DNA of 41,759 bases, from NCBI GenBank assembly GCA_017467305.1, contig JAFTSM010000063.1:1-41759 (forward strand), written 5' to 3'. The stretch comes from Candidatus Gastranaerophilales bacterium. Its GTDB lineage: Bacteria; Cyanobacteriota; Vampirovibrionia; Gastranaerophilales; Gastranaerophilaceae. Every line of letters starts with the position of its first letter. Position 1 is the stretch's first letter. This document shows positions 1 through 41,759 of the stretch, piece after piece. Below the pieces are notes generated by a model, which saw nothing but the letters and a program-made list of their open reading frames with translations, ran no database searches and had not been told where the DNA came from. The translations under genes and the position numbers were made by a program.

Positions 1-1
1 T

Positions 2-50
2 ACACCTAAATTTAAAGGTGTTGGCTAGTTTCTAAATCCCTCTCGGGATT
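2..50. other. Two short hairpins, probably the tail of an upstream transcript
   Basis: Two inverted repeats are visible: ACACCT (2-7) with AGGTGT (16-21), and AATCCC (35-40) with GGGATT (45-50) around a TCTC loop. No ORF covers them. Followed by the terminator at 103-136, they are best read as the 3' part of a gene or structured RNA whose body lies left of the window. The family is not recognisable from this fragment. Confidence 0.3.
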
Positions 51-102
51 AAACAAGAATTATACACACACTATTTAGTCTTATTTTCGTATGCTTTTAT
101 AT

Positions 103-136
103 ACCCTTTGGAACTTTTTTCCAAAGGGTTATTCTT
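103..136 (+). terminator. Rho-independent terminator of an upstream transcript
   Basis: An 11-bp stem (ACCCTTTGGAA / TTCCAAAGGGT) is followed by a T-rich tail (TATTCTTTTAT). It lies upstream of nifU and ends a plus-strand transcript that enters the window from the left. Confidence 0.7.
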
Positions 137-164
137 TTATATATAGTCTATTTTTATTTTGGAG

Positions 165-170
165 TATAAT
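165..170 (+). promoter_or_regulatory. -10 box of the nifU-nifS promoter
   Basis: A perfect TATAAT lies about 30 nt upstream of the nifU ATG and downstream of the preceding terminator, so nifUS probably has its own promoter. No convincing -35 is seen. An AGGTG ribosome binding site sits between this box and the start at 200. Confidence 0.5.
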
Positions 171-199
171 AAAGGAAAAGAGAAGATAGGTGATAAAGA

Positions 200-1018
200 A
201 TGTGGGATTATTCAGAAAAAGTAATGGAACACTACAGAAATCCAAAGAATGTGGGGGCAATTGACGATGCAGATGCAATTGGAGAAGCTGGCTCTTTATC
301 TTGTGGTGACATGCTAAAACTATACTTAAAGGTAGATGAAAAAGGGATTATCACAGATGCAAAATTCCAAACATTCGGTTGTGGTAGTGCTGTTGCAAGC
401 TCTAGCATTTTAACAGAAATGGTAATTGGGAAACATATAGATGATGCAAGAAAAATTACAAACAAACAAATAGTGGATGCTCTTGGTGGATTACCACCAG
501 AAAAAATGCACTGTTCAGTTATGGGACACGAAGCTTTAGAAGCTGCTATTGCGAATTATTATAATGAAGAAATAACAATAAAACACGATGATGAAGATAT
601 TGTTTGTCATTGCTTCAATATTTCTAAAACATTTTTAGAAAATGAAATTAAAAATAATGGATTAAAAACAATAGAAGATGTAATAAATTATACAAAAGCA
701 GGTGGTGCTTGTGGAAGATGTCAAGGTAAAATAAAAGAAACACTTGATGAAATCAACAATGGAAAAATATCTGAAACAAAGCTTACAAAAACTCAAATGA
801 TTATAAAGATTAATAACATCATTGAGAAATACATATCTTCAGAGTTAAGAAAAGATGGTGGAGACATCGAATTAATTGACGTTGAAGATAATAAAATAAA
901 AGTAAAATTAACTGGTAGATGTCAAATGTGCAATCGTTCTCAACTAACATTAACTCATTTTGTTGAAGCAACATTACGTGAACACATTGATGATAGTATA
1001 GAAATCGTACAGGTGTAA
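200..1018 (+). CDS. nifU: NifU, three-domain Fe-S cluster assembly scaffold
   Basis: Cytoplasmic scaffold on which [2Fe-2S] and [4Fe-4S] clusters are built from NifS-derived sulfur. All three domains of full-length NifU are present: an IscU-like domain (about 1-125) with Cys35, Cys61 and Cys105; a BFD-like [2Fe-2S] domain with C136-x-C138 and C171-x2-C174; and a C-terminal Nfu domain with C241-x2-C244. The length (272 aa) fits the family. The start has an AGGTG ribosome binding site. nifS begins one base after the stop, so the pair is co-transcribed. No nitrogenase genes are visible, so a housekeeping role, supplying the hydrogenase and 2-oxoacid oxidoreductase found elsewhere in the window, is the likely function (inference). 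Confidence 0.95.
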   Translation: MWDYSEKVMEHYRNPKNVGAIDDADAIGEAGSLSCGDMLKLYLKVDEKGIITDAKFQTFGCGSAVASSSILTEMVIGKHIDDARKITNKQIVDALGGLPPEKMHCSVMGHEALEAAIANYYNEEITIKHDDEDIVCHCFNISKTFLENEIKNNGLKTIEDVINYTKAGGACGRCQGKIKETLDEINNGKISETKLTKTQMIIKINNIIEKYISSELRKDGGDIELIDVEDNKIKVKLTGRCQMCNRSQLTLTHFVEATLREHIDDSIEIVQV

Positions 1019-1019
1019 A

Positions 1020-2228
1020 ATGACAAATTCAAAACTTATATACTTAGATAATAATGCAACTACAAAAGTAGATGAACACGTTATTGAGACAATGATGCCA
1101 TATTTTTCAGAATCATATGGAAACCCGTCTAGCATATATAAGTTTGGGGGAAAAAATTCAAAAGCGTTAAAAGAAGCAAGAGAAAAAATGAAGGATTTCT
1201 TTGGTGCGAATAATTCAAAAGAAATCTTTTTCACAGCTTCTGGTAGTGAAAGTGCAAATATGGCAATAAGAGGAGTTCTTTCATCTGATAAATCAATGAA
1301 CCATCTCATTACAACAAAAGTTGAACATCCTTGCGTTCTTAACACACACAAACAACTAGAAAAAGAAGGTTATAAAGTAACATACATAGGGGTAAATTCA
1401 GTAGGTGAATTAAATCTTGAAGAGCTTTACAATGCTGTTACAGATAAAACTGCATTAGTTTCTTGTATGTATGCAAACAATGAAACAGGAACAACATTCC
1501 CAGTTAAAGAAATTGCAGAAAAAGTTAAATCAATAAATCCAAAGACAAAAGTATTTGTTGACGGAGTACAAGCAGCTGGGAAAATAGATATAAACGTTAA
1601 AGAAACTCAAATTGATATGATGGGAGTTTCTGGTCATAAGTTCCACGCTCCAAAAGGAATTGGTTCTTTATATGTAAAATCATCAACTTTAATCACACCA
1701 TTAATCATTGGTGGACATCAAGAAAGTGGAAAAAGAGCTGGTACAGAAAATGTTCCATTTATAGTTGGTATGGCAGAAGCGGCTCAGCTTGCAAAAGATT
1801 CATTAAATTATGAAATTACGCACGTAAAGAAATTGAGAGATAAATTAGAAAATGGTCTTTTATCCAAAATTTACAATGCAAGACTAAATTCAGCATCAAA
1901 AAATAGAGTTCCAAACACAACAAACATTGGGTTTGAATATGTTGAAGGAGAGCTAATCCTACTTAATATGGATGATTATGGTATTTGTGCAAGTTCCGGA
2001 AGTGCTTGCACATCAGGAAGTTTAGACCCAAGCCATGTTTTAAAAGCAATGGGGGTTCCATTTACTTCATTGCACGGAAGTATACGTTTTAGCTTGAGTA
2101 GATTCACAACTGAAGAAGAAATTGATTATACACTTGAAAAAATGCCAATAATAATAGATAAGGTAACAAGTATTTCACCATTCCAAAAAGAATTGCGTGA
2201 ACTAAAGGAAAGAAAAGGCATTATTTAA
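1020..2228 (+). CDS. nifS: Cysteine desulfurase NifS/IscS
   Basis: PLP enzyme that removes sulfur from cysteine as an enzyme persulfide and passes it to NifU. It begins with the family-typical LIYLDNNATTKVD, has the PLP lysine in SGHKFHAPKGIG (about residue 207) and the catalytic Cys in SSGSACTSGS (about residue 329), which is the group I arrangement with a long flexible loop. The length (402 aa) is normal for NifS. It starts 1 nt after nifU, so translational coupling is likely. Its last 8 bases overlap the end of the convergent gene at 2221. Confidence 0.96.
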   Translation: MTNSKLIYLDNNATTKVDEHVIETMMPYFSESYGNPSSIYKFGGKNSKALKEAREKMKDFFGANNSKEIFFTASGSESANMAIRGVLSSDKSMNHLITTKVEHPCVLNTHKQLEKEGYKVTYIGVNSVGELNLEELYNAVTDKTALVSCMYANNETGTTFPVKEIAEKVKSINPKTKVFVDGVQAAGKIDINVKETQIDMMGVSGHKFHAPKGIGSLYVKSSTLITPLIIGGHQESGKRAGTENVPFIVGMAEAAQLAKDSLNYEITHVKKLRDKLENGLLSKIYNARLNSASKNRVPNTTNIGFEYVEGELILLNMDDYGICASSGSACTSGSLDPSHVLKAMGVPFTSLHGSIRFSLSRFTTEEEIDYTLEKMPIIIDKVTSISPFQKELRELKERKGII

Positions 2229-2811
2229 AATAAATATAACCAACTAAATTTAAATCAATACTACCAAACATAAGTCTAATACGACCATTATCGATTATTT
2301 CAGCATTACAAAAAGTGATAGTATCTTGTTCTAAATCTTGTTTTGTTTCTTTGGCTTCAACTGTCAATACGACTTTTGAGCCTTGTGATAAATCAAGGAC
2401 ATAAGTATTTTCACCAATTCTTCTACAAGATAGTTTATAATAACCAGGGTTTATATATATACCATCTTCACTATATGCACGCATGGGAATCATAACAGTG
2501 TGTGTTTGAGTTAAAGCATCATCCGGTGACTGAGATTGAGTAAATTCTTTAAGATGTTCAAAATCAGATGATGGAGATAATGGTTGAACTTCTTTTCTGA
2601 TTCTACGTTGTTTTCTTGATAAATTTCTTTCTTTTAACTTATCAATAACTTCGTGCATTTTTTTATCAGAAACTGGTTTTTGATTTTCAAAACCAGTATC
2701 AAAAACAGAAGAATTTTCACCCCATTCATTATTAGATGATGAGTCATCTTCCGCAAAAACAACACCACTAATTAGCATCAAAATCAATATTAATAAAACA
2801 TTTTTAATCAT
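2221..2811 (-). CDS. Secreted protein of unknown function
   Basis: 196 aa with an N-terminal signal peptide (MIKNVLLILILMLISGVVFA, cleavage probably after VFA). The mature protein has an acidic/Ser/Asn-rich start, a basic segment around residues 60-75 and a beta-rich C-terminal half. No family was recognised. The gene is convergent with nifS and overlaps it by 8 nt. There is no Shine-Dalgarno upstream. Instead TATTAT lies 6 nt before the ATG, suggesting a leaderless mRNA. Confidence 0.75.
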   Translation of the reverse strand: MIKNVLLILILMLISGVVFAEDDSSSNNEWGENSSVFDTGFENQKPVSDKKMHEVIDKLKERNLSRKQRRIRKEVQPLSPSSDFEHLKEFTQSQSPDDALTQTHTVMIPMRAYSEDGIYINPGYYKLSCRRIGENTYVLDLSQGSKVVLTVEAKETKQDLEQDTITFCNAEIIDNGRIRLMFGSIDLNLVGYIYFK

Positions 2812-2817
2812 AGTTAT

Positions 2818-2823
2818 ATAATA
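2818..2823 (-). promoter_or_regulatory. -10 box placed for a leaderless start
   Basis: TATTAT (minus strand) is separated by exactly 6 nt (ATAACT) from the ATG at 2811. No ribosome binding site is present, so transcription would begin at or next to the start codon. Confidence 0.45.
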
Positions 2824-2926
2824 CTTATTTTTTTCTTAATGTAAAGAAAAAAGTTCAATTGTATATACTCATTTAAATAACAATATGATATTATTATAAG
2901 AGGTAGATTGTTAGGAAGGCTTTATT

Positions 2927-3589
2927 ATGACTAATGAGAATCAAGTAAGAAAAATGAGACCTAAAAGAAAAATAAAAAAGAAAAAAGAAGCCCCCAAAGT
3001 AACCTCATACAAGAATTGTATACTTATGATTGTTTCACTTATACTTTTTCTTTATGCAGGCTTTATTGGGTTATATCCAGCCATTTTAACTTGGACATTT
3101 AATTATGATAAATTTAGCGACAGCGTATATAAAACAACAGCTCTAGTTACAAAAGTGCATAAAATGGAATTTTCAATGACCCCAACATTTGACATGATAA
3201 TAACAGCAAATAATTGGGTTTCAACACATTTTGATAAACAAAATGCCTTTGAAGCAACAGAAATAAAAGTAAAAACAACACCATTTGCTATTTTTACTAA
3301 AGACTTCCAAATTAAATCAATGGAAATTACTGGTGCAAAATTGTGGGAACAATTTCTTCCTTCTGGAGAAAACAAATTAGCATACATTCCAAAATCTTTC
3401 TACGCAAAACCATTTGGCGCAAAAGTTATAACAATAAGACCTTCGGCTGTGGACTTTAACAGTTTTACAATAGTTCATCAAAGATCAAGCGGAGTAAAAG
3501 AAGAATATATCAGAAAAAAATCTTACTCACTTTACGAAGTAAAAAATTTCTTAATGAACAAAAATATAGTCGATGTCGTTATAAAATAG
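2927..3589 (+). CDS. Single-pass membrane protein of unknown function
   Basis: 220 aa. A very basic cytoplasmic N-terminus (Lys/Arg-rich, residues 10-25) precedes one transmembrane helix (about 32-58). The C-terminal domain is then predicted to be outside the membrane. The segment with TTPFAIFTKDFQIKSMEI resembles the beta-rich start of AsmA-like proteins, but the match is too weak to name a family. It has a good ribosome binding site (GGAAGG) and is followed 12 nt later by the small secreted gene at 3602, so the two probably form an operon. Confidence 0.75.
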   Translation: MTNENQVRKMRPKRKIKKKKEAPKVTSYKNCILMIVSLILFLYAGFIGLYPAILTWTFNYDKFSDSVYKTTALVTKVHKMEFSMTPTFDMIITANNWVSTHFDKQNAFEATEIKVKTTPFAIFTKDFQIKSMEITGAKLWEQFLPSGENKLAYIPKSFYAKPFGAKVITIRPSAVDFNSFTIVHQRSSGVKEEYIRKKSYSLYEVKNFLMNKNIVDVVIK

Positions 3590-3601
3590 TGGAGACATGA
3601 T

Positions 3602-3889
3602 ATGAAAAAAACATTTTTTACATTAACTATATTTGCCTATGTACTTTTTTCAATGGTTCAAAGTGCTAATGCATACGTTGAAGAAGTTTCAACAAAACCA
3701 TATGTTGATAAATTCAAACCAAGTACTGGTGTAAAAATACAAGAATCAAATCTTGCTGCAAGAATGGAAAATGCAACAAGAGAGGCTGCGTATGGCGGTG
3801 CAAAAGAAGAAAAACAATGGGCAAGAAAAAGAACAACACCAAGAAATAATGAAAATAACTCAAACGTTAGAAGTTATAAATGGTTTTAA
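3602..3889 (+). CDS. Small secreted basic protein
   Basis: 95 aa with a signal peptide (about residues 1-24, ending near ANA) and a short, charged, Gly/Asn/Arg-containing mature part with no cysteine. No family was recognised. Its ribosome binding site is GGAG, a few bases after the end of the preceding gene. It is first in a run of three small exported, lysine-rich proteins (3602, 3911, 4410). Confidence 0.7.
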   Translation: MKKTFFTLTIFAYVLFSMVQSANAYVEEVSTKPYVDKFKPSTGVKIQESNLAARMENATREAAYGGAKEEKQWARKRTTPRNNENNSNVRSYKWF

Positions 3890-3910
3890 TAGGCAAGTAA
3901 GGAGAGAAAA

Positions 3911-4330
3911 ATGAAAAAATCACTTTTAACATTAGTATTAACATGTGTAGTAGCACTTTCTTATTGTGGCGTAGCAAATGCTTTAGACTTAAACATAACA
4001 AAACCAACAGTATCTGTGGATACAAAAAAAGAAGAATCAGCTTTTTCTAAAAAAATGAAAGAATGGGAACAAGCACAAGCAGAGGCTAAAGCAAAACAAG
4101 AAGCTAAACAAAAAGAGAATGAAAAGAAAAAAGAAGCTTTAAAAAATGATATAGAAAAAGCAAAAGCAGATGCTAAGGCAAAACAAGAAGCAAACAAAAA
4201 AGCTATTGAAAAAGCTCAAACAGATGCAAAAAAACAAGCTGAAGCAAATAAAAAAGCAGCAAAAGAAAGACAAGAACAAAGAAAAGAAGCTTTTAATAAT
4301 TTCAAAAATTCATTCAAAACTACAAAATAA
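3911..4330 (+). CDS. Secreted Lys/Ala/Glu-rich coiled-coil protein
   Basis: 139 aa with a signal peptide (residues 1-24, ending VANA). From about residue 45 onward the sequence is almost entirely K, A, E and Q in degenerate KAKAEAKQEA-type repeats, predicting a long continuous helix or coiled coil, like the TolA domain II type of sequence. A strong AAGGAGAG ribosome binding site precedes the ATG. A terminator follows directly (4331-4356). A periplasmic spacer or cell-wall-binding role is plausible but not shown. Confidence 0.7.
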   Translation: MKKSLLTLVLTCVVALSYCGVANALDLNITKPTVSVDTKKEESAFSKKMKEWEQAQAEAKAKQEAKQKENEKKKEALKNDIEKAKADAKAKQEANKKAIEKAQTDAKKQAEANKKAAKERQEQRKEAFNNFKNSFKTTK

Positions 4331-4356
4331 AAAAAGAGCCGAAAGGCTCTTTTTAT
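4331..4356 (+). terminator. Rho-independent terminator
   Basis: AAGAGCC and GGCTCTT form a stem around a GAAA tetraloop, followed by a T run. It ends the 2927-4330 transcript. Confidence 0.8.
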
Positions 4357-4409
4357 TGACATAAATGAAAAAAAATATTTTAATAAAGAAAAAGAGAGGG
4401 GATTTTAAA

Positions 4410-4997
4410 ATGAAAAAGGCATTACTATTAATAACAATTATTTCATTATGTATAGTACAACAAGCAAGTATTGCAGCAGATGTCGAAACAAAAAAAGAGC
4501 CCTCTACATCATCTAAAATAGTAGAATCAACAAAAGAAGCAACAGATAAAACTGTAGAAGCTACGAAAAAGGGCTATCAAAAGACCGTTGAAGCAACAAA
4601 AAAAGGCTACAAGAAAACAGTTGAAGCTACAAAAAAAGGGTACAAAAAAACAGTAGAAGCAACAAAAGACTTTGCAGATAAAACAACAAACGAAACAAAA
4701 GAAGTAATAGAAACTTTATCATCTGATAAAGAAATCACAGTAGAAAGTTTAGAAAAAGAAGCAGCAATCAAAACACTTAAAAATGAAAGAAATGAATTAA
4801 AAGCTGCATACAATTCTAGAATAAAAGACATAAAAGCAAAGATAAAAGCGACAGAAAAAGCTACAAACCTTACAGATGTTCAAAAGCAACACCAAATACA
4901 CGATTTAAACAAGCAGAAAAAAGAGCTTGAATTAGAAAGAAATACAACAATAGAGAAATACAACGCTCGTATAAAAGAAAAGAAAAATTCAAAATAA
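4410..4997 (+). CDS. Secreted protein with six tandem 11-residue repeats
   Basis: 195 aa from the ATG at 4410, chosen because GAGAGGGGAT lies just upstream and the signal peptide (MKKALLLITIISLCIVQQAS) starts there; an upstream in-frame ATG at 4365 has no ribosome binding site. Residues 36-101 are six back-to-back 11-mers with consensus K-T-V-E-A-T-K-K-G-Y-K, the middle ones nearly identical and the outer ones degenerate. A basic coiled coil fills the rest. 11-mer amphipathic repeats occur in LEA-type and apolipoprotein-like helices. Whether this protein is related to either is unknown. It forms its own transcript between two terminators. Confidence 0.75.
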   Translation: MKKALLLITIISLCIVQQASIAADVETKKEPSTSSKIVESTKEATDKTVEATKKGYQKTVEATKKGYKKTVEATKKGYKKTVEATKDFADKTTNETKEVIETLSSDKEITVESLEKEAAIKTLKNERNELKAAYNSRIKDIKAKIKATEKATNLTDVQKQHQIHDLNKQKKELELERNTTIEKYNARIKEKKNSK

Positions 4998-5024
4998 AGA
5001 AGAGTCCATTTGGACTCTTCTTTT
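4998..5024 (+). terminator. Rho-independent terminator
   Basis: AAGAAGAGTCC and GGACTCTTCTT form an 11-bp stem with an ATTT loop and a T run. It overlaps the stop codon of the convergent gene at 5023 and could work in both directions. Confidence 0.8.
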
Positions 5025-6162
5025 ATAAATCATTATCATTATAAAGAATATATCCTTCAATATATGCATCAACAACGGATTTTGAAAACTTTTTTGCAGT
5101 TGACCAGTAAGAAGTATGAGCACCTAAAAAAGTTCTGCGGCTTTTTGCTGTTGATTTACTATATAAAAAACCTTTATTAGGCATTATATCGATATCAATA
5201 CGTTCCTTCAAATCTTTATAAGATATATTTTTTGTTGTTGGATACCCAAGTGGGTCATCAGCGTAATTAACAGTTAACCAAAACATGTTATTTTCGAGAA
5301 TATATTTATACAGCAACTTATTATAATAAGTTAAAGGATAGTTTGGATTAGAAATATCAGAGTAAAATAAAACTAATGGACTTGCAAAATTAATAACACC
5401 TTTCAGAGTGTCTTTAGGTATACAAGATTCACAAGTATATTTATCTAACTCCAAATAAGTATTTTTAGTAGTAGGTGACTCAATAGGAACCAATTTCCCG
5501 TCAGCACTATAAACGGCAAGACCAGAATCAATTAACGCATCTATACAAGTATTCTTTTTCTTATTATCTATAACAAAACGCAAAAATTCAGAAGAAACAT
5601 CCGTTTGGTTATAATAATCAACGACATCAATACTAGGCAACTTATTGAACATGTACTCATAAGTAACAAAAGCACCAGCACTATAACCTAATAGAACAAC
5701 TGATTTACCTTTATTGTAATTGTCTAAAACTTGTTTATGTAAATCTGAAATAACAGGATGCATATTCCTATAGTGAGAAACCCAAATAGCATCGTGCAAG
5801 CAATGAGCAAGTAAAGAACGAACCGTTTGCGCAAGTTTGGGGCTAAACATTTTTGTGAAAGTTAATTCAATATTCAATGATTGAATTTGCTCATTACTTC
5901 TATCTCCCCAAAAGAAAATTTCAGGTTTTTCAGAAATTTTATAAATATTATCTTCAAAAAATTTATTTTGAATAAATGGAGAAGAATTAAATGAATTTAG
6001 CATTTCTGGGTGCATTTTATCAACACCAGAGAAAAACCACTTTGTCATTTTTTTATCGTTGTTATTTGAGCCATTTATATAAATAAATTGAATTTCTTCA
6101 GAAGAAAAACAATTCTGTGAACAAAAAATAAATGCTAGTAAAAATAATATAAATTTTTTCAT
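5023..6162 (-). CDS. Secreted alpha/beta-hydrolase-like protein
   Basis: 379 aa with a signal peptide (about 1-20). A G-x-S-x-G nucleophile elbow is present as GYSAG (159-163, Ser161) after a hydrophobic strand (SVVLL), typical of lipases and esterases. A candidate catalytic histidine is His349 in GAHTSYW. The catalytic acid cannot be assigned. The early FIYINGSNNN resembles the oxyanion strand region of the fold. Substrate unknown. No ribosome binding site is seen. TAAAAT lies 6 nt before the ATG. Confidence 0.75.
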   Translation of the reverse strand: MKKFILFLLAFIFCSQNCFSSEEIQFIYINGSNNNDKKMTKWFFSGVDKMHPEMLNSFNSSPFIQNKFFEDNIYKISEKPEIFFWGDRSNEQIQSLNIELTFTKMFSPKLAQTVRSLLAHCLHDAIWVSHYRNMHPVISDLHKQVLDNYNKGKSVVLLGYSAGAFVTYEYMFNKLPSIDVVDYYNQTDVSSEFLRFVIDNKKKNTCIDALIDSGLAVYSADGKLVPIESPTTKNTYLELDKYTCESCIPKDTLKGVINFASPLVLFYSDISNPNYPLTYYNKLLYKYILENNMFWLTVNYADDPLGYPTTKNISYKDLKERIDIDIMPNKGFLYSKSTAKSRRTFLGAHTSYWSTAKKFSKSVVDAYIEGYILYNDNDL

Positions 6163-6168
6163 ACATTA

Positions 6169-6174
6169 ATTTTA
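6169..6174 (-). promoter_or_regulatory. -10 box placed for a leaderless start
   Basis: TAAAAT (minus strand), directly preceded by TG, lies exactly 6 nt (TAATGT) before the ATG at 6162. No Shine-Dalgarno is present. Confidence 0.45.
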
Positions 6175-6255
6175 CAATAAAAATTATTTTGTAACATTTT
6201 AAATAAAAATCAAATTTATAGTATTATATAAAAAGGTAATAGGTAGGGTTATATC

Positions 6256-7533
6256 ATGCATATTTTGTTCGGAATTTTAGGTATTGTAGCAATGTTATTG
6301 ATTGCATTTTTTATGTCTAACAATAAGAAAGCAATTAACTATAAAACTGTTGGTGTTGGTTTGGCACTACAATTTTTACTTGCAGTATTTATATTAAAAT
6401 TCGAACCTGGGAAAATCATATTTGAATATATTGGTAAATTTGTAGAAAAAATTCTAGAATTTGCAAATAGAGGTGCAGACTTTGTTTTTGGACCATTATC
6501 TAATAGCCCAGAAATTTTGCAAGAAATATTTGGTGATAAATCATTCATGTTTGCAATGAAACTGCTACCAGCACTTATTTTTATGATGATTTTAGTTAAT
6601 ATCTTATACTACTATGGAATAATGCAAAGGGTAGTTGTTTTCCTCGGTAAAATAGTAAATAAATTAATGGATGTATCTGGGGCAGAAGCACTATCTAACG
6701 TAGCAAGTTCTTTTGTAGGACAAATTGTTGCACAAATTATGATTAAACCTTATTTGCCAAATCTAACTCGTTCAGAAGTTCTTGCTTCAATGACTGGTAG
6801 TATGGCATGTTTATCCGGTGGATTAATTGCAGTATATGCTGGGCTTGGAATACCAGCACAATATATGCTTGCAGCTTGTATTATGGCTGCACCTGGCGCT
6901 TTAGTTGTTTCTAAAATTATTTATCCAGAAACTTTAGAACCACAAACAAAGAATGAAATTAAAATAAGAAAAAGAAGAACTGATGTAAACGTTTTGGATG
7001 CAATTTCTAAGGGGGCATCTGATGGTATGAAAGTTGGTTTAAATGTTCTTGCAATGTTAATTGCTCTTATTGCACTTATTGCATTAATAGACTTTTTCTT
7101 AGGTAAACTAGGAATGTTTGCACACAACATTTTACACATAAATTTAAACTTTATTGGAATGGATATAGAACATCTATCAATCAAAATGATATTTGGTAAG
7201 ATATTTTCAGTATTTGCTTTGTTAATTGGTATTCCATTGAATGAAGTAACATCTGTCGGTGCTCTATTAGGTACAAAATTTGTTTTAAATGAAGCTATTG
7301 CATTTACAGATTTAATCTCAATCCAAGAAATTCTTTCAGAAAAAAGTTTTATCATTGCAACATTTGCATTATCTGGATTTGCAAACTTTACATCAGTAGC
7401 AATTCAAATATCTGGTATAGGGGAAATTGCTCCAAACCAAAGAAAAAACCTAGCGAGAATGGGTATTAGAGCCCTCATTGCAGGTACCTTAACTTCATAC
7501 ATCTCAGCTTGTATGGCTGCAATGTTATTATAA
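6256..7533 (+). CDS. nupC: NupC-family concentrative nucleoside transporter
   Basis: 425 aa inner-membrane protein that imports nucleosides with an ion gradient. It shows the family layout: N-terminal helices, a Gate-like region, and conserved GxExxxNxxSxFxG-type and SGFANFTSVAIQI segments (about residues 135-165 and 374-390) that line the nucleoside and cation site. The length matches CNT proteins. The ribosome binding site is AGGG. It is a single-gene unit, convergent with the gene at 7540. Specificity (pyrimidine or broad) cannot be read from the sequence. Confidence 0.93.
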   Translation: MHILFGILGIVAMLLIAFFMSNNKKAINYKTVGVGLALQFLLAVFILKFEPGKIIFEYIGKFVEKILEFANRGADFVFGPLSNSPEILQEIFGDKSFMFAMKLLPALIFMMILVNILYYYGIMQRVVVFLGKIVNKLMDVSGAEALSNVASSFVGQIVAQIMIKPYLPNLTRSEVLASMTGSMACLSGGLIAVYAGLGIPAQYMLAACIMAAPGALVVSKIIYPETLEPQTKNEIKIRKRRTDVNVLDAISKGASDGMKVGLNVLAMLIALIALIALIDFFLGKLGMFAHNILHINLNFIGMDIEHLSIKMIFGKIFSVFALLIGIPLNEVTSVGALLGTKFVLNEAIAFTDLISIQEILSEKSFIIATFALSGFANFTSVAIQISGIGEIAPNQRKNLARMGIRALIAGTLTSYISACMAAMLL

Positions 7534-7539
7534 AAAGCA

Positions 7540-8010
7540 TTAAGCAGTTACGTTAAATTCTTTGTTCAATGTTTCAAGAACAACTGAGCTTACCGCACTA
7601 TGTTGGATTTGAGCATCATTATCAAAACCAGAGTTTTTATATTTATCTCTTAACACAACATGAACAAATTTTTCTTTGTCACTTAGAGGAACTGAAGGCT
7701 TAATCATATGATAAGCTTCATATTGTTTATTTGATATCGGTAACGGTGCACAAACCATACAATTTCTTACCAACAATTGTCTTTTACCGTCTGTACCTTT
7801 TATTATTTGAGAAGATGTATTTTCCTCAACTGCACTATCTATATCCATTTGAGTTTCATCAATGAATGGGAAATAATACGCATCTTGCGTAACTTTAGTA
7901 GTGCCAATAGTTTGATCGTAATCAACACTACGGATAGTTTTTCCCCATAATCCGTTAAAACTTACTTGTCTATTATTAACATTAAAACTATTAACTGATG
8001 AGATATTCAT
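7540..8010 (-). CDS. Lineage-specific protein with N-terminal SFNG motif
   Basis: 156 aa, with no signal peptide or membrane segment. It begins with a polar Asn/Ser/Val-rich stretch ending in QVSFNGLWG, the same kind of N-terminus seen in the genes at 16065, 24422, 33679 and 39857. The body is a soluble mixed alpha/beta domain with two cysteines close together (NCMVC, about residue 100). No enzyme motif was recognised. It has a clear ribosome binding site (AGGGGA). Confidence 0.7.
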   Translation of the reverse strand: MNISSVNSFNVNNRQVSFNGLWGKTIRSVDYDQTIGTTKVTQDAYYFPFIDETQMDIDSAVEENTSSQIIKGTDGKRQLLVRNCMVCAPLPISNKQYEAYHMIKPSVPLSDKEKFVHVVLRDKYKNSGFDNDAQIQHSAVSSVVLETLNKEFNVTA

Positions 8011-8087
8011 CTTTTCCCCTAAATACTACAATATACACAAATATAAAAAACAAACATATTTTTTTTTGCTAGTTTTGCTGTATTTTT

Positions 8088-8954
8088 TTAGTGATTTATT
8101 GAAAAATAAATTTCTTTTAACCTTTTTTTACTAATATGAGTATATAGTTGGGTAGTAGAAACATCACTATGTCCCAAAAGTTCTTGTACAACTCTCAAAT
8201 CAGCACCATTTTCTAATAAATGTGTTGCAAATGAATGCCTAATTGTATGTGGAGAAATGTTTTTATTAATATTTTTACCAATAGAATTTATAAAAACATA
8301 TACGTCTTGTCTCGTTAATTTTTTTCCATTTTCTTTTATAAAACAATATTTTGAATTTAAATTAAATTTTTTTATTATATATTCTCTTTCACTCAAATAT
8401 TTTTTGATTGACTGACAAGCTTTATTCCCAATAGGTACTATTCTTTCTTTTGAACCTTTCCCAATACATCTAATATATTTTGCGTTTAAATCAATATTAG
8501 ATAATTGTATCTCTGTCAATTCAGAAACACGCAATCCCGCAGCATATAATAATTCAAGTATTGCTGCATTTAAAAGAGATAAATTCGATTCTAATAAACT
8601 CGTAATTTCTTTCATTGATAATACTTTAGGTAATCGTTTTGGTAATTTGGGTTGTTCTAACACTAAAGCTGGATTATGTTGAATAATTTCATTTATACAC
8701 AACCAATTAAAAAAACCTTTTATAGATGCTATTTCTCTTGTGATACTCCTCGGAGTGTATCTTTTATCATATAAACTCTTAATATACATATTTAGATGTA
8801 TACGCATGATTTGAGAATAATCTTCAACACCTTGCGAAACAAAAAAATCAGATAGTGAATATAAATCACTACGATACGCAAGCAAAGTATTAACAGATAA
8901 ACCACGCTCAATTTCTAAATATTCAATATACTGAGAAATATAATGAATTAACAT
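8088..8954 (-). CDS. xerD: XerC/XerD-type tyrosine recombinase
   Basis: 288 aa site-specific recombinase of the kind that resolves chromosome dimers at dif. It has an N-terminal SAM-like core-binding domain (about 1-90) and a complete catalytic set: Arg142, Lys166, His236-x2-Arg239, His262 and Tyr271. The LGHSDVSTTQLYTH end is closer to XerD than XerC. The length and the absence of neighbouring phage genes favour a housekeeping Xer over a mobile integrase, although the XerC/D choice is uncertain. No ribosome binding site is visible. An extended -10 box sits 6 nt before the ATG. Confidence 0.88.
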   Translation of the reverse strand: MLIHYISQYIEYLEIERGLSVNTLLAYRSDLYSLSDFFVSQGVEDYSQIMRIHLNMYIKSLYDKRYTPRSITREIASIKGFFNWLCINEIIQHNPALVLEQPKLPKRLPKVLSMKEITSLLESNLSLLNAAILELLYAAGLRVSELTEIQLSNIDLNAKYIRCIGKGSKERIVPIGNKACQSIKKYLSEREYIIKKFNLNSKYCFIKENGKKLTRQDVYVFINSIGKNINKNISPHTIRHSFATHLLENGADLRVVQELLGHSDVSTTQLYTHISKKRLKEIYFSINH

Positions 8955-8960
8955 AAGATA

Positions 8961-8969
8961 ATATTAGCA
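8961..8969 (-). promoter_or_regulatory. Extended -10 box placed for a leaderless xer start
   Basis: TGCTAATAT (TGn plus hexamer, minus strand) is followed by 6 nt (TATCTT) and the ATG at 8954. The short gap to the next gene upstream leaves little room for any other promoter. Confidence 0.5.
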
Positions 8970-8989
8970 TTTTTAATACAAAAAGTTAA

Positions 8990-10816
8990 TTATAAATACT
9001 TCCTTGTTTTTTGAACAACAGAATCTGTGCTTTTAAGTATAGAATTTACTTTTGCATCTAGTTCAGCAGAATTATCTTGTGGAACATATGGCTCAATTGA
9101 AGGGATATATCTATCTTGTTTTTTATCCTTATCAAAAATATTTAAAGCAGCAATTTCATCTTGAGCTTGTTGAGGCTTTATCGGTTGAGAATCTGAAGAA
9201 TGTACTGGAGTTGATGCAACAGTTGCTTGTTCTTCTGGTAGTTGAGTCCATTTTTTGATTAAATTTGTATCGGAAGATTTACTAGGGTCAAATGATTCAA
9301 GAGAATTTTGTTCTGACACTTTTTGAGCCTCAAGGTTATTAATATCTCCATTTGATTTAGAATCTTCGCCATTTGAAGCATTTTGTTTTGCCAAGTAGGC
9401 TTTAGGTTCACCAAAAATTTTATGACACAATTTAGTTATTGGTTTTTGAATTAAAGGTTGGACAACAAACATAATTAACGCAAATCTGCCTAAACCACCT
9501 ACAAAACCTTTTAATGTAGGTTGAGGAATTTTTATCTTTTTACCTGCAATAGTTGCAAATTTAGGTGTTTTCATTTTATCTAACCCAAGCCCTAAAATAG
9601 AACCAGCGGCTTTTAAAGGTTTTTCCCAGAATTTTAGTTTTGCACCGTCTTTTTTCAAAGTTTTAGCAATTTGTTTAGCTTCTTTTAAACCTTTACCTGC
9701 TAAATCAGCAACTTTTGTTTCATCAACGCCTTTTAAAAGAAGTTTTCGTTGCATTTTTGCTACTTTTAAACCTTCTTTTGATAGTGTTTCATCTATATTT
9801 GTTTTTGTAACTAAATCAGTAAGAGCTTTTTTGCCACTTTCTGTCATACCTCTATATTTATTACCTGCAGCTTTATATACAAGATTAATACTTGGTTGGA
9901 ACAAAATCATACCCAAATATTGTTCTGAAAGTACATGCATAAATGTTGCTTTTTTCTCGCCTTTAGGAGCTTCTTTAGTGGCTTTAACAGCATTCATAAT
10001 AGAGCTTGCCATAAAGAATAAAGAAATTAATCCACCACCATAAGTAGCTATGTCTTTAGTTCTTACTACACCTTTAGAGAAAGCCTTACCTAAAGTTGTA
10101 TCACCAACTTTTGAAGCAGCGGCAGCAGCTTTGTTTCTTATACTAGAGAAATTTTTATCTACAATTTGTATTCCGTTATCAGCAAAATCATCAACTATAT
10201 CCAAAATTTGTTTAGTTGAAAATGTTTTATCTGTACCAATATCTTTAATTGCTTGTTTTGTTTTTTCACTTATACCAGAGGATAATAATTCATCTAGTCC
10301 TTCTGGATTTGCTACAGCTTCAGCAAGCTTTGAAACAACTTTTTGTGCCTCATCATCTAATTTGCTTGCCATAGTTTCTGCAAAGGTTGAAGATTTCGCC
10401 ATTGAACAAATAGGAGTCGCTTTATATGTATTGGTAAAATACTTTGTGAAAGTATTCTCAGAAATTTTCTTTTTTGTAGTTGCTAATTTTTCTGGAGATA
10501 AGAATTTTTCCAAATGAAATTTATCATAAATATTATCACCCAATTTTGCTGCCTTACCAAGAACATTTGTTTTTGTATCTCCAGCCATTCTACCATCAAG
10601 AAATTTATCAACAACATACAATAAAGGAACTAAAGGAGCTGCTTGTGAAAATCCTCCGTCATCAGCAGATGAACTAATTGTTTTAACTGCTGAGTTGCTT
10701 TCAAAACTATCAGAAACAACTTGAGAAGATTTTGCTATCGTTTGTTGAACGTCTTCCTTATTTATATCAACTTTGGGAAGAGAATAATTCCCAGTAGCGT
10801 TAAAACTCTGCACCAT
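8990..10816 (-). CDS. Large lineage-specific protein with membrane segments
   Basis: 608 aa of unknown function. Ser/Thr/Lys/Ala-rich, with hydrophobic segments near residues 262-282 (GGGLISLFFMASSIMNAV), about 300-315 and about 433-455 (GRFALIMFVVQPLI), a helical middle region, and a polar C-terminal tail rich in Gln, Ser and Asp. Its overall make-up (Ala/Lys helices with scattered membrane segments) resembles the protein at 24422, and the two may be distant relatives. Ribosome binding site AAGGAG. It sits downstream of the gene at 10949 but is separated from it by a terminator. Confidence 0.65.
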   Translation of the reverse strand: MVQSFNATGNYSLPKVDINKEDVQQTIAKSSQVVSDSFESNSAVKTISSSADDGGFSQAAPLVPLLYVVDKFLDGRMAGDTKTNVLGKAAKLGDNIYDKFHLEKFLSPEKLATTKKKISENTFTKYFTNTYKATPICSMAKSSTFAETMASKLDDEAQKVVSKLAEAVANPEGLDELLSSGISEKTKQAIKDIGTDKTFSTKQILDIVDDFADNGIQIVDKNFSSIRNKAAAAASKVGDTTLGKAFSKGVVRTKDIATYGGGLISLFFMASSIMNAVKATKEAPKGEKKATFMHVLSEQYLGMILFQPSINLVYKAAGNKYRGMTESGKKALTDLVTKTNIDETLSKEGLKVAKMQRKLLLKGVDETKVADLAGKGLKEAKQIAKTLKKDGAKLKFWEKPLKAAGSILGLGLDKMKTPKFATIAGKKIKIPQPTLKGFVGGLGRFALIMFVVQPLIQKPITKLCHKIFGEPKAYLAKQNASNGEDSKSNGDINNLEAQKVSEQNSLESFDPSKSSDTNLIKKWTQLPEEQATVASTPVHSSDSQPIKPQQAQDEIAALNIFDKDKKQDRYIPSIEPYVPQDNSAELDAKVNSILKSTDSVVQKTRKYL

Positions 10817-10911
10817 GAAACCTTACTCCTTTATATAATAATTAAAACAAATAAAAATTTTAATTGCTTAATACTAAAAATGAGCAATAGCTTTTATTAC
10901 AAAAGTTCACA

Positions 10912-10938
10912 CAAAAAGACAGCCATTTCGGCTGTCTC
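10912..10938 (-). terminator. Rho-independent terminator of the gene at 10949
   Basis: On the minus strand GACAGCC and GGCTGTC form a stem around GAAAT, followed by TTTTTGTG. It lies 11 nt past the stop codon of the 10949-11692 gene. Confidence 0.8.
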
Positions 10939-10948
10939 AAAATTTATA

Positions 10949-11692
10949 TTAACCATTAGAAAATAACTTAAATGTTCTATCTACGTTACTACTAATTATT
11001 TCTTTTACTGAATCATATTCCTTTGATACGGCTTCGTGCTGAGTTTCTAACTGCTTCATATCCATATCTAAACGATTATCTTGACGAGAAATTCTTGCTG
11101 TTTCATAGTCATATTTACTTTGAGCCTTAGCATCGTCAGAAGTATCTAAAACGTATTGCATTTCTGTATCAGATTCTAAAGTAGAGAGTGAAATACCAGA
11201 TTTTGATGTATTTGTATCAAAAATAAACAATAAGCCATTTAAAACAGAGTTTTGAAGAACTTGTTTATTTGAATACATATCAGAAGCATCAACTAACTCG
11301 TAAGTTTTACCATTCATCGTAGCTGTATTTGCTTTTTCACTAATACTATCAAAAAGGTCATTACCCTCTGAATCCTTTGGCATTACCCATTGATCGTTTT
11401 CATCTTTTCTTATGTAAATACGACTTTCAGAAGCATCTGTGAGTAAGTAACCCATTTCAACCATATTTTCATAAGTCAAATCTTCAACAGAATAACCTTT
11501 TTGTTCTGATGAATCCGGAATTTTAATTGTCAGCTTATAATTACTTATAGCTTCATTATATTCCTTTGAAATTTTTTCTGACTCCCACGCCAACTGATTT
11601 TGTCGTTGGGAAATCATAATTTGTGCAAGCTCAATGTCACTCAACCTTGAGGTCAACATTAACAATCTGCCTTGTGATGATGATAATCCCAT
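10949..11692 (-). CDS. Coiled-coil protein starting MGLSSSQGRLLMLTSR
   Basis: 247 aa, soluble, no signal peptide. The N-terminal 60 residues (S-x-GRLLxLTSRxxDIELAQ...) and the C-terminal 60 (DNRLDMDMKQLETQHEAVSKEYDSVKEII) are helical. The centre is an acidic, Ser/Thr/Asp-rich domain. From memory, similar N-termini recur in uncultured gut bacteria, and the helix-domain-helix plan recalls self-assembling filament proteins such as flagellin-like subunits, but there is no real match to name. Ribosome binding site TGGAG. A single-gene unit with its own terminator. Confidence 0.65.
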   Translation of the reverse strand: MGLSSSQGRLLMLTSRLSDIELAQIMISQRQNQLAWESEKISKEYNEAISNYKLTIKIPDSSEQKGYSVEDLTYENMVEMGYLLTDASESRIYIRKDENDQWVMPKDSEGNDLFDSISEKANTATMNGKTYELVDASDMYSNKQVLQNSVLNGLLFIFDTNTSKSGISLSTLESDTEMQYVLDTSDDAKAQSKYDYETARISRQDNRLDMDMKQLETQHEAVSKEYDSVKEIISSNVDRTFKLFSNG

Positions 11693-11796
11693 CGCTTTGT
11701 TTCTCCAACTTCTAATTTTGTTTTACATTAATGTTTATCGACATTTTTTCTATAAAACTTAAATTATATAATCGAAGTGTTAATATTTCGTAACAA

Positions 11797-13362
11797 TTAT
11801 CTATTCTTAATGTAACTTGAGATATCAATTACATTATTTACTTCTTGAGGAATAAAGTACTCACAAGTAGACCATAATAGAGTTTCTGGTATATCATCGC
11901 AAGTTGGGTCACAAACAGCTTTTTGGTTACAGAAGCCTTTTACCATATTGTTTGTACCATCAATTTTAGGTGAAAAATATGCACAAGATTGGCAAATTTT
12001 CATTCTAAATCCGTGTTGTTCTAATATATCAGAAATATTTTTTACAGCATCACACATTCTAACATAACTTTGTGTTGTTTCTTGAGACTTGTTTTTATAT
12101 CTAAATATGGCTTTTTTAAATCCACCTTCAGAAATCAAGTCCATTGTGCAAGGGAACACATTTCTACCATTGGTAACATTTACTGAAACAGTTACCTTTT
12201 CAACATTTAATTTTTCTTTTTTCTTTGAAAATTTAAACATTTTTTTAAAAATTTTAGAATCAGCAACCAAATCATACAAAGTATAGAAAGGACAAGTTGC
12301 TAAATATAAAAGAGGTTTAATATATAAATTTGACCTATATACAGAAAGACCAAAAGCAACTGCTAATACAACAGCGATAAATACAGACCACGGAAAATCA
12401 AATAGAAAATAATAATTAAAAGAATAAGTTCCAATAATTACAAGCATAGCGACTAATACTATTGGATTTGGCTTAAACAATGAAAATAAAAACTCAGCAA
12501 ATTTAAAATTTGTAAGAGATTTAAAATTTAAACAATGAGCAAACAATGAAACTTTAAATCCAAAAGAAGGACGTCTAATTTCATAATCTAAAGAAGAAAC
12601 ATATGTTTTAACTTCTGGAACAAATTTAGGAGGATTATTTACGCTTGTAAGTAAGAAAGAATACTTTAATTCAGAATTTGCATCTTTAAAATCAATACAT
12701 TGTACTTTTTCAAGAACATCGTGTTTGATTACTGTAATATCAGAATCAATAGGAACAGCCAATCCCAATTTACTACGACCTGATTTCATAATATTTACAT
12801 TATAATCATTTACATTAGACCATACTTTTTCGTAATAATCTGCTTCTTCTAAAAATATTTCAGTTGAACCAACGACAACACTATTTGTTTGTAAAGCCTC
12901 ATTTACTCGTAATAAAAAGTCAGTTTTAACCATTCTATTTGCATTTAAGAATACATAACCGTCTACTTTTTTGAAAGACATTAAATTTTCTAACAACCAA
13001 GATATAGCTTTATCACGACCAAGTGGTTGGTCATCTGTTAAACGCCACAATTTAGCGCCTCCAACAAACTCTAATTTATTAGAAGAATCATCAGTACAAT
13101 TATCAAGAATTATATGTGTTTGATAATTACCACGAGGATAGTCTTGTTTATTTAATTGTTCTAAGAGGTTAACAATAGTTTTTTCATTGTTATGTGAATA
13201 TATAATAACAATAAGATTTTTATATTCTCTTCTTATATCATCAGAATCTTTTTTCTTTGGATTTAAGAAACTTGCAATTACTATTACTGAAAAATAAACA
13301 GTAAAAATTGCCACATACATAAATAAAACAAATAAAATAAAAATATAAATACTATTTAACAT
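11797..13362 (-). CDS. GT2-like membrane glycosyltransferase with Cys-rich C-terminal domain
   Basis: 521 aa. One N-terminal membrane helix is followed by a GT-A domain (about 45-240) with LIVIIYSHNNE and ILDNCTDDS, the nucleotide-sugar half of GT2 enzymes. Further membrane helices lie at about 300-345. The C-terminal cytoplasmic part (about 390-521) holds a Cys cluster: CQSC, GFCNQKAVCDPTC and STCEYF. The usual D-x-D metal site is replaced by LNANR (about residue 142), and no QxxRW motif is seen, so activity is uncertain. It could be a degenerate synthase or a regulator. Ribosome binding site AGGTGGG. Monocistronic. Confidence 0.75.
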   Translation of the reverse strand: MLNSIYIFILFVLFMYVAIFTVYFSVIVIASFLNPKKKDSDDIRREYKNLIVIIYSHNNEKTIVNLLEQLNKQDYPRGNYQTHIILDNCTDDSSNKLEFVGGAKLWRLTDDQPLGRDKAISWLLENLMSFKKVDGYVFLNANRMVKTDFLLRVNEALQTNSVVVGSTEIFLEEADYYEKVWSNVNDYNVNIMKSGRSKLGLAVPIDSDITVIKHDVLEKVQCIDFKDANSELKYSFLLTSVNNPPKFVPEVKTYVSSLDYEIRRPSFGFKVSLFAHCLNFKSLTNFKFAEFLFSLFKPNPIVLVAMLVIIGTYSFNYYFLFDFPWSVFIAVVLAVAFGLSVYRSNLYIKPLLYLATCPFYTLYDLVADSKIFKKMFKFSKKKEKLNVEKVTVSVNVTNGRNVFPCTMDLISEGGFKKAIFRYKNKSQETTQSYVRMCDAVKNISDILEQHGFRMKICQSCAYFSPKIDGTNNMVKGFCNQKAVCDPTCDDIPETLLWSTCEYFIPQEVNNVIDISSYIKNR

Positions 13363-13501
13363 GTCCCACCTCTCAACATGATTTTATAAAAAAAAGGAAA
13401 TTAATGCCAGTAAAAAATAGAAATAAAATCAATACAATGTAAATTTTTATTAAAAACAGAATTAAAAATCTAAACATTTGTCCAATTCTGGATTATTATA
13501 G

Positions 13502-13567
13502 TTGTAACAAATCCCCAAATCTCCTCCCAAGATTATTAAGTATTAGCTGCAGTGCAGCTTTTTTTTT
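13502..13567 (+). ncRNA. Putative C-rich small RNA ending in a terminator
   Basis: A strong terminator at 13545-13567 stands on the plus strand, while the only neighbour upstream on that side is a gene on the opposite strand, so a short plus-strand transcript must begin in the gap. Just before the hairpin lies unpaired CCCCAAATCTCCTCCCAAG. The CTCCTCCC stretch can pair with Shine-Dalgarno sequences, as C-rich loops of known bacterial sRNAs do (including cyanobacterial Yfr1, by analogy only). The 5' end is a guess. A TATTAT at 13494-13499 may be the -10. The minus strand also has TATAAT here, possibly for the 11797-13362 gene. Confidence 0.35.
13545..13567 (+). terminator. Rho-independent terminator
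   Basis: AGCTGC - AGT - GCAGCT is followed by a run of nine T. It belongs to the putative small RNA immediately upstream and also isolates tRNA-Arg from it. Confidence 0.8.
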
Positions 13568-13629
13568 GCAAAATTTTGCTTGCGAATTTATATTTATGTT
13601 GTATTATATACATTGTAACAATTGAATAT

Positions 13630-13703
13630 GTGCCTGTAGCTCAGCTGGATAGAGTGTTTGGCTACGAACCAAAAGGTCGGGGGTTCGAATCCCTCCAGGC
13701 ACG
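13630..13703 (+). tRNA. tRNA-Arg (anticodon ACG)
   Basis: A complete cloverleaf: acceptor GTGCCTG/CAGGCAC (7 of 7 pairs), D-arm GCTC/GAGT, anticodon stem TTTGG/CCAAA with loop CTACGAA (ACG at 13664-13666), T-arm GGGGG TTCGAAT CCCTC (last pair G-C, one G-T wobble at most), discriminator G. CCA is not encoded: the gene continues as CAT. ACG reads CGN arginine codons after wobble-A deamination. A terminator follows at 13710. A second copy of the 3' end lies 180 bp downstream. Confidence 0.96.
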
Positions 13704-13709
13704 CATAAA

Positions 13710-13740
13710 AACAGAGATAACATTTGTTATCTCTGTTTTT
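13710..13740 (+). terminator. Rho-independent terminator after tRNA-Arg
   Basis: AACAGAGATAAC / GTTATCTCTGTT, a 12-bp stem with an ATTT loop and a T run, starts 7 nt after the tRNA. Confidence 0.85.
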
Positions 13741-13759
13741 ATATTGTAAGTGATTATGA

Positions 13760-13865
13760 GAACCACTTTGCGAAGCAAAGAATAGGTTCGAGCGACTTGT
13801 GAGCAGAGGCTGAAGAATGGAAACGTTGAGTTTTCATTCGTAACGCCGTTTATTGCGAACAAGTC
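13760..13865. repeat. Hairpin-rich insert next to tRNA-Arg
   Basis: Three nested or adjacent stems are visible: GAACC(13760-64)/GGTTC(13785-89) enclosing CTTTGC-GAA-GCAAAG; GACTTGT(13794-800)/ACAAGTC(13859-65); and within it a 10-bp stem 13815-13824 with 13830-13839. The base composition is visibly richer in G and C than the surroundings, and no coding sequence is evident. It sits exactly between the tRNA and a copy of the tRNA's 3' end, as an integrated or miniature mobile element would. Confidence 0.45.
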
Positions 13866-13870
13866 AAGAC

Positions 13871-13889
13871 AATCCCTCAAGGCACGCCA
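13871..13889 (+). repeat. Second copy of the tRNA-Arg 3' end (att-like direct repeat)
   Basis: AATCCCTCAAGGCACGCCA repeats the tRNA-Arg 3' end (13688-13704) with one mismatch over 17 nt and, unlike the tRNA, carries an encoded CCA. No other tRNA arms surround it, so it is a fragment. This is the arrangement left when an element integrates at a tRNA 3' end. Confidence 0.6.
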
Positions 13890-13891
13890 TT

Positions 13892-13916
13892 AACTTCCTA
13901 ATAGGAAGTTTTTTTT
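13892..13916 (+). terminator. Rho-independent terminator
   Basis: AACTTCCT / AGGAAGTT with a run of T directly follows the tRNA 3'-end fragment. It may be the original terminator of the tRNA transcript before the insertion. Confidence 0.75.
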
Positions 13917-13989
13917 ATTTTTTGAGGGATTCTCCCCCTAAAGGGTTCTTACCTTACCACTCAAAAAAAAGAGAACACAATTGTTAAAA

Positions 13990-15582
13990 CTACACATTAT
14001 AAAAAACAATTGTATCATTCAGTTGTATTTTTGTTGTTCCATTAGGAACAAAATACTCCTCACCACGCTTAATTAAAGCAATAAGGTGATTTTCTGGCAA
14101 ACTAATATCTTTAATTTCGAAATCAAGCCATTCATGATTTTTATCAATAAACGTTTCACATAGACTAATATCAACATCAGATTCTGTATGAGTTGAACCA
14201 ATAAGTATTTCATCATTTTCTAAAATCTGAGTAATTCCTTTAGGAACAATTCTCTTTCCATCTCTTGTAATTGTTAAAATCAATGCTTTTCCGTTGAAAT
14301 GAATATCCTTAATACATTGACCAGCCCAAGGATGTGTACGTCCGATAACAACTGTATTCAATGCGATTGCAGATTCTTGTTGAAAATCATTAAAGGTTTT
14401 TCTAACGTCAGTAAATTTATCAATCATATTTGCTTTTTTAGCAATAAAAGGAAGTAAAGAACCTTGAATAGATACTGATAACAATGCAACTACAAAGACA
14501 ATATGAAATAAATCATACACAAGATTAGAACTTTCTGAAACAACCAATATTGCAAATACAATAGAAGCAGCACCTCTCAAACCAGCACTGGATATAAAGA
14601 AAAATTGGTTCCATTTTATTTTAAAAGGAAGAAGAGTTAAAAATACAGCAAAAGGTCTTGCTACGAACGTTAAAAATAAAGTTATCAATATTGCTGGCAA
14701 TATAATTTCTGGTATTTTGTGTGGAAAAGACAAAAAACCAATCAAGAAGAATATAATAACTTGGCATAAAGCTGTTATACCATCAAAGAAATGCATCAAG
14801 TTCAATTTATTTTTTATTTGGCTATTTCCCAAAATAATACCAGTTATATATACACTTAAATAACCATTACCTTGTATTAAATCAGCAACTGAAAAAGATA
14901 AAAGGGCAACAGCAACAATAAAAATAGTATCAGTACCTTCCGTCAAGAGTTTTGTCTTTTTAAGTAAAAAAAGTGCACCATATGCAATTAAAACGCCTAA
15001 CAACAATCCAAAAAATATTTGTTTAAAAAGTAATGGAATGGTAGAAACAGTACTAGAACCCTTTAGCATAGTAATACCTAATATTGTTAGAATATAAGCA
15101 AATGGGTCATTACTACCGCTTTCCATTTCTAAAAGTGATGCCGTATTATATTTAAGATTTAATCTGCGTGAACGCAAAATTGAAAATACAGAAGCTGCAT
15201 CAGTAGAACTTATAACAGAACCAATTAAAAAACTTTCAATAAAAGAAAGTTTCAATACAAAATAACAAAATATGGTACAAAATCCAGCTGTTAAAACAGT
15301 TCCAAAAGAAGACAATAAAATAGCTTGGGCATTGACTTTTACATCACTAATTTTTTTTGTGCAAAAACCGCCATAAAATATAATGAATAATAGTCCAATA
15401 GAACATAATTTAGAAGTTAAATCATAATCATCAAAAGATATTTTCAATATACCGTCAGATCCAAAAAGTACACCTAAAAACATAAAAAATACGAGTGAAG
15501 GCATACCAAGCTTACTTGAAAACTTGTTTGTTATAATACAAGAAAATATAACTATTGCACAAAATAATATAAGAATCGACAT
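13990..15582 (-). CDS. K+/H+ antiporter, CvrA/NhaP2-like, with TrkA-C domain
   Basis: 530 aa. About twelve membrane helices of the monovalent cation:proton antiporter type fill residues 1-385, with the conserved acidic core SSTDAASVFSIL and ESGSNDPFAY (about 127-163). A cytoplasmic TrkA-C-like regulatory domain follows (about 400-480: IKDIHFNGKALIL...ILENDEILIGS) and a second degenerate one ends the protein. The likely role is K+ (or Na+) efflux in exchange for protons. No ribosome binding site is seen. An extended -10 box lies 6 nt before the ATG. Ion specificity is inferred from the family. Confidence 0.88.
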   Translation of the reverse strand: MSILILFCAIVIFSCIITNKFSSKLGMPSLVFFMFLGVLFGSDGILKISFDDYDLTSKLCSIGLLFIIFYGGFCTKKISDVKVNAQAILLSSFGTVLTAGFCTIFCYFVLKLSFIESFLIGSVISSTDAASVFSILRSRRLNLKYNTASLLEMESGSNDPFAYILTILGITMLKGSSTVSTIPLLFKQIFFGLLLGVLIAYGALFLLKKTKLLTEGTDTIFIVAVALLSFSVADLIQGNGYLSVYITGIILGNSQIKNKLNLMHFFDGITALCQVIIFFLIGFLSFPHKIPEIILPAILITLFLTFVARPFAVFLTLLPFKIKWNQFFFISSAGLRGAASIVFAILVVSESSNLVYDLFHIVFVVALLSVSIQGSLLPFIAKKANMIDKFTDVRKTFNDFQQESAIALNTVVIGRTHPWAGQCIKDIHFNGKALILTITRDGKRIVPKGITQILENDEILIGSTHTESDVDISLCETFIDKNHEWLDFEIKDISLPENHLIALIKRGEEYFVPNGTTKIQLNDTIVFYNV

Positions 15583-15588
15583 GCGACT

Positions 15589-15597
15589 ATCATAACA
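15589..15597 (-). promoter_or_regulatory. Extended -10 box placed for a leaderless antiporter start
   Basis: TGTTATGAT (TGn plus TATGAT, minus strand) is followed by 6 nt (AGTCGC) and the ATG at 15582. No Shine-Dalgarno is present. Confidence 0.5.
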
Positions 15598-15636
15598 TAA
15601 AATTATTTATAAATAAATTTTTGGGGAAGAGAATTA

Positions 15637-16011
15637 CTATCTATATGCACACAATGCATTAAATATACTTTTATTAATTGTATTAGGCATTACGGCTAAA
15701 TAATGGGTATTTTCTTTTTGTTCAGTGTCAATCAATCTTCCTTTTCTGTCATAATATGCTACTTTAAGATTTGATAATCTATTTTCTGAACAAAAAGCAG
15801 TACTATGATACAAAACATAAGAAACTTTTTTTAGATTTCTTCTATCATATTGTCCATAATTATAATCTTTAACCCAACCTGTAACAGATGTTCTTGCTTT
15901 TACAATAGATTCATAATCAACTTCTAATCCGTCATTTTGAGGTTCAAAATAAACAGCATAAGCTGAAACTGAAAAAAGTAACGATAAAAATAATACAAAT
16001 AATCTTTTCAT
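15637..16011 (-). CDS. Small secreted protein, possibly surface-adhesin protein E-like
   Basis: 124 aa with a signal peptide (about 1-19, VSAYA). The mature domain has two cysteines (in FCSEN and ALCAY) and the pattern W-x-K-x-Y...YYDRKGRLIDT...PNTINKSIFNALC, which resembles the small Surface_Adh_E family where two Cys form a disulfide. The assignment is tentative. No ribosome binding site. TATAAT is 6 nt before the ATG. Confidence 0.65.
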   Translation of the reverse strand: MKRLFVLFLSLLFSVSAYAVYFEPQNDGLEVDYESIVKARTSVTGWVKDYNYGQYDRRNLKKVSYVLYHSTAFCSENRLSNLKVAYYDRKGRLIDTEQKENTHYLAVMPNTINKSIFNALCAYR

Positions 16012-16017
16012 ATGAAT

Positions 16018-16026
16018 ATTATATCA
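16018..16026 (-). promoter_or_regulatory. Extended -10 box placed for a leaderless start
   Basis: TGATATAAT (perfect TATAAT with TGn) is followed by 6 nt (ATTCAT) and the ATG at 16011. Confidence 0.55.
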
Positions 16027-16064
16027 GATATTGGAGGGGAAAGAGAACACTTATTTGTGTGTGT

Positions 16065-17777
16065 TTATTGTAGTTGGGAAAGTTCTTTTATAGCTTGGTT
16101 TTCAAGATCTTCTTTGTTGTAATCCGCTGGTGGTTCTACAGAAGATTTAAAACCAAAACCATATTGAAATGCAGAAGGTAGTTGAGCAACAATATGCTCA
16201 TATTCACCTAATATAGAATTAACACAGTGAGCAACACCTGGACCAACAACTGCCAATTCGCCTTCTTTGAGGATTTTTACACAAGTTTTGCCATTTTTAA
16301 CTACATTCAATGCAGCGGCACCACTTGTCACTAAATACATTTCTGTTTGTCTTTTTTCTTCTAAATTAGGGTGAGAATGTAAAACTTCTTCTTTTCTAAT
16401 TTCGGACATTTTTATTGGTCTTTTTTCATCAGTTTGAACCATTGAAACTCCTATGAATGGTGTTTTGCCGTCTAAAGAAGAAATAGCTGTTGAATTTGAT
16501 ACCCAATTTGTTTTTTCACTTGTCCAGTTGTTTAATTTATCGTTCAAATTATAAACAGCAACATTTTCATTAAGAAATTTAAGACCACTCAAATCAAAAC
16601 CAGTTGAATTTGCTTTTAGCCAATTCGAAATAACTGTATTCACTTCATCATAAGTAAAACCACAAGCAGATAATCTATGACGCAGTGAATTTTCATTAGG
16701 GAAACATTCCTTCCAATAAATATTTGTTTCTGCATCAGTTTTATTATCATACAAAATACCAGCTGATTTCATTTTTTTCAAAAGTTCTGGAGAATAATCA
16801 GAAACAGAATTTTTAAGCGCAAATTTTCCAGATGTTCTTACTTCTCTAGCTTGCATAAAAATTGGAACCAAAAGTTCTATTTCATCATCAGTAAAGCCTT
16901 TCTGTTGCATATCTCTAATTAAATAATCTTTTGCATAAGGATTTGTTAAACGAACATATCCGTCATCTTTGTGTTGAAGCATTTGATTTTCTTCTAATTT
17001 ATCAACAGCACCTTTTATAAATTCAATAGTTTTTCTATCATCTTCTGATAATTTATCTTTTTGTACATAAATATCATTCAATAAGTTGTTTTTTGATTCC
17101 CACTTATTAATAGAAATTGTTTTTAAGAAATTTTCATCACGCATTTTATCTGGCAATAAATAGCTAGTTGAAAACTCGCCATTATAAGAGTGTGAATTAT
17201 AATACATTAATTCTAAAAACTTATTTTTTATTCCAGAATCTTGAGAATTTCTTCCATACCTTTCATACCAATCGTAATCTTTTTTAGACATAATTACCAT
17301 TGGATAACCTTTTTTTGTTTTAACTGTTACATTTGTTCCTTCATTTATTAATACAGCTGAATTTTCTGGCAAAGGAACATCTTTACCGTCAATGGTCATA
17401 GTACCTTCTGCCTTTTTAGGAAAAATAACTTGAGTATCATATTTAAAAGAAGATTGATTATTCAAAAATTTAACTGCATCGACACCATATATAACTTCAG
17501 TTTGAGAATCAAAATCAATCAAATAAGAGTCATTTCTTTTTGTTGCCATTAGTGGAATATCATCTTCTTCACCAGTTATTATGTAGGCATTAGTAATTTG
17601 AGGTGCATTTCCTTTAAAAGAAATTGGTGCATAATTAGCCCTAATATTTTCTGCACACAATTCATTAACAGATAATTTTGAAGCAGAAGAAAACGCTACA
17701 GTTCTAGACTTTACTTGTTTTTGAGGAACAGATAAAGAACAATTATTAACCTTATTATCTACTGAATTAAATTGCAT
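16065..17777 (-). CDS. Large lineage-specific protein with C-terminal cupin domain
   Basis: 570 aa from the ATG at 17777, chosen because AGGGTGG precedes it. An upstream in-frame start at 17858 would add a hydrophobic stretch with no ribosome binding site. The N-terminus is Asn/Ser-rich and reaches APISFKGNAPQ, the lineage motif. The middle (about 130-450) is unassigned. The C-terminal 110 residues are a cupin with LHSHPN, EMYLVTSG and GPGVAHCV, giving the usual two His, Glu and His metal ligands. A sugar isomerase or a sensory cupin are both possible. No function is claimed. Confidence 0.7.
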   Translation of the reverse strand: MQFNSVDNKVNNCSLSVPQKQVKSRTVAFSSASKLSVNELCAENIRANYAPISFKGNAPQITNAYIITGEEDDIPLMATKRNDSYLIDFDSQTEVIYGVDAVKFLNNQSSFKYDTQVIFPKKAEGTMTIDGKDVPLPENSAVLINEGTNVTVKTKKGYPMVIMSKKDYDWYERYGRNSQDSGIKNKFLELMYYNSHSYNGEFSTSYLLPDKMRDENFLKTISINKWESKNNLLNDIYVQKDKLSEDDRKTIEFIKGAVDKLEENQMLQHKDDGYVRLTNPYAKDYLIRDMQQKGFTDDEIELLVPIFMQAREVRTSGKFALKNSVSDYSPELLKKMKSAGILYDNKTDAETNIYWKECFPNENSLRHRLSACGFTYDEVNTVISNWLKANSTGFDLSGLKFLNENVAVYNLNDKLNNWTSEKTNWVSNSTAISSLDGKTPFIGVSMVQTDEKRPIKMSEIRKEEVLHSHPNLEEKRQTEMYLVTSGAAALNVVKNGKTCVKILKEGELAVVGPGVAHCVNSILGEYEHIVAQLPSAFQYGFGFKSSVEPPADYNKEDLENQAIKELSQLQ

Positions 17778-17871
17778 ACAAACCACCCTACAGTAATAAA
17801 AAGTAATTTTATAAAAGAAAATTGACAAAAAAATATGCAGATTAACATTTATAAACAAATTATGTTCGTAC

Positions 17872-17877
17872 TATAAT
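17872..17877 (+). promoter_or_regulatory. -10 box of the bioA-bioD promoter
   Basis: TATAAT within TACTATAAT lies about 30 nt before the bioA ATG, with an AAGG ribosome binding site between. The -35 is poor (TTATAA). No BirA-type operator or riboswitch was recognised. Confidence 0.45.
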
Positions 17878-17908
17878 TTTGATATGGTGAGTTTTTCAAG
17901 GTATAGAT

Positions 17909-19273
17909 ATGAATAAAAAGCAATTATTAGAAGATGATTTTAAGTATATTTGGCGACCCTTTACACAAATGAAGTCTCTTGAAAATGAAGAGAATAAACC
18001 AATTATTATAAAAAAAGGTAGGGGAATATATTTAGAAGATATAGATGGTAACAAATACATTGATGCTGTTTCTTCTTGGTGGGTTAATACTCTAGGACAC
18101 TCTAACAAAAGATTAAATAGAGTAATTTATAAACAAGCAAAAAAAATAGAACACGTTATTTTTGCTGGTTTTTCACACGAACCAGTTATTAAATTTTCAA
18201 AAAAAATAGTTGAATTAATGAACAATAAATTAAAACACGTATTCTATTCAGATAATGGCTCTACAGCAGTTGAAGTTGCCTTAAAAATGGCTTATCAATA
18301 CTTTGTATTAAAAGGACATCCAGAAAAGAGAAAATTCATTGCACTTAAAAATTCATATCACGGTGATACTCTTGGCGCTGTTTCTGTTGGTGGTATTGAT
18401 ATGTACCATAAATTATATAAACCACTATTATTCGAAATAAGACAAGCAGAAAGCCCATATTGTTATAGATGTCCAATGAATTGTAACAAAGAAACTTGTA
18501 ATTGCGAATGTCAAAAATCAATGGAAGACATATTAAAAAAAGAAGCAAATGAAGTAGCTGGGGTTATTATTGAACCTTTAGTTCAAGCAGCTGGTGGTAT
18601 GATTATGTATCCACCAAAATACATTACAAAACTACGTGAGCTTTGTAATAAATATAATATTTTATTAATTGATGATGAAGTTGCAATGGGATTTTATAGA
18701 ACTGGAAAACTATTTGCTTACGAACACGCTGGTGTGGTTCCAGATATTATTTGTGCTGCAAAAGGTATTACTGCTGGTTATATGCCACTTTCAATAACTG
18801 TTACTACGGATGAAATTTATAATGCCTTCTGTGATGACGATAAAGACGGTTATAAGACTTTCTATCACGGTCACAGCTATACAGCTTATCCACTTGCATT
18901 ATCTGTTGCACTAGAAAATCTTAAAATTTTAAAAGAAATGAATATTGAAGAATATTTGAAGCCTAAAATTGCAAAATTTTCAAAAGAATTAGAAAAATTT
19001 AAAAATCATAAAAATGTTGGTGATATCAGACAAACTGGCATGATATGTGCAATTGAATTAGTAAAAAACAAAGAAACAAAAGAACCATTTGCATATGAAG
19101 ACGGTATTGGAAAGAAAATCTATTTAGAAGGCTTAAAACTTGGTGCAATACTTCGTCCAATGTGGAATTGTATCTATTTTATTACCCCATACATTATTAC
19201 AGAAAAAGAAATAGAAAAACTTACAAATATAGCTTATGAAGCACTAAATAAAGTACTTCCAAACGAGGAATAA
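17909..19273 (+). CDS. bioA: Adenosylmethionine-8-amino-7-oxononanoate aminotransferase
   Basis: 454 aa PLP enzyme converting KAPA to DAPA with SAM as amino donor in biotin synthesis. It begins with the typical YIWRPFTQMK and has DAVSSWWVNTLGH, the DDEVAMGF region and the PLP lysine in CAAKGITAGYMPLS. A six-Cys insertion (CYRCPMNCNKETCNCEC, about residues 190-206) follows SPY. A shorter Cys version is known in some BioA of other phyla. bioD begins 2 nt after the stop. No bioF or bioB lies in the window. Confidence 0.95.
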   Translation: MNKKQLLEDDFKYIWRPFTQMKSLENEENKPIIIKKGRGIYLEDIDGNKYIDAVSSWWVNTLGHSNKRLNRVIYKQAKKIEHVIFAGFSHEPVIKFSKKIVELMNNKLKHVFYSDNGSTAVEVALKMAYQYFVLKGHPEKRKFIALKNSYHGDTLGAVSVGGIDMYHKLYKPLLFEIRQAESPYCYRCPMNCNKETCNCECQKSMEDILKKEANEVAGVIIEPLVQAAGGMIMYPPKYITKLRELCNKYNILLIDDEVAMGFYRTGKLFAYEHAGVVPDIICAAKGITAGYMPLSITVTTDEIYNAFCDDDKDGYKTFYHGHSYTAYPLALSVALENLKILKEMNIEEYLKPKIAKFSKELEKFKNHKNVGDIRQTGMICAIELVKNKETKEPFAYEDGIGKKIYLEGLKLGAILRPMWNCIYFITPYIITEKEIEKLTNIAYEALNKVLPNEE

Positions 19274-19275
19274 AT

Positions 19276-19932
19276 ATGGAATATTTTATTACTGGAATCG
19301 ATACAGATATTGGAAAAACATTTGTTACTAAAGGTTTAGCATTGACTTTAGAAAAACAAGGCCAAAAAGTTGGTGTATTTAAGCCTCTTCAATCAAGTGC
19401 AATAGAAACAGAGAATGGATTTTTAGCTCCAGACTTAGAAGCAATAAAAGAGTTTTCAAATACTATAAAAACAAAATGCTCATACATTTTTAAAGGTGAT
19501 GTTTCACCTGCCCTAGCATCAAGATTAGCTGGCGTTAGAATTGAAATTGATAAAATCAAATCAGATTTTGAAGAATTTAAAAAAAATAATAACATAACAC
19601 TTGTTGAAGGTGCTGGCGGAATATTAGCACCAGCAACAGATACAATGCTTTGTGCAGATTTAATAAAAGCATTAAATATACCCATTATAATTGTTACAGT
19701 TCCTTTTTTAGGAAGATTAAATCATACACTATTAACTATTCACTATGCAAAGACAAACAATATTCCAATAAAAGGAATTATTGTCAATAAAATTCCAAGA
19801 AAAACAAATGATTTAGCAACACAAAATTTCATAGATGAATTAAAAAGATACACAAATATTGAAATAATCGGAGAAATAAAAGAAATCAACAATAAAAATA
19901 TTCTTGAAGAATTTAAGAATATACAACTATAG
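19276..19932 (+). CDS. bioD: Dethiobiotin synthetase
   Basis: 218 aa ATP-dependent carboxylase closing the ureido ring of dethiobiotin from DAPA and CO2. It has the P-loop GIDTDIGKTFVTKG at residues 7-20, KPLQSS and VEGAGGILAP, all diagnostic. The length is normal. Overlap or coupling with bioA (2-nt gap) shows one operon. The 3' end overlaps the convergent rsmG by 6 nt. Confidence 0.95.
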   Translation: MEYFITGIDTDIGKTFVTKGLALTLEKQGQKVGVFKPLQSSAIETENGFLAPDLEAIKEFSNTIKTKCSYIFKGDVSPALASRLAGVRIEIDKIKSDFEEFKKNNNITLVEGAGGILAPATDTMLCADLIKALNIPIIIVTVPFLGRLNHTLLTIHYAKTNNIPIKGIIVNKIPRKTNDLATQNFIDELKRYTNIEIIGEIKEINNKNILEEFKNIQL

Positions 19933-20631
19933 TGGTTTTTTCTTAACTAATCCATTTTTTCTTGGGTAAGAAAAAGGAACTTCTTTTTCTTTTTTTATCA
20001 CAATCAGACAACGTTTATTTTCTTCATCAATAGGCAAAGAATATTCAATAATATCAACAACTTTCGAATTAAGTATTTTCAACGCATTTTTTGCATTTTC
20101 TATTTCTTCTTGAGCTTTAATTGACTTATATGCTACAAAATATCCACCAACTTTAAGATATGGAATTGCATATTCAACAATCATTCTTAACTCGGCCATT
20201 GCGCGAGAAGTTACAATATCAAATGAACTCTTTGAAGAGAGAGGCAAATCTTCAACCCTTGAACAAATTGGATTGATATTATTTAGGTTAAATTTTTCTT
20301 TCACTTCTTTTATGAAATTAATTTTTTTATTAATAGAATCTAAAGGTATAACATCAATATTTTCATAAATAAATGAAATCGGAACTGACGGAAATCCACC
20401 ACCAGCACCAATATCTAAAAGTTTTACTTGATTTGTTTTGCAGTATTTTTTATAAAACAAGTTAAAAGCCAAACTATCAAAAATATGTTTTTCAAACAAA
20501 AATTTGACATCATTATTACTAATCAAATTAACTTTATCATTATATTCTTTAAAAAAAGAAGAAAATAAATTAAGTTCATTAACGTTCTGTTCAGATAAAA
20601 CTAATGATAATTTTTCAAGTTGTTTGTACAT
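19927..20631 (-). CDS. rsmG: 16S rRNA (guanine-527-N7) methyltransferase
   Basis: 234 aa SAM-dependent methyltransferase of the RsmG/GidB family. The SAM motif LLDIGAGGGFPSVPISF is at about 71-87, followed by the acidic strand end and VTSRAMAEL, both family hallmarks. Its ATG shares one base with the stop of the upstream ATPase-TPR gene (TAATG), so the two are translationally coupled. Confidence 0.95.
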   Translation of the reverse strand: MYKQLEKLSLVLSEQNVNELNLFSSFFKEYNDKVNLISNNDVKFLFEKHIFDSLAFNLFYKKYCKTNQVKLLDIGAGGGFPSVPISFIYENIDVIPLDSINKKINFIKEVKEKFNLNNINPICSRVEDLPLSSKSSFDIVTSRAMAELRMIVEYAIPYLKVGGYFVAYKSIKAQEEIENAKNALKILNSKVVDIIEYSLPIDEENKRCLIVIKKEKEVPFSYPRKNGLVKKKPL

Positions 20632-23156
20632 TATTTTTTATTCTTCAATTCTAGCATTATACGTTTAAATTCAGATTCACCAACTAATGTCTTAATTTTA
20701 TTTATCTGCATATTCACTTGAGAATGAACATCTTCTTCTGACTGTTGTGGTATAAACTTTAAAGCAAGAAGATAAGATTTCAAGGATTGCTTATAATCAC
20801 CATTATATAGATGATAATCTCCCAATTCAACATATACTGGAACTATAGCTGTTCTATCTTCCATTTTCTTTGCTGCAGCAACAGCTTTTAATAAGTAATC
20901 ATGCGTTTTATTTTTATCTTCTTTTTTAACAAGACTCGCTAACTTTAAATAAGAGAAACACAATCCATCATAATTATTTTGCGATTCGTCAGCTTTAATT
21001 GATAACTCGTAATACATTTTTGCTACAGTTGGATTTTTATTATCAAGAGAAATTGCTGCTAAATTAGAGTATGATGATGCCAAATACGGGTTAACAGAAG
21101 CATCACTTGAAGTCTGAATACATCTCAAGTAATTTTTCATAGCCATTTCAGTATTATTAGAATCATCAAATAATAGCGCATATTTAAAATAACATTCGCA
21201 TAATAAAGAAGGATTGGCTATTTTTTCTGCCATAGTTAATGCCATTTTTACATACATTAAGGTAGATGCAACATCCATATTATTTTCTTCTAACTCTGAT
21301 AAATAAAGATAAACTCTAACAGCCATTTCATTAGAAACAGAATTAGAAGAATTTAAAATTCGCTTATAAATTTCTCTTGCTTTATCAAACTTATAAACTT
21401 CTGAATACATTTGTGCGATATTCAATAAAACTGAATTTGCTAAATCAGGTAATTTTTCCAAATATAATTGATAAACTTTTTCGTATAATTTAACAGCTTC
21501 ATCAATATCTTGAATTTTTCTATAACAAAAAGCTAGTTTTGCATATATAATTGGTTCCTTATTAGTAAATTGAGAATCACTTTTGTATGATAATGCTTTT
21601 TTATAATACATTATTGCATCTGCAAAATTAAAAGAATTTTCGCATTTTTCCGCAATAGTGATATAATCATCCAAATTTGTAGGAACCAAATCTTCTACAT
21701 TTATAGATTTATCATCACTCGCAGTTGGAATAGTTTCTAAAATACTAGTAACTTCATCTGACGTTTCTTTTGCAGAATTAATTAATGTATGTTCATCAAT
21801 TGGTAATGGAGATAATGATATTTTAGTTTGTCTAGGTTTTATATTTTTAGTATATCTTTTTGAAGAAGAATTTTGTTTTTTATCCATAGACGCTTCATAA
21901 CCACTCGACTTTGAGTAGCTAACATAAGTCAAACCTTGCTTTTCTGAAAGTCTTGGTCTACCAGATTGTTCCATTTCTTCTTGTATTAACTTGATTTTTT
22001 TGGTATGATGAGATATTTCTTGTCTCATTGTAAGGCGAGATAAAAATAGCTCTCTATCAAAAGGTTTTAATGGTAATTCAGCTTCATAAACATCCAACAA
22101 ATATTTATGAACTTTAAGTTTAGTCTCATTATTAACTATTTTTATATATTCAGATTTAAAATAATCTTTTAAATAATAAAGACCAAATTTCTCTGCTATA
22201 ACTCTTTTTTGAAGAAGAAATTCTATTTCATCTTCAGTAGCAAACCTTTGATTTATAAGGAAATTAGCACTAACACCGTGTCTTATAATCGAAAGCAATA
22301 ATAACAATTTTGTAAATTTTTCAGAAGAAATAGATAAGACTTTAGAAACTAAGAACTCTAAAAAATTTTTAGATGATTTTTTATACTCAGAAGCAAAAAT
22401 AGTGAGAGAAATATCTAAAACGTTCATCAAAAGAACAGACAATTCTAACAATAAGAAATGACCTCTAGTTATTTTATAAAGCTCTTCACATTCATACTTT
22501 GTACCAGTAATGTTGTTAATATTTAGATATTCATACATTTCATCTTTTGAAAGTGATTTTAAAGCACAAGAAACAGAAGAATCCATAGATATTAAATCTG
22601 TTTGTTTAAAGCTCCTTGAACAAATAATTATCTTTACTTTTGCAAAATGAGATAGATAGTTAATAAAATCTAAAATATCTTTTTGAGTATCTTTACTTCT
22701 CATATTTATTTCAAAAGAATCAAATATAAAAAGCATTGGAACATCACAATATTTTATATAGGCATTAATTTTGTCAGAAAATACATTTGATTCTATTTTG
22801 GGTAAAGAAATCTTTTTCTCACTATGATATATCGAAAAATCTTTAAAAATTGAAAGTAAAACATCATCAAGATTAATTGCTTCTTGATAAGAATTACGAA
22901 AAATTAAAACATTATCATTAATAAAATCTAAAAAGCAGTCGGCAACATAAGTTTTGCCAGCCCCCATAAATCCATTCAAAATAAATAAATTATCTGCAGA
23001 ATTTAAAAATCTCAAAATCTGAGAAAGGGCATCAATATTATGTTTTAGAATAAAACTAGTTTCTCTTTCTACAAGAAAACTTTCCAAGGTCGAATTATCA
23101 GACCTTAAATCGTGAACAATAGATTTGAATATATCCTTTATAAAACAATATTCCAT
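20631..23156 (-). CDS. STAND/AAA-like ATPase with TPR repeats
   Basis: 841 aa. An N-terminal P-loop NTPase has Walker A GFMGAGKT (62-69), Walker B MLFIFDSFE and a following KIIICSRS, the ORC/STAND layout. A winged-helix-like region follows (about 280-370), then a Ser/Lys-rich linker (about 395-450) and at least eight TPR-type helical pairs (about 475-820). Proteins of this plan act as signal-sensing switches or scaffolds, and the partner is unknown. It is coupled to rsmG by a 1-nt overlap. No ribosome binding site. TATTAT lies 7 nt before the ATG. Confidence 0.8.
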   Translation of the reverse strand: MEYCFIKDIFKSIVHDLRSDNSTLESFLVERETSFILKHNIDALSQILRFLNSADNLFILNGFMGAGKTYVADCFLDFINDNVLIFRNSYQEAINLDDVLLSIFKDFSIYHSEKKISLPKIESNVFSDKINAYIKYCDVPMLFIFDSFEINMRSKDTQKDILDFINYLSHFAKVKIIICSRSFKQTDLISMDSSVSCALKSLSKDEMYEYLNINNITGTKYECEELYKITRGHFLLLELSVLLMNVLDISLTIFASEYKKSSKNFLEFLVSKVLSISSEKFTKLLLLLSIIRHGVSANFLINQRFATEDEIEFLLQKRVIAEKFGLYYLKDYFKSEYIKIVNNETKLKVHKYLLDVYEAELPLKPFDRELFLSRLTMRQEISHHTKKIKLIQEEMEQSGRPRLSEKQGLTYVSYSKSSGYEASMDKKQNSSSKRYTKNIKPRQTKISLSPLPIDEHTLINSAKETSDEVTSILETIPTASDDKSINVEDLVPTNLDDYITIAEKCENSFNFADAIMYYKKALSYKSDSQFTNKEPIIYAKLAFCYRKIQDIDEAVKLYEKVYQLYLEKLPDLANSVLLNIAQMYSEVYKFDKAREIYKRILNSSNSVSNEMAVRVYLYLSELEENNMDVASTLMYVKMALTMAEKIANPSLLCECYFKYALLFDDSNNTEMAMKNYLRCIQTSSDASVNPYLASSYSNLAAISLDNKNPTVAKMYYELSIKADESQNNYDGLCFSYLKLASLVKKEDKNKTHDYLLKAVAAAKKMEDRTAIVPVYVELGDYHLYNGDYKQSLKSYLLALKFIPQQSEEDVHSQVNMQINKIKTLVGESEFKRIMLELKNKK

Positions 23157-23163
23157 AATTCTT

Positions 23164-23169
23164 ATAATA
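23164..23169 (-). promoter_or_regulatory. -10 box placed for a near-leaderless start
   Basis: TATTAT (minus strand) lies 7 nt before the ATG at 23156. No Shine-Dalgarno is present. Confidence 0.35.
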
Positions 23170-23206
23170 TACTATAATCCACGAATGGTAAACTTTTAAA
23201 CAATTT

Positions 23207-23548
23207 CTACCACTTTTTAAATATAAAAAATACAGCAAGAATTATAAAAAAGAAACCAACTAAATAGTTCCACCTAAACTCTTCTTTTAAGTACATTATA
23301 GAAAAGACACTAAATACAATAAGAGTAATAACCTCTTGAATAGTTTTCAACTGTGCAGCATTAAAATACTCATGCCCTATCCTATTAGCAGGCACTTGAA
23401 AACAATATTCTAAGAGTGCAATTCCCCAACTAACAAAAATAACAATCCATAAAGCAGTACTTTTAAATTTTAAATGCCCATACCAAGCAAACGTCATAAA
23501 AACGTTTGAAATTGTTAACAAAAGTATTGGTAAAAACTGTCTAAACAT
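23207..23548 (-). CDS. DMT-family small membrane protein (DUF486-like)
   Basis: 113 aa with four predicted membrane helices. The segments NVFMTFAWYGHLK, WGIALLEYCFQVPANRIG and LKTIQEVITLIVFSVFS identify the DUF486 family of short drug/metabolite-transporter-like proteins; function unknown. The ATG at 23548 is preferred over a TTG at 23566, because TATAAT (23555-23560) lies inside the longer version. Confidence 0.85.
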   Translation of the reverse strand: MFRQFLPILLLTISNVFMTFAWYGHLKFKSTALWIVIFVSWGIALLEYCFQVPANRIGHEYFNAAQLKTIQEVITLIVFSVFSIMYLKEEFRWNYLVGFFFIILAVFFIFKKW

Positions 23549-23554
23549 AAAGAA

Positions 23555-23560
23555 ATTATA
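23555..23560 (-). promoter_or_regulatory. -10 box placed for a leaderless start
   Basis: Perfect TATAAT (in TACTATAAT) lies exactly 6 nt (TTCTTT) before the ATG at 23548. No ribosome binding site is present. Confidence 0.5.
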
Positions 23561-23646
23561 GTACAAAAAAATTAAAGAAATAAAAAAAAATATTGTATAA
23601 ATTGTTTTAGCAAAAAATAATATAAAGCGGATAACATGGAGCTTAA

Positions 23647-24417
23647 ATGAGAGATTTTGACAAAAATTTAGTAAATATTCTTTGTGACTTAAAAGAAAAT
23701 CACAACGTAATTGGTGTCAAAACAGAATTTGAAACTGAGGGTACTAGTTTTGATGAAGCTGAAAAATTAGGAAATTTAGTAGAACTCACTAACTTGAATT
23801 ATACAATTAAAATTGGTGGTTGTGGTGCATTAAATGACTTATTACAAGCAAAAAAATTAAATGCTTCAACAATCGTTGCTCCAATGGTTGAAACAGAATA
23901 TGCACTTAAAAAATTTATTCAAACTATTCAAATGGTATATTCAGAAAAAGAACTACAAAATATTAATTTATTCATTAACATAGAAACAATTACAGGTTAC
24001 AATAACCTACAAGAAATTATTAAGACAAAAGATTTTAAACATATTAATGGTATTGTACTTGGCAGAAATGATTTAGTTTCTTCAATGCTTTTAGATAAAA
24101 GTGAAGTCAATTCAAATACAATGGTTAAAATAGCAAATACAATTGCAAAAGAAATGGAAAATTTTGATAAAACTTTAATAATTGGTGGTTGTGTTGATGA
24201 AAACTCAATCGACTTTTTTAAACAAATAAATTCAACCACATTTAGTGCTTTTGAAACAAGAAAAATAATTTTCAAGAAGAATGATAGTATAAAAAGAGAA
24301 TCTATACTAAAAGCAATTGAATTTGAAATTTATTGGCTAAAAAATAAGACTGTAAAAAACAATATTGATATTCAACGAATCAATCACTTAGAAAATATTT
24401 TTGGAATTATCAATTAA
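23647..24417 (+). CDS. HpcH/HpaI-family aldolase or citrate lyase-like protein
   Basis: 256 aa TIM-barrel protein. GVKTEFETEG, KIGGCGALNDL, IVAPMVET, FINIETITGYNN and GRNDLVSSM follow the order of HpcH/HpaI aldolases, in which the Glu and Asp of the ET...G and G-x-x-DL motifs bind Mg. These enzymes cleave or form C-C bonds with pyruvate or acetyl-CoA-like partners; the substrate here is unknown. Ribosome binding site TGGAG. A lone gene, convergent with 24422. Confidence 0.8.
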   Translation: MRDFDKNLVNILCDLKENHNVIGVKTEFETEGTSFDEAEKLGNLVELTNLNYTIKIGGCGALNDLLQAKKLNASTIVAPMVETEYALKKFIQTIQMVYSEKELQNINLFINIETITGYNNLQEIIKTKDFKHINGIVLGRNDLVSSMLLDKSEVNSNTMVKIANTIAKEMENFDKTLIIGGCVDENSIDFFKQINSTTFSAFETRKIIFKKNDSIKRESILKAIEFEIYWLKNKTVKNNIDIQRINHLENIFGIIN

Positions 24418-24421
24418 TAAA

Positions 24422-25744
24422 TTACGAACTAATTCCATTAAAATTTTTAAATATTTCTGGATGTTCAAATTCAAATTTGGTTTCTTGTTTCGTTTTCAAA
24501 AGTTCATGGGCTTGGTGATTATATCTAAATTGAGTCCATAACCTTGTTATTGCGGACAAAGTAAAGCCCATAAATATTAAACTAAATGCATAAGGAACTG
24601 CTTCAACAAATGCTTTTTCCTTTGTTAAGCGAGCTAATTCTTTTGTTTGTGTTGAATTCTTTAATTTTGCTGCTTTTTCTGCAAGTGCTGGGAGTTCTGC
24701 TCTAGTTGGGAGTTTTACTTTTCCTTCTGCTGTTTTTTGTAATATGTCTGGAAATTTGTTTTTCTTTTCTAATATTTTTGTAAACCCTTTTTCAAATAAT
24801 TCACCACCAAAAATAGTGTAAAATACAACAAGAGGAACTCTAGTCCAAACTTCTGCCACATCAAGTTTACCTCTATCTTCAGCAGCTTTAGAGTAACCAA
24901 ATAAACCTAAAATAGCAGTTAAGGCTAACTGACCTTTGCTTAAAGCTAATTTTCCATTATTATTTGCAAAATCCAAGCTAAATTTGCCTAATGTATTTTT
25001 TACCTTTTCAGATTTGACAAACTTACCAACAGCCTTTCCTGGTTCAAGAATTGCTTTACTTACATTTTGTAATGCTTCTGACTTATGTCCATTTACAGCA
25101 AGTAACGCACCAGCACCAACACCAACGGCTGAATATATTGCAGCTTTTTTTAGCTGATTTTTTGCACTCTTTTCAACCCTTTCTTGCTGTGCTTTATCTT
25201 CTTTTTCATTATTGTTTTTATCTAAATTTGCAATGTTGTTAAAATTACTTTTATTGAATGTTTTTAGTGTAAATAAATTTTTTGCAAAGCTTAGAGTATA
25301 TTCTGCTATTGGTATTGCAGCGCAAGCAAGAACAATCCCAGCTTTTGTTGATATAGCACGTTTTTTAACTTCATCTGTAAGTGTAGGATTTTTTGTTATT
25401 TGTTCAACTGTATTAGGAATTTGTTTGTTAACAGTTTCTCTAATATTCTTTGGTGAAAATTTATTAAAAACATTATTTCTAAAAAGTTTTTCGCCTAATA
25501 ATGGTGAAGCAAAATAGAATATGCCAGATTCTAAAAATTCTAGAAATGTCATTTCTGCAAAATCTGCTTTGCTTCTTGCAAAAATTGCTTTTGGCGCCCA
25601 GTTTGTCGCCGTATCTTGGATAAATCTTGTTGATGATAAATTTTCTTGAGATTTTAGGAAAATATCTGCAACTTTTGCTACTCCAGTCAAATTACTTTTA
25701 AAACTTTGTTGTCTATTTATATTGTTTATATTTGAAACTTTCAT
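24422..25744 (-). CDS. Lineage-specific membrane protein with SFKS N-terminal motif
   Basis: 440 aa starting MKVSNINNINRQQSFKSNL. Hydrophobic or amphipathic segments lie near 60-80, 130-150, 200-215, 275-290, 305-320 and 385-405. A Lys/Gln-rich stretch around 175-195 follows. Function not recognised. Its make-up resembles the protein at 8990. Ribosome binding site GAGG. A terminated micro-transcript lies directly upstream on the same strand and could act as a leader. Confidence 0.65.
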   Translation of the reverse strand: MKVSNINNINRQQSFKSNLTGVAKVADIFLKSQENLSSTRFIQDTATNWAPKAIFARSKADFAEMTFLEFLESGIFYFASPLLGEKLFRNNVFNKFSPKNIRETVNKQIPNTVEQITKNPTLTDEVKKRAISTKAGIVLACAAIPIAEYTLSFAKNLFTLKTFNKSNFNNIANLDKNNNEKEDKAQQERVEKSAKNQLKKAAIYSAVGVGAGALLAVNGHKSEALQNVSKAILEPGKAVGKFVKSEKVKNTLGKFSLDFANNNGKLALSKGQLALTAILGLFGYSKAAEDRGKLDVAEVWTRVPLVVFYTIFGGELFEKGFTKILEKKNKFPDILQKTAEGKVKLPTRAELPALAEKAAKLKNSTQTKELARLTKEKAFVEAVPYAFSLIFMGFTLSAITRLWTQFRYNHQAHELLKTKQETKFEFEHPEIFKNFNGISS

Positions 25745-25776
25745 TTTTTACCTCAATTTTATTGTGCATACAAACT

Positions 25777-25807
25777 AAAAAAGCTACCATTGTATCTGGC
25801 AGCTTTT
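25777..25807 (-). terminator. Rho-independent terminator or attenuator
   Basis: On the minus strand AAAAGCTGCCA and TGGTAGCTTTT form an 11-bp stem with one G-U pair around GATACAA, followed by six T. It lies 21 nt after the Met-rich small ORF and about 33 nt before the start of the 24422-25744 gene. Confidence 0.75.
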
Positions 25808-25827
25808 GAATTATTTTAAACGATATT

Positions 25828-25914
25828 TCACATTCGTACAAAACAATGACTGCCAGACTCAAAGCCTTGCATTTGCATCATCATATTCATCATTTGTACG
25901 TTTGTTAAAAACAT
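25828..25914 (-). CDS. Putative 28-residue Met-rich micro-protein or leader peptide
   Basis: Short ORF MFLTNVQMMNMMMQMQGF... ending GSHCFVRM, with 8 Met in 28 residues and one His-Cys pair. It has the full set of expression signals: AAAGGGA 6 nt before the ATG, a perfect -35 upstream with a TANNNT -10, and a terminator just downstream. Either a free-standing small gene or a leader for the gene at 24422. Without comparative data coding status is uncertain. Confidence 0.4.
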   Translation of the reverse strand: MFLTNVQMMNMMMQMQGFESGSHCFVRM

Positions 25915-25937
25915 CAATTATCCCTTTTATTGTTTTT

Positions 25938-25966
25938 AGGTTAACTCAAGCATTTTTATTTGTCAA
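25938..25966 (-). promoter_or_regulatory. Promoter of the Met-rich micro-gene
   Basis: A perfect TTGACA (25961-25966) is spaced 17 nt from TAACCT (25938-25943), which fits TANNNT only. It starts 3 nt past the hydrogenase operon terminator. The predicted start is near 25931, leaving a leader of about 17 nt. Confidence 0.45.
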
Positions 25967-25968
25967 TA

Positions 25969-25994
25969 TAAAAGGAGCCGTTAAGCTCCTTTTA
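25969..25994 (-). terminator. Terminator of the hydrogenase operon
   Basis: AAAAGGAGC and GCTCCTTTT form the stem, with a T-rich tail on the minus strand, just after the hydA stop at 26001. Confidence 0.8.
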
Positions 25995-26000
25995 TATAAT

Positions 26001-27752
26001 TTATTTGATATCTTTATATGAACCTTTAAATTTATCAGAATATGTTGTATGTAATAAGTGATGAGCTTTTTCTCCACCAATACTGCCTAAACACTCTTCA
26101 TAAAGTTTTAAGACATCTGGATTTTTGTGTGATTTTCTTATAGCCAAATTTTTATCTTCAGTATATAAGCCTTTAGCTCTTTTTTCTTTAATAGTAGCAT
26201 CTAAGCAGCTTGTTGGCTGACCACCACCATTTACACAACCACCAGGACAAGCCATAACTTCTAAAATATGGAAATCAGATTTACCTGCTTTTAGTTCTTG
26301 TATTGATTTTTCTGCTTCTTTTAATGTTGATACAACACGAACTTTTACTTTTGTTCCTTTAATATCAACAATTGCGTCTTTTGTTCTAGATGTTGCATCT
26401 ACACCACGCATTTCAACAAAATCAATATTGGTAAGTTCTTCACCAGTTACTATGTAATATGCAGAACGAACTGCTGCTTCAGCAACACCACCAGATGCAC
26501 CAAATATTGTAGCAGCACCAGAATATTTACCAAATGGAGAATTTGCTTCTTCATCTTTTAAGTTTTTAAAGTTAATACCAGCAGTTTTAATCATTCTTGC
26601 AAACTCTTGAGTTGTAAGAACTAAATCTGTTTCACCTTTCAATTGTTCTCTTGTTGCTTCGTACTTTTTAGCTGTACAAGGCATAACAGATACAACCACG
26701 ATATCTTCTTTTTTATAACCTTCATAATATTTAGGTAAAAATTCTTTTACTACTGGAGATAACATACCTTGAGGTGATTTACAAGTTGATAAGTGACCTA
26801 ATAAATCAGGGTGTTGAGTTTCTAAATAGCGAACCCAAGCAGGGCAACAAGAAGTAAATAATGGTAATTTTTCACCTTTTGTTAAGCGTTTTACAAACTC
26901 ATTACCCTCTTCCATAATTGTCAAATCAGCAGAAAAGTTAGTATCAAATATAAGGTCAAAACCTAATCTTCTTGCTGCCGCATATATTTTACCAATGGTA
27001 TTTTCACCAGCTTCAAGATTAAACTCTTCACCAAGCGCAACTCTCACAGCTGGGGCAAATTGTACAACAACTTTTTTAGTTTTGTCATTTATAACATCCC
27101 AAACTTTATCAATAGCTGATTTTATTGAGATTGCACCAGTTGGACATACAGCTTGACATTGACCGCAATATACACAATCAACATCACTTAAGCATCGACC
27201 GTTCATTGGTTGAACAACAGTATTTGAACCACGATTAGCAAAACCTAATACGCTATGGCCTTGAAATTCAGAGCAAGCTCTAACACAAGCACCACATAAA
27301 ATACATTTTGATGAATCACGTACTAAAGATGGATTTGAATCATCTACTACAGCATAATCTTTTTCTTCCAGTTTAGGGAATCTTATATCAGTGATACCAT
27401 ATTCTGTTGCATATTTTTGTAGTTCACAATTTCCAGATTTTTCACAAGTTAAACATTCTCTTTTATGGTTAGCAAGTAATAATTCTAGAATTGTTTTTCT
27501 GATTTTTCTAACTTTTGTAGAATTTGTTTCTACTCTAATACCTTCTCTTGGAGGCATTGTACAAGAAGCTTGAATCCATTTTCCGTCTTGTTCAATGATA
27601 CACATTCTACAAGCACCATATTGTGTTAAGTCAGGGCGGTGACAGAATGTAGGAACATCAAAGCCATTATTTCTAATAACTTCAAGAACAGTTTTTTCAT
27701 CTGTATATTCAACTTCTATATTGTTTATAAATAAAGTTTTCTTATCGTTCAT
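26001..27752 (-). CDS. hydA: [FeFe] hydrogenase catalytic subunit (HydA/HndD type)
   Basis: 583 aa. It has an N-terminal [2Fe-2S] domain (Cys37, 48, 51, 64), a His-Cys3 [4Fe-4S] site (HKRECLTCEKSGNC), two [4Fe-4S] clusters (CILCGACVRAC and CVYCGQCQAVC), and the H-cluster domain with all three signatures FTSCCPAWV, MPCTAKKYE and EVMACPGGCVNGGGQP. A small-subunit-like tail ends the protein. It reduces protons to H2 (or the reverse). The length matches HndD rather than the longer Thermotoga HydA. It is last in the operon, 15 nt after hydB. The maturases HydEFG are not in the window. Confidence 0.97.
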   Translation of the reverse strand: MNDKKTLFINNIEVEYTDEKTVLEVIRNNGFDVPTFCHRPDLTQYGACRMCIIEQDGKWIQASCTMPPREGIRVETNSTKVRKIRKTILELLLANHKRECLTCEKSGNCELQKYATEYGITDIRFPKLEEKDYAVVDDSNPSLVRDSSKCILCGACVRACSEFQGHSVLGFANRGSNTVVQPMNGRCLSDVDCVYCGQCQAVCPTGAISIKSAIDKVWDVINDKTKKVVVQFAPAVRVALGEEFNLEAGENTIGKIYAAARRLGFDLIFDTNFSADLTIMEEGNEFVKRLTKGEKLPLFTSCCPAWVRYLETQHPDLLGHLSTCKSPQGMLSPVVKEFLPKYYEGYKKEDIVVVSVMPCTAKKYEATREQLKGETDLVLTTQEFARMIKTAGINFKNLKDEEANSPFGKYSGAATIFGASGGVAEAAVRSAYYIVTGEELTNIDFVEMRGVDATSRTKDAIVDIKGTKVKVRVVSTLKEAEKSIQELKAGKSDFHILEVMACPGGCVNGGGQPTSCLDATIKEKRAKGLYTEDKNLAIRKSHKNPDVLKLYEECLGSIGGEKAHHLLHTTYSDKFKGSYKDIK

Positions 27753-27767
27753 TTGTCTATCCTTCTT

Positions 27768-29636
27768 CTATTTTGTCACAATTGCCTTGAACGGACAGTT
27801 GCTTATACAAGCACCACATTTAATACATTTTTCTTGATTAATTTTATGTGGCTCTTTAATTGTTCCTTCAATAGCCCCCACTGGACAATTTCTAGCACAT
27901 TTTGTACAACCTTTACATAAATCTTCTTGAATTTCAAAAGATTTAAGTGCAGAACAAACACCAGCTGGACATTTTTTATCTTTAATATGAGCAATATATT
28001 CATCTTTAAAGTATTTTAATGTTGAAAGAACTGGGTTTGGTGCAGATTTACCAAGACCACATAATGAACCAGTTTTAATAACTTCACCAAGTTCTTGTAA
28101 TAAATCTAGGTCTTCCATTTTCCCTTGACCTTTAACAATTCTTTCCAAAATTGACAACATTTGTTTTGTACCTTCACGGCAAGGTGTACATTTACCGCAA
28201 CTTTCATGTTGAGTAAAATTCATAAAGAATCTAGCAACTTCAACAATACAAGTATCTTCATTCATAACAACAAGACCGCCAGAACCAACCATTGCTCCTA
28301 CTTTTGTTAATTGGTCATAATCCATTGGCATATCTAAGTGTTCTTCTGTTAAACATCCACCAGAAGGCCCACCAATTTGGACAGCTTTAAATTTCTTACC
28401 ATTTCTAATACCACCACCTAAGTCAAATACAATTTGTCTTAATGTAGTATTCATTGGTACTTCAATTAAACCTGTGTTATTAACTTCACCAGTTAGTGCA
28501 AAAGTTTTTGTACCTTTTGAACCTTCTGTACCCATTGCACTAAACCATTTTGCACCTTTTAAGATAATTAGCGGTACATTGGCAAATGTTTCAACATTGT
28601 TTAAAAGGGTTGGACGCTTAAATAAACCACATTCAGCCATGTGAATATTCTTTGGTCTTGGCATACCACGTTCACCTTCAATAGAAGCGATTAATGCAGA
28701 TGATTCACCACAAACAAATGCTCCAGCACCTTCTTTAATATGAATATGGAAACTAAAATCACTTCCCATAATATTTTTACCTAAAAGGTTTCTTTCTTCT
28801 GCGGCTTTAATAGCCAATCTTAAACGTTTAATAGCAAGTGGATATTCTGCTCTTACATAGATATAACCCTCATCAGAACCAACAGCATATGCAGCAATAG
28901 CCATACCTTCTAAAAGTTTATGAGGGTCAGCTTCCATTAAGCTTCTATCCATAAATGCACCTGGGTCACCTTCATCACCATTACAGATAACATAAGATTT
29001 TCCACCACGGTGTTTATATACACTTCTCCATTTTCTACCAGTAGCGAAACCACCGCCACCACGACCACGTAAGCCAGAATCTTCAACTTCTTTGATTACA
29101 GCTTCTTGGTCATTTTCTTCAATTACTTTTGCCAATGCTTGATAAGCACCAACAGCAACTGCTTCATCAATACTTTCTGGGTCAATATGACCACAGTTTG
29201 CTAAAGCAGTTCTTGTTTGTTTTGCATAGAAATTAATATCTTCGCTCTTTTTAATGCTTTGTTTAATAGCAGGGTCAACATATAAAAGTCTTTCAACAAT
29301 TGTGTCATTTTTTAGGGATTCAAAAATTTCTTCAACATCTGTTAATTTAACTCTTACATATGTTAAATGTTTATCTGGAATAACAACTAAAACACCTTCT
29401 GCACAGAAACCAATACAACCAGTTGGAACTGCAGTCATTTTAACTTCTTTTGTGAGTGTACCAACATTTGCACCCAATTCTTTAAATTTTTCAATAATTT
29501 CTAATGAGCCATTAGCACTACAACCAGTTGATGTACAAACAAGAATTCTTTCACCTTGTTGTTTCATCATCTCAAGAGCTTTTTCTTGCTCTTTTTTAAT
29601 ATCAATATTCAATTTTACTTTTTCCATATTATTCAT
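27768..29636 (-). CDS. hydB: Hydrogenase NuoF-like flavoprotein subunit (HydB type)
   Basis: 622 aa. An N-terminal thioredoxin-like [2Fe-2S] domain has Cys34, 39, 74 and 78. The central NuoF domain has the FMN/NAD glycine-rich RGRGGGGFATGRKW and the [4Fe-4S] ligands ESCGKCTPCREG. The C-terminus carries two ferredoxin-type [4Fe-4S] clusters (CKGCTKCARNC, CIKCGACISNC). This is the layout of HydB in electron-bifurcating hydrogenases, which takes electrons from NADH. Its start overlaps the hydC stop by 8 nt. A second ATG at 29627 is an alternative start. Confidence 0.95.
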   Translation of the reverse strand: MNNMEKVKLNIDIKKEQEKALEMMKQQGERILVCTSTGCSANGSLEIIEKFKELGANVGTLTKEVKMTAVPTGCIGFCAEGVLVVIPDKHLTYVRVKLTDVEEIFESLKNDTIVERLLYVDPAIKQSIKKSEDINFYAKQTRTALANCGHIDPESIDEAVAVGAYQALAKVIEENDQEAVIKEVEDSGLRGRGGGGFATGRKWRSVYKHRGGKSYVICNGDEGDPGAFMDRSLMEADPHKLLEGMAIAAYAVGSDEGYIYVRAEYPLAIKRLRLAIKAAEERNLLGKNIMGSDFSFHIHIKEGAGAFVCGESSALIASIEGERGMPRPKNIHMAECGLFKRPTLLNNVETFANVPLIILKGAKWFSAMGTEGSKGTKTFALTGEVNNTGLIEVPMNTTLRQIVFDLGGGIRNGKKFKAVQIGGPSGGCLTEEHLDMPMDYDQLTKVGAMVGSGGLVVMNEDTCIVEVARFFMNFTQHESCGKCTPCREGTKQMLSILERIVKGQGKMEDLDLLQELGEVIKTGSLCGLGKSAPNPVLSTLKYFKDEYIAHIKDKKCPAGVCSALKSFEIQEDLCKGCTKCARNCPVGAIEGTIKEPHKINQEKCIKCGACISNCPFKAIVTK

Positions 29637-30123
29637 TCTCTTTCAATAAAGTATCAATAATAATTTTTATAGAATCCGGTGTCATTTGTGGATATACTTT
29701 GTCGTTAATAACAACAGCCGGAGCTAAACCGCAAGCACCTAAACAACTAACTGTTTCAAATGAAAAAAGACCATTTTCTGTGGTCATTTTACCGTCTTTT
29801 AGTTGTAGTTTTCCTTTGATAGCTTCAATAACAGGCATAGAACCTCTAACGTGGCAAGCTGTACCGTCACACACTTTGATTTCATATTTACCTTTTGGTT
29901 CTAATGAAAATTGAGCATAAAAAGTGGCTACTCCAAACACAGTTGCTGGTGATAGCCCTTCAATTTTTGTACCAATATATGTCATTGCTTCCTCAGGTAA
30001 ATACTTATAAATTTCCTGAACCTTTTGTAATATGGCGATTAAATACGATTTTTTACCGCCATAAGTTTGGATAATTTCATCCAGTTTCGCTGTATTAATA
30101 CCAGCTGGACTTTCCACACTCAT
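29629..30123 (-). CDS. hydC: Hydrogenase NuoE-like [2Fe-2S] subunit (HydC type)
   Basis: 164 aa. A helical N-terminus (LDEIIQTYGG...LPEEAMTYI) is followed by a thioredoxin-like [2Fe-2S] fold with CDGTAC and CLGACGLAP, as in NuoE and HndA. It passes electrons within the trimeric hydrogenase. First gene of the operon; ribosome binding site AGGAG. Confidence 0.95.
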   Translation of the reverse strand: MSVESPAGINTAKLDEIIQTYGGKKSYLIAILQKVQEIYKYLPEEAMTYIGTKIEGLSPATVFGVATFYAQFSLEPKGKYEIKVCDGTACHVRGSMPVIEAIKGKLQLKDGKMTTENGLFSFETVSCLGACGLAPAVVINDKVYPQMTPDSIKIIIDTLLKENE

Positions 30124-30168
30124 GCCATACTCCTATTCTTTTACTGCAGATAATTTCCTTTTATATGA

Positions 30169-30177
30169 ATTATAGCA
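30169..30177 (-). promoter_or_regulatory. Extended -10 promoter of the hydrogenase operon
   Basis: TGCTATAAT (perfect hexamer with TGn) on the minus strand, with no -35 match. The predicted leader is about 40 nt. Confidence 0.55.
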
Positions 30178-30250
30178 TCTAAAGATTTTTTTTAAAGAAA
30201 TTTAATAACAAGTAACAATCGTCTTTTTAAAGGAAAATATGAACTATACT

Positions 30251-30265
30251 AAACTAATTTAGTTT
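30251..30265. promoter_or_regulatory. Palindrome between divergent hydrogenase and TPR genes
   Basis: AAACTAA-T-TTAGTTT is a perfect 7-bp inverted repeat. It lies upstream of the TPR gene, about 75 nt upstream of the hydrogenase -10. It could be an operator; the binding protein is unknown. Confidence 0.3.
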
Positions 30266-30327
30266 TACTATATGCAGATTCTCATGCTTGATATAAAATT
30301 GTAAGAGAAAATGGAGACTAGTCGTAT

Positions 30328-31113
30328 ATGAAAAAATTATTATGCCTTTTAATGTGTACCTTTTTAGTTCAAAATATTTCTTTTTCACAAACAGTATATG
30401 ATGATAATTATGTTGAAAATCCAAACTATATTGAAGGCAAAAAATTTCTTCAAAACTCACAATTTTCAAGTGCAATAAATGAGTTTAAAAAAGCAATTAG
30501 AGTTAACCCTACAGATACATCAGCGATTATTGAACTTGTAAATGCTTATAATATGCGTGCCACATACTACAATAACACTGTAAAAGCCGTAGATAACGCA
30601 ATTTCAGACTTAAAATCCGCATTATTTTATGCAAAATATTACAATATAAATGCACCGGTTATTTCTCCACAAAATATTATTGCTATAGAAAAAAACTTAA
30701 ACGCAATATCAAAAAAAATTTCTGACGAAGAAAGAATTAAAATTGCAAAATCGTCTAGAACAAAAGGTGAATTTGCAGCTTCAGCATACGATTATTTCCA
30801 GTTGACAAATAATCCAACATATCAAGTTGAAGCACACTTATCACTTGGTGATATTTTTAAAATAATGAATAGATACGAAATGGCACTATCTTACTATAAA
30901 AACGCTCAACAACTTGAACCAAACAACACTGATATAAATTTAAAATTAGCAAGAACATATGAAAAACTTAATGACTTTTCTTCATCTTTAAAGGAATACA
31001 GTGTTGCACTAAATTCTTCAAATGAAAAAGAAGAAATTTTGAGTTCTTTAGAAAGAATTTGGCAAAAGAAAGTTGACGAAAATCCAAAGATGCTGAAGCT
31101 CATTCAAATTTAG
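30328..31113 (+). CDS. Secreted TPR protein, N-terminal part (frameshifted)
   Basis: 261 aa with a signal peptide (about 1-20) and TPR units. The true reading frame is lost near 31090: the last residues (MLKLIQI) do not fit the repeat, while the next frame reads DAEAHSNLGVVFQKQ, a normal TPR helix. A one-base loss in the A run of CCAAAGATGC (originally perhaps CCAAAAGATGC) explains it. Joined with 31152-32438 the protein would be about 703 aa. Ribosome binding site GGAG. Confidence 0.8.
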   Translation: MKKLLCLLMCTFLVQNISFSQTVYDDNYVENPNYIEGKKFLQNSQFSSAINEFKKAIRVNPTDTSAIIELVNAYNMRATYYNNTVKAVDNAISDLKSALFYAKYYNINAPVISPQNIIAIEKNLNAISKKISDEERIKIAKSSRTKGEFAASAYDYFQLTNNPTYQVEAHLSLGDIFKIMNRYEMALSYYKNAQQLEPNNTDINLKLARTYEKLNDFSSSLKEYSVALNSSNEKEEILSSLERIWQKKVDENPKMLKLIQI

Positions 31114-31151
31114 GTGTTGTTTTCCAAAAACAAAAAAGATATTTAGAAGCT

Positions 31152-32438
31152 ATGGCGGAATATCAAAAAGCAGAAACACTTAATCCACGCAATATAAACA
31201 CAAAAATAAACATTGCAACTCTTTACCAAGAGCAGAAAAAATTTGATGCTGCATTAAATTCATACAACACAATCTTACAAGTGCAACCACAAAATGCAAA
31301 TATAATAGTTTCAAAAGCACAATGCTTGAAAGAATTAAAAAGAACAGAAGATGCAATAAGCACATACAAAACAGCATTAAATATTGACCCTAAAAATTCA
31401 ACAGCAAAAGCTGAGCTGTTTGAATTATTAAAAAATACAATGCCAACAGAAGACGTTTTAGATTTTTTATATAAAAATGTACAAAATGCACCTATGGACG
31501 CAAATTCTTACTATGAGTTTGCCTATGAATTACACAAGGCAAATAAAATAGATGATGCTATAGTATATTATCTTCAAACAATTAAATTAGATAATACAAA
31601 TATTGATGCGTATATAAACCTATCTCAAGCTTATAGACAAAAGAAAAATTACAATGACGCATTTAGTATTATTCAAAAAGCACAACTTATTCAACCTCAA
31701 AACGAGCTAGTAAAAAAACAATATGAATTAGTTGCAAAAGAAGTAGCTACAAACAATTATAATTTAGCATCAAACTCTTTCCAAAGCGGAAACTACCAAC
31801 AAGCAATTATTGAATATTCTAAAATCAATCCGCCAACTGCAGATTCTCTAATAGGTATTGCTGCAAGTTATCAATCTTTAAACGATAATGCTAATGCAAT
31901 TACGTACTACAAAAAGGCAATGGAACTAGCACCAGAAAATTCTGATATTCCATTCTACATCGCATCAATATACGTTAATGTTAATGAAATTGTTAAAGCA
32001 AAAGAATATGCAGAAATTTCATTATCTAAAAATAAAAATAATTCACAAGCAAAAGAATTAGTTGAATACATTAACGCAAAAGAAGCAGAAACATTACTTT
32101 CTGACGCTGTAAAAAAATATGATGAAAAAAAATATACGGAAGCCATTACTTTATTTGATAAAGTATTATCATTAACCCCACTAAATGCAACTATTTATTA
32201 CTATAGAGCAATGACACACGATGCATTAAACAATTATGAGAAAGCTATTTCTGACTATAAATCTGTTCTTAAATATGCACCAGATATGATAATTGCATAT
32301 TATTCCTTAGGTGTTGATTATGATGCTTTAAATAATTACCCACAAGCAAAAATCAATTATCAAAAATATGTTGATGCAACAATGGAAGATAACGCATATA
32401 AAACATATGCTATTTCTAGAATTAATGAGATAAAATAA
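31152..32438 (+). CDS. TPR protein, C-terminal part (frameshifted)
   Basis: 428 aa counted from an internal ATG, but the frame is open from 31077 and continues the TPR protein that begins at 30328. About a dozen TPR motifs of the Y-x-x-A-x-x-x-Y-x-K-A-x-x-x-x-P type are visible to the end. The annotated ATG has no ribosome binding site, so it is not an independent gene. Its stop overlaps the dusB start by one base. Confidence 0.8.
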   Translation: MAEYQKAETLNPRNINTKINIATLYQEQKKFDAALNSYNTILQVQPQNANIIVSKAQCLKELKRTEDAISTYKTALNIDPKNSTAKAELFELLKNTMPTEDVLDFLYKNVQNAPMDANSYYEFAYELHKANKIDDAIVYYLQTIKLDNTNIDAYINLSQAYRQKKNYNDAFSIIQKAQLIQPQNELVKKQYELVAKEVATNNYNLASNSFQSGNYQQAIIEYSKINPPTADSLIGIAASYQSLNDNANAITYYKKAMELAPENSDIPFYIASIYVNVNEIVKAKEYAEISLSKNKNNSQAKELVEYINAKEAETLLSDAVKKYDEKKYTEAITLFDKVLSLTPLNATIYYYRAMTHDALNNYEKAISDYKSVLKYAPDMIIAYYSLGVDYDALNNYPQAKINYQKYVDATMEDNAYKTYAISRINEIK

Positions 32439-33430
32439 TGCAAACAACAGAAAACAAAAACCAAATTAAAATAGGGAATGTTGTAATAAATAGTAAAGTT
32501 TCGCTTGCACCATTAGCAGGAATAACAGATTTTGTTCTAAGACAATTAATTAGAGAATATTCTTCAACTTGTTTGTTAACGACAGAAATGCTAAGTTCTG
32601 AAGCATTAGTACAAAGACCAGATGCAAATATTGCATACACTAATGGAAAAGAAGAACCAGCTGCCTTTCAAATAGAAGGGCATAAACCTGATTTAATGGC
32701 TCGCTCTGCAAAAATTTTAGAGGATAGAGCAACAATCATTGATATTAATATGGGTTGCCCTATAAAAAAAATAGTTAATGGTAATGATGGTTGTTCTTTA
32801 ATGAAAAACCCACAACTTGCAAAAGATATTGTTGTTGCAGTTAAAGAAAGTGTTAAAATTCCTGTCACTTGTAAATTTAGACTAGGCTGGAGTAGTGATA
32901 CAAAAAACTTTGTTGAATTTGCGCAACTTATGCAAGAAGCAGGAGTAAGCGCTGTAACTGTTCACGGCAGAACACGTTCACAAATGTATGCAGGAACCGC
33001 TGATTGGAATGAAATATCTAAACTTAAAGGAGAAATTGACATACCATATTTTGCAAATGGTGATATTATCTCTCCAGAAACAGCAAAAGAATGTTTAGAA
33101 ATATCTAAAGCTGATGGGGTTGCAATTGGTAGAGCGTCTATGGGAGATTTATCAATTATACATAGAATAGAAAAATATTTGAATGAGGACATATTAATTC
33201 CGGAACCAACTTTAGAAGAAAAAATCAAAATGCTAAAAAAACACTTAGATTTTCAAATATCTTTTAGAGGCGAAGAAACTGGCATAAAATTCTTTAGAAA
33301 ATTCTATCCAACATATATTAGAAATATTCGTGGTGGTGGCGAGTATAGACACCGACTTGTAACAGAGTTAAACTACAATAATATAGTTTCTATATTAAAT
33401 GAAATTGTAGCAAATGCAGGAAACGAATAA
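32438..33430 (+). CDS. dusB: tRNA-dihydrouridine synthase
   Basis: 330 aa flavoenzyme reducing uridines in the tRNA D-loop. It has SLAPLAGITDFVLR at the start, DINMGCPIKKIVNGNDGCSL with the active-site cysteine, the TVHGRTR motif and GRASMG in the FMN phosphate site. DusB-type length. Its ATG overlaps the TPR stop (TAATG), so translation is coupled to the frameshifted gene upstream. Its end overlaps the GIY-YIG gene by 17 nt. Confidence 0.95.
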   Translation: MQTTENKNQIKIGNVVINSKVSLAPLAGITDFVLRQLIREYSSTCLLTTEMLSSEALVQRPDANIAYTNGKEEPAAFQIEGHKPDLMARSAKILEDRATIIDINMGCPIKKIVNGNDGCSLMKNPQLAKDIVVAVKESVKIPVTCKFRLGWSSDTKNFVEFAQLMQEAGVSAVTVHGRTRSQMYAGTADWNEISKLKGEIDIPYFANGDIISPETAKECLEISKADGVAIGRASMGDLSIIHRIEKYLNEDILIPEPTLEEKIKMLKKHLDFQISFRGEETGIKFFRKFYPTYIRNIRGGGEYRHRLVTELNYNNIVSILNEIVANAGNE

Positions 33431-33677
33431 AAAATATTACGTTTATATTATTTTGACCACAACAAACAAGTTATACTGTGGTTATACTGATGATGTTGAA
33501 AAAAGATATAAACTACACTGTAAAGGTAAAGGCGCAAAATTTACGAGAGCAAATAAACCTTTAAAACTACTTTATAAAAAGGAATTTGAAACAAAACAAG
33601 AAGCAACAAAAGAAGAGTATAGAATTAAACAACTTTCAAGAAAAGAAAAAGAAGAACTAATCGGTTTAATTAATTAA
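33414..33677 (+). CDS. GIY-YIG domain protein (YhbQ/UPF0213-like)
   Basis: 87 aa single-domain member: YYVYII (GIY strand), LYCGYTDDVEKR (YIG strand with the conserved Arg), GKGAKFTR and a following acidic residue. Such stand-alone proteins are small nucleases or nucleic acid binders of poorly known role. It is coupled to dusB by a 17-nt overlap and ends 1 nt before the convergent gene at 33679. Confidence 0.88.
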   Translation: MQETNKKYYVYIILTTTNKLYCGYTDDVEKRYKLHCKGKGAKFTRANKPLKLLYKKEFETKQEATKEEYRIKQLSRKEKEELIGLIN

Positions 33678-33678
33678 A

Positions 33679-34731
33679 CTAATATATGAATTTTTCTACA
33701 ATAAAATCTGGAATACCATTCACTCTTAGAATATTATGACCTTGTATTTTTCTATTATCATCTATCGCTTTTGAATATCCTGTATTCAATCTTACTAACC
33801 TACCTTCATTATCAAAAGATAAAGATTTTCCGCGCAAAATTGTTCCATATTGATAATTCCAACCTTCATCATATTCAAGAGTTTGATATGTTCTATTTCC
33901 TTTATCAAGGAAAACAATTGTTTGACCTTGTTTGCCCCATAGTTTTTCGCTATGTTCGTTAAACCCTTCTGAATAAATTACTGTATGATGATTAAATCTT
34001 ATTTGTTTATCAAATGAATTGACTCTACCATCAGTTTCATTTTTGCCAAATTCAATTAATTCTATTTCACTATTTTTAAATGTATATTTACACTCTGATG
34101 ATGAATTGATAGATTTCCTTTCTTTTCCTTTTTCAACAAGTGATAATGATTTAAGCTCACAAGACTTTGTACAATCTTTTAATTCACCATTTTGAAACTT
34201 ATATCTAATAGAAAATTTTTCAGTATTGGCTGTTCTTTTTACCCCTAGAGTTATTTGACTTATTTCATTATTTTTAAATTCATAAATATATTGAGAACCA
34301 TTAAAATTTTGAGTTAAAACTGGAGATGAAATATCAGTAATATCAAGAACTGCATCTAATGTGCCTCTTTCACCAAATAAATACATTGCTCTTGGATGAG
34401 AAACTCCTTGAACTATGTGCATTTCATATAACTTAACTAAACGACCATTTTTGTGTTCTGATGAATATCCATTTCTAGCATCGTTTTCTACAACCTTCAA
34501 TAACCTATCGACAGTAGATTTTGCAATCGCAGCTTCTTCACTTGCTTTATTTTTTACTTCTTCAGCTTCTAATTTCCATAAAGGTATTAATCGAATAATA
34601 TCATCTGACTCTGATTTGATTTCTTCTAAAATTGAAGAAGAAAATGAAATATTAGAATTTTTATTTGTTATTTTATTTTCAATATTTTTATTTGTTATAC
34701 AGTGTATAACATTTGCCTTTGAAATACGCAT
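33679..34731 (-). CDS. Lineage-specific protein with SFSS N-terminal motif
   Basis: 350 aa starting MRISKANVIH and reaching NSNISFSSSILEEI at about residue 30, the lineage-type N-terminus. A helical part follows (40-75), then a long beta-rich region with repeated strand units of the form GRLVKLYE, FKNNEISQI, FKNSEIELI and FDNEGRLVRL, spaced irregularly and reminiscent of MORN/YD-type repeats. No catalytic motif. Ribosome binding site GAGTAAG. Confidence 0.65.
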   Translation of the reverse strand: MRISKANVIHCITNKNIENKITNKNSNISFSSSILEEIKSESDDIIRLIPLWKLEAEEVKNKASEEAAIAKSTVDRLLKVVENDARNGYSSEHKNGRLVKLYEMHIVQGVSHPRAMYLFGERGTLDAVLDITDISSPVLTQNFNGSQYIYEFKNNEISQITLGVKRTANTEKFSIRYKFQNGELKDCTKSCELKSLSLVEKGKERKSINSSSECKYTFKNSEIELIEFGKNETDGRVNSFDKQIRFNHHTVIYSEGFNEHSEKLWGKQGQTIVFLDKGNRTYQTLEYDEGWNYQYGTILRGKSLSFDNEGRLVRLNTGYSKAIDDNRKIQGHNILRVNGIPDFIVEKFIY

Positions 34732-34784
34732 AGAACTTACTCTTTTCTCTACAAAAATTTAAAAACAAGAAAAAAATATTTTTG

Positions 34785-35321
34785 CTAATTAAACATACTA
34801 AATTCACAACCACAGTAGTTTTGGCGGTAGAAGTTTTCTTCTTTTGCAATTTGCATTGTTTTTAAAAATCCATTTTCCTTCTTAAAATCAATATCTAAGA
34901 AGATTAATTCATATTTATCAGCAAGTTCAAATGCTACGTCAAAAATTACTTTTGATTGTTTATGTGGGCTAACAGTCAAAGTGGTTGTAAAATAATCATA
35001 CTCAAGTTTAAACGCTTTTAAAACAGTATATAAAAGTCTATATTCAAAACATCTTTTACAACGTTTACCACGTTCAGGCTCATCTTCTAGACCAATTATT
35101 GCATTATACCAGCCCTCTGGGTCTTGTTTATCAACAATTAGTTCAACATTTTTCTTTTTAGCATATAATTCAAGTTCTGCTAAACGTCTTTCAAATTCTT
35201 CATTTGGGAATATATTGGGATTAAAAAAATACAAAACTGGTTCAAATCCCATTTCTCTTAGTTTTTCAATAGGATGTGCACAGCAAACAGCGCAACAAGT
35301 GTGAACAAGAACTTTTTTCAT
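34785..35321 (-). CDS. queH: Epoxyqueuosine reductase QueH
   Basis: 178 aa enzyme making queuosine from epoxyqueuosine in tRNA, the non-cobalamin alternative to QueG. It has the conserved Cys pairs Cys9-10, 13-14 (HTCCAVCCAHP), Cys88/91 (GKRCKRC) and the C-terminal YCGC (170/172) that bind the Fe-S and second metal site. It starts 4 nt after the VKOR gene. Last in the korA operon. Other queuosine genes are not in the window. Confidence 0.93.
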   Translation of the reverse strand: MKKVLVHTCCAVCCAHPIEKLREMGFEPVLYFFNPNIFPNEEFERRLAELELYAKKKNVELIVDKQDPEGWYNAIIGLEDEPERGKRCKRCFEYRLLYTVLKAFKLEYDYFTTTLTVSPHKQSKVIFDVAFELADKYELIFLDIDFKKENGFLKTMQIAKEENFYRQNYCGCEFSMFN

Positions 35322-35325
35322 TATG

Positions 35326-36510
35326 TTATTCTTTTACCTTACCACCTTGTTCAATAACTGTTTGTCTTAATTCTGGGTATGTTCCAGCACCTAATATTCT
35401 TTTTAAACCAACAAATATTGTTGGAGTTCCATATACTTCTTTTGAGTCAGCTTCTGCAATTGATTGTTTGATTTCTTCTTTAACAATATCGCTATTTGCA
35501 TCTTCTTTTAATTTTTTAATATCAAAATCTAATAATCTTGCTTCTTCAATAATTTCTTTTTCTGTTTCTGGAGAAGAACCAAATAATATATCAGACATTT
35601 GCCAATACATATTTTGTTTTGCAGCGGCTAGTGCATAGCTAGTTTTTAAACAAGAATTTTTATGTCCATCGTGTTGCATATTATGATTACAAGTTTTTTC
35701 TAAAGGGACAGAATGTTGATAAACTCTTACGTTAGAAAAATCTTGAACAATTCTATGCAAGAATACGTGAGCCATAAAGCAACCACCACAGTTAAAATCA
35801 ACATATTCGTGAATTATTACATCAGCATCTTTTGGACCAATTGCATTACCCTCTGTAATTTCATCATATCCTTTCATATATGCTTTCATTTGATTTTGTT
35901 TTTCTATTTGCGGTGTCAAAATATTAGATACTGTTGTATATGATAATATTGAAGACATTAATAAACATAGCAAGAAAAACCAAAAGGCATTTCTTTTAAC
36001 CTTGATTGCTTCAATAAAATCAATAAAGCAATTTTTAATAGCTTGTACAACAGTAAATTCTTTTGTTTTTGATGTAATTGCAATTAAAAGATTAACAATA
36101 TAAGTCATAAAACAGAATATACAAATAGAATTAATTTTTAGTACTGAAATTGCACCTAATGACATTGAAACTAAAAATGAGAATAAACCAATACAAAACA
36201 TATAAGAAAGTGGATTTTTAAATACTTTTAAAATACCAAAACCTTTTACATTTTGAAGTTTATCAACATATGTCATCACTAAAAAGAATAAATATAAGAT
36301 AACACCCCATAATGAAAGTGGAACACCAAAAAATTGAGAATAAGAAGTCTTAGCGACTCCATCACAATCCATTCCATCGCTTATTGCACAAATACTTGGT
36401 TGAGCATCTACAACAAAGTTTGCATTGTAATATACAACACAAAGCTCAATTGACAGACCTAAACCTACGATAGCAAGTAGTGTTAATAATATTCTTCTAG
36501 TTTTATTCAT
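35326..36510 (-). CDS. VKOR-DsbA fusion (disulfide bond formation)
   Basis: 394 aa. A four-helix VKOR domain (1-145) has the loop cysteines Cys41 and Cys49 and the quinone-side C130-x-x-C133. One more helix (about 175-198) precedes an extracytoplasmic DsbA/thioredoxin domain with C241-G-G-C244 and the cis-Pro in YGTPTIFVG. VKOR reoxidises the Trx partner and passes electrons to quinone. The fusion lets one protein make disulfides. Cyanobacteria carry related VKOR-Trx fusions. In an operon with korAB (8 nt after korB). Confidence 0.9.
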   Translation of the reverse strand: MNKTRRILLTLLAIVGLGLSIELCVVYYNANFVVDAQPSICAISDGMDCDGVAKTSYSQFFGVPLSLWGVILYLFFLVMTYVDKLQNVKGFGILKVFKNPLSYMFCIGLFSFLVSMSLGAISVLKINSICIFCFMTYIVNLLIAITSKTKEFTVVQAIKNCFIDFIEAIKVKRNAFWFFLLCLLMSSILSYTTVSNILTPQIEKQNQMKAYMKGYDEITEGNAIGPKDADVIIHEYVDFNCGGCFMAHVFLHRIVQDFSNVRVYQHSVPLEKTCNHNMQHDGHKNSCLKTSYALAAAKQNMYWQMSDILFGSSPETEKEIIEEARLLDFDIKKLKEDANSDIVKEEIKQSIAEADSKEVYGTPTIFVGLKRILGAGTYPELRQTVIEQGGKVKE

Positions 36511-36518
36511 TTTATCAC

Positions 36519-37364
36519 CTATTGAAATTGTTTCATTACATCTTTTACTGTTATATTATCACAAGATTGTGATTTTGCCTTTTTTATAATTTCTCTATAT
36601 CTATCTTCATATGTTTGACGTTCTGTTTTATAGAACAATCCCATATAAAGTCCTTCAGATGAAAAAGCATATTTCATTGCGTTTGCTCTATCTTCTAAGT
36701 CATGATTATCTGGTAATGGTACTGATAACTCTTTTATTTTTTCATAAGAAGATACTTTATTATATTGAACACAAGGAGAAATTATGTGAATAAATGCAAA
36801 ACCTTTGTGTTGTAAACCACCTAAAATAAGGTTTTCCAATTGTTTAACATCGCCAGAATAACCACGTGCCACATAAGAAGCATTAAAAGATAATGCCATT
36901 AATACTGGGTTGATTCTATCAGCCGTCCAAGCATAAGGATTACATTTTGTAGTTGTTCCTATTCTAGAAGTTGGTGAACACTGACCTTTGGTTAACGCAT
37001 AAATTTCATTATCCATCATAATATAGGTAATATTTGGATTTTTTCTTGCAGCGTGAATAAAGTGATTTCCGCCAATACTTAATCCATCACCATCTCCACC
37101 AACAGCAATTACATTCGTTTGGGGTCTTGCTTCTTTTACACCAATTGCAACTGGCAAAGCTCTTCCGTGAATAGTATGAAATCCGTAAGTAGACATAAAA
37201 AACGGAAATCTGCTTGAACAACCAATACCAGAAATCACAGCAGTTTCATGTGTCTGATAATTCAATGTAGCCATAGCTTTTCGTAAAGCCATAATTACAG
37301 CGTGATTTCCACATCCTGGACACCAAGACGGTTTTACTCTTCCCTTATAATCATTTGCTTCCAT
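36519..37364 (-). CDS. korB: 2-oxoacid:ferredoxin oxidoreductase beta subunit
   Basis: 281 aa TPP-binding subunit. It has WCPGCGNHAV at the start, the TPP/Mg motif GGDGDGLSIGGNH and DNEIYALTKGQ(C)SPTS. It pairs with the alpha/gamma fusion encoded 15 nt upstream. The reaction oxidises 2-oxoglutarate or another 2-oxoacid to the acyl-CoA and gives reduced ferredoxin. Whether it prefers 2-oxoglutarate or branched substrates cannot be told. Confidence 0.92.
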   Translation of the reverse strand: MEANDYKGRVKPSWCPGCGNHAVIMALRKAMATLNYQTHETAVISGIGCSSRFPFFMSTYGFHTIHGRALPVAIGVKEARPQTNVIAVGGDGDGLSIGGNHFIHAARKNPNITYIMMDNEIYALTKGQCSPTSRIGTTTKCNPYAWTADRINPVLMALSFNASYVARGYSGDVKQLENLILGGLQHKGFAFIHIISPCVQYNKVSSYEKIKELSVPLPDNHDLEDRANAMKYAFSSEGLYMGLFYKTERQTYEDRYREIIKKAKSQSCDNITVKDVMKQFQ

Positions 37365-37379
37365 TTGAATTACCTCTTT

Positions 37380-39170
37380 TTAGAAATGAGTATGCTTATT
37401 TGTTGATAATAGTTCTTTATCTTTTTGTAATTTTGCGACTTTTTGAATTTCATCGTAAATTTCTTCTGGATTAAATGGAGTGCCGTCATATTTTAAAAAC
37501 TCTAGCACTTCCATACCACGATTAATATGGGTACATCTTTCAACTATTGTAGATTTAAATTGTGCATTATAATTTGCTTCTACAACAATTACTACATCTT
37601 TATTTTTAATGAAGTTTTTAATCCAATCAGTTGGGAGTGGATAAAGTGTTCTAGGATATAATGCTTGAACTTTTATTCCTTGTTTTTGTGCCATATCAAT
37701 AGCTTCAAAAACAGCACCAGAAGTTGAACCCCAGCTTATAATACCAATTGACGCATCTTCACTGCCGTAGGTTTTAGCTTTTGAAAATTGACCAGTTGCT
37801 GTTTCTAATTTTCTAAAACGTTTTTCTGTCATTTTTCTATGAACATCAGCTGCAGGAGTTGGTGCATTTGCTTCAGTGTGTTCTAAACCTGTTATAACGT
37901 GTTCTCCATATTTATCACCAACAGAAGTTATAGGTGAAATTCCACTAGGTGTATCTTCGAATCTATTATAGATATCACCTTCTTTTAATTGCGGTTTATG
38001 CCTATTAACGATTTTTAGATTATCTAAGTCAATCAAATCAACACATTCTCTGCGTGGACCTAATGAAGCATCAGAAAGAATAATAACTGGAACTTGATAC
38101 TGTTCTGCAAAGTTAAAAGCATTTATTGTTTGATAGAAACAATCTTCAACATTCATTGGTGCTAATACAATTTTAGGACAATCTCCATGAGTACCATAAA
38201 TAGCTGCACACAAGTCACTTTGCTCCGTTTTTGTTGGCATGCCAGTACTTGGTCCACATCTTTGAACATCAGCAATAACAACTGGAAGTTCTGACATTGA
38301 CGCAAGACCAATTGCTTCTTGCATTAGTGATAATCCAGGACCAGATGTCGCAGTCATTGATTTTACACCAGCAAATGAAGCGCCAAGTGCGTAATTTATA
38401 GCAGCTATTTCATCTTCACATTGGACCATTTTTCCACCAAATTTAGGAAGTTCTTTTGCAAGCCATTCCATAATTTCTGTAGCCGGAGTAATCGGATAAC
38501 CAGAAAAGAATCGACAACCTGCTGCAAGTGCGGCCAAACCAATAGCTTCATTACCAGACATAATTAACTTGGCACCAGATATTTGCATATTTACTTTGTC
38601 ATAAATATCTTTGCGAACTAATTTTTTACAAGCATATTCAAAACCAATATTTAATGCTTTCTTATTCACATCTATAATTTCTTGAGATTTTAATTTATAA
38701 CGTAATTCAATATCACTTAAAATCTGTTCTTCTAAGTTGAGATTTTTCAATAATCCAACAACAACACCAAGTGCTACCATATTTCTAGAACGTTCAGAAT
38801 TAAGCTCTTTTGCAAGTGTTGTTAATGGTAAACCATAAATAACAATATCTTCACGTGATTCTTTTAATTCTGTAACTAATTCAGAGTCGTAAATAAGAAC
38901 TCCATTTGAAGAAATCTTATTTAACCCTTCATAAATAGTGGTTTCATCTAAACAGACAAGAATATCCGTCTCTCCAGTTGCTGTTAGTCTTCTATTTTCA
39001 CTAATCCTTAACGTGTAGTAGCACTTTCCGTCACCACGAATTTCAGAAGGAAATGCTCTAAAGGTTGTAACATAATAACCTTTTCTTGCTGTAGCATATG
39101 ACAAAATATCGCCAGCACTAATAATACCTTGACCAGAGGTACCAGAAATTTTCACCTTTAAGTCTTTCAT
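37380..39170 (-). CDS. korA: 2-oxoacid:ferredoxin oxidoreductase, gamma-alpha fusion subunit
   Basis: 596 aa. Residues 1-190 are the gamma domain (SGTSGQGIISAGDILSYA). From about 195 the alpha domain follows, with FFSGYPITPATEIMEWLA, TSGPGLSLM and SDASLGPRREC, and the C-terminal domain II (about 460-590). Such a fusion of gamma and alpha is common in KorA. There is no dedicated delta (ferredoxin) subunit gene. First gene of the operon korA-korB-VKOR-queH. Ribosome binding site AGGAGG. Confidence 0.92.
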   Translation of the reverse strand: MKDLKVKISGTSGQGIISAGDILSYATARKGYYVTTFRAFPSEIRGDGKCYYTLRISENRRLTATGETDILVCLDETTIYEGLNKISSNGVLIYDSELVTELKESREDIVIYGLPLTTLAKELNSERSRNMVALGVVVGLLKNLNLEEQILSDIELRYKLKSQEIIDVNKKALNIGFEYACKKLVRKDIYDKVNMQISGAKLIMSGNEAIGLAALAAGCRFFSGYPITPATEIMEWLAKELPKFGGKMVQCEDEIAAINYALGASFAGVKSMTATSGPGLSLMQEAIGLASMSELPVVIADVQRCGPSTGMPTKTEQSDLCAAIYGTHGDCPKIVLAPMNVEDCFYQTINAFNFAEQYQVPVIILSDASLGPRRECVDLIDLDNLKIVNRHKPQLKEGDIYNRFEDTPSGISPITSVGDKYGEHVITGLEHTEANAPTPAADVHRKMTEKRFRKLETATGQFSKAKTYGSEDASIGIISWGSTSGAVFEAIDMAQKQGIKVQALYPRTLYPLPTDWIKNFIKNKDVVIVVEANYNAQFKSTIVERCTHINRGMEVLEFLKYDGTPFNPEEIYDEIQKVAKLQKDKELLSTNKHTHF

Positions 39171-39286
39171 ATAGAAAAACCCTCCTAATAGTAATAATAT
39201 TTTATTACTTTTTTAGAGAAATAAAAGCTTTGTTAAAATATTGTAATCTTAAAATGAATAAAAAAATACGTACCTATATTATTTAC

Positions 39287-39296
39287 TACATTTGTA
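39287..39296. promoter_or_regulatory. Operator-like palindrome 1 (TACA-N2-TGTA)
   Basis: TACATTTGTA, within ACTACA-TT-TGTAGT. It matches the TACAnnTGTA form of CopY/BlaI/MecI-family operators. It lies just downstream of a TATATT/TATTAT -10 candidate (about 39275-39283), a position suited to repression. Confidence 0.4.
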
Positions 39297-39324
39297 GTTT
39301 AAAAAGTCTTAATTTTGGGAATAT

Positions 39325-39334
39325 TACAATTGTA
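39325..39334. promoter_or_regulatory. Operator-like palindrome 2 (TACA-N2-TGTA)
   Basis: TACAATTGTA, a perfect palindrome 38 bp downstream of the first copy. It abuts the ribosome binding site (GGAG) of the HNH gene at 39344. Confidence 0.4.
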
Positions 39335-39343
39335 GGAGTTAAT

Positions 39344-39868
39344 ATGAAAAAGGTTCTTTTACTTGACATCCATAATCATCCTATCAACATTTGTAGCTGG
39401 AAACGTGCCTTAATTCTTCTAATGAAGGGGAAGGCAGAGAACGCTAGAAAATTAAATGATATTGAAAGCATGATTAGGGTGGAGAACCAATTAATTCCAC
39501 GAGTCATTAAGTTAACTTATGAATTGGCAGTTCCTTATAAAGAACTGCCTTTTTGTAGGGAAAATATTCTTGTAAGAGATGAATTTGTTTGCCAATATTG
39601 TGGCAAAAAATTCCCTGCAAGTGAATTAACTCTTGACCATGTTTTCCCTAAATCAAGATTAGGTCCAGATATTTGGGAGAATATAGTTGCTTGCTGTAAA
39701 GAATGTAATCAAAAGAAAGCGGATAGAACACCAAAAGAAGCAAGAATGAAGTTACTTCGTAGACCATATCGTCCAAAAGATTATTTATTATTTGAACTTA
39801 AAAAATATCCAGAAAGTATTGTAAGATATTGGCGTGCATTCTTTAATATTTCGCCATTACAAGCATAA
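39344..39868 (+). CDS. HNH endonuclease family protein, cyanobacterial type
   Basis: 174 aa from the ATG at 39344, chosen because GGAG precedes it and MKKVLLLDIHNHPINICSW starts the known domain. An upstream in-frame ATG at 39230 would cover the operators. The HNH zinc finger is CQYCGKKF...LDHVFPKSRLG...NIVACCKECNQKK, with Cys pairs and the catalytic His of LDHV. Many cyanobacteria carry such proteins next to restriction or repair functions; the role here is unknown. It overlaps the end of the gene at 39857 by 12 nt. Confidence 0.85.
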   Translation: MKKVLLLDIHNHPINICSWKRALILLMKGKAENARKLNDIESMIRVENQLIPRVIKLTYELAVPYKELPFCRENILVRDEFVCQYCGKKFPASELTLDHVFPKSRLGPDIWENIVACCKECNQKKADRTPKEARMKLLRRPYRPKDYLLFELKKYPESIVRYWRAFFNISPLQA

Positions 39869-40657
39869 ATGGGGATACATCATTCTTGAGCATCTTCCTA
39901 ACTCTTTTATTTCGTTTTCAGAAAGTTTCTCTTCATCTTTGAAAACGATTCTATTTCTTATATAGAAATCATTTTTATCTAAAAATTCACCTGTTTCTTC
40001 AAAGTGGTCAATTCTAAATAAAGAAAAGCTATCATTAAAATCTGATTTGTTTTTGTTTTCATCAATAAATCTTGCGTATTTATCTTTTGCACCAGATATT
40101 GAATCAGCAAATCCCATCCAACTATCTAGAACAATCATATCTTTTTCTTTTGGATTTTCTTTTCCCATTGCACTAATTACGATAGTATGGTCTAAGTCGT
40201 AATTTTTAGCGAATATTACTTTATTAGTTTTTTTATGAACGTACTCAGTTTTTTGCTCTAAGCTTACTCTTTTTGCATCATTAATACCATTTGCTGCAAG
40301 AGTTGCCATTGTTACAATAGAGGCTTCATGACAATTACCTATTTTAGTTTTCTTAATTCTTTCTAATGGTCTTATAAATGGTGGTTCTACAAAATAGCTT
40401 TTTTTAGAACTTTCATCATCAACTATCCTACCAGCATTTATTTTATAAACTATTCTTTGAGCAATTTGAATAGTTCTAACTTGCTTGGGTGTATTTTGTC
40501 CTTTTCCATTTAAACAGTAAAACTCCTGCAAATACGAAGGGCTGAACATAGGGAAATTAGCTGTTGCTTTACGTTGAATATCATCAGCTTTTCTAATTTC
40601 TTTTTTCTTTGCAGAGAATATTGGTCTAGTGTAATTTGTTTGTAATGAGATTTTCAT
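39857..40657 (-). CDS. Lineage-specific protein with a papain-like C-H-D triad
   Basis: 266 aa starting MKISLQTNYTRPIFSAKKKE (lineage N-terminal motif). The core shows GNCHEAS (Cys109), LDHTIVI (His157) and VLDSW (Asp178), the order and spacing of a papain/transglutaminase-type triad as in several effector-like cysteine proteases (GNCxE ... DHxxVV ... xVxDPW). Target unknown; no signal peptide. The start has no clear ribosome binding site and lies 53 nt from the divergent gene at 40710. Confidence 0.7.
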   Translation of the reverse strand: MKISLQTNYTRPIFSAKKKEIRKADDIQRKATANFPMFSPSYLQEFYCLNGKGQNTPKQVRTIQIAQRIVYKINAGRIVDDESSKKSYFVEPPFIRPLERIKKTKIGNCHEASIVTMATLAANGINDAKRVSLEQKTEYVHKKTNKVIFAKNYDLDHTIVISAMGKENPKEKDMIVLDSWMGFADSISGAKDKYARFIDENKNKSDFNDSFSLFRIDHFEETGEFLDKNDFYIRNRIVFKDEEKLSENEIKELGRCSRMMYPHLCL

Positions 40658-40697
40658 ATTCTATTTAAAATCTCTAAAAATATTTTTTGCTTTTATG

Positions 40698-40703
40698 TAT
40701 AAT
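40698..40703 (+). promoter_or_regulatory. -10 box placed for a leaderless start
   Basis: Perfect TATAAT lies exactly 6 nt (CATTGT) before the ATG at 40710. An in-frame ATG at 40695 would be upstream of this box. Confidence 0.5.
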
Positions 40704-40709
40704 CATTGT

Positions 40710-41516
40710 ATGAAAAGACTTTGTATATTTGCACATTATGATAAAAATAATTTAATAGATGATTATATCATCTATTATTTACGTGAATTAAAAAAGTCAT
40801 TTAATAAAATCATTTTTGTTTCTGATAGTGACTTATCTAAAAAAGAAACAGATAAAATTATAGATTTAGTTGATTACATACAAGCGTTTAACCACGGTGA
40901 ATATGACTGGGGATCATATAAATATGGTTATTTTATTGCAAAAGAAAATTACTTATTACAAGGCATTGATGAAGTTTTATTTTGCAATGATTCTGTTTAT
41001 GGACCAGTCTTTCAGCTAGAACCTATATTTGAAAAAATGTCTAATGATAATGATTGTGATTTTTGGGGAATGTATGAAAATCAAGACGGCATTATAAAAG
41101 GAGATAAAGCAAATCATCTTCAATCTTGGTTTCTATTACTTAAGAGAAATGTTGTAGATTCGGACTTATTTGATGATTTTATTTGTTCTGTAAAACATTT
41201 AGAAGATAAAAACGATATTATTCAAAAATATGAAATAAATTTTACTCAAAGAATGTCTTGTTGCTTTAAATATAAAGCTCTTTATACTTCAGAAAATGGT
41301 AATGCTGTAACACAAGCCACACCAATCTTATTAGAAAAAGGTTTTCCTTTTATAAAAACTGTTGTGACACGAAAATATAATATGCCATTTCAATTAGTTC
41401 CTAAAGAACTTGTAAGACTAATTATGAAACATGCAAAAAGAATAGGTAGAGTACCTATAATACCGAGATTTTTTAAAACTCTTGCTTGGAAAAGCAAAAT
41501 GAAAAAGTTTACATAA
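40710..41516 (+). CDS. RgpF-like (rhamnan synthesis F) glycan protein
   Basis: 268 aa. KRLCIFAHYDKNNLIDDYI, a repeated-strand region, HGEYDWGSYKYG and DEVLFCNDSVYGP (about residues 88-100) are typical of the rhamnan-synthesis F family found in cell wall and O-antigen polysaccharide loci. The usual context of sugar genes is missing here. The ATG at 40710 is preferred because the -10 box lies 6 nt before it. Confidence 0.8.
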   Translation: MKRLCIFAHYDKNNLIDDYIIYYLRELKKSFNKIIFVSDSDLSKKETDKIIDLVDYIQAFNHGEYDWGSYKYGYFIAKENYLLQGIDEVLFCNDSVYGPVFQLEPIFEKMSNDNDCDFWGMYENQDGIIKGDKANHLQSWFLLLKRNVVDSDLFDDFICSVKHLEDKNDIIQKYEINFTQRMSCCFKYKALYTSENGNAVTQATPILLEKGFPFIKTVVTRKYNMPFQLVPKELVRLIMKHAKRIGRVPIIPRFFKTLAWKSKMKKFT

Positions 41517-41519
41517 ATG

Positions 41520-41571
41520 ATGTTATAGATACGTCTTTGCGAGCGTTAGCGTGGCAAACCAGAGATAACAT
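41520..41571. repeat. REP-like palindromic element
   Basis: ATGTTAT (41520-26) / ATAACAT (41565-71) form an outer stem, and TTTGC / GCAAA enclose GAGCGTTAGCGTG. The TTTGCGAGC...GCGTGGCAAA core resembles the TTGCGAGC palindromic repeats scattered through many bacterial genomes. Confidence 0.55.
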
Positions 41572-41635
41572 AATAAAAAATAAAATATTCTGCTAGATAT
41601 TGTTTGTTATTATATTTAAATAAAATAAAATTATC

Positions 41636-41759
41636 ATCCGGCAGCTACGGATAGATAACATCTAAGCTCAGCCAAGCTGCGGAACTCGGCAATTACATTG
41701 CCTCAAACAGGTCCTCGCCTGCAATTTCTTCGCTAATATGTTCTTACTATCCTTCGCTA
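41636..41759. repeat. Hairpin-rich segment reaching the window edge
   Basis: Compensating arms suggest a multibranch fold: GGATAG(41649-54)/CTATCC(41747-52), AACAT/ATGTT, GCAGCT(41641-46)/AGCTGC(41675-80), GGCAAT(41688-93)/ATTGCC(41697-702) and CAGG/CCTG (41708-21). ATCCG/CGGAT (41636-52) is an alternative to the outer stem. No credible coding frame. The segment is more G+C-rich than its neighbours and may continue past the window. Confidence 0.4.

What the first reader, a model, noticed from the sequence alone, without database searches (positions are those of the whole stretch)
2809..40712. Many genes show a -10 box exactly 6 nt before ATG and no Shine-Dalgarno: predicted leaderless mRNAs
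Genes starting at 2811, 6162, 8954, 15582, 16011, 23548 and 40710 have TATTAT, TAAAAT, TAATAT, TATGAT, TATAAT, TATAAT and TATAAT followed by exactly 6 nt and the ATG. The gene at 23156 has TATTAT with 7 nt. Three carry an upstream TGn. None has a ribosome binding site, while most other genes in the window have good ones. A -10 box 6-7 nt upstream puts the start of transcription on the ATG, as in the leaderless promoters of Deinococcus and actinobacteria. The dichotomy suggests two classes of translation initiation in this lineage. Caveat: the genome is AT-rich.
Basis: partly seen in the sequence, partly recalled or inferred. Interest (0 to 1): 0.75.

Follow-up and report, generated by a model that had tools for sequence, protein, structure and literature searches.

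The report
Leaderless genes in gut Melainabacteria
In a gut relative of the cyanobacteria, about one gene in twenty seems to have its promoter placed so that the messenger RNA starts right at the first codon with no ribosome-binding leader, a known arrangement for which I found no earlier report in this lineage.

Summary
All eight sites are as described. In an 871-kb sample of the genome (612 genes), a TATAAT-like box ends exactly 6 nt before ATG in 31 of 177 genes without a Shine-Dalgarno (SD) sequence, against a mean of 5.4 at other spacings, and in 0 of 360 genes with one. Features not used for selection agree: a TTGACA-like element exactly 17 nt upstream of the box, and T before ATG in 29 of 31. 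The XerC-like gene of the window keeps the box at 6 nt in 27 of 28 congeners while its flanks diverge. A lexA-like gene elsewhere in the genome has the same layout in nine relatives from eight other genera (one at 7 nt). The pattern is enriched in 52 of 52 genomes sampled from the family, and in 1 of 61 from other classes of the phylum. Best reading: a minority class (about 5% of genes) of leaderless mRNAs from ordinary sigma-70 promoters in a Gastranaerophilales lineage. The mechanism is known; the lineage seems unreported. No RNA data were available. The gene at 23156 is doubtful, and 15582 is SD-led in its closest relatives.

The parts
8961..8966 (-). TAATAT box, 6 nt before ATG (8954) of a XerC-like integrase gene (8088-8954); TGn before it; TTAACT at 8984-8989 as -35
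   Evidence: Pfam Phage_integrase and Phage_int_SAM_1; box at 6 nt in 27 of 28 other same-genus orthologs, the 28th at 7 nt. Best-supported case in the window.
23555..23560 (-). TATAAT box, 6 nt before ATG (23548) of a DMT_6 family gene (23207-23548)
   Evidence: Pfam DMT_6; box at 6 nt in 15 of 26 other same-genus orthologs, at 7 nt in 6, neither in 5
15589..15594 (-). TATGAT box with TGn, 6 nt before ATG (15582) of a Na+/H+ exchanger gene (13990-15582)
   Evidence: the three closest orthologs with the start in view (70-72% identity) have a strong SD instead
16018..16023 (-). TATAAT box with TGn, 6 nt before ATG (16011) of an Adhesin_E-domain gene (15637-16011)
   Evidence: orthologs not examined
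2818..2823 (-). TATTAT box, 6 nt before ATG (2811) of a gene without a Pfam or NCBIfam match (2221-2811)
   Evidence: orthologs not examined
6169..6174 (-). TAAAAT box, 6 nt before ATG (6162) of a gene without a Pfam or NCBIfam match (5023-6162)
   Evidence: orthologs not examined
40698..40703 (+). TATAAT box, 6 nt before ATG (40710) of an RgpF-domain gene (40710-41516)
   Evidence: a longer ORF starts at 40695; orthologs not examined
23164..23169 (-). TATTAT box, 7 nt before ATG (23156) of a TPR protein gene (20631-23156); doubtful
   Evidence: in 25 other same-genus orthologs with an ATG in view: 8 at 6 nt, 5 at 7 nt, 12 neither

Best explanation
These are housekeeping (sigma-70) promoters set directly against the coding sequence. 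RNA polymerase recognises a TTGACA-like -35 element and/or TGn together with the -10 box and starts on the A of ATG, 7 nt after the box. The mRNA then begins with a 5'-terminal AUG, without leader or SD, and is probably loaded by the 70S ribosome. About 5% of genes, more often than others first in their transcription unit, use this route; most of the rest are SD-led. Shown: box position, lack of SD, -35 spacing, T(-1), conservation in some genes, spread in the family. Inferred: the actual transcript end and the mode of ribosome loading.
For: 31 of 177 SD-poor genes have the box at 6 nt against a mean of 5.4 elsewhere; 0 of 360 SD genes. TTGACA match highest at a 17-nt spacer (2.79 of 6 against 1.70, sd 0.19, at other offsets; 61 pooled genes); T before ATG in 29 of 31 against 67 of 146; TGn in 7 of 31 against 10 of 146; first in unit 24 of 30 against 186 of 335 SD genes. 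Same in a family relative, G063: 20 of 71 against 2.1. XerC-like gene: box, TG and T(-1) 90-93% identical pairwise against 38-53% in the flanks. lexA-like gene: box at 6 nt in 8 of 9 relatives read, 7 nt in the ninth. Family-wide enrichment.
Against: No RNA data. Start calls are mechanical, and some were shown wrong by alignment. G145, a congener, shows a weaker peak: 10 of 94 at 6 nt and 10 at 7 nt against 3.4. The leaderless state is often not conserved: 4 of 9 own cases are not leaderless in G145, and 2 of 3 in G063 by the strict rule. First-in-unit excess is not significant in G063 and G145 taken alone. Four of 29 XerC-gene upstream regions have duplex energies below -3. In G028, of another family, the box is enriched but T(-1) and the -35 are not.
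Confidence: 0.85

Rival explanations
1. Chance: in a 29% GC genome TATAAT-like strings are common, and the reader picked those that fell near ATGs.
For: About 5 of the 31 calls in the sample are expected by chance, so a sixth of any such list is likely false. One-mismatch boxes without gene context show little excess.
Against: Sharp peak at one spacing, none in SD genes, shuffles; in-phase 9-nt control and reversed-pattern control across the family; unselected -35 and T(-1).
Confidence: 0.04
2. The AT-rich element acts in translation (for example as an S1 or A/U-rich enhancer in a leadered mRNA), not as a promoter.
For: PMC5397173 (passages) notes that A/T-rich biases upstream of non-SD starts may reflect S1 binding.
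Against: An enhancer would not need a spacing fixed to 1 nt, nor a TTGACA-like element exactly 17 nt further up.
Confidence: 0.05
3. Promoters are real, but translation starts at a later in-frame codon, so the mRNAs have a short leader.
For: Start calls are mechanical; 23548 and 40710 have alternative starts.
Against: It would not explain an in-frame ATG exactly at +1. Orthologs of the XerC-like gene align from residue 1 or 2 in all 29 same-genus hits listed, and lexA-like relatives read here from residue 1 or 2.
Confidence: 0.05

Closest known systems
TA-like-signal leaderless genes of bacteria (Zheng et al. 2011, PMC3160421; passages and section 7 seen)
   Same: TANNNT box about 12 bp before the start, no SD, held to be a sigma-70 -10 box with the transcript starting at or next to the start codon; low-GC genomes show TAtAAT and TG
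   Different: That survey lists no Cyanobacteria among the groups with leaderless genes. Here a -35 at 17 nt is also visible, and the fraction is low (about 5%).
-10 motif adjacent to ORFs in Deinococcus-Thermus (PMC12340547; passages and section 11 seen)
   Same: -10 box directly before the ORF, no RBS; promoter function shown there by mutation and reporters
   Different: About 30% of ORFs there; about 5% here. That paper also scanned bacteria at large in a supplementary figure that I could not see.
Leaderless lexA of Mycobacterium tuberculosis (PMC2897130; passages seen)
   Same: lexA transcription and translation start at the same base
   Different: Experimentally shown there. Here predicted, in a lexA-like gene outside the window, with a palindrome overlapping the -10 box.

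Membership tests
Leaderless (TA-led) bacterial genes | TANNNT box about 12 bp upstream, beyond shuffled expectation | tested here: met
   TAnnnT at 6 nt in 40 of 177 against mean 9.6; boxes with at most 1 mismatch 31 against shuffle maximum 14
Leaderless (TA-led) bacterial genes | No Shine-Dalgarno sequence | tested here: met
   the class was searched among SD-poor genes; 0 of 360 SD genes have the box at 6 nt
Leaderless (TA-led) bacterial genes | Mostly single or operon-proximal genes | tested here: met
   24 of 30 against 186 of 335 SD genes (p = 0.011); same direction but not significant in G063 (15 of 19) and G145 (8 of 9)
Leaderless (TA-led) bacterial genes | Transcript 5' end on the start codon | not testable with these tools
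   no RNA data; T(-1)A(+1) and -35/-10 spacing are indirect
Leaderless (TA-led) bacterial genes | Translation by the leaderless (70S) route | not testable with these tools
   needs biochemistry
Sigma-70 promoters | TTGACA-like -35 about 17 nt before the -10 box | tested here: met
   best offset gives a 17-nt spacer; at least 4 of 6 matches in 19 of 61 against 21 of 281
Deinococcus-like dominant leaderless usage | About 30% of ORFs carry the box | tested here: not met
   excess over background about 4-5% at 6 and 7 nt in own sample, about 7% in G063

The most novel reading that the evidence does not exclude
The non-photosynthetic gut sisters of cyanobacteria maintain a selected leaderless gene class with a near-obligatory T(-1) that fixes the transcript end on AUG. 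It is not seen in the other classes of the phylum, and genes move between SD-led and leaderless states within one genus. The class includes recombination and damage-response genes (XerC-like, uvrB, an autorepressed lexA), so that these could be translated by undissociated 70S ribosomes when normal initiation is impaired.
Probability: 0.25. Interest if true: 0.65.

Novelty: new member of a known kind. Interest (0 to 1): 0.46.

Why it matters
It adds a lineage to the map of leaderless mRNAs and offers a comparison (enriched across a gut family, not in sampled genomes of other classes of the phylum, switching within a genus) for how genes gain and lose leaders. In practice, gene finders that rely on SD may misplace starts in these gut bacteria. 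The conserved promoters of the XerC-like and lexA-like genes are natural test constructs.

Tried and rejected
Chance in an AT-rich genome: rejected for the class by positional, shuffle, in-phase (9 nt) and reversed-pattern controls. GTG or TTG leaderless starts: no peak. A first SD score by longest string match misfiled some genes and was replaced by duplex energy (against 26, 27). A first ortholog comparison by 5'-most ATG found little conservation (1 of 4 in G063; 2 of 9 in G145). It was redone at the aligned start: 5 of 9 in G145 and 1 of 3 in G063. There, of 87 reciprocal pairs each, 73 (G145) and 49 (G063) were kept; pairs whose alignment began after residue 6 were dropped. XerC-like gene in other genera of the family: 12 of 29 with a box at 6 nt, two of these at an ATG 12 codons upstream, and 17 without (the 29 loci were cut from 56 family genomes other than the own), so the exact spacing is not fixed family-wide. 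A shared operator of leaderless genes: AGACN4GTCT occurs 5 times in 871 kb and near called starts only at the lexA-like gene and between recA and its neighbour. Enrichment of repair functions was not tested against a background.
Full report
What was checked. The window (29.7% GC) is contig 36 of a 1.85-Mb, 75-contig assembly, 89% complete. The four best relatives of its DusB protein (53-58% identity) are three MAGs labelled Candidatus Gastranaerophilales and one labelled Heliobacteriaceae. I therefore place it in the gut Melainabacteria; this is an inference (taxonomy of the order). Anti-SD duplex energies are +1.4 to -1.5 for the eight; 20 of 30 other genes called in the window have -4.4 or lower.

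Genome test. Genes were called with a simple codon-score method and the 5'-most ATG. Of 612 genes, 360 have an SD (E -4.4 or lower) and 177 do not (E above -3). Among the 177, boxes with at most one mismatch to TATAAT number 31 at 6 nt, 3 at 5 nt, 11 at 7 nt, and 5.4 on average (maximum 11) elsewhere (p = 4e-15). Exact TATAAT: 14 at 6 nt against 0.74. Among the 360 SD genes: none at 6 nt. Without gene calling, exact TATAAT-k-ATG followed by at least 100 open codons peaks at k = 6 (21) and 7 (11) against 0 to 8; with one mismatch allowed the excess is slight; GTG and TTG show no peak. Excess over background at 6 and 7 nt is about 5% of genes.

Unselected features. In the 31 genes T precedes ATG in 29 (67 of 146 other SD-poor genes, p = 5e-7), and TGn precedes the box in 7 (10 of 146, p = 0.014). 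Pooling 61 such genes of the own genome, G063 and G145, the match to TTGACA is highest at offset -35, a 17-nt spacer: 2.79 of 6 against 1.70 (sd 0.19) at other offsets. At least four of six match in 19 of 61, against 21 of 281. The genes are first in a unit in 24 of 30 cases, against 186 of 335 SD genes (p = 0.011); G063 and G145 show the same direction without significance (all). These are the marks expected of a sigma-70 promoter whose start is the A of ATG.

Conservation. XerC-like gene at 8954 (Pfam Phage_integrase): in 29 same-genus upstream regions (own included; the one of 30 genomes with only a paralog was left out) the box is at 6 nt in 28 and at 7 nt in one. TG at -15/-14 plus the box, and T(-1), are 90 and 93% identical pairwise, while flanks are 38 to 53%; TTAAC begins at -35 in 20 of 29; four of the 29 have duplex energies below -3. 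In other genera of the family 12 of 29 examined have the box at 6 nt and 17 do not. DMT_6 gene at 23548: 15 of 26 others at 6 nt, 6 at 7, 5 neither. TPR gene at 23156: of 25 others with an ATG in view, 8 at 6 nt, 5 at 7, 12 neither, so this one is doubtful. Na+/H+ exchanger at 15582: the three closest orthologs with the start in view (70-72% identity) have a strong SD instead, and so has one at 52%; two at 36% have a weak TANNNT at 6 nt. So a gene can change between the two states within the genus. With aligned starts, 5 of 9 leaderless genes of the own genome are leaderless in the congener G145, against 1 of 64 others (p = 5e-5); in G063 it is 1 of 3 against 3 of 46 (p = 0.23). The genes at 2811, 6162, 16011 and 40710 were not followed in relatives.

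Spread. TATAAT-6-ATG outnumbers the in-phase control TATAAT-9-ATG in 60 of 60 family relatives (60 to 150 against 30 to 95 sites); own genome 79 against 58; the 56 other genomes of the class are mixed, for example 83 against 37 in G028, 80 against 83 in G026 and 11 against 18 in G030. With T before ATG, 52 of 52 family genomes (own included) have at least twice the reversed-pattern control (4193 against 931 sites in all). In 61 genomes of other classes of the phylum it is 425 against 578, and one of them (G156, 19 against 2) has a twofold excess with at least 10 sites; many of these genomes have few sites of either kind, so the test is weak there. Three f12 genomes of the class, not in those sums, have 21 against 13, 28 against 10 and 22 against 14. 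In the same order, G012, G018 and G014 (families f2 and f4) show no excess; a 130-kb sample of G012 has 0 of 10 SD-poor genes with the box. Gene-anchored samples: G063 20 of 71 against 2.1; G145 10 of 94 against 3.4; G028 9 of 55 against 1.07, but without T(-1) or a clear -35. Sixteen genomes reached through Firmicutes-labelled loci give 350 against 263, a few of them near or above twofold.

lexA. Among the 31 leaderless calls is a LexA-like protein (NCBIfam lexA 108.7 bits, just under the 110.95 cut-off) with TTGACA-17-TATAAT-6-ATG and the palindrome TATAGACAnnTGTCTATA across spacer and box. Of 40 family genomes searched (own included) 12 had a match. Nine relatives from eight other genera were read at the start; two weaker, partial matches were not. 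Eight have the box at 6 nt and one at 7 nt, and all nine have a palindrome there, with core AGACN4GTCT (six), GTACN4GTAC (two) or GAACN4GTTC (one). The only other TAGACN4GTCTA in the sample lies between recA and a divergent gene, which suggests that it is the LexA operator. recA itself is SD-led. Other leaderless calls include UvrB, a UvrD-like helicase, a serine recombinase, NFACT, MnmG/GidA and NAD synthase; no enrichment test was made.

Literature. Zheng et al. 2011 (PMC3160421; passages and section 7) define the TA-like signal, list no Cyanobacteria among the groups with leaderless genes and say that many cyanobacterial genomes use neither mode. [quoted passage not shown] PMC6091082 (passages) keeps 19 leaderless transcripts in a photosynthetic cyanobacterium. 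PMC12340547 (passages and section 11) shows promoter function of such boxes in Deinococcus and mentions a domain-wide scan whose figure I could not see. PMC2897130 (passages) shows leaderless lexA in M. tuberculosis. Searches for leaderless with Melainabacteria, with Gastranaerophilales, and with uncultured plus metagenome-assembled plus Shine-Dalgarno returned no paper; only open PMC papers are held. That leaderless mRNAs can be loaded by 70S ribosomes and prefer AUG is recalled, the first also cited in PMC12340547.

Verdict. The class is real and best explained as leaderless mRNA from ordinary promoters: a known kind, in a lineage for which I found no report. Transcript ends remain unmeasured.

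Noticed in passing
L010:5030-5100 and L137:15892-15905 (own genome, outside the window): A palindrome TAGACN4GTCTA overlaps the leaderless promoter of a lexA-like gene and occurs once more between recA and a divergent gene: a likely SOS operator. Its core varies among relatives (AGACN4GTCT, GTACN4GTAC, GAACN4GTTC), and the lexA-like gene was found in 12 of 40 family genomes.
   Followed up: partly
window 13990-15582: Na+/H+ exchanger gene: leaderless-type start here, strong SD in the three closest orthologs with the start in view, a natural switch of initiation mode.
   Followed up: partly
L008:10149-10171 (before uvrB): A perfect inverted repeat TTAGTATTA-N5-TAATACTAA overlaps the leaderless promoter of uvrB; found once in the 871-kb sample.
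   Followed up: no
   Followed up: no
upstream of window 23156 and its orthologs L253-L281: A string like TGTTTAACAGAT recurs about 35 to 45 nt before the TPR gene start in many orthologs; role unknown.
   Followed up: no
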